Assembly: GCA_010094025.1 (NCBI GenBank)
Contig: ML991816.1
Coordinates: 124,001-188,000 of the forward strand
Length of the DNA: 64,000 nucleotides
Direction of reading: 5' to 3'
DNA from: Viridothelium virens
Taxonomy: Eukaryota > Ascomycota > Dothideomycetes > Trypetheliales > Trypetheliaceae
The position numbers and the translations under genes are program-made. Below, one piece after another: positions 1 through 64,000 of the stretch. How positions within the stretch are numbered: the first letter of the stretch is position 1; each line of letters starts with the position of its first letter. The notes below the pieces were generated by a model. It was not told the origin of the DNA and made no database searches. It worked only from the letters and a program-made list of their open reading frames with translations.

Positions 1-1477
1 TCTTGGTGTCGTATTTTGTTGCTATTTCCCACGGTCTATATTTGAACCACGGCGGTCTTCGATTCGCCTGAGAGGAATCTGGAAAGTCATTGAGTGAAGG
101 TTCATTTTGCTGCACCGGTGTACCGTAGTCGTCCGAGTCATCTGCTACTGAAGGTCCCTCTTTCTGCTTTAATGGTGGTCGTTGCCGTTCTATTGAAATT
201 TTAGCCGGCGACGGTGAAAGGCCGTTAGCTCTGCCACTTCGTTCTTGCCGCACCGGACTTCGGCTCAATGTGGACTGAGCTCTCCGTGGCGGAGGCTCGA
301 GTTTGGCACTAGGTTGATGGGCATGTGAAACAGATCGAGAGCCAGCGTCAACAGAAGAGCGCCCTACTTTCTCTTGCGACAGTGCTTGAAAAGCCACGCC
401 GCTTATGGACCGGGCTTCTCTTCGTGGCGGAAGTCCCGGCCGGTCCTCTGGTAGATCGCCATACCGTATTTTTTCAACCTCTCGCTCATAAAATGTTGGA
501 CCTCGTGGTGGAAATGTAGGCGCTCGGGCTAAAGGGTGCCTACCATTGTCCACCGATTCCTTCCGTTTCCTCGCAACTTCATGATGTGTAGGTGGTGGCT
601 CAAAATAGCTCTTCCCTGATGAAGAGTTGGCCCCAATCTTTGGCTTTGTCCTTTCGTTGATCGGAGGAGGTACACCCTCCCCAGGTGTCGGTTGTGGAGA
701 GTTCTCGGCACTACTGGGAGGTGTACTGAAGGGTGAAACCTTATCCTCAGGGGATTGGGTTGAAGTTTCGGGTAATAGAGAAGTACCGTTCGAGGCGCTA
801 GGGACTATAGAAGGTTTTGCAGGCACTTTAGGTTTGCCTGCTCTGTTTACAGGTGGCGGGGCGCCTGGAGGGTGGGGGGACTTCGAAGTGGGTGGGAACT
901 CTGGAGAAATGATGGTCGTCTTGTCTGGATCCTGGGTGGAACCTGAATTAAACAACGGTGGAGAAAATGGAGATTCATCAGCCGTATCTTTTGCTGGTGT
1001 ATTGACTTTATGGGATGGTCGATTTTGCCGCGGAGGACTTCCCCGAGCTGATGAAGGACGTGAGGACGCGGCCGAGTTGGATTGGAAGGGTAGTGATCGA
1101 GTAGGTGGTGGAGCTTGTGTTCGATTTACTGGTGGGGACTTCGCCGGAGAATGTGGGCTTTCGACGGTGACTAGAGGTGGAGACCGCTGAGGAGAGAATG
1201 GTCCCATAGACGAAGGTCGCGGTTTGGGGGAAGCGAATGCTGGCGATCGCCTCGCCACCGGTGTGCGAGGAGCAGCGACGCCATCTGTAAGGTGTGGTCT
1301 GGGGAGGTCTAGCGACTGCCCTGTAGATCTCGACTTTGGCTCTTCTGGCTTGGGAGACGCGGTTCTGGAGAGCTGAGGGGTGCTTCCACTTGACGGAGTT
1401 TGGGCATTGAGTAAGCCCTCAAACTGTGAACGGAGGGACGATACCGTCTTGAGCGAGGACTTGTCGGTACTCTCCAT
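1..1477 (-). CDS. N-terminal part of a large Ser/Pro-rich protein (partial)
   Basis: The frame is open from an ATG at 1477 to the left edge, giving 492 codons without an intron or stop; the rest lies outside the window. The protein starts MESTDKSSLKTVSSLRSQFE and is then almost entirely low-complexity Ser/Pro/Thr/Arg-rich sequence with many SP and PPR motifs, as in disordered regulatory tails. The only ordered-looking stretch is at the edge, around SQANRRPPWFKYRPWEI followed by KYDTK. From memory this segment resembles the run-in to the WD40 part of fungal WD40-containing type II inositol polyphosphate 5-phosphatases, but no catalytic domain is visible here, so the identity is a guess. It is divergent from the CHY gene, with 240 bp between the two starts. 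Confidence is for the gene being real; the family is about 0.35. Confidence 0.8.
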   Translation of the reverse strand, partial: MESTDKSSLKTVSSLRSQFEGLLNAQTPSSGSTPQLSRTASPKPEEPKSRSTGQSLDLPRPHLTDGVAAPRTPVARRSPAFASPKPRPSSMGPFSPQRSPPLVTVESPHSPAKSPPVNRTQAPPPTRSLPFQSNSAASSRPSSARGSPPRQNRPSHKVNTPAKDTADESPFSPPLFNSGSTQDPDKTTIISPEFPPTSKSPHPPGAPPPVNRAGKPKVPAKPSIVPSASNGTSLLPETSTQSPEDKVSPFSTPPSSAENSPQPTPGEGVPPPINERTKPKIGANSSSGKSYFEPPPTHHEVARKRKESVDNGRHPLARAPTFPPRGPTFYEREVEKIRYGDLPEDRPGLPPRREARSISGVAFQALSQEKVGRSSVDAGSRSVSHAHQPSAKLEPPPRRAQSTLSRSPVRQERSGRANGLSPSPAKISIERQRPPLKQKEGPSVADDSDDYGTPVQQNEPSLNDFPDSSQANRRPPWFKYRPWEIATKYDTK

Positions 1478-1717
1478 GGAACGATCGGCTGATTGAGGAC
1501 ATTGGGAATAGCAATGGAGGCAGCGAATAAGAAATAGGCTGAGGTGTTCTGTTTGGAGCTTTCCCAGGCTTCGGTTTTGGGTGGTTGTGCTTTTGCTTAG
1601 GCGCGCCGCTGATCAGGGAACTAAAACAATTGCCCCTCGGACCCTTAATGTCGATATCCTAAACCTAACTTTTTGTCCGACATATCCTCCAAAAATAAAT
1701 TACACTGAATTTGTATC
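1478..1717. promoter_or_regulatory. Divergent promoter between the partial gene and the CHY zinc-finger gene
   Basis: These 240 bp separate two divergent start codons and must hold both promoters and 5' leaders. The right half is AT-rich (1680-1710). I see no recognisable factor site. Confidence 0.5.
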
Positions 1718-2207
1718 ATGTGGTACGTGGATTTCGCTTCTTCTTCTCATGCATGACCTCGCGACTGAACAGAAGACTAGCAAACACGTTCTCAACGCTC
1801 AAGTGTCCATCCGCTCTCCCTGCTGCAAAAAATGGTTCGATTGTGCCCAATGTCATCAAGAGCAAGAAGATCATCAATTATTACAGCGATATGAAATGGT
1901 GTTCGCGTGCAAGAAGTGCAAGAAGTGCTTCCGCAAAGATGCGCAAGAGTTCGACGAAAGGTATGATCCCGCCCTGCGAGCTACAAGACCTTTTTCTTAC
2001 GCGTACTTCTCACGCGTCACCAGCGACGAATACTGCCCACATTGTGATAATCACTTTGTTATCGATGCAGTAACACCGAAGCCAGCTCTAAAAGTTGAGG
2101 GTGAAGATGCGAGAATTGACTCGCGGATGTTCAAAGACGAGAGACTTCGTCAAGAGGGTCAGCGCTCGATCTTTGACGTCAAAGATGCCCCTGATCGATT
2201 AGGGTAA
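1718..2207 (+). CDS. CHY-type zinc-finger protein, three exons
   Basis: Predicted exons are 1718-1722, 1781-1960 and 2024-2207 (122 aa). The first coding exon is only five bases, ATGTG; a GTACGT donor follows and splicing to 1781 gives MCKHVLNAQVSIRSPCC, the canonical start of fungal CHY-finger proteins with its Cys-x-His pair. The second intron (1961-2023) is 63 nt, lies in frame and has no stop, so a simple ORF call reads through it; removing it joins EFDE to SDEYCPHCDNH. The zinc ligands run C2/H4, SPCC, CAQCH, CKKCKKC and CPHC. CHY fingers bind zinc in small proteins such as yeast Hot13, which acts on the mitochondrial Tim complex in the intermembrane space, and in ubiquitin ligases; there is no RING here. 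The exact cellular role is not known to me. Confidence 0.9.
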
Positions 2208-2401
2208 TACGTGGAATTGCCTTACAAAATTTTTGGGCGTTTAAGAAATGCATTATGATGGCGTTATATACCAAGACCAAGGGCAACATCACAGGTTTAG
2301 ACAAGGGCCTTGTGAAGGGAACTGTGTGCAACCATGCAATATATTATACAGGCTCGCTACTACTGAATAGTGCAAGGTTCTTTCAACCGATTGCGAGACT
2401 A

Positions 2402-3411
2402 TTACTCTGATGGTCCCTCAGCCCCTTGACCTCCAGCGCTCTCCCCGGTAGGACGTGTTAAGATCGCAGCGGTCCCAGTCCCTGGCGTGGTTCCCGCACC
2501 TCTCCCTCTTCTTGATTGTTGCTCCTCTTGCTTCTCTGTGTTGATGCTCTCGACATACTTTTCTATGTCTTCGACAGGCAGCATCTCAAGTGTCTTGCCA
2601 GGTGCCATTAATGCGATTTCGATATTCTTTGCCCCGGTTTGTACGACTTCGAGTAGCGACTTGACCGTGAGCTTGATCGTCTCTTCCCTGTCCATGTCAT
2701 CTTTATGGTTCCGTTCCAAAAACTCGCGCACTGTCTTGCTGGATCGCCCGATGGCGTTCGCTTTCCTGAACTCGGCATCAGTCAAGTGCTCTAGGTACAC
2801 CATTGATGATTTCGCCTACCATGCAGAGTAGATTCCTGATGGCTCCGTTTGATATAGTCTTGGCACTTTGTCATTGGGGTCAAATCCTACAATCAACGTG
2901 CTTATACCGAACGGCCGGACACCACCACTTTGGGTATATCTTTGCTGTACACCTGCCACATATTTCGTGATGTATTCAATTGTAACAGGGTCTTCCACAG
3001 TCAGACGATGACTTTGTGCCTCTAACCTAGCCTTGTCAACCAATATCCGGGCATCAGCATTCAGTCCTGCAAATGCGAGGCAGACGTGCGAGTCGACGAG
3101 TGAAATCTTCGAGGGCGTGATTCGGGTATCTTGTAGTTTCATTGCAGAGCGCTTCTCGCATCCTAAGACGACAACATCCTTGCCCTTGACACCAACGGCG
3201 CAGGTTCCTACATTCATGTAAGACTCCATTTTGGTTGTATAAGGTCAACATCACGCACCTCGCTTGACCGCCTCGAGTGCATATTCAACCTGAAAGACGT
3301 GCCCGTCAGGGCTGAATACTATGGGTAGTCTGATCAGCGTTTCGATATCGTCTAGCAGCTCTGACTATCTTCAACCCTACCAGACAAGGCACGATCGTAA
3401 CCGGACGCCAT
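2402..3411 (-). CDS. PRE6: 20S proteasome subunit alpha4 (Pre6/PSMA7)
   Basis: Four exons on the minus strand: 3411-3381, 3318-3259, 3207-2820 and 2765-2402 (280 aa), with introns of 62, 51 and 54 nt. The spliced N-terminus reads [20 protein letters not shown], the usual alpha-subunit H0/gate region, followed by [11 protein letters not shown]. The core keeps [27 protein letters not shown] and the WKANAIGR segment, matching the alpha4 paralog. It forms part of the outer ring of the 20S core and has no catalytic Thr. The tail beyond about residue 240 is an unusual Gly/Thr/Ala-rich extension instead of the Lys-rich tail of animal alpha4. The beta5 subunit gene lies less than 6 kb away. Confidence 0.96.
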
Positions 3412-4013
3412 GAAGATGTCGCGTTATATCCCAACGACACAGAAGTCTTGATAGGCTTGGAGAGGTTCCGAACTTCAGAGAAACGGTCAATGAAAAAGTG
3501 CGTTGGCTTATGAAAAGATCGTGGGGCCGTTGCGGAGGTTGTGGTGCAGCTGGAGCTCCGATAAATCCAGGTACCTAGGTAACTACTAGCTTTCGCGTCC
3601 ATGACAGCCTAATGGAGAAACTTCGGTCTACAAATCATTCCGGCGTGCAGGTGGTAGCTTCATCGCCATCTCGATATGCCCTTGTTATTTTACGACGATC
3701 TCACCGATCCAAAACTTCCAATTCCTCTTACATAGTGCAGCTGCATCAGTTCCCTGTTAGCACCGTGGCCTTCATCATTGCTATACAGTGGGTAAAGCCA
3801 GAGTCAAAGACTAGGTATAAATTCGAGAACGTTTTCGACCCTCGTACCAGACTGCGCGTCCAGTGCAATGCTTGCAAAGATGCTCCGTCTCCTACAATAC
3901 ATCTGTCCTAAAGTCGAAGACCTTCGTACGCAATTCAGAACTCTAAGAATGCTTTTCACAATTTCTTGCCACAGAACAGAGAATCTTTTGCCGCATGCCC
4001 ATCTCGAAAATGA
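3412..4013. other. Intergenic, 602 bp
   Basis: Holds the alpha4 promoter and the 3' flank of the transporter gene. Open frames here have no recognisable product and I see no repeat or RNA gene. Confidence 0.5.
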
Positions 4014-6988
4014 TTATACAATACCGTACACCCTTTTCGCAATCATATAACTGCTGACGCCAAAAATGATCAATCCAGCAGTAATTGCAAAGAACCAATT
4101 CAGATTCTCAACGTCCTGGCCTGGAACCAATACGTTCATGCCCCACATTCCCGTAATTATGTTCATTGGCAGAACGATCGTTCCTAAGACAGTGAGCTTT
4201 CCAAGGACGTCGGCCGTCTGTTCCTGACGCTCGTTCATGCGCATATTGATTTGGGCGAGATAGTTGCTGTGGGCGCGGGAGAGGAGACTAAGATTGTGTA
4301 AGTTTTGTCAGTGGTGCACATGATATTTAATAGTCAGACCGGGGAAGAGCGAAGGAACCGAGCAAGTTGCTGAAGAGGGTGAAATGATAGGAAGGGAAAA
4401 CATACTTCTCGTAATGACTCAGGTTTCCTGTCATCGTAATAATATGATCCTGAATGTCTCCCAAGTACAGCCCAATCTCGCTTCGTGGCGCCACGTCCCA
4501 CTGCTCATTACACCGTTTGGCGAATCCTTTAATGACGTCCGCTTTATTACCCAGTAGTCTATAGAGGCTCATAACCTTCTTCCTGCATTCGCCGACCCGA
4601 CGCAACATGTGCCCACCTGTTTCACCATATGTCTGGTCACAGATTTCGCTCATCTTCTCGAACTCACTTTCCTTGTTTTTGTTCTTGGTCCTGGACTTTT
4701 CGTCGGAATTCTCTTGGGTCGAGTGGAGCTGCAAAATTTCGTCGTCAATCTGGTCGACTTCATCCTCAATGCGCTGGATGAGAGGCGCGTAGACGTCTGT
4801 GATGTCATCGATAATGGCGTAAGAAATCCAGTCAGACGATAGGATGAGATAATCGGAGAGCTGCCTAATGCGGCGACGGACATTGGCAGGATGGGGGGTC
4901 ATGGAGAAGTGAAACTTGAATTTGACTGTTAGAATATTGCTTGAAAGTATGTTATGATACTCAGGAAAAAGTGGGCAATGCCGATATGAGCCACGACTTA
5001 CACTAATGACTCCTTCTCTGAACACCACTGCGTACATGTTTAGAGCTTCCATGAAGTCTTCGCTGTTTTCGTCTTGTTCAAAAGTGCGATAATTAACGAA
5101 GTAATAATTCTTGAACAACTCGACCTTTTCGCGAGGTTCTTGCATCAAAATATCTTCAACCGTTAAGGGATGAATGCCAAAAGCTTTCGACAGTATTCTC
5201 ATCTCAGCTTCAGTGGGAGACAATACGTCCAGCCAGAATATTGGCCGGGCTCCGAAACGTTTCGGTCTTTCGCGTGGAGTCGGAGATCGCCTTGAGGGAG
5301 TTGCCTGAGCAGTAGCTTCGCCAGAGCTGTGTTTGTCGGCCTTATGATCACCAAAGATTGACGTTTGCCGAGTTGAAGCAATCGAGCGATTATCGAACGG
5401 CGTACGGAGTCGTGGATCTTGATGATGAAGTCCATCTTCTTCATCCTCCGAAGAAGACTCATCGAGCTCTGGGGGATCTGGGACAAACAGTGTCTGAAAG
5501 CTTTGCCCGGGCTGGACCAAACCCGAAATGGTCTGGCTGTGAATTGTACTGTCGAACTCCTCATTGAAATAAGTCCAGCGGAAAGGAGCGTCACTGTGGT
5601 CTCTGTGCCATGCAGTTTTCTTGGGACGTAACCGGCCGCCTATCATTACGTCTTCTCTCAATCGTTTTGCTGCTACACCGTCCTGTGACCGCTCCTCTTT
5701 TTCCTCCGTCGCCCAATCCTCCAGCACAGACAGATCCGGCCAATAGCGTCTTCTCCTACGGTGATGTTTTGGTGATTCTTCTCGTCTTCGTCGGAAATCT
5801 TCCTCACCGATCTCAGACAATTCATCGGTTGGAAAGCAAACATCCGCTTCGGCAGGATTGGCCAGGGTATGTCGGCGCTGATCAGCAAGCGCGCCCACTG
5901 TTGTCGTATCCTCACCTGCAATAGTTTTTCGGCTATCGGGATCGATATCGATGACTGTGTCTTGCCCATCGGTTCGAGTAGGCTCCAGGCCATTTGGTGA
6001 AATTTCATGGGTTAGCTCTGATGTGAGCATAACATCGTTATAACCCATACTCCCGCCAGGAGGCGTGCTCGGCCGAGAAGGTGGGTTGTTGACATCGTAG
6101 CTGCTCTCATGACCAAACGTGACGCCTGACGGCTGGTCGCCCCAAATATTGCGACGACCTGAGCGAGCAGGAGAAGCCGTGGAGAGTCTGCGAGGACGCG
6201 AAGCGTGCCGACTGCCATTAGTCGTTCCGTTAAATACACCATAGCGAGAAAAGGCATTTCCTGAAGGAGGAGCGTTGCCCGAATTGGAGCGCTGAATGGT
6301 TGGCTTGCTCTTTGCTGAAGAAGACAGTAGAGGAGTCCGATCATCTGCGTCCTCGCCATCGCTGGCGGGAGCAACGTTTTCACGCGATCTTGGTGGTCTC
6401 GCAAGGTTATGATCTGACCTGCTAAATGGGTTGCGGAATGACGACCGGTGATTGGAGCGCTGCTGTATCTGACTTGGCCGACTATTTAACAATCCTTGTT
6501 GTATGCTCTGACGCCTGGCCTGAAGGTCACCATGATCACTGGGAAGGCATCTGTCAGCTTCATTCTGAAAATTTTCTCCCGTTCTTTCGTTTAACCCACC
6601 GATGATCCATGAGCACATCGCTATCCAGACTAGTGTTACTATGATTTTGACCGAGGCGATAGAAGGCGGTCCTGGGTGCTGCTTGTGTGGAAGGAGCATC
6701 TAGCAAAGAAGGCCTTTCGTTTGCCATTTCTGAACCATCCGTAGCTTCGGAGCGAGCTGCAAATGACTGCCTTCTATTCCTTTTCTTCTTTCCCCCGCGA
6801 TGTTTCCGTCTCTTGGGTCCCGCACCGGCTGTTGATGATTGGCCTTGTGCTTGAGCATTTGAAGTGCTTGGCCCAGCTGGAGACTTAAGATTTTGTGTTG
6901 ATTTTGCAGAGGGCGACATTGGTGGCAGAGGAGCAGGAGTGAAAGATGGATCCTCAACAGTGGTACCGGGGTTTGAAGCGGGCGCCAT
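4014..6988 (-). CDS. CorA-family Mg2+ transporter (Alr1/Mnr2-like)
   Basis: Four exons: 6988-6600, 6550-5002, 4914-4406 and 4287-4014 (about 906 aa). The first in-frame ATG is at 6988. The N-terminal ~480 residues are low-complexity, with a basic block (PKRRKHRGGKKKRNRR) and Ser-rich phospho-site-like sequence. The CorA domain follows: FWLDVLSPTEAEM, then HPLTVEDI, a long helical stretch, SHYENLLSRAHSNYLAQ across the last intron, then TM1 ending in the GMN signature (MWGMNV) and TM2 near the C-terminus. CorA proteins are pentameric divalent-cation channels; fungal members sit in the plasma membrane (Alr1) or vacuole (Mnr2), and the sequence does not settle which. The 87-nt intron 4915-5001 is phase 0, stop-free and a multiple of three. 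The boundaries of intron 1 (6551-6599) are the least certain. Confidence 0.93.
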
Positions 6989-7617
6989 TTGAGTCAATCG
7001 GTGAAGCGGCGAAGACTACGGCAAGTGCAAAGGGCGCAGCGAGGCGAGGGCCATTTATGGACTCAACGGAGAGCAGACTGTCGAGTCGGGTGCGGGTCAA
7101 TTGACAGGGCTAGAGCCTGGGAAGAGGTACTAGATAAAGTGGGATAGACGCAGGCCAGGAAAAGCCTTCGTTGTCGAAGGTCGAGTTTGCGCTAGTCCGT
7201 TTAAAGCCGACCCGCGCAACATCTATGGATTCATGGAGCTCGAATGCGAGTTTTGCATACCATGGGAGTAGCGACGATTGGTGCGGCCAGAACGGAGCCG
7301 ATGCGAAATTCAAGTGTCCGACCGATTTCGATGGGCATCAGCGAATGTCCATCATGCCTCGTACTACCATGCACCATGGCACGGTCGAGCACGCGACCCA
7401 TTACCCCACACGGCTTAGTTAAGTTAGGTGTCGGCAGGGGTCTGCGCAATATCTACCTCACCGTGCTCACCTAACCTAGTAGATTCCACCAGGAAGAAGT
7501 CAATAGCCGAACTAGGTGGTTATCACCTGATCGTCATATCTAGTTTTCACTCCATTCGCAACAGGATCAGCTCGAAAAGATCAAGATCGGATGATACTGC
7601 TTATGGCGCTTAAGAAA
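6989..7617. other. Intergenic, 629 bp
   Basis: Contains the transporter promoter and the 3' flank of the next minus-strand gene. Nothing recognisable seen. Confidence 0.5.
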
Positions 7618-8808
7618 CTATAATTTCTTCGTGCCCTTTTCTTCCTGTGCCTTCATTGCTGCTCTGGCGCTTCGGCTTCCACCCAGCTTTGGTCCTTTCT
7701 GATTTGCTTCAACCTTTGCAGCTTTATTAGAAGGTGCTGGAGCATTATTTGCCGCCTTTCGCATATTCCTGAAATTGACTTGTTCCATATACTCCTGCCA
7801 AAATTGATGTGCCACTCTGTCATCTGTTGCCTTGCCATCATCCGGTTCATTTCGAGCTTCGGGTTCCTGAAACAGCCCAACTGTCGTCCCACTATTAGCA
7901 TATTTGCGATTCGGATCTTGGATGGCTGCGTACGTCGAGTTTCCCGCATCAGCTGTTCCACCATCTCGTCTCTTTTCATGTCCACACTGTCTCTTCTATT
8001 GCGATTTTTGCGTGGTTTGCCGTCCCTACCCAACTTGACTTTTTTGCTTGATTCTGGCTCAGAATCGAGTGAATCCCCCGTCGCCAGCCTTCTTCTTGCA
8101 GCTTCCGTTCGTGCAATGTTCTGCAACATAGATTCGGGTCCCAGGTCGACCTCCTGAAGGGCTTCAAACTCAGTCGCTGGTTTTTGTACTTGTCCATTTC
8201 CAGGTAGGGGTACATGTCGAGGCAGGTCTTGGATTGATATAGATTTCCCGGTCTCTGAAGATGCTGCGCATCCACGTATCTCAGCTATTTTCGAGTCTAC
8301 ATATGATGCCCTTAAGTCATTAGTTACTGACCTCTAAGCATCGTTGCCAGCAATGTGCTTGGGCGAAGACTTACATGTGCCTCTCGCAATTTTCTATGGT
8401 TTCTTGCGTCATTAAGCCCATCTGCGGCACAAATCTGCTATTTGCCTGCTCAATTGTCGATGGTACTCGCTCCATCGATGGCTCTAAGGACTGCTCCCGT
8501 TGTTGCGACTCGATCCTATTCTTTGCGAAACTAATGCCACTCTTTCGGACCTTTGCAAGCCTCTGCCCTCGCAAGACGACTGGAGAAGCTGTAACGGCTG
8601 CCTCTTGCTCTCCATGCTCGAATTTGGTTCCGTCGTTATGTTTGGTTCCAGTCCCATCGGAATAAGTGAGAGTCTCGCCTGTAGCTTCCTCTGTCGCATT
8701 GGAAGAAGCGGCATGGCCTTCCTGTTCGCTCGAGCGCCTACGCCATATTCTCTGACGCTTGGCCGCACGAAAAACCGGTTGCGCAGCCTCCTCGTCCATC
8801 TCGGTCAT
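7618..8808 (-). CDS. Conserved fungal protein of unknown function
   Basis: Three exons: 8808-8375, 8310-7934 and 7880-7618 (357 aa), with introns of 64 and 53 nt, both with good branch sites (ACTAATGAC and GCTAATAG). The splices join CERHM to ASYVDSKIAEIRG and METR-type helix sequence to LGLFQEPEARNEPDDG, restoring one continuous frame. The protein is hydrophilic: an acidic and basic N-terminus with KRQRIWRRR, a middle part with the helix LQNIARTEAARRRLA, a basic block GKPRKNRNRR and a C-terminus ending GGSRSARAAMKAQ. There are no membrane segments or signal peptide; it looks nuclear. I do not recognise the family. Its start is 286 bp from that of proteasome beta5, divergent. Confidence 0.85.
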
Positions 8809-9094
8809 GATTTTCGAAGCTGGTTATTGCAAGTTACGGAATGCTGCTTTGCGGAGAGCCTGGTGTATTACGTAGTTTAGAGGAAGATCGGGGGTCAATC
8901 TAGTAACACGTGACTTTACTAGCTTCGATGGACCTGATGAGACGCGATGATGCGGAAGCGTGTGCCTGGAAAGAGCAACGACAGCTTCCGTTTGGTCTTT
9001 CTACTACTGTTCAACCTCCAACAGCGCCTCCGTCAACCTGATAGCTCCCATTCTTCCATTCTGACTTGGGCTTGCCTTTGGCACTGACTCCACT
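8809..9094. promoter_or_regulatory. Divergent promoter between the unknown gene and proteasome beta5
   Basis: 286 bp between two divergent starts. It contains an E-box, CACGTG, at 8907-8912, a palindromic site bound by bHLH factors such as Cbf1-type proteins. I looked for the yeast proteasome element GGTGGCAAA and did not find it. Confidence 0.5.
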
Positions 9095-10070
9095 ATGGAT
9101 ACCTTGGTCGCAAGATATTCGGCACCCCCGTCACAGCATCAGCCTCTCGATCAAGATGAACAAGAAGAGCTTATGGAAGCTCTTCCTCCACTTTCTCTCA
9201 AATTCGCACTGCCACCAATAGCTCAGGTAGGTTATATGACAGCTATGTTTCAAACTCAAACTACAGTTTCTAAGCTAATGAGGATTTGTAGCCTTCATCA
9301 TGGTTGCGAACGATGACCGACGACCATGCCAACCCAAACTGTCCCATTAAGATCGCGCATGGTACCACGACATTAGCATTCAGATTCCAGGGTGGTATAA
9401 TAGTGGCAACCGATTCTCGAGCAACAGCAGGAAACTGGATTGCAAGTCAGACAGTAAAGAAAGTCATTGAGATCAACAACTGTCTACTAGGAACCATGGC
9501 AGGCGGTGCAGCTGTGAGTGGTACCACACAACTCTCGATCCTAGCCTTCTCTCCTATTGACATCAATGCTAGGACTGCCAATACTGGCTCGCCTACCTTG
9601 GCATGCAGTGCCGTCTCCATGAACTCCGACACAAACGCCGCATCTCTGTTGCCGCCGCCTCCAAGATTCTCGCTAACCTCGTATACTCCTACAAAGGTTA
9701 CGGCCTCAGTATGGGAACAATGTGTGCCGGTGTGACACCGCAGGAGGGTCCCGCGCTCTACTACATTGACAGCGACGGCACGCGACTGGCAGGGAACCTC
9801 TTCTGTGTTGGATCCGGGCAAACGTTTGCATACGGGGTGCTGGACGCAGAGTATCGGTATGACCTCTCAGAGAATGAGGCACTAGAACTGGGACGTCGGA
9901 GTATTCTGGCTGCGACACATCGTGATGCCTTCTCCGGTGGCTTCATCAATTTATACCATGTGAAGGAAGATGGGTGGGTGAAACATGGATTTAATGATAC
10001 GAATCCGATATTCTGGAAGACGAAGTTGGAGAAAGGGGAGTTCTCAAATGTCACGGCGGACCTAGATTAA
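9095..10070 (+). CDS. PRE2: 20S proteasome subunit beta5 (Pre2/PSMB5), chymotrypsin-like
   Basis: Three exons: 9095-9226, 9292-9513 and 9573-10070 (283 aa); introns of 65 and 59 nt, both phase 0. Residues 1-68 are the propeptide, ending IKIAHG; cleavage there would expose catalytic Thr69 (TTTLAFRF). The core has [31 protein letters not shown] joined by splicing to CQYWLA, then [15 protein letters not shown] and GLSMGTM. The C-terminal part has YHVKEDGW, as in Pre2. It supplies the chymotrypsin-like site of the inner beta ring. The tail after GFNDTNP is longer than in yeast. The RED-like gene converges on it, with 177 bp between the two stop codons. Confidence 0.97.
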
Positions 10071-10247
10071 AGACTTCGGACGCTGGCGCAGGGACTTGAG
10101 GGATATTTGGCGAGTGAGCAGGAGGTGTTCGCCACATGTAATTTCACCCATCAATGTGATACTAGAGTTTACCCTCCATATATAAGACTGTACCCTCTGT
10201 TCTGGAATCTCCATTGCTGTGGCCTTGGAGATTTAGTCCCTTCAATA

Positions 10248-11942
10248 TCATTTCTTCCGTGACTCAATCACTTTCATCACATCCGCCGCGCTGTTCTTAT
10301 CCCCTTTTTTCTTCTTGGAGCCCCTCTTCCTTTTCTTTCCTCCTCTATTTTCACCTTCACCTTCGTCATCGTCATTTCCACCTGCACCTTTCCATTCAGA
10401 CAGCTTGACTTTTCCTCCCTCTTCTGCTTCCTCCGCATCCCCGAAACGCGAGGACCCAAACCCCATGTCCATGTCTTCGAGATCGCGATCAGCTGTAGCA
10501 AGCATGGCTGCACGACGGCGAATACGAGCTTCACGTTCGTGATCTTCATCGTTTGGAGAGCGTGGGTCTTCTCCAGCGCCAAGATCAGAGTCTTCGTCCA
10601 CCGGCTTCATTTTTTGGACCTTCTTCAGAGCCGCAAGAATTGTGGGATCCTGCATTGGATCCAGGGTTTTGGCGGGATCAACACTGCTGGATGTGTTGGA
10701 GAAATAGTTGTTTGATTTAGGAAGCTTGTCTGCTGCCGCTGCGGACACTGGAGATCCATCTTTAGATGGCACTGAGTCTTTCTCCTTGGAATCAGCACGC
10801 GGCCGTTGTTCAACTCCATTTGGCGATTCAGATCCTTCTTCCGAGTCAGAAGTATCCTCATCCTCGTCCTCAAGTCCAGCAAGTGGATTGTAGTCAGTCC
10901 CAATTCCCTCAAATATATCATCCTCCTCTTCCTCCTCTGGTTCTGGTGGCGGCTGAGGAACCTCCATTCCGATAGGCGTGGTATTGTTGATTGGCACAGG
11001 AGCCTCGACTATCTCGTTGCCTTCCACTTTGGCTCTGCGGACCTTCCGTTTCACATTTCCGTCTTCGTCTACGGTGATGAGGACTTCACGTCCTTGCGCA
11101 TCACGCTCGATTCTCGCTTGTGTGTCGGTGTCACCAATCTTGCGGAACTTGGGCCCCAAAGACGGCCTACTAGCCTCTTTCGCCTGCGCAGCAGTCTTCC
11201 TGGCAGCTTTCAGTTCAGCCAGAATAGCATCTCGATTTCGTTTAGCTCCAGCTACCAGCGGAGGTGGCGCCATCTCTGATTTCTTGATTGCTTTCTGCTT
11301 AACCTTGGGGGTAGATTCTTGCTTTTCTAACTGCTCAAGTTCATCGTCAATGTCCGCTGATGGATCCTCAGTAGACTGGTCCTTGCTCTCTGAGCCTGGA
11401 TCTGGCCGCGAGACATCCTCGCCACGCCTTACACGCTCCAGCAATTTTCTATCAAGGCCTTTGATCAAGTGGGTTGAACCAATATCTCCTCCAGCAATCT
11501 CGTCTCTTAGCTTCTCGAAAAGTTCTTGGTCTATCTGGCCCAGCTTAAAGGTTTCTTCAAGCGCACGGATGCGTTTCGCTTTATCATCCTCCTCTTCACC
11601 ATTCCTATCCTTCGTTCTATCATGATATCCAGCAGCTAGTTTGGAGCCTTTCGGGACAGATGATCGGAACTTTTTGATGGGACGGGAAGCTGCATCGCGT
11701 TCGGCGACTTGGCGGGTAAAATCGATTCCTGTGGAGCCCTTGACGACACGCCTTTAGCCTTTTCAGCAAAGTCTACCATAGAGCGGATTTATGAGTGAAA
11801 GAAGGACGCACGGTGTCATAGGTATGGCAGAGCGCATCCGTGAACCCAATGATACAGCAGGCGATTTGGAGTTCTGATTTGTGCCATCTTTAGATCTTGC
11901 CGGTGTGTCACTGACGAGCCGTCGAAACTGTTCGTTATTCAT
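10248..11942 (-). CDS. RED/IK-like spliceosomal protein
   Basis: Two exons: 11942-11812 and 11751-10248 (544 aa), with a 60-nt intron. The first ATG gives MNNEQFRRLV; the longer frame upstream has no ATG. Splicing joins IPMTP to RVVKGSTGIDFTRQVAERD. The RED N-terminal domain is clear: KGSKLAAGYHDRTKDR, AKRIRALEETFKLGQ, GGDIGSTHLIKGLDRKLL. RED/IK proteins partner with SMU1 in the B-complex spliceosome. The C-terminal half is strongly charged, with an acidic run (EPEEEEEDDIFEG) and a basic nuclear-signal-like stretch (KKRKRGSKKKKGDK). The RED dipeptide repeats of the human protein are absent. The gene converges on proteasome beta5. Confidence 0.88.
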
Positions 11943-12552
11943 CCTGACCGGTGGAGAATCGTCATTGAGCAAAGGACCCTCTTTTATTGGAATGCTTGAG
12001 CGTGGCCGTGATATTGACCCAAATAGAGCGCGGGTTCGGTGACTTGATGATAGATCAAGATAAGATTCTCGGCGATCTTGCTTGTCCCCGGTTGTCTAGG
12101 AGGCGCTAGCGCAACATGCGCGACGCGTAGGGACCAGCCCCAGCTTAATCTGCAGTGAACCACCGAAGCCTCAACCCTTGCTCTAAGAAGCGAAATTGCG
12201 ACAAATTATGGATAGACGTTGCATTGAAGATCCAAACGTCGCTATGTAAGTGGGCACGGCTCTCAGAAGGAGACGGCTGAGATCGAGCACAAATAAGAAC
12301 GACGTCACACTGCAGGGGCACGGGAGATACCGCGCGGAAAGCTACCAATTTCCCCATGACTTTACCAAAACAGTCCAGGACCATGCGGGGGATTCGTCGC
12401 TGGGCCATCATCCGAAGGCGTTTGGTGAGCCTTAGGGTCAATTGTACAGGAACCATGCAGCCGTGCATTCGCTCATGTGGGTTTTGTTTATAAGATACGT
12501 CATTCTCTTCCTTTTCTCTCCCTCCCTCGACCTCCTTACTCACCTTGTCACC
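11943..12552. other. Divergent intergenic region, 610 bp
   Basis: Lies between the RED-like gene (minus) and the GH43 gene (plus), so it carries both promoters. A short pyrimidine-rich stretch (12506-12550) just before the GH43 ATG is typical of fungal leaders. No other feature seen. Confidence 0.5.
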
Positions 12553-13997
12553 ATGTTCTATCGATATGTTTTCTTGGCAGCCAGTTGTCTGTGCTCTGTC
12601 TCTGGTCAGGTCTCTCCATATTCTGCTCCGTATGGAGTCAATACCTCAGCGGCGTCCGCGAGCGTAACGAGCCTATCTGGATATCCTACGTCCCCGGTAT
12701 CTACCAGTGGCTCTGGAACATCAATCATTACTACTGCAGGAGTTTCCGGGGGCATCAGCACGATCTCCTCTGCCAGCTCCAGTGCAGCTAACTCAAGCGC
12801 AACGTCTTCTGCCGGGGGCGCAACATACACAAACCCGATCCTCAACTCTGTTGGCGCCGATCCGTGAGTGTTGTTTCTCGATAGCTGACTTCGAAAAGCT
12901 AAACAGGTTGATAGATGGGTGGTTCAGTATGACGGCTGGTATTACATGACATACACAACAACAGACAACATTACACTCCTACGAAGCAAAGTCCTAACGT
13001 AAGAAATTCTATTTTTCCCCTTCTAAACACTCCGGGATTGAAACCAGTTCTGGACATGACAATGGACGATAGCTTTGGAAGCTTCGGACTGATAGATTGC
13101 AGAGACTGGAACGATGCCGACGTCAAGCTTATATTCAATCCTCCGATGGGCCAGAACTACTCAACGGACTTATGGGCTCCCGAAATCCACCAGATCGGAG
13201 GTACTTGGTATGTCATTTTCACGGCAGACCCAGCCTCGGATAGCCCACCACCAGAGACGGATATGTACTGCGATTACACGTGTCCAGCGGTGAATCACAG
13301 AATGTATGTGTTGCAAGGCTCAGCGTCCGACCCTTGGGAGTCGACATATACGATCGCCGCACAGCTGAATACCTACGATCAATTTGCCATAGACGGAACC
13401 TACTTCCAGCATTCAACTGGTCTTTACCACATCTACAGTTGTTGGTATCGTCAATATGACGGGTGGCCAGCCAATCTTTGTATCACAATGTCTGATCCAT
13501 TGACAGTCGAATCCAATTTTACACAGCGTGTGATTCTCTCCGTGCCTGATAACCCTTGGGAGAAGACCCCCTACGGCAGGCCTTTCAATGTCCGGCTTTC
13601 GTCCAATGAAGGCCCACAGCAATTAATAAATCCGCAAACTGGACAACAATTTGTCATCTACAGCGCTGCTCGATCTGACAACCGCAATTACTGTCTCGGG
13701 CAATTGGAGCTTGTTGGCCCCGACCCAATGAACTTCGACGACTGGCGTAAAAACGACCAAGGCTGCGTTTTCTATCAAAATCCCATGGCGGAGGTATATG
13801 GTGTTGGTCATGCAAGTTTCGTGAAGAGCCCGGATGGCACTGAGGACTGGATTGTGTACCACGGGATGCAGAATCCTTTCAACGGCTGGAATGCGCGGAC
13901 AATTCGCGCCCAAAAATTCACGTGGAACGCAGATGGTACACCGAATTTTCCCAGGCCTGGATATGGTCCATATCCAGTGCCGAGCGGGCAGCAGTAA
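12553..13997 (+). CDS. Secreted glycoside hydrolase family 43 (arabinofuranosidase/arabinanase-like)
   Basis: Three exons: 12553-12863, 12915-12998 and 13103-13997 (429 aa). Residues 1-19 form a signal peptide (MFYRYVFLAASCLCSVSGQ), then a Ser/Thr-rich linker of about 70 residues, probably O-glycosylated. The five-bladed GH43 domain begins TYTNPILNSVGADP. The catalytic triad is visible: Asp103 in GADP (general base), Asp229 in AIDGTYF (pKa modulator) and Glu301 in NEGPQQ (general acid). Substrate is probably arabinan or arabinoxylan side chains in plant cell walls; the subfamily cannot be fixed by eye. The second intron is 104 nt; skipping it joins VLT to DWNDADVK, the usual family sequence. 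The N-terminal linker with no second domain is a little unusual. Confidence 0.92.
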
Positions 13998-14492
13998 GTT
14001 GTCCGCTACATTACAGAACATACTATTGGATATTCCCACGGGAGACAATACAATGTCCGGGTGAGTATTCTCTTAGTAGATGGTTCACCTCGCCAGAAAC
14101 GTATTTAATCAATCAATCTCAATTTCCAAAAGTTTCCATTAGTATATTATTGTCTCAACCGATCAAGAGAATCCACATCATTATTCACCAGTACTCCTCG
14201 TTTGCTCGCTTTTTCACGATCCACCCTCTGCAGATCCCTTACATTACACTTCATTTCGTAACGGTCATAGCCAAAATTAATGTGGTATAGTGGGCGCCAC
14301 ATTATTGCCTTGCTTCTGAAATCCAGTAATTGCCTAAGGACCTGCCTTAGCTCGTCTTCGGGTCTAACTCCGCTGAGATCGGCGTAACCCCACCGTTGCC
14401 CCTCCAAAAATAAACAAAGCCAGTGAAAACCCTGACGAACCTACCCTAGGTATCCGGGTAGTTAAACTTTGTCTTACGACAATATTACCGCA
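13998..14492. other. Intergenic, 495 bp
   Basis: 3' flank of the GH43 gene and promoter of arginase. No recognisable site seen. Confidence 0.5.
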
Positions 14493-15564
14493 ATGGATGC
14501 TCCAACGATACAGCCAAAGTTCCTCCCAAGCGGAAATGAGCTCGGTCTTGTTGCGGTGGGCTTCTCTGGTGGTCAAGTAATTGGCGATATGGTCCACGAT
14601 TCTCACATTAGAGGCTGACGCAGCTCAGTGCAAACCAGGTGTCGATGCCGCGCCCATGGCGCTTATAGATGCCGGGATCGTCGAGCAGATCAAGAATGAC
14701 CTGAAATATAATGTTACCTACGATGACAAAGTCCACGCCTACAATGAATTGATGCCGACCTCGGATCCCGATTATCGGAACATGAAAAAACCTCTCGCTG
14801 TCAGCGCAGTAACGCGCGCTCTTAGCGCGCAAGTCTACGAGCATGCATCCAAAGGTCGCTTTGTCCTCACACTTGGCGGAGACCACTCCATTGCAATCGG
14901 TAGCATCTCTGGTACAGCACAAGCAATACGTGAGCGGCTAGGCAGGGAAATTGCAGTCATCTGGGTAGATGCGCACGCGGACATCAACACGCCAGAGACG
15001 TCCGACAGCGGGAATATCCACGGCATGCCTGTTGCCTTTTTGACACGGCTAGCGAGAGAAGAACGGCAAGATGTGTTTGGCTGGATCAAGGACAATCAGA
15101 CCATCAGTACAAGGAAACTGGTGTATATTGGATTAAGGGACGTTGACAGAGAAGAGAAAAAAATTCTGAAGGAGAATGGTATCAAGGCGTTCTCGATGCA
15201 TGATATTGATCGGTAAGCAAGATACCATCAAGCATGGAATCAAATTCTCATTCATGCCAGTCACGGTATCGGTAGGGTCATGGACATGGCGCTCGGCTGG
15301 ATAGGCAGCGATACCCCTATCCACCTCTCTTTTGATATCGACGCTCTGGACCCCATGTGGGCGCCTAGCACGGGCACTGCCGTACGTGGTGGACTTACTC
15401 TCCGGGAGGGCGACTTCATTGCAGAGTGCGTACATGGGACGGGTAGCCTGGTCGCCTTGGACCTCGTCGAGGTCAACCCGAGTCTTGAGGCGCAGGGAGC
15501 GACGGAGACGATAAGAGCTGGATGTTCGATTGTCCGCTGCGCCTTGGGAGATACTCTACTGTAA
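14493..15564 (+). CDS. CAR1: Arginase
   Basis: Three exons: 14493-14576, 14629-15212 and 15261-15564 (323 aa, normal for the family), introns of 52 and 48 nt. Splicing gives VGFSGGQCKPGVDAAP at the N-terminus. The binuclear manganese ligands are all visible: GGDHS, DAHADINTP and DIDALDP, plus the substrate-loop sequence SGNIHGMP. It hydrolyses arginine to ornithine and urea in the cytosol, the first step in using arginine as a nitrogen source. The C-terminal half has VRGGLTLREG and LDLVEVNPSLE, as in fungal CAR1/AgaA. It is about 25 kb from the nitrogen regulator nmrA; no functional linkage is implied by that distance. Confidence 0.97.
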
Positions 15565-16213
15565 TCGACAACATGCCCGCGGCTTAGAGCTGAGTAAGTG
15601 AAGGCTTGGACGTAGGCGTTCGGTGCTTACTTAGGATGCACTCTCACAGTGGATCCAGCTCTGGAGGCAGGCCAATTACGGATCCCCATACGGCCGGCAA
15701 TCTCAACAACACTCTCCTTTCTTTTTATTCGTTTCGATCAGTCTACAATAATAGGGTTTGAACATGTTGACTCTTTCTGAGCTGCCCAACAATTGCACAT
15801 GTCAGCTTGCCGATGAGGGGACACCCGGATTCCGAATCATTTTCGTGGCAGTCTTGGGGAGCATGTTATCTTGCTAGTATAAATATGTAATCATGGGTAA
15901 GCTCTCATCGAAGACTTGCTCGATAAACAAAATTAAAGTGAACCCAAGTTGTAGTTTGGTCTTTCACTTGGTAAACCAGATCAGCATCCCAGAATCTCGG
16001 TAGAGTGCCTCGGGCCCCGGCGATCAGGGGACATGCAGCGGGCCATCGGGCAAGCCAATCCAGAGATGGAAGGTTTGCCGCCAATCCCTTTCTACGTCAC
16101 GTTTACAACATGTTGATTCAGATATTTTTCATCTAGGTCGTAATTATGGAGGCAGAAATCCAATTACGGGCATTGCATTGCCAAAGCTGTGCCTCAAAGT
16201 CGCTCAGAGCATC
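15565..16213. other. Intergenic, 649 bp
   Basis: Arginase 3' flank and the promoter of the NADH dehydrogenase gene. Nothing recognisable seen. Confidence 0.5.
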
Positions 16214-18081
16214 ATGCCGCTAGCATTACAGCGGGCGCAGCTAAATAAACTCCCTAACTTCACCGAAGTATTACCACGACGATGTATGAGCGCGACGAAA
16301 CAGCGACAATGGCTGCAGACTCGCAAGATATCTGTTGGCGAGCTTGAATCCAGGAAAGATGGTGGGTAAAGTAATGGGCAATCGTGAAAATCCATACTGA
16401 AACATTTGCAAAGGCAGAGAGAGGGTTGTGGTTCTTGGCTCTGGTGCGTGCGAATATTGCTGAGCGAGTCCTTCCTTGCATTATTGATTAATGCTTTCCC
16501 AGGCTGGGCAGGCTATACTGCTGCTCAGAACCTTGACCCAAAGAAATACCAGGCTGTCATCGTATCCCCTCGTTCCTATTTCGTTTTTACACCCCTCCTC
16601 GCGTCTACCTCTGTTGGTACTCTCGAATTCCGCACTGCACTTGAGCCAGTCCGTAATCGACGATCGCGGTTATCTTTTTTTCAAGGCTGGGCAGACAGCG
16701 TCGATTTTAACAAAAGGGAGATCACAATTGAGGAGGCAGTAGACGACCCTCATCAGGGACTTACACTCACAACAGAACGACATGCTGGCGAGTCGCCCCA
16801 AGAGAGAGAGAAAGAAAAGAAAGTAGAAGCACAGAAAGGGCAATTGTTCACAATCAGCTATGACAAATTAATCATAGCAGTAGGCTGCTACAGCCAGACA
16901 TTCAACACACCTGGTATCAAAGAAAACGCGCTATTCCTAAAAGACGTGGGAGATGCACGGAAGATTCGAAAGAGACTTCTAGCTTGTTTTGAGACAGCAT
17001 CACTTCCCACAACATCAGATGAAATGAAAAGGCAGCTATTGAGATTCGTGGTTGTTGGAGGTGGGCCCACAGGTATAGAATTCTCTGCTGAGATGCATGA
17101 TATCATCAAAGAAGATTTGGCCAGAATTTATCCCGAACTCATGCCGTTCTACTCCATCGCTGTATACGACGTCGCCCCCAGGGTGCTCTCCATGTTCGAC
17201 GAAAAGTTGGCAAAATACGCCATGGGCAGATTCGCCAGAGAAGGGATCGAGATTAAGACTTCACATCATGTTCAGGAGTTAAGAAGAGGTTTCCCGGGTC
17301 CAGAGAAGGGTAATCAATCTATTAGAGATCCCCTCACTTGCTTTACGGTCAAAGTCAAAGAAGAAGGAGAACTTGGGGTCGGAATGGTGGTGTGGTCCAC
17401 GGGCTTGATGATGAATCCTTTCGTTGAGCATGCCATGAGCAAAGTTCAATCTTTTCCTAGGATGCACATGCGATACGATAAGTCACAGGTGAATGAAGTG
17501 GATCACCCGCAATGGCTGGTCCGAAGGGATCCGAAGACCGGTGGAATCGTCACTGACGACCACTTGAAGCTAACATTAGAGCCTGAAGGTAAAGGGGGAG
17601 AGAAGCCGACAGGTATACTGGATAACGTGTTTGCATTGGGTGATTGTGCTACAATTGAAGGTACTGTGTACCCTGCGACAGCTCAGGTCGCGAGTCAGAA
17701 GGCCGAGTGGCTTGCAGCAAGGCTAAACAAAGGCGACCTGGAAGCGAAGCCCTTCAAGTGGAAGAACCTTGGCGTTATGGTTCGTATTGTCTGGTTTGAA
17801 CCTTATCATGTAGCCGATGATTGACACCTTTGCAGGCGTACGTTGGTGGATGGAATGCCATCATGCAGAGCGGCGGCGGCGGGAACATATCTGGTCGAAC
17901 CGCGTGGTTAGTATGGCGTGGGGCGTACCTGGTTAAAAGCATCAGTTGGCGGAACAGACTTTTGATACCTATCTACTGGTGAGTCTGATGAGAGAAGTCA
18001 CAAGGGTTGCCCGTTGTTAATGTACTGATCGCCTACAGGTTTATCAATTGGGTGTTTGGGAGAGACATTAGCCGGTTTTGA
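16214..18081 (+). CDS. Type II (alternative) NADH dehydrogenase, mitochondrial
   Basis: Five exons: 16214-16365, 16418-16443, 16503-17779, 17836-17978 and 18039-18081 (546 aa). Exon 2 is a 26-nt micro-exon encoding ERVVVLGS, half of the first dinucleotide-binding motif; splicing completes GSGWAGYTAA. A second Rossmann motif, VVVGGGPTGIEFSAE, binds NADH. FALGDCATIEG is the usual FAD-contact region near the C-terminus. The C-terminal amphipathic part (YVGGWNAI, WLVWRGAYL, WFINWVFGRDISRF) is the membrane anchor seen in NDI/NDE enzymes. The first 50 residues are basic and free of acids early on, as in a mitochondrial presequence. These enzymes pass electrons from NADH to ubiquinone without pumping protons. 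Whether it faces the matrix or the intermembrane space cannot be told; I see no EF-hand. Confidence 0.95.
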
Positions 18082-18585
18082 TGTCGAGAGGGTCAATTTC
18101 GAGACATCTTGGATTCGTAGCGTAGGATCACCAATTGCGGGCAACCACGAAGCTGGGCGCCATAAATAGCGGACAAATCGGGCTTGGATCGGTCGGGGTG
18201 GAGCATTGAGACCGGAGTGAGTGGACTCGGGGAGTGAGTGATCGTCAGCTTATAGAAATTATGCACGCTGTCTGTCGGACATCGACGGCGACTGGCTTCA
18301 GCCCTCCTCGAAACCACAGGGCCCATCCCTGAAGTCTCCAACTCGCCCGCGTAGTGGCAGCCTCTCTTGTGCCACAGACTTCCCGCACGCCATATCTCCT
18401 TCATGCTGCCGTCACCAAACATGCAAGCAATCGCTTTGGGCTTAACCTGTTCATCCCTCTCATGGCGTCCTGACATTCCTTACGGTTAGCTGCATCTCGC
18501 CTGATGGTTCTCTTTCGCCTTGTTTCCGGTCCCACTCTAGACGTGTAGCGTTGCCCAACTCAGGCCTGCACATTCAGCGTCTGTA
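18082..18585. other. Intergenic, 504 bp
   Basis: 3' flank of the NADH dehydrogenase and probable promoter and leader of the DUF6594 gene. A minus-strand open frame here (18093-18476) has no recognisable product. Confidence 0.5.
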
Positions 18586-21218
18586 ATGGTATGATGAACT
18601 AAACACCTCATCAATCGAGCATCGATGCCCTTCACCTTACGAACTCAACTGACTATCTGATTGTGATCTGCGCAGGCTGAGCGCGACCTCAAAACACTGG
18701 ATGAAACACCCCAACACTCCAGCTCGAGGGAGACCCTGGCGGACTTACCGACGAATGTTCCCGCGCGAAAGGGATCTTCAATCTCCAGTTCAAGAGCAAA
18801 GAGACCAAAGCAGCGTATAGAGGAGAAGACGAAGCAGTCTTCGCGACCCGCGTCACCGACTTGGGAGGACATTGATGAAGATCGTCCACGACGGAAGGGT
18901 AAACCAACTCCGACCCAGAGAGCAAACACCAGTTCGAGGCGCATCAAGACAATATCATCAAGTCAATTAGGAACTGTTCGGGAGGAGGGTGCAGGAAGTG
19001 GTCAAGACGTCTTAGGGTTCTTTCCAAAGCTCAGCAGAATACTAGAGAACAAGGAGAACTCGTCTAGCAGGAGAAGGTCATCAGGATCGGTCACCTCTGG
19101 GTCAGAAAGAAATCTCTATTCGGTTCGATCAAATCGGAGTGGTTCAATTGAAGCGAACGACGTGGCAGAGCGCAGAGCAACTCGACACAGACATCGTTCA
19201 CAGCAGCGAAGGGCGGAGCTGTTGATGAACCCCTCGATGCTTTCCGTTGTCTCCGGCGCAACAAACTCCTCCGGAACCTCGAGTGGCAGCGGCTCGACTA
19301 TCACACAGAGATCATACGACAAGTCTAGTAGTGAGAGGCGGCGGCGTTCTGGTGAACATAACAGACATTCTACGCGCAGATGTGAACGCAGCGTTAGTCC
19401 TTCAGCAATGGGAAGTCGGACCAATCATGCTATGGACCGATCGAACGTTTTCGCCTTCATGGTCCCTGATGTCCCAGAGGAAAACAACATTGAGGCGTCC
19501 CACACGAGCTCTTCTTCTTCAGCATACGCAGGCTCAGATGCAGGGTCTTCGCACACGCCGGCCACGTCTGTAACATCTTCATCCCCTTCACCATCAATGC
19601 ATCGCACGCGGCTGATTCGCGATGGATGGAATGTCCACGAAAAAGCTAGATCAGACGATACTGCTTCTGTCCGCGGCAGCAGTTCTGAAAGAAGTCTGAG
19701 GAGTCGACGCGGCGGCCAACGCCAGTCCAACACTCGAGATGGGATAGACACTGATCGAGGCTCGTCGGGGAGAAGTGAGCAACGCGAAGGAATGGACGCT
19801 CCATTGACAGAAGATTACCAGTATGAAGACAGGGCTGACTACCTGAGACATCAATACGACGAGGCTCTAAGACATCAACGCCAACATCAGGCTGCTATGC
19901 AGGCCTACTATCAACATGCCGAGTCCTTCCCTCGGTTTCCTGCACAGAGATCAAATGACGAGTATAGCGGTGCAGCAGCTGATTATTACTATCCGTCAGC
20001 ATCCGCTCCCGAAACACCGTCAAATCAGCCCAAGCAAGTGATGCAATACGCTCGTAGTATCCCAGAACAACAACAGGCTCGAGCTCATAGCAATCAATCT
20101 CTCACCAAATCACCCGAGCCAAGCAAGACTATCCTTGTCGGATACGAAGCACTCGCTGCCAAGCTCTCGTCAACTGACCAGTCGGATCCCAACGGACCAC
20201 TACGGCCAATATACCGCAAGTTCGAACATCTAAACCATCGTATTCTTCTCTACCTCCAAGACGAGGTTGCCGAGCTCGAAGATGAGCTCCGCCGACTCGA
20301 CGAAAGCATCGCCCAAGCCTCCGCCAGGGCCGCCGGAAAAGAAAAGTCCCTCCCGGCATCCCGCCGAGCCGAAGCCAAAGCCGGAACCGAAGCCCACCAT
20401 CGCCGTGTCGAACTCCTGGGTCGGATCTTCATGAAGATTGGACAGTACAGTAAGTCAGCCCGCCTGCCGGACACAGAAACGATCCCTTGACAAAACCACC
20501 ACCCCCGGCTTCTTCATCCCACGCAGACATCCTATCGATTGCACCGCTGACACGAGCCACCATTACAGACCAAGCCTTCTCCTCCTACCACACCCTCCTC
20601 TCCTCCTCCACCCCCGCCGCTGCCCCCGACATCGCGACCTACGAGTCCTACCTCACAAGTCAGAAACCGCTCGTCGATGCCGAATCGCGCTTCCTCAGCG
20701 CGCCAGCAGACCTCATCACGCCGCTCTCACACGCCAGCGCCAGCGCCCGTCGCCACCATGGCTCTACAACAACGACGATGACGACGATGACGACGACGGC
20801 AGACACGTCGCTGGGGGACGTGCGGTGGGCGATCTGGGGCCTCCCGCTCGCGCTCGCGGTGCCCCTCCTCGCGTTCCGCGTCGTCAGCGGGCTGTGGGGC
20901 CGCATGATGGTGCTGGTGCTTGTGGTGGCTGCGGGGGCGGGCGTGGTGTCGCAGCACGCGCAGGGGGTCCAGACAGGGAAGAGGAGGGAGGGGAGACATG
21001 GGACGCACGAGGAGGAGGGGGAAGGAGGAGGGCTGGTGGTGGAGGGGTGGCTGCGGGAGTGGGGGTTTGGCGTCGCGGTGTACGTATTGTCTTGGCTTTC
21101 TTCTTCTGGATTGGGGAGATGTTCGCGTGTGATAAAAGAAAGAAAGGGAAATGAAGGGGCTAATTTGGGTGCGAATAGGTATTTTGCGACGATGGCGGCG
21201 TTGGCGGCGGCTCTATGA
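18586..21218 (+). CDS. DUF6594-family membrane protein with long disordered N-terminus
   Basis: Predicted exons: 18586-18588, 18676-20449, 20569-21079 and 21179-21218 (775 aa). The first coding exon would be just ATG, with a GTATGA donor, joining GCT GAG to give MAERDLKTLDETPQ; the in-frame sequence upstream of 18676 offers no other ATG. The first ~330 residues are Ser/Arg-rich and disordered. The DUF6594 part starts near LVGYEALAAKL and includes PIYRKFEHLNHRILLYLQDE, an acidic helix, and YNQAFSSYHTLL formed across intron 2. Two to three membrane segments close the protein (IWGLPLALAVPLLAF, MMVLVLVVAAGAGVV, FGVAVYFATMAALAAAL). The last intron (99 nt, GTACGT donor) is stop-free and a multiple of three. 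DUF6594 proteins are abundant in moulds and have no assigned function. Confidence 0.85.
20760..20811 (+). repeat. Imperfect ACGATG/ACGACG coding microsatellite
   Basis: A run of ACG and ATG triplets inside exon 3 of the DUF6594 gene encodes a Thr/Met-rich loop (TTTTMTTMTTT). It sits at the point where the plus strand turns from C-rich to G-rich. Confidence 0.7.
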
Positions 21219-23395
21219 TCGGATTGGGAGGCTGGTCGCCTGCTTGCTTGCCTGTTTGCCTCGAACTGGGGGAAGGATTATGGGGGATTGGGGCAATGGG
21301 TTCGGAGTTGGAACCGAAGCGCGCGTGGATTGTTTCGGTTGGAAGAGGAAACATCTGGGGTGTGCTTAATTTGCCAGTTCCTTGATGATGACGAGCGAAG
21401 GCGCTAGGGGCGTTGGTGGTGGTGATAAGGATTCGCACGAGGGAACGTCTGTCTGTTGTCCTTCTAAGACTAGCTAATTTGCATGGAGTACGGAGCATCA
21501 GGTAGGATACTGTAGTCCCGCTCGGCTTCGGCCGTGGGGATTGAGAGCAAAGATTGATTTGCGGGCATCTATTAGTGTTGCATCTGTTGCACGTTTCGTC
21601 TCCGAGCGGGTTTCAAGATCTTATTTAGACCTCCTGTACCCTTGCAACCATGCGTCAAGCGCTTGTCCGGAGTCAGTGTTGGATCTCGTGGCTGCGATAA
21701 TAAGGAGGTTCATATTTGAATAAGGGTAAAAATTACGATTGTGAGGCTTCATGAAAATAGTAAGATGTAGTATTCGAGCAGGTAGCTCTGGATCCAGACG
21801 GCGCCTGGAGGCCTTCCGGACTATAGATTTCAACATGAGCCTCGTATTGCTCGGCACACTTTGTGTCTTGGCAAATTCAAATGGTCAAAGTCAGGCCTGG
21901 CAGTTTAGTCGAACGCGACATCATCGACATCACCGTACATAACGGCAGTTTGACAATTTTGCGCATCCCAATTTCTGTAGTTTGAGATCCAAGTCAATCA
22001 CAATTCTTTCAACCCGTACCCCAGCCCTGACGTGCCTGACTAGAGATGCAAGAAACACAGTGTAAGCGCCAATGCCGCAGCCGCAGGGTGGCCAGCGCTG
22101 TGCTCTTGCGTTATATCAATGCCCTGGACTATGTTTGATCGACGGATCGCTCGCTGCCGAACGCCTCAGCCAAATTGGAATTTCGGCCATCCGTAAGGTG
22201 CGTAAGATAGGATCGGCGCTTAGATAGTAATGTAAGTTCGGAACATGGAAACGAGGTGGACTGGGCCCTCGGATGGCGTCTGTTCCTGAATCGAGATCTC
22301 CTTCGGGGTAATGGCTCGGGCGACGGAAGCTGGATTTGGTGGGTGAGGGCAGGAATGGTGGGATGGATGTGCAACTCCGTAGTGATGGGCTAGAAGCAAG
22401 TGTCAGGGGTAGCCGAATAGAAGCACCGAAGCTTGATGAGCTATCGTGATGGCGTTAGAGCTGCGTCAAACGTAAATTTAGCCTGTCCGTTACCCCCCAT
22501 GGTATCGGTAAGTTGTGACTCCTGCCAGTTGTGAGGCTGAAGTATAGCCGCAGACTCCTTTTGCGCACTGCAAAGTACAGTACGCCTCGTAATGTCCATT
22601 GGCATCTCTGGAATCTTTCTCGTCCGGCCAGCCAACAAGCAACGACGGAGTACTCAGTGGCAGCGTCTCTCGGCCTGAAACCGCCCGTCCAGGACCCAGC
22701 ACCGCGCATACTGCCGCTTTCTCCTGACCCACTCGCTTGTCTTCCCCTCCCACTCTAACGTCCCACCTCCAGAGCCATCTATCATCTCCAACTTCTTCCG
22801 TACACAAAGACGGTGCTCTCCAAACCTCATTGTCACTGCACATTGCCGCCGCCAACCTTATCTGCTGGTGTCCTTACCCGCTCAACCAATCTCCGCTTTT
22901 CGCCCGCAGCCTGCTGGCGCCAATACCGCAATATCGCATTACCGCAATCCGCCGAGGAATGCGCACTCGTTTCAGACTCGCTGCTCATCATTACGAAGGA
23001 ATTTGCCGCATCTCACAGGCGCCTTCGATGTGTTCGCAGCTGCCTGCTGGCCTCCACCTATCTTGATACTCTCCCTTCGCTGGCCGAGGATATTCCACAT
23101 CGAGGCGCATCGCAAGAGCGCAAAATCCGAAACTATCAACAAGCTCTTGTCGCACAACGTCTTCTATCATCTCCGAATCCGTCTGAAACTTTAATCGAAG
23201 ATTAGGGGCTTGAGCGCGCTTGAGTCACAGTTACACGGTTTCTGGATTCTATCTCCCGCATTGATTTTCTTTGTTTCGCGCGCTTGAGATACCGCGTGGG
23301 AAACACAACTTCTCCTTGCATTCGGACCTAACTCCATCGCCGCGTGGAAAGATCTTGGCCTTCTTACCGCTGCGAATCTCGTCAGTGCAGCAACA
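21219..23395. other. Intergenic, about 2.2 kb
   Basis: No gene recognised on either strand. The last ~700 bp are pyrimidine-rich (for example 22690-22880) and probably hold the RasGAP promoter and leader. The ten-mer CGCGCTTGAG occurs twice, near 23215 and 23279. Confidence 0.5.
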
Positions 23396-25944
23396 ATGTC
23401 GGTCGCAATGTTGCACGCTCCTTCACGAGCCTCTACCTCTTCCTCTTCCTCCTTTGCCGTGTCCCGACAAAATACCATGTCTTCGCAAGATGGACGTTCT
23501 TTGCGCCAATCAAAACGATACTCAGTGACGGCGCTATATCTGTCTATGTCTGCGAAGGAGCGCGAACTAGAAATTGAAGATGAATTGGCCAAAGGTATAT
23601 ACAGTACAATACGTGAATGCGATAGGCAGAAGCTGATTGCAGCATAGCACAAAAAGCTCTCCGTGAATTGAAATCCAGAATCTCCTCACAATCGAAGAAG
23701 AACTTCGTGTTGGAGAAGGACGTACGATATCTCGATTCGCGAATAGCTTTGCTTATCCAGAATCGCATGGCGCTAGAAGAGGTATGTTTTGTACAATTAC
23801 TATGCTTCGTCGGAAATTAACTCTTCGAACAGCAACAAGATGTAGCAAACCATCTCGAGGACGCATCCGATCTCCAAGAAGGCTTCTTTCCCAACGACGA
23901 AAAGACGCAGAGATATGGAAATCTACTGTTTCTCCTTCAATCCGAACCACGTCACATCGCCCACTTATGTCGGTTGGTGACAATGGCAGAAATCGATTCC
24001 CTGCTACAAACCGTCATGTTTACAATATACGGCAATCAGTATGAAAGCCGAGAAGAGCATCTGCTCTTGACCATGTTTCAGGTACGCCATTGATTCACTG
24101 AATTTGTAGACGCAGCTAATCCAAAGTACAGTCCGTCCTTACCTATCAATTTGATAATACTCCTGACTATTCTTCCCTTTTACGAGCGAATACCCCAGTT
24201 TCACGAATGATGACCACCTACACCCGCCGAGGTCCTGGACAAAGCTACCTCAAATCTACTCTGGCCGAGCGCATCAATTCTCTCATTGAGTTGAAGGATC
24301 TTGATCTCGAAATCAACCCATTGAAAGTGTACGAGAAAATGATTGCAAAAATTGAAGAAGACGGTGGTGTTCTTCCTCCAAACCTACCCAAAGGTGTAAC
24401 CGCTGAGCAGGCTGCTGAGAATCCTACTGTTCAGCACATTATCGCTCCAAGGTTGGAGATGCTCACGAGTATCGCAAACACCTTTTTGGATACCATTATC
24501 CAGAATCTGGAGGAGACGCCATACGGCATTCGGTGGATTTGCAAGCAGATCCGAAGTTTGTCGAAGAGAAAATATCCCGACGCTCAGGACCACACGATCT
24601 GCACTCTCATTGGAGGTTTCTTTTTCCTACGATTTATCAATCCAGCAATTGTGACTCCAAGATCTTACATGCTAATTGATGATAATCCTGCCGAGAATCC
24701 CAAGCGTACGCTTACTTACGTAGCCAAGATGCTACAAAACTTGGCAAACAAGCCATCATATGCGAAGGAGCCTTACATGGTCAAACTTCAGCCGTTCATC
24801 CACCAAAACAAGGAGCGCATCAACAAATTTATGCTGGATCTCTGCGAAGTTCAAGACTTCTATGAGAGCCTAGAAATGGACAACTATGTTGCACTTTCCA
24901 AACGCGACCTCGAATTATCGATCACCTTGAACGAGATTTACGCGACTCACTCCTTACTCGAGCGACACGTTGGTGCTTTGACCCGTGACGAGAGTTCTCA
25001 TCTGGCTCTGTTGCTGCAAGAGCTCGGTCCCGCACCTGCACAGCTACCACGCAAAGACAATCGGGTTGTCAACCTTCCGCTCTTCAGCAAATGGGAGGCT
25101 CCCCTAGATGACTTCACTGCTGCACTTGACATCACACAAGAAGAGGTCTTTTTCATGGAGGCGAAGGCTACTTTCGTCATGATCATGCGTTCTCTACCTC
25201 CAAACACCTCTATTACCCGGCGTCCACTCCGACTTGACCGAATTGCAGAAGTAGCTGCCACGACCAAAAACGACTCAGTCATGGTGCGCAAAGGAATTCG
25301 AGCAATGGAATTGCTCAGTCAACTACAGGAAATGGGCGTTGTGGACAAGGAAGACGGTTTCGCGCTCCTCCGGGATGAAGTCGAACAGGAGCTCGTCCAC
25401 CTCGGCTCGACCAAGGACAAAGTCGTCGAAGAAACGCGCAAGCTGGAGGAGGTCTACCGTACGATCCGCGAGCATAACATGTATCTAGTGTCACAGCTCG
25501 ATACGTACAAATCATATCTTCACAACGTGCGTAGCCAGTCCGAAGGCAAGAGTCGGAAGCAGGAGAAGAAGCAGGTCCTCGGGCCCTACAAATTCACGCA
25601 TCAGCAGCTAGAGAAGGAGGGCGTCATCCAGAAGAGCAACGTGCCGGAGAATCGACGAGCGAATATCTTTTTCAACTTCACGAGTCCTCTCCCTGGAACG
25701 TTTGTCATCAGTCTGCATTACAAAGGTAGGTTCTCTCACGACCTCGCAATATCGAATGCGATGGCTAACTACTGATCGTACAGGACGCAACCGTGGCCTG
25801 CTGGAGCTGGACCTTAAACTCGACGATCTGCTCGAGATGCAGAAGGATAACCAGGAAGATCTCGATCTCGAATACGTACAGTTCAATGTCTCCAAGGTTC
25901 TCAACTTACTCAACAAGCGTTTCGCTCGCAAGAAGGGATGGTAG
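23396..25944 (+). CDS. gap1: Ras GTPase-activating protein (Gap1/Sar1-like)
   Basis: Five exons: 23396-23594, 23648-23781, 23833-24081, 24132-25725 and 25784-25944 (778 aa, close to the 766 aa of S. pombe Gap1). The N-terminus has a Ser-rich lead and a coiled-coil ([15 protein letters not shown]). The RasGAP domain runs from about residue 180, with the helix [15 protein letters not shown], the invariant [12 protein letters not shown] (Arg-contact motif FLRFxxPA) and NLANKPSY. A RasGAP C-terminal domain (LLQELGPAP to VLNLLNKRF) follows, as in IQGAP-type proteins, but there are no IQ or calponin-homology domains. It should speed GTP hydrolysis on Ras and so damp Ras signalling in growth and morphogenesis. 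All splice joins restore well-conserved sequence. Confidence 0.96.
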
Positions 25945-26889
25945 ATTACTCACCATCCTAAATTATACACATACAAATCACTCGTAGATGCGTACTGTAC
26001 GATGACAGGATCGGAGGAAGGAAGAAAACGGTGCTCATTGGCTGAATTGATGGGGGAACTTTCGGATTTTTCTATTACCTTTTCTTTCCTTGGAGTCGAC
26101 GGCGAAAATCGGGGCCAAGCAAACTAAACTTCTCGATACCCTTTCCTTATGCAATTCGTGCGCGTGGGAAAATCTGGCGATCAATGGTGGAGAATGGGAC
26201 GAAACCGCTTGGGATGGGATACGAGATATCCAGCTGGTTGAGATGTGGTTGAGCGAGAAGCATAGCGAAGCGAGCTTCCGCGTTACCTTGAGGCGTGGAT
26301 GGTGCTTTTTTCCCAGGGCGAGTGTTGCGATCGGGTCTTGTTGCTTCTGGCCCTTTTTCATCTCAAGCCGCTGGACCGGGTGAGATGGTGGAAAGCTTGG
26401 ATTGCGTTAGGCGAGTTGCTGTTGCCTCTGTCTGCCTTATTTCGAAATGCTTTCTTTTGCGTCATGCCAGCGTTGGGATCGATATCCGTGTATAATAGTT
26501 GCCCGTAGTGTGGGTCTCCTCCGAGAGGATTTTGGAAGTACCTCCGTAACCAATGAACAAATGCCTTGTTCCGACCATTGGTGATTGGGTGTGTCAGCGT
26601 ACCTTCGCATGTCATCATTCGCGAAACTTGGATAGCCCTGATAGGGCTGGTGCCTGGGTCAATCTTCCGGTGGGGGCCCCACTACGCTACTCGGCCAAGT
26701 CCGGTAGGTGCATGGAGTGCTTGCCTTGCCTTGTGACAAGACTCAGAGCTTCGAGTGGACTAGCAAACATCAGCTTGTCGATAGCCACCGCTTCACAATC
26801 GGAACCAGAGTTTGCAAGTCTCACAGGTACACATAGAAGAAACGCATTCAATTCAAACAACTCTTACTTCGTCCACAATTACCGCTATC
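25945..26889. other. Intergenic, 945 bp
   Basis: RasGAP 3' flank and the promoter and leader of the next gene. Open frames here give no recognisable protein. Confidence 0.5.
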
Positions 26890-27603
26890 ATGTCCTCATC
26901 CAACACCATCCCCATTCCTAAGCGGAAGAAGCCGCAACCGTCGACGCCTCCACATACGTCCAGTCCGGGTAATTACTCCTACGCTTCTTCATCCTCATCT
27001 TCGACACCATCGACATACAGCCATGCAGAGAGCTCCTTGAGTGCATCGTATACCCCTTCTACTGTCACAACCTCGTCGCCGGCGAGGCAACACAGTTATG
27101 ATAGGCGTCCTTCGTTATTAGGTACGCAATAATGAGACGACACAGCCTGAGCAGCCCTTCCGCCTGAGGTACACAGCAGGCTAACATATCCTAGGTGCTT
27201 CGTTATCAAAATCAGAGCATACTGTCATCAACATCGGTGGTCCCGAAAACCCAAGGCTTGTGAGCTTCACCATTACCCCTCTCTCCCTCTCCCCCACCGT
27301 ACTTCTCTAAAGACACGGAAATCCAACTGACCACATGGCAAACGTGCAGATTACATGCGTAAAAACATCTCAAGGCTTCGACTGGAATCTAGGTATGCTT
27401 TATGCTTCCAGTCATCTGTCTATATTCAAGAGCCAACCCCCCTAAGCGCTCTCACTCACAGAACTACACGACTGACCACTACAGACATATTCCTCCCATC
27501 CTACGCCTCCGATCACGACTCGAGCGAGCTGGAAAGGAAGCAAGACCCAGTGGATGAGATTGTGCTAACGGACGAGGAGGCGGCGGCTATCTTCCCGCGG
27601 TAA
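26890..27603 (+). CDS. Small conserved fungal protein of unknown function
   Basis: Four exons: 26890-27121, 27195-27259, 27350-27392 and 27485-27603 (152 aa). The longer frame upstream lacks an ATG, so 26890 (MSSSNTIPIPKRKK) is chosen. The first half is Ser/Thr-rich; the second half is ordered-looking and assembled from three short exons: HTVINIGGPENPRLITCVKTSQGFDW, then IFLPSYASDHD and an acidic tail EIVLTDEEAAAIFP. The introns (73, 90 and 92 nt) are longer than average here. The pattern of a Gly-Gly-Pro-Glu-Asn motif followed by CVKTSQGFDWN and a DEEAA tail looks like a conserved mould protein I have seen only as hypothetical. I assign no function. Confidence 0.82.
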
Positions 27604-28711
27604 CTACTCTGGAGACCATGTTGCGGGGGATGATAACACGTGCGGCCGTCGAGATCCTTCCAGAGTCGATTTGCGAATGTTAAGGGCCATGGACGTGCAA
27701 GATGGTGATCTGAGGAGCATGGAGGAGTCGTCTATTTATGTGTTTCGGGCGTTTTAAGGTAGGGGGAGATCTCGGCGGTCTCGGCTCATGTAGCTATGGA
27801 TTACGGTCACGTTTACACCGTGTGAATATGGTTTCGGTAATGAAATATCTGAATCAATGCAGAACCCAAGTCAACGATCCTTATTTTGTCGCTGCATGTG
27901 AAATACCTAGTGCTTGGCGAATTGTAGGAGTCTCTCGTGAGTTCGTCTCGTCCCGTTTTGGTCTTGTATCTCGTTAGCGATAGAAGGACCCTCTTTCGGA
28001 GCGTACTCTCCCGGAGCGAGATGATGCTGAGTGACCGAATACCTCGCTACGACCTGCCGGCTCCGGGCGGTGCTCGGCAAAAATTTCTATCTTGTACAAC
28101 TTTCCTTATACAGCAGACTCACAACCATCTTATCTTTCTCCTTTCTCTAAGATCGTCAGTCGTTATCATCATTTAGGTTTCTGCAAGGGTCTTCGCGATC
28201 CAATGCTATGGTATCACTTGTGTTCAAAGGCTCTTCCGAATTGCACGGCTGCAAGTTACCTTGCCCGTGGCAAATCATTGGTTCGTTGAACTCCTGAAGA
28301 GAGCCTGGAAAAAAAAAAGTGCGTCGTCTTTTAGCCTTGACTGCAAGCCACAATGTCTCTCATTTTGCCGATATGGCTACTGAATCGTATCTTGACATGA
28401 TAGCTTTATCAATACACTAACGTTCTGGGTATTTCTAACAATTAAGGAAAGCTCCTCCTCCTTGGGTAAGCACCCCGATCTCCTGGTCTTGCGGCGCTCC
28501 ACCCTTGGGTAGGTAGTTTGAGGAGCCCTCCACTCCTAGGAATAGAAGTGATAATTTATAATTCCATAATCGAGTCAGCGTAAATAGATCATCATTACTT
28601 CAAAGAATTATATACAGGAAAGGGAGAGGATTTCATATACAAGAATTAAATCATATCCAAAAAACTGAGGCGTCGTAAGTATGTGCAGTTCCGAGCTCAT
28701 CAAGACAACGT
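27604..28711. other. Convergent intergenic region, 1.1 kb
   Basis: Lies between two 3' ends. It is G-rich on the plus strand at 27610-27780, and holds a short A-run near 28310. No gene recognised. Confidence 0.5.
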
Positions 28712-30670
28712 TCATGGATTCATTGGGCTTGGCCAGGATAAGTAATCCTCTTTCGAACCCTTTCTATCTGCTGACGGAGGTGTTATGCTCCTCTCCCATT
28801 CATTCATCAGGTTGGAAGCCGTCCGCTTGAGATTCCCAGGCGTGAGTTTCTGTAGCGTAGGCCACGGTATGGCATCCTTCTGGCCTGCGCTAGTGGCAGT
28901 GATACGTTTTCCCTTTGGGGTAGTGTTCCTGCTTTGCTCCTCTGTAACATTCGCCCCTGGAGCACTGGCTGAACTCGTTGCCGCTGTGCTCGTCGAGGTC
29001 GATGAGGACTGCGAAGGATTTGAGCTTGGATGCCGAGGTGTGGATCGCTTCTCCGGAGTGTCCCACATATCCCATGGCTCCTCAACGTCACTGGCGACTG
29101 GAAGGGCGTCTTGCTTGGGGACTTGAGATTTTTTGCGAAGGCCAGTGACTTTTGACTGTGGTGAACCGGAAGGATTTGACTTCGCACTCTCTTTCGCCCA
29201 AACGTCGACACTTTGCCTGCGCGGTACAACAGGGAGGGAACGACTTGGTGAACTGGTAGATTTAGTCTTGGGTGAGGTATCCGTTGTAGTCGAGGGCCGG
29301 GAAGGGCGGGTAGAAGCCCCACGAGTCTTCTCTGGCCTCGAATTTTTCCTTTCGTGGGACTTTTGGGGTCCCTCAGCATTTCGTGTTGGTTTGCTTGGTG
29401 GTTTCATAGACGACCTATTGGTCTTCGGCTGAGGACCCACAATGCCCTCGTCTCCTACGGTAGCTTGTCTGAGATCTTCAAAAAATGTCCACAATCCATC
29501 CTTAAAATCGCTTGCCATTTGCCGACTAAGTCTAAAAGTTTCTTTGGGTGTATCGGAGACTGGACTCGTGATGTCATCCATTGTATTTGTATTGCGAATC
29601 TGCTCCAAAAGATCAGGCGCCGTATTCATCCGACTAACTGGGGGAGGCCGAGGTGGGCTTTCTGGCTGCTTAGTCTCCGTGGGTGATGGGAAAGTTTTCT
29701 GATTCATTTTATCAGGCGAGAGCAGGGAGAGCGCCCGAGTATGTCTTGAACCACTGAAAACCCTTCGGTGTGTAGGCTTCGAGCTGGCCACGATAGACTT
29801 CCTCTTCTCCATCTCTTTCTGAGTCCAAGCGGAGGAGCTATTCGTGTCATCATCCTGCGGGCTGCCAAGCTCTGTACTCAATGGTCGAAGCGGTTGAACA
29901 TGATGCGCATCCTGCCGTTTCTTAACGCTCTCCTGTGCAGCCCATTGTCTTTTCAATTTGTCCAGCTCTTGTTCAGCTTTGTGCAACTCCTCCTTTAATT
30001 CCAGTACGCGTCGCTCTTGTGCTGCAAGAGCAGTGAGAAAGCCATTGTCAGTTGGTGAGGGCTGCCTCGAGGCAGGGACGGGTGTACGAGCCGCTTGAGG
30101 AGGAAATGCAAAGGTTGGGTCAAACAATGGGGAGGGTGAGGCTCGGCGACCTCCTGGAGATGCGTATTCGACGCCAAGGGCAGACGGCTGGATAGGAAAA
30201 CTGACTGATACCCGATTTGGTTTTCGGATATCACTTGCCAGTTCGACGGCAGAATCGTGCTTTGGAGCTGCTGTGTCCGAGGACGATGGTCTACTCTGAG
30301 TCGAGGTCGTCGGGCTCGCCATTGAACCGAGATGTTCTGCTGGTGAAGGTTGCTTAGGACTGTTTGCACCTCCTGAATATAAGATACGAGCAACTCCGGC
30401 CGGTTCTACGGCGACCTGGGCGGCCTGTGAAATATCACTTTCCATGATCTCGGCGCCGCCTAAGAAAAACCAATTCTTCAGGTCGGGGCGAAGAAGGGGA
30501 TCTGTGCCTGAGTCTCGGGTGTTGGAAAAAAGACCTGCAGGTACAGTATAGCGATCATTCTGATTGGCTGATACCTGTCGGGGCTGCTGACGGAGCAACC
30601 ATGGTGACCACGACCAACTCTTCATCCCCTGAAGATCTTGCCACTCATGTTTCTGCCTTTGCATCTGCAT
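28712..30670 (-). CDS. DUF4048-family protein
   Basis: A single open frame of 652 aa from the ATG at 30670. The first ~75 residues are not typical, and a start at the Met of MESDISQAAQ (about 30445) or a hidden N-terminal intron is possible. Mid-protein is a coiled-coil (LAAQERRVLELKEELHKAEQ), then the DUF4048 region with RALSLLSPDKM, a Pro-rich stretch, DLLEQIRNT, and the signature SDFKDGLWTFFEDLRQATVGDE. The C-terminal ~250 residues are Ser/Thr/Pro-rich with a late segment PWPTLQKLTPGNLKRTASNL. DUF4048 proteins are mould-specific and of unknown function; the FEDLRQATVGDE helix suggests a protein-interaction role. No membrane segment or signal peptide. Confidence 0.88.
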   Translation of the reverse strand: MQMQRQKHEWQDLQGMKSWSWSPWLLRQQPRQVSANQNDRYTVPAGLFSNTRDSGTDPLLRPDLKNWFFLGGAEIMESDISQAAQVAVEPAGVARILYSGGANSPKQPSPAEHLGSMASPTTSTQSRPSSSDTAAPKHDSAVELASDIRKPNRVSVSFPIQPSALGVEYASPGGRRASPSPLFDPTFAFPPQAARTPVPASRQPSPTDNGFLTALAAQERRVLELKEELHKAEQELDKLKRQWAAQESVKKRQDAHHVQPLRPLSTELGSPQDDDTNSSSAWTQKEMEKRKSIVASSKPTHRRVFSGSRHTRALSLLSPDKMNQKTFPSPTETKQPESPPRPPPVSRMNTAPDLLEQIRNTNTMDDITSPVSDTPKETFRLSRQMASDFKDGLWTFFEDLRQATVGDEGIVGPQPKTNRSSMKPPSKPTRNAEGPQKSHERKNSRPEKTRGASTRPSRPSTTTDTSPKTKSTSSPSRSLPVVPRRQSVDVWAKESAKSNPSGSPQSKVTGLRKKSQVPKQDALPVASDVEEPWDMWDTPEKRSTPRHPSSNPSQSSSTSTSTAATSSASAPGANVTEEQSRNTTPKGKRITATSAGQKDAIPWPTLQKLTPGNLKRTASNLMNEWERSITPPSADRKGSKEDYLSWPSPMNP

Positions 30671-32070
30671 CCCCTCTAGCTGTATTCATACTATTTTTGT
30701 GCTAATCAGATCTCATCCTGAAACAAATCGCTCTGTCGTGCGAAGCTTTGGGGAAGAGAACGGTGAGAACCCTCTCCGATCAAGTACCGAGCATTCCGGT
30801 CGTTGTACTCCATGAAAGATTTAGCTTGCGTGTAGACACGCCTGATTTTTGTGCCTCGCAGGTAACATCTGATTCCAATTTCTTTGTGGACTGATCATGT
30901 GGGCCGAATACTATCACAAGGGCAGAGCGCCTCAAATGCAATCGCCAGGTAAATGCTCCGTACGAAGTACCGAGGTTCGGTGCCAACCATTCGCTTTCAC
31001 CTCTAATGCAACACCATAAAGCTTTGTATCAACATCATACATGCCCCATGGAATGCGAGTAGCTTCGTGCTTGTGACATATTTGCTCTTGTGTTCGATCA
31101 ATTCGAGACTGATTTGAGCAGTCTTTGAAATATTCAAGGATCTCAGGTGGCCCAGATGTAGTGCTAAGATTAGATAACTATACGAAGTACCTTAGCCCAG
31201 TGGATCTACTTTGAAGCAAGTTTGGCCAGAAACTGACAAGTCGGCATTGGGGAAAGGGGTATTATGCAGCTTCTGGTCGTTTTACTACATTTCGATTGTG
31301 GATGGCCCTCGAAAGAACCCCTCTGAAGCCTTGCTGACTCGCCAACCGGGGCGGGAAACATCGGTCGGAGTTTTGCCCGACGTGTGACGTGGGCCCCCTG
31401 CATGCGCTCATCCCAAAGAGGCAAAATGAAAACAGTGGAACTTCTGGAATCATTTTGACAGACCCTGATCAACCACTCAATTGGGTCACGACTAGGATAC
31501 TGGTGGACAGCTCCAGTTCTGCTGACATGGCTGACCTCTGTTGTGGCTGAGTTTTAATTTCAAGTTTCCATAGCAATATTCCTACGCTTAGGAAAGGGGC
31601 CATTCGGAAGGAGAGCTTCAGGTAGTGAGCAGTGGACTTGAATAGATCTGAGTTTCAGGTCGCAAGTGATATTTCATTCCACGAGACTTTGTACCCACAC
31701 TCTGAAGAGTGGGTGGAACAGTTTCTGCATGTACCAGTAGCCCTACCCAGTGCTCGCTGTCCCTACGCATAAACGAATTGCGGGGTGCATAAAGCAAGAA
31801 CGAACATGAAACATACCAAAAGGCCCAGGAAATTGGAGACGGATGAACTTAGTGTAGATGATGACGAATGATATTGTTCTCCTGTCCGAAAGTTGAATGC
31901 AGCCAGGGCCGCCCCGTGCCTAAGTCGGGCATGGCTTCTTCAGGAGCGTTGCCGTGACTACGAAGCTACCTTGACCGGCCAAACCATTCCACCTCCATGT
32001 ATCGCTGACAATTAACTCGTCACCGTTCGCCTTTCGCAAGCTGCGGCATTCTTATCCTCAACCTTTCAAA
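30671..32070. other. Divergent intergenic region, 1.4 kb
   Basis: Between the DUF4048 gene (minus) and the kinase gene (plus). Small minus-strand frames (30780-30986, 31206-31472) have no recognisable product. No repeat or RNA gene seen. Confidence 0.5.
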
Positions 32071-35038
32071 ATGGCCGACAAATACGAGATGCTCGAGGAG
32101 CTTGGGAGTCAGTCTACTTTTTTGCAATCGCAGACTCAATCATGCTAATAATCACGAAGGTGGAAGCTTCGGAGTCGTCTACAAGGCCATCGAGAAAGAG
32201 ACTGGCGAGATCGTGGCGATCAAACACGTGTGTAGACATTCATGACTTTATTCGATCAATTCTAAGTATTCTACAGATCGACCTCGAAGGCAGCGACGAT
32301 GATATCCGAGAGATTCAGCAGGAAATATCGCTACTTAGCACCTGTGCTAGTCCATTCGTAACTCATTACAAGACAAGCTTCATTCGAGGTGTGAAGCTCT
32401 GGATCGTTATGGAATACCTGGGTGGAGGTTCGTGCTTGGATTTGGTATGGTCCCGCCACTTTCAATGAAGGCAAAACAGAGGGCTTACAGAGTCGCCAGC
32501 TCAAACCTGGTCCTTTCCCAGAAGCTCATATTGCGATTGTTTGTCGGGAGCTACTGCTTGGCCTTGATTACCTACACCAGACTGGAAAGATTCACCGAGA
32601 CATAAAAGCAGCCAATGTCCTTCTCGCACAGTCAGGAAAAGTCAAGATAGCAGATTTCGGCGTCGCCGCTCAGCTCACTAATATCAAATCTCAACGCATC
32701 ACGTTCGTCGGGACACCCTTTTGGATGGCACCTGAAGTTATTCAAGAATCAGGCTATGATTTCAAGGCAGATATATGGAGCTTAGGGATAACGGTGATGG
32801 AGTTGGCAAGGGGTGAGCCACCCCATGCGGATACGCATCCAATGAAGGTTCTCTTCTTGATACCCAAGGCACCGGCTCCACGGCTGGAAGGAGGGCCATG
32901 GAGCAAAGACTTTCGAGATTTTGTTGCCCAATGTTTAGTGAAGGATCCGGATAGAAGACCGACTGCAAGAGAGCTACTACAGCACCGATTCATCAGAAAA
33001 GCAGGTAAACTTGAGGCCTTAAGAGAATTGATCGAGAGGAAACAGGTATTTGATGGGAAAGGGCAAGATTCGGTACATCCGAAGTACTACGAGGAAACAT
33101 TGTGAGTTAAGGGCACAAGGATGCGAATACAGGATAAGTGCTGACAAGGTGTTAAGGAAAACCATGTCTCCCGAAGCTCAGGATGACGAGTGGGTCTTTG
33201 ATACCGTTAGACCCGGGACTGCTGCAGCCAAGTACAAAACGCAGAAGCGAAGAAAACATTCTCGCGTTCTCTCTGCATCTAGCCAGGTCGGTGACAATGC
33301 ACATGACATAGGACCCGTCATGGAGAAATTGGATTTGAATGCCGCGCCATTGAATGTCGAAAGTCCGTCTCCAGTCAAAAGAAAGCCTGTGCCCAAGGCT
33401 GAAAACCAGACTCCTCGAAGGACATCAGCAGCAGCAACCGCAATCCGGAGATCATCAGCAACACCAGTAACTTCTTCAAATGCGGCACAGCAAGATACGC
33501 CCACCATGAGAAGGAATAGCGCTCCAAAGCAACCGTTGGCTCTTGACATGTCATTTGGGAACTCCACTTCAACAGTTCGACAATTCCGCCGAGTATCTCA
33601 GATTCACAGTCCGGTGGAAGAAGAACCCCCCCGAACTCCGGAAAAGCGCGGTATCAACGAGATGTCGGATAATGCGAAGTCACACCGGCTTTCATGTGCA
33701 AGCACTATGGTGGATATCGGCAACTATGAGAACGAGCAGGCAGACGGGAAAGAAAATCAAGCTGGACTTAAAGAGTCACTCCCACCGCCGTCACAAAGCT
33801 CTCTAAGTTCCCAGATGCCTCCGCCTTCTCCCTCCAAGCTTGCACTTCTGGGCAATCGCGCTTACAAGCGTACTATTGCCCCAGCACTGCAAGATGTTGT
33901 GGCGTTAGTAAATCAAAAGATGAACACAGGTCCTACATCAAAGCTTCAGTCTCAGCTCGAAGTTGTCACACGCTTGGCAGATGTTTGGAATGAGTTCAAC
34001 GTCATTGATCCAGAAACAGAACTTCTCCTGCTAAAAGCGGTCCTCGATCGAATCCAGGGCGAAAAGAAGCTAGCGACGACTCTCGGACTGATACCAAAGC
34101 ATACCGCAACGCCAGCGCCGACCGACACCGCCCGCCGTCAAAACCACACGTCCAGGCCATCCGACGTCTTCTCCGACGACGCTGCATCGGTCCTTATGGC
34201 ATCAGCCGTCACCGCGAGAACCTCCTTCACCCCTTCAACCACCTACCGCGAAGATGACGACGACGCCAGCACTCCCTCCCCAACCAAAAAACCCGTCCAC
34301 CCCTCCACCTCTTCCATCCACTCGTCCATGGACCCACCCAAAACTCCCTCTAGATCCCCCACCAAGTCCAAACCCCCACAAACCCCAATCACGCGCGACC
34401 TGCCCCCCACCGTCATCGACCTCAGCACCTCGCCCTCAAAACCCGACTCCCCAACCAAACCCGACGCTTCCTCTCCCTCGAAGCGCCACTCTGCCGTCTC
34501 CGCCGCCGTCACCGCCAGCCGCGTCTCGACTCCCGCCAAACTCGTCCTCGCGCAGAATAACCCGCACCTGCTGCAGCACCATCATCAGCGGCGGCAGTCG
34601 GCCATCGTGGTGGCGCCGGCGCCGGATCCCGTACCCGCGCCTGCGCCGCTGAGCCCGCGGAAGGTACGCCGGAGCGACGTGGGTGCTGCGTCGTCGGCGC
34701 GTGCAGAGGCGGAGGCGAAGGCGAGGGATGAGGCGTTGGGTGGGAGTGGGAGGGGAGCGGGGGGGAGCCCTGCGAAGCATGTGCCGGAGAAGGCGATGGT
34801 GGAGGAGAAAGAGGAGCGGCAGCAGCGTGGGAGCGAGATGGAGGCTGGGGGAGTCAGATTGGTGCACGAGGGAAAGGGTGGGCGGGGTAGAGCGGCTGTG
34901 AGGAGCTCGATGGAGGCGGAGATGAGGGAGAAGTTTCCCGCGCAGGTGGTGCCGGGGTTGGAGCATGTCAAGGCGTTGGGCGATGTACTGTATGGGAGGT
35001 GGGCCGATGGGTTGAAGGAAAGGTGGGGGGTTGCGTGA
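32071..35038 (+). CDS. sepL: GCK-III/Ste20-like septation kinase (SepL/Sid1-type)
   Basis: Five exons: 32071-32107, 32160-32227, 32277-32444, 32500-33101 and 33157-35038 (918 aa). Residues 1-270 are a complete kinase domain: [11 protein letters not shown] (P-loop, completed by splicing), VAIKH (catalytic Lys), [18 protein letters not shown] and [29 protein letters not shown] and [13 protein letters not shown] match the Sid1/SepL branch, which acts in the septation initiation network upstream of Sid2-type kinases. After the kinase comes [21 protein letters not shown] and a long disordered Ser/Pro/Thr tail, with a helical island near [20 protein letters not shown] and another at the C-terminus ([20 protein letters not shown]). 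The tail makes it longer than I expect, and its last 300 codons follow a strong C-rich then G-rich base bias. Confidence 0.94.
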
Positions 35039-36394
35039 AAGGGGGAGGTCGATCAATATTGAGCTTCAGTAGAAGGGGCTGATTGGGTATCTGGTTGGAT
35101 GCGGCGTGGTCTTTTTCTATTGGCATGCCTTTGCGATTGGTTGCTTCGAATATGTCTGTATGAGTGATGAGCCGACTGGATGAGGGTTGTCCCTAGGGCG
35201 AATCGTTATCGCCTGGCAATTCCATTATGAGCCATGAGCTGCTATTGCTAGGATTGTAAGTATATTAGAATAGACTGTATGCGCATAGATGGTACAAAGA
35301 TTGCGACTTTCTGCTCTGATGTTTCTTGTCTGCGATGGTACAGGGCAGTTGTGATTGCCAATCTTGAGCTGCCTTAGCGAGAGCTTCGGACGCTACGTGA
35401 TTACAATGTATTGGCGCTTGCATTGGTACTCTAAAATGTATGGTGTCGACGGACGAAACCCTTGGAAAGCTTGACAAGCTTGCAAATACGAAACAATCTT
35501 CGAAATTCGGCACTGTGTCGCCGTGTTTGCTTCTTTCTGGATCTCCCTGATTTGGTAAACGTAGCGCGGCCGTGGAAGTGGCGTACGGATAGGAGACATT
35601 GTTTTTATTTCGTGACTTCTGGATCCGTAGTCAAAACCGCTCCCGAAGCTGTTTGGGCACGAATATTTGATCCTCGATGCTGTGAGATCCTTGTTTAACT
35701 CACAGAAGTACTCTTCCAATATGACTTCTCTGGCTGCAACGGATGCATTCAAGCTGGGACGGTGAGTCATTCTTCCGCATAACGAATTGTTTTGGCTTCT
35801 TCTCGGTGGTCCCTTCCACGCCTGAGAATTGTCAGATAGCTCAATGTTTACCAGACTGAAAACTCCCGAGTCTCCTTTTCCATCAATACCCTGTGAAGAG
35901 AGCCTCTACACTCGAACGAGCACGATTTTAGACCGATGAGACGTAGGAAACTCCGTTGCTGAATTTGGAGGCGGCGGGTGGTTGTAGGAAAGCGACATGT
36001 AAGCACTAAGCCATTTTGTTCACATCCATTCCACTAATTACTATAGTCCGAGATGGACATGCTTCGGTGGGTTCAGCGGGAGCTGATGAATATGCCATAC
36101 GCCGCAAATAGGTAGCCTGCGATTATTGCAGTTGAGATTACAACGACCTCAAGACGCACAAGCTACCTTTTTATAGATGTGTATAGGGAATGCAGATCAT
36201 ATTGGTGATTGAAGATTATTTGTCTTGGAATATTAGGACCAGCTAATGCCAAGGCCTCAGCTTATCCAAGGTAAGTAATCAAGTCAACCAGCCATCATTC
36301 GGGGGAACCTTTGTTGAGGCCACCAGCAACATATTTGAGGTCATCGGTATCCCTTGTGCTTTGTTACTATCATGCATGCTGATCCTATCAGAAG
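35039..36394. other. Intergenic, about 1.36 kb
   Basis: No supported gene. At 35721 an ATG opens MTSLAATDAFKLGR, followed at once by a GTGAGT donor-like site, but I could not follow it into a further exon. Confidence 0.45.
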
Positions 36395-38077
36395 ATGTCG
36401 TCCATAGAATACTCTTCTCCATCTCCAGACTTACAGTTCGTTCAGTCAGATCTTCTGGCCTATATTTTTTCGAACCCACATAATATACCATCAGATAAAG
36501 TCGTCTACATTGACGCGCTCAGTAAAGAAAAGATCACATTTGGCGAGGTCGTACGCCGGACTCAATGTTTAGCTGCAGGTCTAAGAGCAGTAGGAGTCAA
36601 CGATAGTGACGTGGTAGTCATCTACAGCCCAAACACAGTCGAGTATCCAATCTACTGTTTTGGTATTCTAGGCTGTCGGGCAGTCGTCGCCCCGTTCAGT
36701 CCAACACTTACAATAGAGGAGCTTCGTACCCATGCTCTTACTACTGGAGCGAAATATGTCATTGCACATTCAAGTCTCCTCGAAAATGCTAGGGAGGCTA
36801 TGCCAGGGACTTTGGTCAAGAAGCTCATTCAGGCAGACGATGCCCAGCAACCTTCTCGCGGACTGCTCGACGTTCCCACCCTGGCGGAATTGGCGAAGGG
36901 CCAGGTAGCCCAACAACTTCTTCACATTTCCCCGAGGGAGGTTGCATCCCGCAACGCGTTTCTGTGCCTTTCTAGCGGCACGACCGGACCGTCAAAAGTA
37001 GTCCAGCTTTCACACCAAAATGTAACGACCAACATGCAGCAATATATGGCGATACCAACCCTCGAATTTTCTCCATCAGCGATATATGTTGCGTTTATTC
37101 CGAACTATCACATTGCGGGAATAATCATCAATGTCCTTCTACCAGTCTTCGGAGGAGCTCTGATGGTGATGATGCCTCACTTCGAGCTGGAAAAGTATCT
37201 CTGGTTGCTGCAGCATCATAAGGCCACAACAATTTCAATTATTCCGCCAGTTGCATTACTCTTGAGCCGGAGTCCATTGGCGGAGAAGTATGATCTTGGT
37301 AGCTTACAGCGGACTTTCTGTACTGCCGCGCCATTACCAAAGGAAGTTAAAGCAGACTTTGACGCGCGGATGAAGAAGCTGTATGGTAAAGATATCTTGC
37401 TTCTCCAGGGATATGGCAGTACGGAGACATCGCCCCTAGTAGCCCAGGTTCCGTATTGGAGGCAGGACAAGAGTCATACCTGCGGATGCTCGGTACCGAA
37501 CATGTCAATGAGGCTCATTGATCCGTTGACGGGGAGAGATGTTCCCAAGAATGCAAGTGCAAGAATGCCAGGAGAGATCTGGGTCAGGGGTCCAAACGTA
37601 ATGTCGGGATCCTACCGAAACGCAGACGCCACCGAGGCGGCGTTTGAGAATGGATGGTACAAGACTGGCGACTTAGCGGTCATCGATTCTGACGGATACC
37701 TTACCATAATGGATCGTATCAAGGAGTTGATCAAATACAAGGGACTTCAGGTGGTGCCGAGTGAGTTGGAGAACAAGATCTTGCAGCATCCGAACGTTCA
37801 AGACGCAACTGTGGTCGGGGTGTGGAAAGATGCGGAAGCAACAGAAGTTCCTGCAGCATTCGTGGTTCTTCAAACAGGTTCGGGGCCAGTGTTGGAGACA
37901 GTCGGAAAAGTGAAGGCATGGTTTGATAGAGAAGTGGCGAATCACCAGAAGCTCAGAGGAGTCGTCTTTGCGGTAGAAGCCATACCAAAGAGTGCGAGTG
38001 GTAAGATCTTGAGAAGACAGGTGAAGGAAATGGTGCAAGCCCGAGCTCGGTCGAAAGGACTAAAGGCTATGATATAA
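36395..38077 (+). CDS. 4-coumarate-CoA ligase-like acyl-CoA synthetase (ANL superfamily)
   Basis: A single-exon frame of 560 aa, normal length for the family. The adenylate-forming core motifs are all there: LSSGTTGPSKVVQLSH (A3, ATP phosphate binding), NYHIAG, QGYGSTETSP (A5), GWYKTGDLAVID (A7), DRIKELIKYKGLQVVPSE (A8) and the catalytic Lys in PKSASGKILRR (A10). It should activate a carboxylic acid to its acyl-AMP and then the CoA thioester; the substrate (aromatic or fatty acid) cannot be told. The C-terminus is LKAMI, so it lacks the SKL-type peroxisomal signal that many fungal 4CL-like proteins carry. The closeness to the kinase gene has no evident meaning. Confidence 0.94.
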   Translation: MSSIEYSSPSPDLQFVQSDLLAYIFSNPHNIPSDKVVYIDALSKEKITFGEVVRRTQCLAAGLRAVGVNDSDVVVIYSPNTVEYPIYCFGILGCRAVVAPFSPTLTIEELRTHALTTGAKYVIAHSSLLENAREAMPGTLVKKLIQADDAQQPSRGLLDVPTLAELAKGQVAQQLLHISPREVASRNAFLCLSSGTTGPSKVVQLSHQNVTTNMQQYMAIPTLEFSPSAIYVAFIPNYHIAGIIINVLLPVFGGALMVMMPHFELEKYLWLLQHHKATTISIIPPVALLLSRSPLAEKYDLGSLQRTFCTAAPLPKEVKADFDARMKKLYGKDILLLQGYGSTETSPLVAQVPYWRQDKSHTCGCSVPNMSMRLIDPLTGRDVPKNASARMPGEIWVRGPNVMSGSYRNADATEAAFENGWYKTGDLAVIDSDGYLTIMDRIKELIKYKGLQVVPSELENKILQHPNVQDATVVGVWKDAEATEVPAAFVVLQTGSGPVLETVGKVKAWFDREVANHQKLRGVVFAVEAIPKSASGKILRRQVKEMVQARARSKGLKAMI

Positions 38078-39948
38078 TTGTAAGGTGGTCAGGATGGAGA
38101 TACCCGACCGAGAAGCTCGCCGAGTTGATGGTGAATAGAGTTTGTGGGTACAGTTCAGTGGAGAGTGCTAGCGACAACCCTAATCGAGTAAGTAGTGGAT
38201 AGCATAGCGACTTTTCCTCATATTGCACAAGGGCCCTGTGGCTGGCTCTAGGTTGCAGGAGGTAGCGGTATGTCACCTGCGCGTTCGATGAGTGATTTTA
38301 AGACGTATTAAGAGCAAGATATTTGCTCCATCGGCGCGATCGCAGACTATGCCAGAGGCAGATAATCGTAACCCAGACAAAGTGCACCAAGTCGTCTCTG
38401 GCAAGGATGGTGATAAGACGGCTGGGGCGCCGAGTACCGGATGGCCTGCAGCCTTCCCCTTTGGTGGGTCAGTCTCGATTGAGAGCGTGTATGTCTGGAG
38501 TGTCCATACTGGCGCAGAGCTGAGTACTGCGTACCTCTTGCTGGCCTGAGGGTGGAGCGGTGTGGTCAAACGACATCCAACGGCTTCATGGCGTGCGTAC
38601 GGTGATGAACACTCCTCCGTACGGCGCAGATAACAAATGCCCTATCTCGCCACGAGTCATCATGGATCTCAATGAAGCCAGGGAGGACCAGCAGGTCGGG
38701 TCTGGCTGCCGGGTCAGGACGTGGAGCCACGCGTGTGTCCGTCAGCAGCCCTCCCTGCTTTTCCCCCGCATTTGCATCTTCCACCTCGTCTTTCTTCCCA
38801 TCACGCCCTCCGTCTAGTTGCTGGAAAATTCCCTCCTTAACCCGCTCTGGCAACGCGCTAAGCAGGACCGCCAGGTGAAGGCGGTCGGGTCTGCCTGCGG
38901 TCATGGTCCTCCGGCTCATCCACGCACTATGATTTCGCTCCGCCAAGGATAGCGACGCAACGACAGGCGGGAATTATTAGGTAACCGCAATCCAACAGCA
39001 ACGAGGTCGCACAGCGCTTCTGCAGAGACGGCCTTTGTTTCCAAGCCTTGGATTGTGCATCTCCTGCTTTCTCCGTCCCCCAGACCTCTTGGGTGTCGTG
39101 TGGCTCTGCGCCATTCACCGACGTCATGCCTTCCAAACCTGGGTCTCACAAACGCTCCTGCCTTGCCTCAGGTAGGACTCGCCTGTCAGTTGGGCGATCT
39201 CAGTAAACTGTGTAACTGCGCGAACTGTTAAGCTGCACGATGCGGCGGCGCCTCCGAGCAATGACCTGCATAAGCGATTGTTAGTCTTGCCATATGCGTG
39301 ACCTGCAACTGTCGTTTTAGATACGGAGGACCTTATCGATTCCCACCGCGCTCTCAACCCATACGCACTCTATCTTGATCTTAACACGCGCCGCCACACC
39401 TTCCATCCAGCTGCTTTCCGTCTCGTTCTCTTAACCGCGGAGCGCCGCGGGGCGTTTCCCACTTCCCCGTTGGCACCAATTTTACTAATGCTACCGAGCT
39501 TTTACACATGGCTACTTAACCTTCTTACGTGCAAGCCTGGGTCTCACTTGACAAACACGCCCTCCAAACGTGTTGGCCGCCTCAGCCAGTTACTGTGACT
39601 AAGAAGAAACAGGGGACTAGCTCCAATTTCGTAATGACTGACCATTCTCAAGGCCGCCTACAAGGATTTTATCTCTGCCTGCCGACAACCGCGAAAGAAT
39701 TCTCTTGGCCATCACCACCAGTGGTGGAAGTGACCAAAAAATAGACTTTGATAAATTCATCCTGCACCCGAGTCGACCGACCCATTGTTCGCCGGCTTTC
39801 CGTAAAGGCAATAACAAGCGACCGCTCCACCAAGCATTTTGACAGCAGCGCCGGACAGTTCTCGAGATAAAGATCGGATTTTCCGGACCCACTCGCCATC
39901 TCATTTTCTCTTTACTCCAACTAAACACAGTCCTTACCGAAGCCCAAG
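38078..39948. other. Intergenic, about 1.9 kb upstream of nmrA
   Basis: No gene recognised. The 600 bp before nmrA contain six GATA/TATC cores (39320 to 39869), about what chance predicts, so I do not call an AreA-controlled promoter. Confidence 0.5.
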
Positions 39949-41369
39949 ATGACGGGCAGAATCGTCGTGACCATCAATAGCACCGGCCGCCAGGCCGCTA
40001 GCTTCATCCGCGTAGCCTCTGCAGTGGGCTGGCATGTACGTGCTCAAGTGAGAAGCAAGGACGGATTAGTCGCCGAGGAGCTCGCAGCTCTCCCCAATGT
40101 GACGCTCTTCGAAGGACCACTTGAGCAGACCGGATTGATCGAGGACCTTTTTCAGGGCGCGGAACTGGCTTTCATCAACACAACGCATTGGGGAGATGAA
40201 GTCTGTGTGGGACGAGCGATTGCAGATGTAGCCAAGCGATCGCGCATCAAACACTTTATTTACAGCAGCATGCCGGATCATTCGATTTATAGCAGTGATT
40301 GGAAAGCACTTCCGCTCTGGGCCAACAAGTTTACCATAGAGAATTACGTGCGACAGATCGGCCTTCCTGCCACTTTTATATACTGTGGCATCTACAATAA
40401 TAACTTCACTAGCCTCCCTTATCCTCTGTTTCGTATGGAACTGCAGCCAGATCGCAAGAGCTTCGTGTGGAAAGCGCCTTTCTCTCCGGACGAGCCACTG
40501 CCATGGCTTGATGCTGAGCATGATGTCGGACCAGCTATCTTACAAATATTCAAGCAGGGCGTGAGACGATGGGGCGGTCATAGGTGAGTGGTTTTCTGCA
40601 ATACATAGCGAGTTCCATATTTTGTTTATGAAGCAACCCTGTGAGAACTGGAATAACCTCTTGCATGCCTTCACCAATTTCAATGAATTATTCTCTATTG
40701 AAAATACCTGTCCCTGGAAAGATTGCAGTTGGGAAAACGTGGAACAGCCAAGCGCATCATTCACATTAGCCACATCGCTCAGCCAACCCCTTATGCTACC
40801 CCCTAGTCTACGCGCATAGTCTCCTCACCTCCAAGCCCACACCACCCAAACCCAACACTAACATTCTACTTCCCACCAGAATCCCTCTCGCCTTCGAGAA
40901 GCTCACCCCAACCGAAGTCTGCGCCCTCTTCTCTCGCGCCCTCTCCCTCCCGGTCACCTACCAGCGCGGCCCGATCGACATCCTCGTCCCCGTTCCACCT
41001 GGCTACCGAGAGCACCTCGACATCCTCGAGGAGACCCTTGGCCAGAAAGGCGCACCTTACTTTGGTCCGGAGCTCGATCGGCCGAGTTACCCGGCTGAGG
41101 CTGTGGATCTTTGGCAGGGCTGCAGAGGCATCGAAGAGTATGCGCGGGAAGTCTTTCCCGTGGAGGAGGCGGCGAATGGGTTGCGCTGGATGGAGGATGG
41201 CGCTGGGGTGGAGGAGGGGAAGGGGGAGGAGGATTGGGGGAGAGGAGAAGAGTTGGGGGAGGGTGGGAGCGGGGAGGGACGGCCGGTGACGCCGGGGGAG
41301 GTAGATGGGTCGGCGAGGATGGGCACGAAGGGGACGGAGAGCCAGGGGTTTTTTGTCGGGAATTGCTGA
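39949..41369 (+). CDS. nmrA: NmrA, nitrogen metabolite repression regulator
   Basis: Two exons: 39949-40583 and 40880-41369 (374 aa; A. nidulans NmrA is about 352). The N-terminus is the Rossmann fold IVVTINSTGRQAASFIRVAS, with the glycine motif altered as in all NmrA proteins. LAFINTTHWGDE, IKHFIYSSMPDHSIY, KFTIENYVRQIGLPATF, YNNNFTSLPYPLF and PLPWLDAEHDVGPA are near-identical to known NmrA. It binds NAD(P) and the GATA factor AreA and keeps AreA inactive under nitrogen sufficiency, in the nucleus and cytosol. Splicing joins GGHR to IPLAFEKLTPTEVC. After EEYAREVFPVEEAANGLRWM the protein ends in a Gly/Glu-rich tail of about 65 residues coded by very G-rich DNA. The intron is 296 nt, by far the longest here. 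Confidence 0.96.
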
Positions 41370-43830
41370 TATTGGTTTTGGGCGAAGACGGTGTTCGGTA
41401 TGCTAGATCTCGCTGGTTTTCGGTGGTGAGGCTTAGGATGCGCGGGTGCAAGGGTTAATGGATTTTGGGTGGGCTCTCAACGAGATGACGATGTGTAACG
41501 GCACGGGCAGCCAAATCAAAAGTCTTGAGTCACGGTTATAATACGATACTATGAAGCATTTGAAGTTTGCTGCAATGTGTTTCCTGCATGAGATGGCACT
41601 GGACTTCCTCTGTCACTAGCCTTTTCCACCACTCAGTTGTGCTATAATGCGGCTTCAAGACTTCAAGTACTACTGATGAATGTTGTTAAGCAGCAATTAC
41701 GTACGAGGCTTGTACTATCAGCCCGCCTAGGGCCCATATTTTGACCTCCACACATTTCGGGGGCCCGAGTACTAGTTTGAGGACCATGAACGAAGGCTCG
41801 GGAAAATGTCCAATCAGATCTGGCAGGGAGCCATCCTAAGAATCCTATCTTGCCAGCGGGCAGGCCAGGAATGATTCAATTAATATTTGAGCTAGAAAGA
41901 GCTATCTCATCTAATCTTGAATCTTCATGATATCAAAGGTAGCTGGCGTTTTCACTTCCACGCCCTGGGACGCCACCAAAGCAGGACTTTGAAATGATCA
42001 GTGCCAAGAGTTTGATGAAGATTGATTGCCAGTCAACACACGAATAAGTGAACGCCTATTGCTTCCCATGGGACCAGATGTCTTTTTCGATCATTTCGCC
42101 TATACCCATTGTTCACGAATCCCTGCGTGTTCTTGCTGCACATGCGTTGGCTATCATGAAACCGCGGCAAATCAAAAACTATCACTCAAGCAGCTTCCTC
42201 ATGGGCAAACTTTTCAATCCCTTTGGTCAATTTGCTCGTGGATCCGGTCCACCATAGGGACTTTGATGGTGTATTCAGAGACCATGGGGCGAGAGGGGGT
42301 CATGGGAGTGATTCTGGACAACGATGGGGCCGCGAGGCACCTTTTGCTGGCCTGCGTCAAACCTAACCCTGATGTCATCCATCAAAGACTTCCATGCTCG
42401 GGGCAAGCTGTACAGCGTGGTACTCGGTACACATATCAGCTTTTTTTGGGTCTGGATGCTTTCACGGCTGAAGAGAGCTAAGGATGTGACTTACATGCGA
42501 TCGAGAGTCTGGTCAACCTCTTTTGCAAGCTCATTGGTATCAACCGCGTGAAAGACGTAGCAGCAACGTGGACAATAGATATGGAGGCGAAGAATGCGAG
42601 GATTGCAAAAGGAGGTTAGCGTGCCCTCCTAAATGATTTTGAAGAGTTCTCGAGTAATCTTGTTTAGGCTGAGGTGGATTGCCAATTTCCCAGGACCATT
42701 TCTGACTTTGGTCTGTGTCTCCGTCTTGAGAGCGATATGCCCGCCTTCATGAACCCAGGAAGTGCAACACACATTTCGTCCTCGACCAATTCAGAAATGC
42801 TTGGCTACTGAGCTGGGATGAGCATCCTCACTGGATAAATTCTGGCAAAATTCCCGAGGTGTCTTGACCCAAGAGCTCCAGTGCCTGTTACATAGCAATC
42901 CACTGGTTGTACTTGAGGTACCCAGATTTCGAATATAGCATACAACTTAGTCTGGAAATAGGTAGTGACAGGATTCGTGGATCAGCCAGCACACTCTGAG
43001 GCTTAAGGACATGGCATGTGACAGACATTTTCATCTCCACACATCAGGAAGCCCCAAGTGCGAGCCTGAGAGACGAGATCTTTTGACAAAGAAAGCGATA
43101 AGTGGGAAGACCCCTTAGCAAAGATTTTAGTCACATCTCGTGACCGTAAGTCTTGGCCCATCACAGCTGGGGAAGGATAACCCATAAGCTCAGTCCGCTC
43201 CTCCGATCGGAAGACTTGAGATCAAGAACATGAAGCGAATGGTTCTGGAAAAATGTGAGAATAATGTTGGGTACGTTTAGTATGGATTAGAGAGCAATAA
43301 TGAAGATAAATCGAGCTCAAAGGGGATAAATGCCTCAAATAAATATACATTCGATAGTCGGGACTAAGTTTTAGGAAAGGATAAGGAGTAGCCATGTATC
43401 GATCCTTATGAGCGGAAACTTGAATTAGATATCCAGGATGCTCAGCATGTGCTATCAACTCCGTCGAATAAGCTGCTTAGACGTATCGTTGATTGTGGCG
43501 ACGCAGCCAATCGGCAGACTCACCTGTAGTTGGAGCTTGCCACGGGTCTACGCCCATCATGTCATAAGGACTAGTCAAGCCAACACGCATTTCCACGTTT
43601 CAATGGTCTAAAAGTCCCGGGGTATAGACCTTCTTTCGATTAATCTCCTCTAAAAGTGCCCCTCTCCAATTTCTGACAATACCCATCAGACCTGCGAGAA
43701 ATATATATTCAAGCAAATAAGAGGATTTCGCTGTAGTGTGAATGCTCTTGTGTAGGCTCTCCATCAAGCCCTTACGAGACTCTATCATAAGTTGGATTGG
43801 CACCTGTTAGAAGGTGCAAATGATATCGCG
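41370..43830. other. Gene-poor stretch with a possible minus-strand relic
   Basis: No intact gene. Between about 43830 and 43330 the minus strand carries a frame that looks coding (SLHKSIHTTAKSSYLLEYIF, RNWRGALLEEINRKKV, MRVGLTSPYDMMGVDPWQAP) and a plausible intron at about 43541-43492 leading to TELIAHAEHPGYLIQV, but the frame is interrupted and nothing further can be followed toward 42000. I do not recognise the family. It may be a decayed gene or chance. Confidence 0.3.
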
Positions 43831-43939
43831 TTGTACGGAGTTCAACTGGGACAACGGGTCTATTTCGCAAGACTTAACCTTCTAAGAAATGGACAAGACA
43901 TGGAACGGTCCTGCTCTCTAAAGAAGAAAGTAAGAGTTT

Positions 43940-43965
43940 GAGGCCTGAGGCCTGAGGCCTGAGGC
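43940..43965. repeat. Heptanucleotide tandem repeat, GAGGCCT x 3.7
   Basis: Three perfect copies of GAGGCCT and a partial fourth, in the region just upstream of the Gid7 gene. Each junction makes an AGGCCT palindrome. Confidence 0.9.
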
Positions 43966-44311
43966 TTTCGGCAATGATTGTACTCTGATGACGAGCGTAG
44001 CACGGGGTGATTAAGTGATTGGTGTCGAGGCTGACGGCAGAGATCGGCGTGGCGCTTGACTTCCAGAGCGACCTCATCACTTGCTCCCAGCAATCATCAT
44101 CCCACCTCCAACTTACCTTCGTGCTCAACCAGCCGGTCTTCACTCTTCTCAAGCTTCACTCTTTCCTATCTTTGGACTGCTAGTTTCTCGAAAGTGGACA
44201 ATATCTTCTAGTTTCAACCACATAACAGCTGCCTCTAGGACTATTCGTCTTCCTATCATTCCGCTATCTTGTCTCCTGCTTTCCCACAACGTCACGACGC
44301 TGTCCCTCTGG

Positions 44312-44332
44312 TATGCCATCCATGCCCAGCTA
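44312..44332 (+). promoter_or_regulatory. Small upstream ORF in the Gid7 leader
   Basis: An ATG opens a six-codon frame (MPSMPS, stop) about 390 nt before the Gid7 start, and is the only ATG I find between about 44270 and the main start. It could tune translation, or lie in an unrecognised leader intron that starts at its GTATGC. Confidence 0.4.
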
Positions 44333-44698
44333 AAATATCGACTCAGTCTCGGGTTCTCCTCATCAGAGCGACCCCGAGCATTCAGTCGTCTGCCAAGGGC
44401 TTCCGTCCTGGCAACCAACGTCCCCCCAAACGATCCTTCCCCATCCACCTCCGACGACCCAGCCACCTCGAATCCTTCTCAACTACCTCCTATTACCCAA
44501 GAAATCTCAGCCCCCCCGCCCCAGCTACAAAGCCATACATTAGGACCAGAAGTAGACTCAGACGAGTCTGCCGCGGTTCCCCAGAAGCGGCGCCGGCGCG
44601 CTTCTAGCTCATCCACAGCCTCCGATTCTGATCAGGCTTTTCCTGGAGGCAGGTCCTCCACTCATCCAAAGCGGAGGAGAACACTGCAAGGTTCAACG

Positions 44699-46918
44699 AT
44701 GAGACCCGAGCATGACCCCTCTAAGAACATTACTCCGTCGAGACCATTCTCACATCGGTCCTCGAACGGCTCCTCAAATGGAACAACGATACCTCCCTCG
44801 ATGAAGACCTCGCCTTCTAGTCATACAAATGGATCACATGAGAAATCCGAAAGCAATGGATATACGAATGGGGTGGGAAGACCGACAGGAAGCTTCTTCG
44901 GTCATGATAGAGAAGAAGTCACCAGAATCCTCATCCAGAGTCTACAGGATTTAGGCTATCAGGCTGCTGCGCAACAATTAAGCAGAGAAAGCGGTCATGA
45001 GCTGGAAGGTCCTGCAGTAGCGGCGTTCAGGAATGCCGTCCTGCAGGGAGAATGGACAGAAGCCGAAGCCTTTCTCTTGGGAAGCGTGGAGCAAAATCAG
45101 GGTGCTGTTTCACATGGCACAAGGGCCATAGACCATGGAATAAGTAATAGCCGTGGCAGCCTGTCAAATAACTCTGGTTCAAGAGAAGGTCAACTAGATG
45201 GCCAGCTAAGTGGTTTAGTTTTGTCAGAAACGGCGACGAGAAATGAGCTGCTATTCCTCATGCGACAACAGAAATACCTCGAGTTGCTTGAGAATCGAGA
45301 TCTTGGGGCGGCACTCATGGTTTTGAGACAAGAGTTGACACCATACAGCTCAAATACGAGTAGATTACATGCGTTGTCGAGTTTGATGATGTGTGAATCA
45401 GCAGCAGACCTCCGAATTCAAGCGAAATGGGATGGCTCAGACGGACAATCTCGGAGTCAACTACTGTCAGACCTCTCGAGATCAATATCTCCGTCCGTCA
45501 TGATCCCGGAGCACCGTCTTGCTGTTCTGCTGCAACGAGTCAAAGACAACCAAATTGCCGAGTGCAAATATCACAATACCGCAGACTCTCCCTCGTTGTA
45601 TCTCGATCATACATGCAGCCGTGATGAGTTTCCGCTCGTCACCGGCCGCATTCTCCAGGGCCAGCAAGATGAAATCTGGGGTCTGCAATTTTCTCACGAC
45701 GGCACAATGCTAGCAACCGCGAGCAAAGACAGCACAGTATTAATATACGAGACAGTGAACTTCAAGACTGTACATAGCCTAGCTGACCATAGTGAGGGTG
45801 GTATTACATATGTTGCTTGGAGTCCTGACGATTCGAAGGTAGTGAGTTGTGGTCAAGACAAATCCGCACGTGTTTGGGATACGCAGGTGAGTGATGCTGT
45901 TTTGGATTGCAGAAGCACTACACAAAGACACTACCCATCTTTTCGTTCCCTGGTGGATACTTTATCTCTTGGCTCCACTATCGGCTCTCAAGCGTCCGGA
46001 ATCTCACTGCATCACAGACCGGGAACTGTCTCCTCGATCTGACAGATTTTACCGATCCTGTAACGACGGCTGTGTGGACACCGAATGGCCAGAACATCAT
46101 TCTCGGCTCCCTCACTCCTGAATTGCCCATCAGTATCTGGAATCTGAAAGGTGAACGGATCTACAAATGGGAGGAAGAAAATCGGAGTAGCAAAATTCGG
46201 GTCCATGATATAGCGCTTAGTCCTGACGGAAACCGTCTGGTTGCTATCACGTCAGATGACCGCATCTTTATCTATGACTACTGGAGCCGGAATCAACTTG
46301 CACAATGGTCAATGGGAACCAGAATGACATGTATAAACATCAGTAGCGATGGGCGGCATGTACTGGTGAACATGAAGGATGACAGAGTCGTCATGCTGGA
46401 CATTGATACCGGTGAAACTGTCCAGACGTTTCCTGGGCAAAAGCAGTCAACCTTCATGATTCGGAGCTGTTTTGGCGGTGCAGGAGAGGAGCTCATTGCT
46501 AGTGGAAGCGAGGGTAAGTTTTGCGCGTCAGAGTGACCCACAGAATGAGTCTAATACAACAATTAGACTCCAAAGTGTACATCTGGCGCCGAAGAAGCGG
46601 AGAACTCATCGAGAAGCTGGAAGGCCACGAGAAACCCTCAGGCCCTGAATCGACTAGCTTTGTGAACGCCATCGCATGGCACCCTCATGACCCTAGCATT
46701 TTCGCATCTGCAGGAGATGATCATACAGTGCGAATGTACGTTACAAAAGCCTTGCAAGGCGGACATCGACAAGGGCCTCTGGCCAAGACACCACTATGCT
46801 GACATCCAACAGATGGACCTCTCCCGAGGCTTTAGCAACCAAACCCCAATTCAAGGCTCCGGGCGATACGTGGAGGGCTTGGCAAGGCCAGTCATATAAT
46901 GGTGGTCCTAGTCGGTAG
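44699..46918 (+). CDS. GID7: Gid7/WDR26-like subunit of the GID/CTLH E3 ubiquitin ligase
   Basis: Four exons: 44699-45886, 46018-46513, 46567-46735 and 46813-46918 (652 aa from the first in-frame ATG). After a Ser/Asn-rich lead come LisH (REEVTRILIQSLQDLGYQAA), CTLH (FRNAVLQGEWTEAEAFL) and CRA-like helices (LLFLMRQQKYLELLENRDLG), then WD40 repeats: IWGLQFSHDGTMLATASKD, ITYVAWSPDDSKVVSCGQD, ending FASAGDDHTVRIW. The last intron has a GTACGT donor and its removal makes VRIW, the classic repeat end, plus a short C-terminal tail. Gid7 homodimers arrange the GID ring that degrades gluconeogenic enzymes when glucose returns. The frame stays open for about 620 nt before the first ATG and includes a basic PKRRRR-like block, so the true N-terminus may be longer. 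Confidence 0.93.
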
Positions 46919-47832
46919 CCCTCCCCCTCCGCAATGCACATGACTGCCACAACAATGAATTTGATTTATCGCATCGGGTCACATATACATAGATCTAACT
47001 GCGCCACGAGTTTCGGCATTAGACTGACGATTTACGCAAGGGATTAATGAGAGCCGAGGTGCGGCCACGTTTGCGCACACGCACACCAGGCGCAATGCTT
47101 TCGGGGAGGCGTCAGTAGTTGAGCGGCCCTTTGTCGACTAGATGGTCAACCCATATTCTGGCGTTTCCAACGGGATGACTGAGATCTGAATTCCCTTTTC
47201 CGGTGTTGGTAATTATGGAGCGTAGCCAGTTGTTTGTCCCAAACAGTGAGCTCCTAGATCTTCTTCAACGACGCTCAACTTGAGATAGTAGGGGCGCAAT
47301 TGGGCCAGCGAAGTACAGTTCTTGCCGTACCAGCCTGCGGGTTCGCATAAGAGAAGGTTGGACGGAGATGGAGTCACAGGGTTGCAGGCGCAAAGACGGC
47401 ATTATCGCGCGTGCACAAAGGTAGAGCTGTAAATAGAATATAACCCAGACCACCCGAGCCACCCAAGCGGATTCATAGTAGGGGCAAGGTCCATTTCACT
47501 GGATGATTTCTCACACACATCGGGCAGAGAATGCTATGTTGGACAAGAATGAAGAGTTCAACCATTCATTCCAGCTAGCTAGTATGCAGAAAACTGTTGT
47601 AAGACTCAAAATTTACCAACCCGGGAAATGCAGTCTGATGATCAAACCATACGCCAGAACCAATGGGAGATAGCACGCGCTTCCCTGCCAGGAGGTAGGA
47701 AAATGCATCTGTACTAAGGAAGAACCATTAGCTCTTACCACGCGAGCAAATGTTCACACCTATTGCCTCCACTCCGCTCTATTAGACAATCCACCTCCCA
47801 TCATTCGCTCCAAGTTCTCACCCATCACCCTC
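46919..47832. other. Convergent intergenic region, 914 bp
   Basis: Between two 3' ends. No gene, repeat or RNA seen. The last 80 bp are extremely C-rich on the plus strand. Confidence 0.5.
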
Positions 47833-50800
47833 CTACCCCTTCCTCAACGGATGTGCCCCACCTCTACTCCCCCCTCTCTCCATAGCATGCCCGCCAGCAC
47901 CCTGCAAGCCACCCCCCGGCGCAGGACTCACCCCACGACTTCCAGCCACCGCCGCCGCAATCCCCACCCTCCTCTCCACCACCGGCCCCAGCCTTGGACT
48001 CCCCATATTCGGCGCCGCGCTCCCCGCCCTCGTCACCACCTGCGCCCTTCCACTCGCCCGCTGCTCCCTCGCAACACGCAGCTCCTCCTCCTTCCTCCGC
48101 AGCAAGGCCTCGCGCTCCCTCAGCTGCACCTTCAGCCGCTCGTTCTCGCTCGCCGTCGCCGCCGTCTGTGCACCCACCGCCGTCTGCCGCAGTGCCACCG
48201 CCTGGCCGTCAGCGCGCTGTTCCAGGCGCACGTTCGTGGCGCGGAGCTCGGCGACTTCGGTGCCGAGTTCGGCTGCCGCCGACGAGGCCGCTTGGTATTG
48301 CGTTCGGGTGTAGGCGAGCTCGGCGGTTTGCGTCTCGAGGCGTTTGGAGGAGGTGGCGGCGGCGGATTCGGCGGCGCGGAGGGAGGCGCGCAGGGTTTCG
48401 AAGTCGGCGATGGCGGGGGGGGCGGAGGTCAGGAGGGTGTTCCGCGCGGATTCGAGGTCGGTGCGGAGGGTGTTGCGTTCGTCGCGGAGGGAGGCGAGGG
48501 TTTGGGTTTGGGATTCGAGGCGGCGTTCGGCCTTGTCGAGCGCTTGTTTGGTGGTGTCGAGTTGGTAGTAGGCCTGAGTGAGCTCGGTGCGTTGGTCCTC
48601 GTAGCGCAGTTGAAGGCCTTCCAGGGCTTTGTGGAGCTCGTTGGCGCGAGAATGGAGCTGGCGGAGCTCGGTGCGAACTTCGAGGATGTTGATGGCATCG
48701 TCTTCTGTTAAGACTTGATGCTGTATAACTTCCTGTTTCTGCGTAGCGGGGGTTTTAGGTTGCTCGGCAGAATCAGTGATGTGGGTCGTCGAGACTTCGG
48801 ATGCATTCACGATCAGGGAATCGGAGTGCTCTGGCTCCTTCCTTGCAGACACGCGTGCTCGCTTCGACGAGCTTGCGAATTGTTCGTCGGCGGGATCCTA
48901 GCTTTCATTAGTTATTTTCCGAATCTCCGAAGATACGTCCACTCACCATCGATCGTTTCAAGTATGGAGGATCTCTTGGCTTTACATGGCAAGGTTCTGT
49001 CTCCGTTGACGATTGCTGACTATTGAAGACTTCTTCCAATTTAGGCGATCTTTCAAGTGTAGGCCAAGACGTTCCATTTTCCGGGTCCTTTAGGAAGCTG
49101 ACAGTATCCTCTGCAAGTGCACTTAGCTGCGCAGCTATCTTTTCTTTCACGTTCGGTGGAAGAGCTCGAGGATAATGATCTGGAACGATACCACATTCGC
49201 CTTGAAATTGAGACACAGCTTGAACGAGTGTTTGCAGACGCTCAGTCTCATCCATGTCTAATTTGATCCAACGCTCAAATTGTTCGATGGAGTTTGCGAT
49301 GAGTAGGCGCAAAGACGGTGGTAGATTTCCATTTCCATTGGAAGCAGCAAAATTCTTTTTCATAAAACCGGGGTAAAAAGTGTTCTCCAATCCAATAACA
49401 AGCGAAATCTGCTCAGGTAGGCTCTCCGGTGGCGACTTGGTTGAGTAAATTCTCGCAGTAAGAGCGGCGTTGGCACCCTCACCAAGACTGACCGGCTCGT
49501 TACCTGCTAGGTCGCTGTACGTTCTAAAACCCCAACCTTTGAAGACTTTGACCACTACATCATATGGGTTTCCAGGCTTTACGAAAATGGCAATCTCTTT
49601 CGTAGACATAGCCAATTTCTCCACTAACAGCGCAAGGAATTTGAACTTGAAAGAACAGGTTTCGGCCCAGATTGCATGCATCTGATCTGTACCAGCCTCC
49701 TGAGAGAAATTTTCCCGGTTCTCCAAGTCCAGATGCAATAGGATATCATGAAGTAGGTCCAGCCTCGACACCACTTGCTCCCGCGTCCCATTGTGAGGAT
49801 TTTCCACAAAGGCTGTAAATAGGCGAGGTGGATATTCCGTCGACGTCTTGACTCGAATGCGATAACTGTCACGCTGACTACCACCCATTGGAAGAACGAG
49901 CACCAGCTCTTCGCCTGAATGGGGTTGCGTAGGTCGATGAGTGTCCTTGTCGATAAGGCCTTTCCGGAGATTTTGGGGCTCGTCAGTATCTTCATCAATA
50001 ATCGTTTCTAGCTGAGAAGAAGCCAGAACTCTTGGATCGCTGTCCACTTGTCCATGACTTTCAGATTGTGTTGTGCTGCCATCTGCACCTGGCTGGACAT
50101 CAGAAAACTGCTCTGCTAGTTGGCCAGCGCCATTCGTTCCATCAGGAAGCAACGTTGCTAGCATTGTTGACCGGGTAGCACTTGGCTCTGGAGCCTTTGG
50201 CTCCGGTCCCGAATGTGGAATCGCGGAAGGAGATCTAGTGCCTCCTTCTGGGGATGCTGTGTTTGCCTTTGATGATCTCCTTCTGCGCTCCCGAAATCTG
50301 AATTGAGGCTGAGGAAGATTTGATGTTGCCTTATTACGCATTTCCGAGAGCCTTGCGTCAAGATCGGATGCATTCAAGCTTTCTGAAGCGCCAGTCTCCG
50401 ACATCGTGGCCAGATCTGAAGGTATCTCGAGTCGCGGAAGCTTATTCGCAGTAACAGAACGGGTAGATTGAGAGGGGGGTGATGGTAGAGATAGCAGGAG
50501 TTGGTTCACTAGCGACGATTTCCGAGATTCCGATGATACTTCGGCGGCGGGCTTATCAGTCCGAGAAAGCTTGGCACTCGTATGGCTTCGCTCAGAGCCA
50601 GAATGACTTTCTGGACTGGGCAGGTCCGGAGGTTGAGATGACTCAAGAGAGTTACCAGTCTCGATCCGGTTTTCGCGTGTTTGAGCAGACACCGTCGCTA
50701 AGCCCTCTGGAGAACTCTTCGACGTCGGAATAAACGCAAAATCTGAAATTTGCGTGCCGGATCCACGATTTGGAGTTTCAGAAAGCTGAGGTTTCTCGGC

Positions 50801-52630
50801 TATAATATTGTAGCCTTCGGTTGGCGATGATAGCGTCTCCTGTCCAGAGGCTTCTTGTTTATCGCTCTCGGTAGACTGGGTCTTTTCCGCTTCTTCTGTG
50901 GGAGGTGGTGAAGAAGCGGAGGATGTTGAATGCTTCGCGCTAGGCAATGGTTGAGCGAAAGGCGAAAGCTCGTCAATGACGTCGCTCTCGGGTCCAGAGG
51001 GTGAGGAGACTGAATGTTGGATGGGCGTATATGAGTCACGTTGGGAGGGGTTTTGTGTTTGCTATCAATCTTGTTAGCAAAAAGTCGCTCGAAAGTGAAC
51101 TACAAGTGAACAGGGAAGAGAAGGTGGGGTTTGACTAGTGATGCAGAAGCCAATGAAATGATCGCACATTTAGGCCTTGCGAGATTTTGCATCAATGTAA
51201 ATATACTGGTCTTTCCACGCATAGAAGCAATGATAAGTGTGAAATACCTCTATTGGGCTGCTTTCTGGGATATCTTGGGTTTGGTCCTGCGTCACACTTC
51301 CAGAGGTGGTGCTAGTTGAAGTGTGGCTTGTAGCCAGACTTTCGGGAGGCACAAAAGTCTCGCTATTGTCTACAATTTGTGAATCGGGCACAATCTTGAC
51401 CACGGAACTAGATTTAGCATCCACAGAAGAAGTCTGTTGTGCGTGAGTGTGGTCCGAACTGGTGTTTTCGACGTGACTCTCTGGGGTAGTCTGGGTGCAG
51501 CCGGTAACTGGAACGTAACTCTCGTTGGAGGGCTTCGAGTTCGTGGTAGGCTCAGAGGTAATGCTGTCTCGAGAGGGCTCTTGTGTAACCTCTGCTGGTG
51601 AATATGACACAGCTGTATGGATAGTGGTACGACCGGTAGACTGTTGCGGAGATTCTTGGATTAATTGCTGAACGGAGCAATCTGAAGCGTGCTCTTGGAG
51701 GGCGTCCTTTGCAGCCGCTCGAGCAGGGTTTGAGGTTTGGGATTCTTGAGCAAGTTCCTGGAAAGTATTCTCGGTGGAGCTTTGATCGCAACCGACTACT
51801 GCTTGTGATGAGCTATTAGCCAACCTGACTATCTGGTCGTTAGTTGGATTTTCTCCCTCGGTTAGAGGCTGGACTTGAGAGGCAACAGTCGAATCCGTTG
51901 CCGTCTCCTGAGTTGCAGGGGCTGAAAAGGAAGTATACTCCTCGTAATTGATGGACTTCTGCGCGAGGACTATTTCCGGGTCCTGCGGCGTTGCTTGGCT
52001 TACCAGGTCTTTTCCCTTTGGTTCGTCTAGTATTTCGAAGTTCGACAGTCCCAAGTCTGAGTCTGAAGAGTCCTTTTCAGACTTTGACGTATATGAAGGG
52101 CTCTGAGTAAGAGTTGGAGAAGCTTGGAATGGGTCGGACCACTGTGCTGAGTCTTCCTTTTGGCACGGTGTCGGGCTGTCTTCAGACGTATTTCCCACGT
52201 CACCGTTAGCGGAGCTGTGGACGACCGGTAACAAGTTCTCGGCTGCTGGGGAACTTTCGACAATCTTTCGACGTTTGTCTCTTCTTCCACGCACTGAAAC
52301 TGGTGTACTCTCTTCGTATGGTACCTGGGACTCGCTCAACCTCTTCCTTGCAGTCTTGACTTTGTCGACTTGCTGCTGCTTTGCCTGATTTTGCTTCCAG
52401 TGTTCCAGGGCCTCCTCGTTAAGGTTCTTCTTCGGCTCCCAGGTTGGAGAGTATTTCTCGCCAGTGTCCGGATTATCTTCCCACTGCACCAAGTAGCGAC
52501 CGTTCCTATATTTGAGAACGTCGCGAATTTCAAAGTAAAGTGAGGAAGGAGTCTTCCGTTTCTTAGCGGAGGATTCGATTGCAAATGTATCTTCCGAACG
52601 GCGTTTACGCTTCGCAGGCGTGTTCGCCAT
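47833..52630 (-). CDS. Chromodomain protein with HDA2/3-like domain (HDA complex subunit)
   Basis: Three exons: 52630-51248, 51061-48947 and 48897-47833 (about 1520 aa). The N-terminus has a basic patch (PAKRKRRSED) and a chromodomain at residues ~28-80 (YFEIRDVLKYRNGRYLVQWED, then YSPTWEPKKNL). A long disordered Ser/Thr/Gln-rich stretch follows. Near residue 850-1130 is the class II histone deacetylase complex subunit 2/3 fold: ELVLVLPMGGSQRD, DLLHDILLHLDL, TCSFKFKFLALLVEKLAM, ISLVIGLENTFYPGF. Exon 3 is a coiled-coil of about 220 residues with a Gly-rich tail. Yeast Hda2/Hda3 hold the Hda1 deacetylase; a reader of methylated H3K9 joined to this fold recalls the CDP-2 protein of the Neurospora HCHC silencing complex, but that equation is inference. 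The first intron (186 nt) is long; both joins restore good frames. Confidence 0.88.
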
Positions 52631-53442
52631 CACGAGAGTGCGTAGTCGAATGGGCAATTGGTGGAGTCGAAAGAAGCAGCCATGGCGGGGCACGAGGACT
52701 ATTTATCTTGGAGTCGGCGGAGACGAAGAGGAAAGCGAGGTGGCTGGTGACACAGGAGGGAAGCTGGGAGTGATGACTGCCTCTGCTTGAATGTATAGAA
52801 AAGTGAGAAGTGACGGCGGCGTTCCCATGAAGTCGCGTCGCACGTCACATAGAAAAGCTTCGAGGTGAGATCGGAGAAGCAGCGATGCCGGCCGCGAACA
52901 TTCTATCTACACTACAATACCAGGTGATTCACTACCACAATCAGGGCTTTGCTACTGTCAAGTGACACAGGGTTTAGCTATTGACTTAATCAAAAGCCTA
53001 TGCAGTAACGATCTCGATTCCAGACTCATCGGCGACTACCTGCCAGGTTGGTTGATATTGTACCTTGCCATTATTTATTTCGATATCCAACCATTTCCGG
53101 GAGTTCCTTGAATACGACCCATGAATAACCCTAAGGAGGTCGTATAGGCAAACCATCTGTAGGCAATTTCTCCCATGTACTCTGTGATTGGGCTCTGGTA
53201 TACAACACCTGACACTAAACGCGACGTGGTGGAAAGTCTTGACGTACTATTCGCAGTACACGGTATGCTACCCTTCTCGATGGAAAGGAGATTCTACACG
53301 CTCTTCCAAGTCCTGAAATGCCTTTGGGTATACCTGAGTAGCGTGGTTTTTGGACGTTAAGGTCCAAGTATGGTCGTTCTCGGTCTCGTCTATACACTTA
53401 CAACATCACAGACGACCCCTGATGCAACCAAGCACAAACTCT
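52631..53442. other. Intergenic, 812 bp
   Basis: Promoter of the chromodomain gene and 3' flank of the dehydrogenase. The open frame at 53175-53360 has no recognisable product. Confidence 0.5.
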
Positions 53443-55232
53443 TCAGACGTATTTATACGGATTCATAATTCCATTCTGTCGACTCATTAGCTCTATTGCC
53501 TCGATGAGCTGCTAGGAACTTACGGGGTCATATAGATTCTTGATCTGCCTCATCAGTTCGATTATAGTCGGACTTCGACTGTACCGGATGAATGGCTTCT
53601 TCGCAATCCCCAGTCCATGCTCAGCACTAATGCTGCCGTTCCTTTTTGATACCCATTCGAAAACAAACGGCTCTAGCTGATTCTCCACTTCCTTCTCATA
53701 TCTTCGCACTGGCACGTTGAGGTGCAGATTTGAGTCGCCCATGTGTCCGTATCCCACGACATCCACTATGGGGTACTGCTCACTGTCGCCCACCAGTCCA
53801 GCGGATGTAAGCTTCTCGCGTGTCTCTTCGACTAGAGCATACAATTCATTGATCGGTATTGAGAGGTCATATTTGTAAACACCGCCCCAGTGACCAAGGC
53901 ACTCTGGTATACCTTCCCTACAACCCCAGAGATCCAGAACTTGGGTTTGATCTTGCGCGACAACTCCATCCGATACAATTTCTTCACCCATGACGTGCTC
54001 CAGAAACGCTTCCAATTTCTCATTATCATGGTCTGAATTGGAGCCACTAGTCTCAACCAGACAATGAAACGGGTGCTCCCCTTCCAGGGGCAATTTTCTC
54101 CCGCTTGCTTTGGTAACAAGATTCTGACTTCGACCGTCCATCAACTCGAATGCTGACAGTATTTCCGAAAGGTGACCCTTGGCTTCTCTGAATGCTGTTT
54201 GGACCTTCTCAAAGCTGTCCAATCCAAAATAAGCTACATTGATGGCGGGAGATCGTTGTGCGCATTGTATCGACACGCCAGTGATAATCCCGATGGTTCC
54301 CTCTCCTCCGATGAATAGTTGCTTGATGTCATATCCAGTGTTGTTCTTCCTTAATTTTGAGAGATCATCTACGATGGTTCCATTCGGCAGGACAGCTTCA
54401 ATTCCTAAGACATTCCCGTGCAAGCTTCCGTATCTGAGCAGACGAAGCCCGCCCGCATTTGTTGCAACGTTTCCACCTATTTGACATGAACCTTTTGCCC
54501 CAAGATCTAAAGGGAATATATGCTTCTTCTCGGCAAGAAAATTGTCCGCAACCTCCAAAATGACCCCAGCGTCGGCAACAAATATACCGGAGACTTCGTC
54601 AAATGACCGTATTCGATTCATGCGGCTTAAATTTATGACGATTTCATCAAATACTGGCACCGACCCTCCAACCAATCCCGTGTTGCCACCCTGGGGAACC
54701 ACGGCCAGCATGTTGTCGTTACAGTATTTTAGTATCTTGCTGACCTCCTCCGTATTCCCAGGTTTGACGACGAGCTTGGCATGTCCTCTGTATTTTCGCA
54801 TCCAATCGCTATTGAAAGCCTCAAGATCTTCACTCGCATCTTGAGATACACCGTCCACGACTGCAGATTCCGAGCCTAGTAATTTTTTGAAATATTCGAC
54901 ATGCTCGCTCGATATCTTGGCGTATTTAGGGTCTCTCTTGAGATCTGGATAACTGGGATATGTATTAGTCAATTGACATTGAATGGTGGATCTTAACGAT
55001 TTGCTCACGACTCGGATGTGAATTTGATGGCCTTCGCCGGACTCGGTCCTTTCGTAGCCCCTCCATCTACATCTATTTGACGTGGCTCAGACGTTGCCGA
55101 GCTAGTCGCTTCTGCTTGACCCGCTTGCCATCGCCGCTGAGCAAACGGCCGTATCCGGGTGATGCGATGGCTAATCTGTCGAGGATTTGACGCTGGTCGA
55201 AGCCGAGAGGCTACTCTTGAGACAGATGCCAT
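53443..55232 (-). CDS. DLD2: D-2-hydroxyglutarate/D-lactate dehydrogenase, mitochondrial FAD enzyme
   Basis: Three exons: 55232-55009, 54952-53524 and 53475-53443 (561 aa), introns 56 and 48 nt. The first ATG (55232) starts a presequence rich in Arg and Ser (MASVSRVASRLRPASNPRQI). Splicing joins KFTSES to YPDLKRDPKYAK. The PCMH-type FAD domain has VVKPGNTEEVSKIL, PQGGNTGLVGGSVP, GGNVATNAGGLRLLRYGSLH and GGEGTIGIITG; the C-terminal domain has the metal/substrate motif GYGHMGDSNLHLN and AEHGLG. The last exon is 33 nt and adds NGIMNPYKYV, the usual family C-terminus, so it is firmly supported. It oxidises D-2-hydroxyglutarate (and D-lactate in yeast Dld2) in the mitochondrial matrix. D-2HG or D-lactate preference is not clear by eye. 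Confidence 0.95.
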
Positions 55233-56039
55233 CAGCAAAGTTCGGCGTTGGAGGAAAACTTGAGGCGTTGGTATCGAAGCTATTTTCGGACAATTGGATA
55301 TGTAATGGGTAAGGTAGATTAGCTTTCCCGCAATATCAGGGTTGACCGAGCCGAGGATAAGGATTGATTGAATTCTGTCCGTGACGTCGTCCTGCGTGAC
55401 TAAGTGCCCAATCCATTACGAATAATTAAGATGACGCAACAGGCTCGTATTTTATTAGGGGATGCATTAAGAAATGTCGGATGAGTATGGTTGGTGCTGT
55501 AAAAACCAATTTGTCTATATCGTAGCCTAGGAGCTCCTCAGCAACATGAAGTCAAGGATCGTGTCCATAGAGCATCTTGGGCCTCCATCAACATTTTTCT
55601 CAATGATCAAGTATACGAAGAAGGGAAGAAGTAATTTCTTCAGTCTAAAACTCAAAAGGTATTATCGCGAAAACCCGATAAGGCAAAGGATGCAAGGCTC
55701 ACAAACTTCCTTCTTTTAGGCGCCGAAGGGTTGGTCCAGTTAGTCCGGACAAAAATCAGTATTAGCGATTTATCTGATTATCCTAATTTAGCTTTATACG
55801 ATTTAGGAAATTCCCAATAAGATTTTGAGCTTTTCGCGCCCCTTACGGCCCGGGTGGTACAGTGCTCCACACATTTAATCCTACTGCAGCCATACAATCG
55901 AGATACTTACTTGCTTGTAGCATGTCTTTCTTTACTAGTTTTCCGATCTTTACTCCGTACTTCTCATCCCTTTCCACTTTTCAGAGCTGACTTTTGAATC
56001 TCAATTCTTTCCTGTTTTTTCTTAGCCAGGTTTATCCTG
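55233..56039. other. Intergenic, about 800 bp, AT-rich in part
   Basis: The stretch 55,760-55,830 is AT-rich. No gene or repeat recognised. Confidence 0.5.
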
Positions 56040-56636
56040 TCAATGTCCTCCAGCACTTTTCTATTCCAACATCATACATATTGCCAGCTAGATCGAACTT
56101 TGCATAAGCCACATGTCCCCTGTAACTTCGTTCCTCCCTTGAAATTCCCCTCACGGCCTCCACTCCATCCAAGTGCCCACACTCCAGCAACTTCTCTATC
56201 GATGGATCTGCCATCTCCCCACCCCACCCCACCCCCACGCAATCCCCTCATACCAGCTCACTCTCTTCCCATGCGCGACTCCGAGCCATATCCGCCCCAC
56301 GCGAGGGGGATGTAGTAGTAGATGTGTCCGATCCCAGCGGCTTGGGCGGCAGAGATGATGTTGCAGCGTCAGCGAATGCGCTGCGCGTTCTCATACGTGT
56401 TGGCGCTAATGAAGAGTAGGTTATGGACACCTATGAAGACTGTCGCGAGCTGCGTGGGGGAGTTGTAGTCCGTGTGGATGAGCAGGATGTCCTATGTGGT
56501 GAAGTGGGCGCGGGCGGCTTCATGGGTGGAGGCGGCGGTGATGGTGGTTCGGGGGAGAGAGTTGGTGAGGAGATGGGAGAGGACGCCGGTGCTGAGGGCC
56601 GCTGGAGGCGCCGAGAAGGAGGTGGTTGGGGCTCAT
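56040..56636 (-). pseudogene. Decayed NmrA-like NAD(P)-binding protein
   Basis: From an ATG at 56636 the minus strand gives MSPNHLLLGASSG, then after a one-or-two-base frame change STGVLSHLLTNSLPRTTIT, DYNSPTQLATVFIGVHNLLF, SANTYENAQRIR, RCNIISAAQAAGIGHIYYY and PLAWGGYGSE. This is the classic NmrA/HSCARG-type sequence (Rossmann start, IxADYNxPxTL, GVDNLLFISS, NVIxAAxxAGVKHIYYSSLA). Three in-frame stops are seen (after FTT, after AQRIR and after MGRE) and at least one more frame change before SIEKLLECG and a garbled REG segment near 56120. The remainder fades out around 56040. It is a host gene, not the true nmrA, which is intact at 39949-41369. No clear C-to-T bias dominates the visible changes. 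Confidence 0.85.
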
Positions 56637-57328
56637 TGATCGAGAAGCTTTGCAGTGTTTAACAGCTTTCAAATTTCAAGGAATAAAATGCAAAGCTATT
56701 TGAATTGCCCATCTTTAACGGAGAATGGTGAATTTGAAGAGCTGAATAGATGATATACTTGAGACTCAGCCACTGGAGTCCTCCCCTCACTATGTCTTTC
56801 CTTAGAGTGTTCTTAGAAGACTGGAGACTCGTCCTGTGCGTGGATGAGTAGAGACTTAGTAGGGACGCGCTTGATGCCCTACAGGATTTAGCTGTCAGCG
56901 TTTAGCCATTCGTGATTAGACCTGCTGATTAATTACACCGCAGATTGACATCGACGTAAAAAAAAAACTGGGTTCCAAACGAAGGGAATATGGGAATCGA
57001 TCGAAAAATGAATCAATTGCAACAGGACTAGTGTCCGATTACATGAGAGATTTCCGACCTAGCAATCCCAAGTCCGCAGAAATCACAGCTTCATCTAGAG
57101 AATCGTCAAATAAATCGACAAGCTTGCATCCCACCAAAACTCTTTCCAGCAATTGCGTGCCTCGAGTCAAAAACGCCAATCCATCATGTGCCCTCTTAAC
57201 CTCGCCTCCTCCCTTGGAGGAACGCTCAAGTGCTCCCGATGCCAATAAACGCCTTGCTAGTCAGAAAGGCATAGTACAACAAGCGTGGAAACTTTCACTT
57301 CAAGAAACACGGGAGCAAGAGAACGATT
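56637..57328. other. Intergenic, about 690 bp
   Basis: 3' flank of INP1 and upstream flank of the decayed gene. A nine- to ten-base A-run lies near 56958. Open frames at 57031-57369 are not recognisable. Confidence 0.5.
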
Positions 57329-59006
57329 TCAATCAGGGTCAGTATCGAGCGAATGCTCCAATGGTTTAAGCCGAAAAGAGTAGTCTTCTTGCTCATCCCA
57401 ATCGATTCCCTCTTCCTCGCTGTCCCACGAACACGGGATTCTGGTACTTGGGGGTAGATCACATTCGGCTGCAGCCAGGCCAATACTGCCTGCCAGACGC
57501 GCAGCGATCCTGAGCATGATAGAAATAAGATGTTGTGGTGGCGACGTAAGAATCTCGTATGTTTTTCGGATAATCGTGCCGGCAAGGTGTCGAGCCTGTG
57601 GTTGTGTCCTCATGAGGAGAGTTGACGGATCTTGAGTAAACGGCGACACCGATCGGTATCGTGCTCTACGGGGTTCGCGAAGTCTCAAACTATCCGGAGG
57701 AGTGACAACTTCTGCACCTTGAGGGTCAAGGTGCTCTTCCGTGTCACTTACGAGTGTAGGCGTAGAGGGCACTGAGCCTTCAACATCGTCATCCAAGGGT
57801 GATGAAGTGATATCCGTGCGCTTTTCGAAGTTCGATGGTTCAACTACGATCGTGACATCGGAGACATCGCGAGAGTGGGTGGGTGGAGCAAGCCTAGGGG
57901 TTGGCTCATCCTCCGTCGGATCGACGCCAGACTCTGGTCTTTCCTCTGCCTGATAATAGACCTGACTGTTGACAGAATGAAAGGAATCTAGACTTGATGA
58001 AAGACTTGGTACCTCACCATTATGGTCTTTTGACTTTGAAGTTGGAGAGGCCTGCAAGTTCAGTTGAGGAGGTGAAGTAACTGACCGCATAGCGGAAATT
58101 GTTTTCGGCCTTAGTAGAGGCTTGAAACCTTCTGCATTCATTACCTCCGGACCCAGGGAGAGACTTTCGGTTAGCACGGAAGCCTCCTGAGTAGCCGAGT
58201 TTGTGCTTGTGCTTCGGCTTGCATCGCTGTCCGAGTACTCCGTGCTACCCCTGTCGGACGACATGTTCCTATTTTCATCACCGTCCTCAGGTTGCCAGAA
58301 TTTATTGTGTTTCCATTTTCTGGCTCTTCCTGTTGGCCTTAAGCGTCCCCGTGGAGTTGGGGTCTCTGGCTCCTCTGGCAACTCATTGGAGAGATATTTC
58401 TTGAAAGGACAGGCAGTCTTTTCATAATATAACACCTTTTGAAAGACTGACTTTATCTCCTCAATCTTCGCTTGATCGGTCGTCGTGTCATTTGGCATCT
58501 CAATGCGGTAGTAGGAGTTTATTTTTCTCCTGAGAACGAATGTAGATTCATCGTCAACACACCAGCACTGAGATCTCGGAAGGATAGGCTGGGAGATATT
58601 TCCAAAGTTGAGGAAGGAGACGGAACCAGGGACTCTGTCAATACGGAGGGGACCTGACATAAGTAAACGTATAAATCGGCTGTTTTACTACGCGACTCGG
58701 ATTTGACTCAGAGAGCTGCCTACCTGCTGCAACGGTCCGCTCCGCTAATGAGGTCCACGAAAGTCTGCCTGGGTCTGTAAAGCTAGCATTGCGGACCGGA
58801 TCCCGAGAGGGCGTGTCAAAGGAGACAACCCGAGCGTAAATACAGGTGAAGAGGTTCTCGATCGTGTCCGGAGGAGGCTGAGTAGCATCTGAAGATTTGG
58901 TCCCAGACTGCGCAAGCTTCGTAGGCTCGGTGAAAGACCTCCGGACGCCCTGGTGGAAAGGTGGAGGGCCTCGTCCCGGTGTGAATGGGGTTGCTGCTGA
59001 AGCCAT
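57329..59006 (-). CDS. INP1: Inp1-like peroxisome inheritance protein
   Basis: Two exons: 59006-58724 and 58653-57329 (535 aa), 70-nt intron. The N-terminal third is the conserved Inp1 region: TIENLFTCIYARVVSFDT, LSWTSLAERTVAAGPLRI formed across the intron, VPGSVSFLNFGNISQPILP, SQCWCVDDES and INSYYRIEMP, then FQKVLYYEKTACPFKK. This fold resembles a PH domain. The rest is Ser/Thr/Pro-rich with an amphipathic helix near GTIIRKTYEILTSPPQHLIS and an acidic end. In yeast Inp1 tethers peroxisomes to the cell cortex so the mother keeps some. The yeast protein uses Pex3 as its anchor; a partner cannot be seen here. It is divergent from the UsgS-like gene with 402 bp between starts. Confidence 0.9.
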
Positions 59007-59408
59007 TTTCAGCTTACACGATGTCCATGTTTTGCGGCCTTTGAGGCCTTCAGATCGAGCAGGCTTTTGCTACAATCATCAAGTCTTCAGCCAGGCGTGC
59101 GATAAGACGTGAAAGCTCGAGTTTTGTAGGTGTAAAAGCGATGGCTGGTGATGTGGTGGGTCCGACGGAAGCTGTCACAGATCGGCGTCTAGGTACAGCT
59201 GAAGCTCGGTCTTTGTCTCTCGCTCCGTTTGTGCACGAAAACGAGTCGTCTCGTGCACAACAAATACTGGACTTTCAGAGGACGATGCGATCTAACTAGA
59301 CCAATGACAATTATATTGGAAAAGAAAGACTGCCTAAAAGATTTCTAGATTTTCGCGCTTCGGTATCGTGCCAGTCACGGCCGTAGCAAAACCTTTGCCG
59401 GGCCTGCA
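59007..59408. promoter_or_regulatory. Divergent promoter between INP1 and the UsgS-like gene
   Basis: 402 bp between two divergent starts. It contains a perfect 10-bp inverted repeat (listed separately). No other recognisable site. Confidence 0.5.
59229..59260. repeat. Perfect 10-bp inverted repeat in a divergent promoter
   Basis: The arms TTGTGCACGA (59229-59238) and TCGTGCACAA (59251-59260) are exact reverse complements with a 12-base spacer. Each arm contains the palindrome GTGCAC. The spacing of about two helical turns suits a dimeric regulator; a hairpin is the alternative. Confidence 0.75.
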
Positions 59409-60774
59409 ATGGACTCTCTCAAAAAAGTTGATCTGCAAAAGATCGATTTGCCAAAAACGTCTGGCTTCGACCCAAATGCCATACTCAGAGGAGCCCAATT
59501 AACACTAGTTGGCGGTGTGTAGAGTACCACCTAATTCACGTCTCATAATAGATGGCTGAACTCTCGATCTAGCCAATAGAGCGCTACAAAATCCTGGTCT
59601 GTTCACTTCGGACCATTACAGACAAGCGGCTTTAGCAGTCGCCGCTGGCATTGCGATTCGTCTTGTAATTACCATTCCTGTAAGTCGGTCGTCTAAGATC
59701 TACTGTTCCGAGCTACATATACAGAAGACTGAACCTTGTAGATAATTGGTGTCCGTGTCATTCTCTGGTTTCTTTCTCTCTTCATAAACATGGAGGCCTC
59801 CAATTGGGATAACGATGTCGTCGAAGGACTCAACTTCATTGAGCAGTCTGTGCTTCAGGTTCCCTTCTTCCTCATGACTTTCATGCGATATATCACGCCC
59901 ACTTTGGATCGGATGTACGTTTTCTTGCTGAGACTCTTTGCGTACCATCCTGATCGTGCTCTAGGTTCATGGACAGCCTTGACTGGGTTGACCGGACCTA
60001 CATCCAAAAACATAGAGGAGATGATCCAAACCGACTACGAGCGATGTATTATCCAAATCTCAGCTTGTACTCTGCTCATGGAGATCAACAAAATCATAGG
60101 AGACCATGGGAGGCCGCCATGGCCTTTTTGGTCCGTTATGGAAGAAGAGCCGGCATTTCCCTTGCAATCTATTTTCTTTCATATCTTCCTTACGTTGGCC
60201 GACTAGTCTTACCAGCCGCTAGCTTCTACACCTTCAACAGAGCGGTCGGACTGCAACCAGCGCTTGTCATCTTCGGAAGCTCCCTTTTCCTTCCTCGGAG
60301 ATACCTTGTCATGTTTCTCCAGAGCTACTTCTCTTCTCGAAGTCTCATGAGAGAATTGGTGAGTAAATCATTTTCTCACGGATCGAGACTCTAACCAAAG
60401 TCCAGTTGGAACCCTACTTCTCCAGGATCAGGTATAATAAGGAGCAGAAGAAGCTGTGGTTCCGAGACCGCGAAGGCGTTCTCTTTGGCTTTGGTGTTGG
60501 ATTCTTCGTGTTCCTGAAAATTCCCTTACTCGGAGTTCTCATTTACGGCGTTGCCGAGGCGTCAACAGCCTTCCTCATCACCAAAATCACAGAACCACCT
60601 CCACCCCCTTCTGAGGCGGAGCAGTACAGACAACGTTCAATAAGATGGGAAAACAAACATGAATTCTTGGCCTTGCCTTTGGCCAATTTGGACGCACACA
60701 ATGTTTCAACCACCGCATCCGGGACCGATCCAACGAAATCACCTACAGAAATGGGCGGCAAGAAGTTTAGTTGA
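59409..60774 (+). CDS. UsgS-like multi-pass membrane protein
   Basis: Five exons: 59409-59514, 59573-59679, 59742-59914, 59965-60358 and 60406-60774 (382 aa); introns 58, 62, 50 and 47 nt. Several membrane segments are visible: AALAVAAGIAIRLVITIP, IIGVRVILWFLSLFI, GISLAIYFLSYLPYVGRLVL, GLQPALVIFGSSLFL and VLFGFGVGFFVFLKIPLLGV. A soluble loop contains MDSLDWVDRTYIQKH, and LRAMYYPNLSLYSAHGD precedes the second membrane pair. The layout resembles EI24-type proteins and matches what is annotated in Aspergillus as transmembrane protein UsgS, of unknown function. The C-terminus is a hydrophilic tail. Four introns in 1.4 kb is high for this window; the third uses a GTACGT donor that restores DRMFMDSLDW. 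Confidence 0.9.
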
Positions 60775-61131
60775 ATCTGAATTAATGTAGTAACTAGCCT
60801 TCTTCGTCGGACGTTTCCATAGTAAAAGTCCATCTCATGAAGCGCAGGTACGTTGCTTTCCAGTACAGTCGCTCGAACACGGTACTTGAGATATGAGAAG
60901 AGCACACAACCTACCAAGGACAAGGCTTCCCGGCAGGGATAGGCTCAATTATTTAATGTACCAGAATTTGAGATGGCATACCTTTAGAGGCACTCATGAC
61001 AAAACATGACCTGTACTAGTAGACTTGACAGAGTAACGAGACTAATGTACACACTATGGGGTGAGGTATTGTTCCGTGAATGTTTACTAAACGCCAAATT
61101 GAAGCAGTCAACCTCATTGCGATAGAGGTAA
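60775..61131. other. Convergent intergenic region, 357 bp
   Basis: Between the 3' ends of the UsgS-like and monooxygenase genes. Nothing recognised. Confidence 0.5.
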
Positions 61132-62787
61132 TCAATGTTTGGCACTCGAAGCAACCTCTCTCAGCGCTCCTACCAATTCCTTCGTTGGCGATTCTGGCGC
61201 TTCCGAGACTCGCCAGGCGACGTAGCCATCTGGTCTCACCAACGACGCACCGGAAGGTCCCACGCCGAAAGCGTCGTGGAAAGCCGCCCGACTAGAAAAT
61301 TCGACGTCCTGTCCCACCCTCACGAAAGCGACCTTGCTTCGAATTGCCAGCTCTACGTCTGCCGCTGCGGCTGCCCAGCGCTCGTCCTCGGCAATGAGAG
61401 TCCAGTTGAACTTGAAGAGATCAATGGACGACGTACTTTGCCCGTTCTGGGTGATCTTCAGATGTGGTGTACGAGTGCCGGGCTGACCCTTCCAGTAGTC
61501 GGGGCGCTGTGCTACAGGAAGATCGTCTCCAACTCCGAGCACAGCGCTTGATCTGTACAGCTGACCCAGTTCGATCGCGCTGTCCTCCAAGATGGGAGAT
61601 TTCTTCCCGTCCGTATCCGCATAATCGCGACGCGCGAAGTGTTGCTGGTATCGCAGCAGGGCAACAGGACGTCTCTCTGCATCGTAAGTGTCGAGTAGAG
61701 CGGGTCTAGAGACTTTGGAGATTACGGAGGCGAGCTTCCAAGCGAGGTTGTGGGCATCATGAATTCCGGTGTTAACACCGTAGCCGCCACGACTGGGAGG
61801 AAGCGAATGCGCGGCATCACCAGCGAGGAAGATGCGGCCAATATGGAATTTCTCGGCGACCAGGCCGTTGATCTCCCACCGTCCCGTGGTGATGATTTCG
61901 ATTGGGATGTCAGACCGTCCGATGGCAGTTTCGATGCATTTCCTCAGTTCCCTCTCGTTGACGTCCTCATCTTCTTCCTCATCGTCGAACATCAACACCC
62001 ATCTCCCATCCCCATAAGTCGTAAAAAAGATGTTCTGAAACTCTCTCAGCCGATCGATGGTGAACTGACTGATCCCGTTCTCAAGATACTGCTGCAGGTC
62101 CGCGCGGAAAAGCACACTGCGCTTCACCGAAAGACGCTCGCGTCCCGTCCTCTGAATCCCTAGGATCTCCCTTACCTGACTCCGCCCACCATCCGCCGCA
62201 ACCATATACTGCGCACGAATACTGTACTCCCTCCCCTCGGCATCCACCACCTTCGCCATCACCCCCTCCCCATCCTGCTCAAACCCCAACAACTTCGTCC
62301 CAAATCTCACACTCGCACCCAACTCCACCGCCCTCCGCCTCAAAATCGGCTCCAACACATCCTGCGCAACCGCCGCCCCCTTCGTCGGCGAAAACTCCTC
62401 TCCTCCTCCCTCTGCCTCCCCTCCCTCCTTCCCCTTCTCCACCTCCTTCTTCTCCCTCTCCCTCACCTCCTTCGGCGTCCAGCTCGTCTCCTCATACCAT
62501 TTCCCCGCGAGACTTTCGATCCGCGCCCGTCGCACCTCATGGAACACTTTTTCCGCGGCTGGAATCTGATCGGCGATGCCGGCCGCGCCGAAGATCTCCA
62601 TGGTGCGCGGCGTGTAGCCGATGGCGCGCGGGTGCAGGGAGTGGCCGGAGTGGCGCTCGATGAGGATGGGTTGGATGGGGGTGGGGGAGTGGGCGGACGC
62701 GAGGAACATGGCGGTGGAGAGGCCGACGAGGGAGCCGCCGATGATGAGGACGGGGGTTTGTTCGGGGGAAGGGGGCTGCGGTGGCAT
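61132..62787 (-). CDS. FAD-dependent aromatic-ring monooxygenase
   Basis: A single-exon frame of 551 aa. VLIIGGSLVGLSTAMFL is the FAD ADP-binding fold (with GGS in place of GGG, common in this branch). ERHSGHSLHPRAIGYTPRTMEIF is typical of the PheA/TfdB phenol-hydroxylase type. VAADGGRSQVRE is the DG motif that touches both FAD and NADPH, and FLAGDAAHSLPPSRGGYGVNTGIHDAHNLAWKL is the GD motif. No signal peptide or membrane segment. It should hydroxylate an aromatic compound using NAD(P)H and oxygen; the substrate is unknown. Between WTPKEVRE and GAAVAQDVLEP lies an unusual Lys/Glu/Gly-rich insert (about residues 108-138) coded by DNA with almost no G on the plus strand. Confidence 0.92.
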   Translation of the reverse strand: MPPQPPSPEQTPVLIIGGSLVGLSTAMFLASAHSPTPIQPILIERHSGHSLHPRAIGYTPRTMEIFGAAGIADQIPAAEKVFHEVRRARIESLAGKWYEETSWTPKEVREREKKEVEKGKEGGEAEGGGEEFSPTKGAAVAQDVLEPILRRRAVELGASVRFGTKLLGFEQDGEGVMAKVVDAEGREYSIRAQYMVAADGGRSQVREILGIQRTGRERLSVKRSVLFRADLQQYLENGISQFTIDRLREFQNIFFTTYGDGRWVLMFDDEEEDEDVNERELRKCIETAIGRSDIPIEIITTGRWEINGLVAEKFHIGRIFLAGDAAHSLPPSRGGYGVNTGIHDAHNLAWKLASVISKVSRPALLDTYDAERRPVALLRYQQHFARRDYADTDGKKSPILEDSAIELGQLYRSSAVLGVGDDLPVAQRPDYWKGQPGTRTPHLKITQNGQSTSSIDLFKFNWTLIAEDERWAAAAADVELAIRSKVAFVRVGQDVEFSSRAAFHDAFGVGPSGASLVRPDGYVAWRVSEAPESPTKELVGALREVASSAKH

Positions 62788-64000
62788 TTTTGGGGTGGGA
62801 GGCTGTGAGGTTTTGATGGGGGACCTTGGGGTGATTAAGATGATGGAGATGATTGAGATAATAAGAGGCTTTTGTTTTCGAATTAATGAAATACGACTAT
62901 GAGATTTTGGCTAGTGTTTTGGTAAAGCAAGGGCGTGTGGTCAATGAGTAGACGAAAACATGGTTCTGATTTGAGTCTATCTTCTCCAACAAGTCCTAGG
63001 CCTTATTATTATACTTGAAGTCGGCCGGCAGACGGATTGTATAAAGCGCACGGCACCGTTCGGGCCCGACTATTGCGCCCCGACTCTCCCGAATTTGAGG
63101 TAGTTGTTCATGATGTTTTCCCAACTTACACTGAGTCACCTTAGGTCACCTACTTAGATTGATCCTTCGAGCTGGCTAGTTCTCAGATTCTGATTATCCC
63201 GATGAGATGCGAAAGCGTCTACCGTCACCACCCTTCCGGACGATCGGGGTGGCATCTACGCGTCCAGGAGCAAAAGATAGAATCCTTTGAGTCAGAGACG
63301 GTTTGCAGGCGTTGTACTATGTCCAATAGCAGATGGATTTCTTTTTGACTCTTCTGATCTGCGAAAGTAGGTAGAGGCAGGAGGAGCAATGATGAGGCCG
63401 TCGTGGTCTTTACACAATTTTGATAGGTTCATCACTACTAAAATTGTTACCGAATGTCTTTATGTTGTGGAGAAAGATCCTGAGGTGCATTTAAGGTTAT
63501 ATTTGTTTTTTGGTGTACTGCATCAGTTCCGCTGCTTGCTTACTGCCCAGCCTAGCATCGCTCTTTGACCACTTCGCAGATGCCTCCTCATATATTTGAT
63601 AGAACATTACTCCTCTCGTTCTTTACGTCAGGGTTCCCGGGATTAAATCGATAAGGTATTTAGGATCGTTGCCGCTAGGCATGGGCAGTGAAACGCGAGT
63701 TCTCGGTTCCGCTCGTTTCAAAACTCCTGCAATTTAGCAAGTCTGCTTGGCCGATCGATTGCGAGAATTTGGTCACAACCACTCATTTCAACGCAGAGAG
63801 AGGTTTCTGGAAGTCTCTTTTGCCAACTCAGGGTTCTTAGCTACAAGTCAACGGAGTGTCGTCTTCGACAATGTTCAACATTGTCTGGTTTTTTCCGACT
63901 TAGCAGTCATCTGCGAAGAGACGCTGAAGAATCAATATAGCACTCGGTCGAGGGCGTCGCCCTAGAGGTAAGCCATCCCTGAAGCGCATTCAAAACAAAA
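62788..64000. other. Terminal intergenic region, 1.2 kb
   Basis: Monooxygenase promoter and further sequence to the window edge. The plus-strand frame at 63747-63965 is not recognisable. No repeat or RNA gene seen. Confidence 0.5.

What the first reader, a model, noticed from the sequence alone, without database searches (positions are those of the whole stretch)
20400..62790. Regularly spaced C-rich to G-rich strand switches, always in the same direction
Hand counts on 60-base rows of the plus strand: 20581-20640 has 37 C and 6 G, 21001-21060 has 6 C and 37 G; 34261-34320 33 C/4 G then 34741-34800 9 C/33 G; 40801-40860 29 C/5 G then 41221-41280 2 C/39 G; 47821-47880 34 C/4 G then 48361-48420 12 C/34 G; 56221-56280 33 C/5 G then 56521-56580 4 C/34 G; 62401-62460 37 C/1 G then 62641-62700 8 C/35 G. 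A weaker switch is seen near 27.5 kb. The crossing points are about 20.8, (27.5), 34.6, 41.1, 48.2, 56.4 and 62.6 kb, so 6-8 kb apart. Host genes are plus, plus, plus, minus, minus (pseudogene) and minus, so gene orientation does not explain the constant C-to-G direction. C-to-G is the polarity expected either side of a bidirectional replication start, where the leading strand gathers G; the spacing is closer than usual for fungal origins. Other ideas: recombination-linked biased repair, or a structural DNA signal. The left 19 kb shows no equally sharp case.
Basis: seen in the sequence. Interest (0 to 1): 0.75.

Follow-up and report, generated by a model that had tools for sequence, protein, structure and literature searches.

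The report
Symmetric C-to-G GC peaks in fungal genes
Six short GC-rich spots in a stretch of fungal DNA each flip sharply from C-rich to G-rich in the same mirror-symmetric way, even at silent sites, which looks like the footprint of a DNA copying or repair event that keeps happening at fixed points near gene ends.

Summary
All 12 hand counts are exact. Six strong C-to-G switches (change points 20806, 34587, 41092, 48231, 56300, 62554) stand apart, with no G-to-C switch of equal strength. The same places are the six highest 400-bp GC peaks. The effect acts on DNA: fourfold sites go from 64% C / 14% G to 71% G / 17% C, against 20-28% of each base elsewhere, in genes of both orientations, and it continues in introns, flanks and a gene remnant. 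Pooled skew fades by about 800 bp.

Two reader arguments fail. A C-to-G switch is its own reverse complement, so constant direction says nothing about gene orientation. Fork-direction skew does not fit the short arms, and in ascomycete yeasts its sign would be opposite (PMC3459929). Regular spacing is only suggestive.

Best reading (inferred, 0.4): footprints of position-stable double-strand-break hotspots near gene ends, with GC-biased repair; the sign is unexplained. Replication initiation and gene-end transcription are live rivals. Three scans found no fungal relatives. New variant of known skew jumps and GC peaks.

The parts
20206..21406 (.). Site 1: C-to-G switch, change point 20806, GC peak 0.708 at 20878; in the 3' part of a plus-strand DUF6594 gene, 411 bp before the stop
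33987..35187 (.). Site 2: change point 34587, GC peak 0.713 at 34589; in the 3' part of a plus-strand ORF next to a protein-kinase ORF, 451 bp before the stop
40492..41692 (.). Site 3: change point 41092, GC peak 0.665 at 41118; last exon of a plus-strand NmrA-family gene, 275 bp before the stop
47631..48831 (.). Site 4: change point 48231, GC peak 0.728 at 48088; 3' part of a minus-strand coiled-coil ORF, probably the last exon of an HDA2/3-like gene, 398 bp before the stop
55700..56900 (.). Site 5: change point 56300, GC peak 0.623 at 56413; in the remnant of a minus-strand NmrA-like gene (weak Pfam match, E 0.0022, below the curated cut-off)
61954..63154 (.). Site 6: change point 62554, GC peak 0.665 at 62555; 233 bp inside the 5' end of a minus-strand FAD-dependent monooxygenase gene
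27121..27921 (.). Weak candidate C-to-G switch, change point 27521, no GC peak; not counted among the six
19162..21217 (+). Host gene of site 1 (DUF6594, PF20237); intron 20450-20526 inferred from splice signals and frame, a second one near 21081-21179 possible; 5' end not determined
32422..35038 (+). Host gene of site 2: kinase ORF 32422-33105 and ORF 33050-35038, probably one gene (junction not verified)
39949..41367 (+). Host gene of site 3 (NmrA, PF05368, E 5.4e-77 when the two exons are joined)
47833..50947 (-). Host gene of site 4: HDA2-3-like ORF (E 5.3e-6, 26.2 bits, just under the curated cut-off of 27) probably joined to a coiled-coil ORF; the intron near 48900-48947 is inferred from splice signals only
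61132..62787 (-). Host gene of site 6 (FAD_binding_3, PF01494); about 20 extra, low-complexity residues within residues 104-131 relative to GrhO5 and RubL

Best explanation
Each site is the long-term mutation and repair footprint of a DNA transaction that starts again and again at one fixed point and runs outward in both directions for roughly half a kilobase. Most likely these are position-stable meiotic (or mitotic) double-strand-break hotspots near gene ends, as expected in organisms without PRDM9 (that fungi lack it is recalled). GC-biased gene conversion raises GC, and strand-asymmetric synthesis or mismatch correction puts C on the strands whose 3' ends point to the break and G on the strands synthesised away from it. 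Shown here: the six footprints, their near two-fold symmetry, GC rise, DNA-level action and place in genes. Inferred: that the transaction is break repair. Not explained: why the asymmetry has this sign.
For: Sharp centre with nearly equal C and G arms (net excess per 300 bp 75-112 for C arms and 78-120 for G arms), in hosts of both strands. Top six GC peaks equal the six sites. Fourfold sites: GC 0.77 and 0.88 with skew -0.65 and +0.62 (single sites -0.22 to -0.86 left, +0.41 to +0.73 right), against background fourfold skew of -0.12 and -0.06; A and T fall along with the minor G or C, so this is GC gain plus asymmetry. Inferred introns, noncoding flanks and a gene remnant show it too. Shared short words at the centres do not exceed the maximum of 100 shuffles, as expected without a sequence-specific factor. 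Near gene ends: 275-451 bp before the stop in four, 233 bp after the start in one. Dog GC peaks of about 1 kb in recombination hotspots after PRDM9 loss are a published parallel (PMC4053742, passages). About 20 extra low-complexity residues in the monooxygenase at site 6 would fit error-prone repair, but were judged only against GrhO5 and RubL.
Against: In human hotspots the mutations flanking breaks remove C and A on the left and G and T on the right (PMC7615360, passages); at equilibrium this would give a G-to-C switch, the opposite sign. GC-biased conversion alone raises G and C equally and gives no skew. In the fungus Zymoseptoria, GC-biased conversion was reported as extremely weak or absent (PMC5844332, passages). 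The arm downstream in the host gene is the stronger one in 4 of 6 at 200 bp, 5 of 6 at 300-500 bp and 6 of 6 at 600 and 800 bp, which hints at a transcription component. No recombination data exist for this unidentified species.
Confidence: 0.4

Rival explanations
1. Replication initiation sites with initiation-coupled mutagenesis: forks or topoisomerase-linked breaks at a fixed start point mutate about 1 kb around it, raising GC and making a C-to-G skew jump, as reported for human constitutive origins.
For: Human constitutive origins have a signature within about 1 kb, an AT-to-CG excess and strand bias that inverts at the origin; modelling it reproduced a local GC rise, skews, CpG islands and G-quadruplexes, and about 80% lie in gene bodies (PMC9645720, passages). 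Here GC rise, C-to-G skew, CpG not depleted at centres and 10 of 11 G3+ quadruplex motifs within 300 bp of the sites match (the quadruplex motifs follow from the composition and are not independent). C. albicans centromeres bind ORC near a C-to-G skew jump in a region of raised GC (PMC2924309, passages).
Against: Pooled skew is gone by about 800 bp instead of declining to about 3.5 kb. Spacing of 6-8 kb is dense against about 40 kb in S. cerevisiae. Fork skew in ascomycete yeasts has the opposite sign.
Confidence: 0.25
2. Gene-end, transcription-linked skew: fungal genes are C-biased at 5' ends and G-biased at 3' ends (McLean and Tirosh 2011), and these are strong examples, perhaps through R-loops before termination.
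For: Four of six centres lie 275-451 bp before a stop codon, and the downstream arm is the stronger one in 6 of 6 at 600 bp. The published pattern extends into UTRs and fourfold sites, and its data set holds many filamentous fungi (PMC3315797, parts 1-3 of 4 read). Among 11 control genes, three reach +0.22, +0.29 and +0.42 in the last 300 bp.
Against: The 11 control genes have a pooled skew of only +0.10 in the last 300 bp, against +0.54 to +0.60 for the four genes with a 3' site, so the effect looks punctate. One site lies at a 5' end and one in a gene remnant. Near-symmetric arms and GC peaks are not predicted by a polar process.
Confidence: 0.2
3. Sites where replication forks converge or stall. 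With converging forks the leading-strand template is G-rich (quadruplex-prone) on both sides; stalling there and gap filling with C would reinforce the pattern. The sign agrees with the C- and A-rich leading strand of ascomycete yeasts.
For: S. cerevisiae termination zones show upward GC- and TA-skew jumps (PMC3459929, passages). The six + strand quadruplex motifs near sites lie on right arms and the four - strand ones on left arms, as the composition requires. T minus A rises from left to right in 5 of 6 sites, once by only 2.
Against: The termination zones of that study span 2-10 kb, far wider than these. The TA signal is not consistent in size or sign. Pure inference otherwise.
Confidence: 0.1
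4. CpG-island-like bidirectional promoters inside genes.
For: GC-rich, CpG observed/expected 0.85-1.18 at centres, C-to-G switch as at mammalian CpG-island promoters (recalled).
Against: Five of six centres sit in coding DNA, four of them near stop codons; background CpG o/e is already 0.77-0.99, and two left arms are low (0.57, 0.53); fungal starts are reported C-biased.
Confidence: 0.03

Closest known systems
GC-skew jumps with raised GC at Candida albicans and C. dubliniensis centromeres and some telomeres (Koren et al. 2010, PMC2924309, passages)
   Same: C-to-G sign (negative to positive), very large amplitude, GC raised along with skew, seen in noncoding and fourfold positions, no conserved primary sequence
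   Different: There centromeric (or telomeric), about 3 kb per side, in intergenic regions, with an AT skew, ORC nearby and a local GC dip at the switch; here six in 42 kb, pooled arms under about 0.8 kb, in genes, GC peak at the switch, TA skew inconclusive. The cause is disputed there too (PMC3459929).
Human constitutive replication origins (Murat et al. 2022, PMC9645720, passages)
   Same: About 1 kb footprint, GC rise, strand bias inverting at the centre, G-quadruplexes, CpG, often in gene bodies
   Different: Different kingdom; no initiation data here; skew here is far stronger than the roughly 9% jump that PMC3459929 calls usual for replication
GC peaks at recombination hotspots of PRDM9-less dogs (PMC4053742, passages)
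   Same: Narrow GC peaks (about 0.5-1 kb)
   Different: The word skew does not occur in that main text
C-biased 5' and G-biased 3' gene ends of fungi (McLean and Tirosh 2011, PMC3315797, parts 1-3 of 4)
   Same: C then G along the coding strand, into UTRs, at fourfold sites
   Different: There a genome average over genes, with GC skew negatively correlated with GC content; here discrete, strong, near-symmetric, with GC peaks
Human meiotic break mutation asymmetry (Hinch et al. 2023, PMC7615360, passages)
   Same: Two-fold symmetric, strand-asymmetric about a break, about 1-2 kb flanks
   Different: Predicted sign is the reverse (G-to-C)

Membership tests
Fork-direction skew jump at a replication origin | Skew persists and declines slowly toward the next fork-merging zone | tested here: not met
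   Pooled net skew per base 0.275, 0.300, 0.102, 0.045, -0.018 in successive 200-bp bins, then between -0.044 and +0.056 without trend to 3.2 kb (se 0.025). Single-site cumulative walks peak 569-1486 bp from the centre
Fork-direction skew jump at a replication origin | Sign given by the species' leading-strand bias (A and C rich in ascomycete yeasts, so G-to-C) | tested here: inconclusive
   All six are C-to-G, against the yeast rule of PMC3459929; the rule for this species is unknown
Constitutive origin with initiation-coupled mutagenesis | About 1 kb GC rise with skew inversion, CpG and G-quadruplexes | tested here: met
Constitutive origin with initiation-coupled mutagenesis | Replication starts or ORC binds at the centre | not testable with these tools
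   No experimental maps; species unidentified; no genome held
Recombination (DSB) hotspot with GC-biased conversion | Local GC peak, also at synonymous and noncoding sites | tested here: met
   Fourfold GC 0.77 and 0.88 at sites against about 0.45 elsewhere; top six GC peaks
Recombination (DSB) hotspot with GC-biased conversion | Raised crossover or conversion rate | not testable with these tools
   No population or tetrad data
Recombination (DSB) hotspot with GC-biased conversion | Mutation asymmetry of the human kind (left loses C and A, right loses G and T) | tested here: not met
   Left is C-rich and G-poor, right the reverse; human rule from PMC7615360
Gene-end transcription skew (McLean and Tirosh) | Coding strand C-biased 5', G-biased 3', as a general gene property | tested here: inconclusive
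   11 control genes +0.10 pooled in the last 300 bp, four genes with a 3' site +0.54 to +0.60, the fifth site gene +0.15
Candida-type centromere skew jump | Single wide jump in an intergenic centromeric region, with AT skew | tested here: not met
   Six in 42 kb, five in coding DNA and one in a gene remnant; T-A inconclusive
Sequence-specific binding element | Shared motif at the centres | tested here: not met
   Words of 6-8 bases shared by all six or by five never exceed the maximum of 100 shuffles; highest case 8 six-mers within 200 bp (mean 3.8, max 8)

The most novel reading that the evidence does not exclude
The averaged C-at-5'-end, G-at-3'-end skew of fungal genes is not a property of transcription. 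It is the sum of discrete, two-fold symmetric hotspots like these six, each a fixed point near a gene end where repeated DNA synthesis or repair drives every base toward C on one side and G on the other, strongly enough to rewrite protein sequence. It may be self-reinforcing, because the G-rich arms form quadruplexes that attract the next event. A fungal genome would then carry a readable map of its long-lived break or fork sites.
Probability: 0.3. Interest if true: 0.85.

Novelty: new variant of a known kind. Interest (0 to 1): 0.65.

Why it matters
If general, base composition alone would map fixed recombination or replication points at about 100-bp resolution in filamentous fungi. It would make a published open question (mutational or adaptive origin of the 5'/3' skew of fungal genes, PMC3315797) directly testable, and show a DNA-level process strong enough to change encoded proteins: C arms rich in Pro, Ser and Thr, G arms in Gly, Glu and Arg.

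Tried and rejected
Codon or protein selection: rejected as sole cause. Fourfold sites, inferred introns, noncoding flanks and a gene remnant show the switch. In the three of five coding sites tested (2, 4, 6), permuting synonymous codons cut the switch from 0.663, 0.597 and 0.699 to means of 0.367, 0.192 and 0.330 (maxima of 1000 runs 0.480, 0.340, 0.438). A third to just over half of the signal therefore sits in amino-acid choice as well.

Shared centre motif: none beyond shuffles. Shared repeat or mobile element: rejected; the site regions (1000 bases each) do not match each other, save one 52-base low-complexity match between sites 3 and 6. Paralogue comparison to get substitution directions: the NmrA protein gave no match to the NmrA-like remnant.

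Fungal relatives: one scan of genome contigs found one weak bacterial kinase match (31% identity, L001); two scans of viral contigs found nothing. Literature: ten searches (five of the listings, showed only 10-20 of 26-177 papers) listed no title or abstract start that describes punctate C-to-G GC peaks in filamentous fungal nuclear genes. The library is open-access only, so this is weak evidence of absence. PMC7403616 uses 'GC skew' for GC enrichment, not strand skew, and was set aside. tRNA search with the bacterial setting found none.
Full report
What the window is. No genome is held for it. Pfam matches (DUF6594, NmrA, Inp1, RasGAP, DUF4048, a protein kinase, a near-threshold HDA2-3) and short GT-AG introns read by eye point to nuclear DNA of a filamentous ascomycete; this assignment is inference. 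Overall GC is 0.51 with no net G/C bias (C 16203, G 16215).

The observation. All 12 hand counts are exact. Maximum-likelihood change points are 20806, 34587, 41092, 48231, 56300 and 62554. Their switch scores stand apart from the rest (0.249-0.342, next 0.141) and none of 1000 block shuffles at each of four block sizes gave six. The same six places are the six highest GC peaks of the window, a second measure that does not depend on strand. Pooled over the six (rough centres), C reaches 0.49 on the left with G down to 0.105, and G reaches 0.52 on the right with C down to 0.127, with GC 0.66-0.69 at the centre. TA skew is inconclusive: T minus A is higher right than left in 5 of 6, once by only 2, with left values from -59 to +57.

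It acts on DNA. In the five coding sites pooled, fourfold-degenerate positions within 450 bp hold C 223 and G 48 of 351 on the left, and G 239 and C 56 of 337 on the right. Site 1 left is the weakest (C 31, G 20 of 66). Fourfold positions of ten coding regions elsewhere in the window (two of them, the site 2 and site 6 ORFs, taken only beyond 700 bp from their centres; the HDA2-3 ORF begins 677 bp from site 4) hold 20-28% of each base. The two minus-strand genes behave like the three plus-strand genes. Noncoding parts follow: inferred introns -0.42, +0.52 (this intron is uncertain) and -0.68, stretches after the stop codons +0.40, +0.41, +0.40 and -0.52 (plus-strand reading), upstream of the monooxygenase +0.68, and the remnant -0.58 and +0.44. 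Codon positions 1 and 2 are pulled as well (skew -0.28 and -0.46 left, +0.32 and +0.34 right; background on the coding strand about +0.13 and -0.20), so proteins are reshaped. The monooxygenase carries about 20 extra low-complexity residues within residues 104-131 relative to GrhO5 and RubL; fungal relatives could not be compared.

Shape and place. A C-to-G switch is its own reverse complement, so constant direction is what any two-fold symmetric process gives; it is no evidence for or against gene orientation. Pooled arms fade to background by about 800 bp, although the cumulative walks of single sites reach their maxima 569-1486 bp from the centre. On the coding strand the G arm is by necessity the downstream arm; it is the stronger arm in 4 of 6 at 200 bp, 5 of 6 at 300-500 bp and 6 of 6 at 600 and 800 bp: a small polar component on a mainly symmetric footprint. 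Four centres lie 411, 451, 275 and 398 bp before a stop codon, one lies 233 bp after a start, and one is in an NmrA-like remnant. Eleven other genes have only +0.10 pooled in their last 300 bp against +0.54, +0.60, +0.54 and +0.54 in the four genes with a 3' site; contrary cases among the controls are an ORF at 10248-11468 without Pfam match (+0.42), the AMP-binding gene (+0.29) and the oxidoreductase (+0.22), and the WD40 gene is strongly C-biased at its start (-0.41). Ten of 11 G3+ quadruplex motifs lie within 300 bp of a site, + strand ones on right arms and - strand ones on left arms, which follows from the composition.

Spacing. With the weak 27.5 kb site the gaps are 6.3-8.1 kb (CV 0.094); without it the six give P 0.03-0.21. 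The 27.5 kb site ranks seventh at 300 and 400 bp flanks but eighth at 200 and 600 and lacks a GC peak, so regularity is not claimed.

Mechanism. Fork-direction skew at origins does not fit the short arms and, by the ascomycete-yeast rule, has the wrong sign (PMC3459929, section 16 read). The same author used the same arm-length argument against a replication origin of the large C. albicans centromere jumps. A local initiation-coupled effect remains possible, since human constitutive origins show a roughly 1-kb GC rise with inverting strand bias (PMC9645720, passages). Break-repair hotspots explain the fixed centre, GC peak, absence of motif and gene-end position, but the published human asymmetry has the reverse sign (PMC7615360, passages) and GC-biased conversion was reported as extremely weak or absent in Zymoseptoria (PMC5844332, passages). 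If repair is the cause, the bias must act in a step other than damage on resected strands, for example on strands made outward from the break or displaced in the D-loop; this step is inferred. Gene-end transcription explains position but not symmetry, GC peaks or punctateness. I put break-repair hotspots first at 0.4, initiation 0.25, transcription 0.2, fork convergence 0.1.

Novelty. Large C-to-G skew jumps with raised GC are known at Candida centromeres (PMC2924309, passages), GC peaks at dog hotspots (PMC4053742, passages) and gene-end skew in fungi (PMC3315797, parts 1-3 of 4). Six compact, near-symmetric jumps inside genes within 42 kb were not found in the ten searches made, several of which listed only part of their hits. 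I call it a new variant of a known kind.

Noticed in passing
38400-39600: Seventh-highest GC peak (0.605 at 38725), between two genes, with a weak and gradual G-to-C change, the opposite polarity to the six sites.
   Followed up: partly
22000-23200: A G-to-C change scoring 0.171 at 22554, the strongest G-to-C change that is not an edge of a site.
   Followed up: no
44000-45200: A C-rich strip (skew -0.25 and -0.34, GC up to 0.57) in the 5' part of a WD40/LisH gene followed by weak G; scores beside the 27.5 kb site.
   Followed up: partly
7600-11600: Mostly T-rich plus strand (AT skew down to -0.37, except 9201-10000) with only mild C bias.
   Followed up: no
43939-43965: Perfect tandem repeat of TGAGGCC, 3.9 copies; the only one of four tandem-repeat rows that does not lie at a site.
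   Followed up: no
56270-56650: NmrA-like gene remnant with in-frame stops, carrying a strong site.
   Followed up: partly
61132-62787: Open monooxygenase gene whose best solved relatives are GrhO5, RubL and RdmE (that these are bacterial is recalled).
   Followed up: no
801-1600: One-sided G-rich stretch (skew +0.41 and +0.27) with GC up to 0.59 and no C arm.
   Followed up: no
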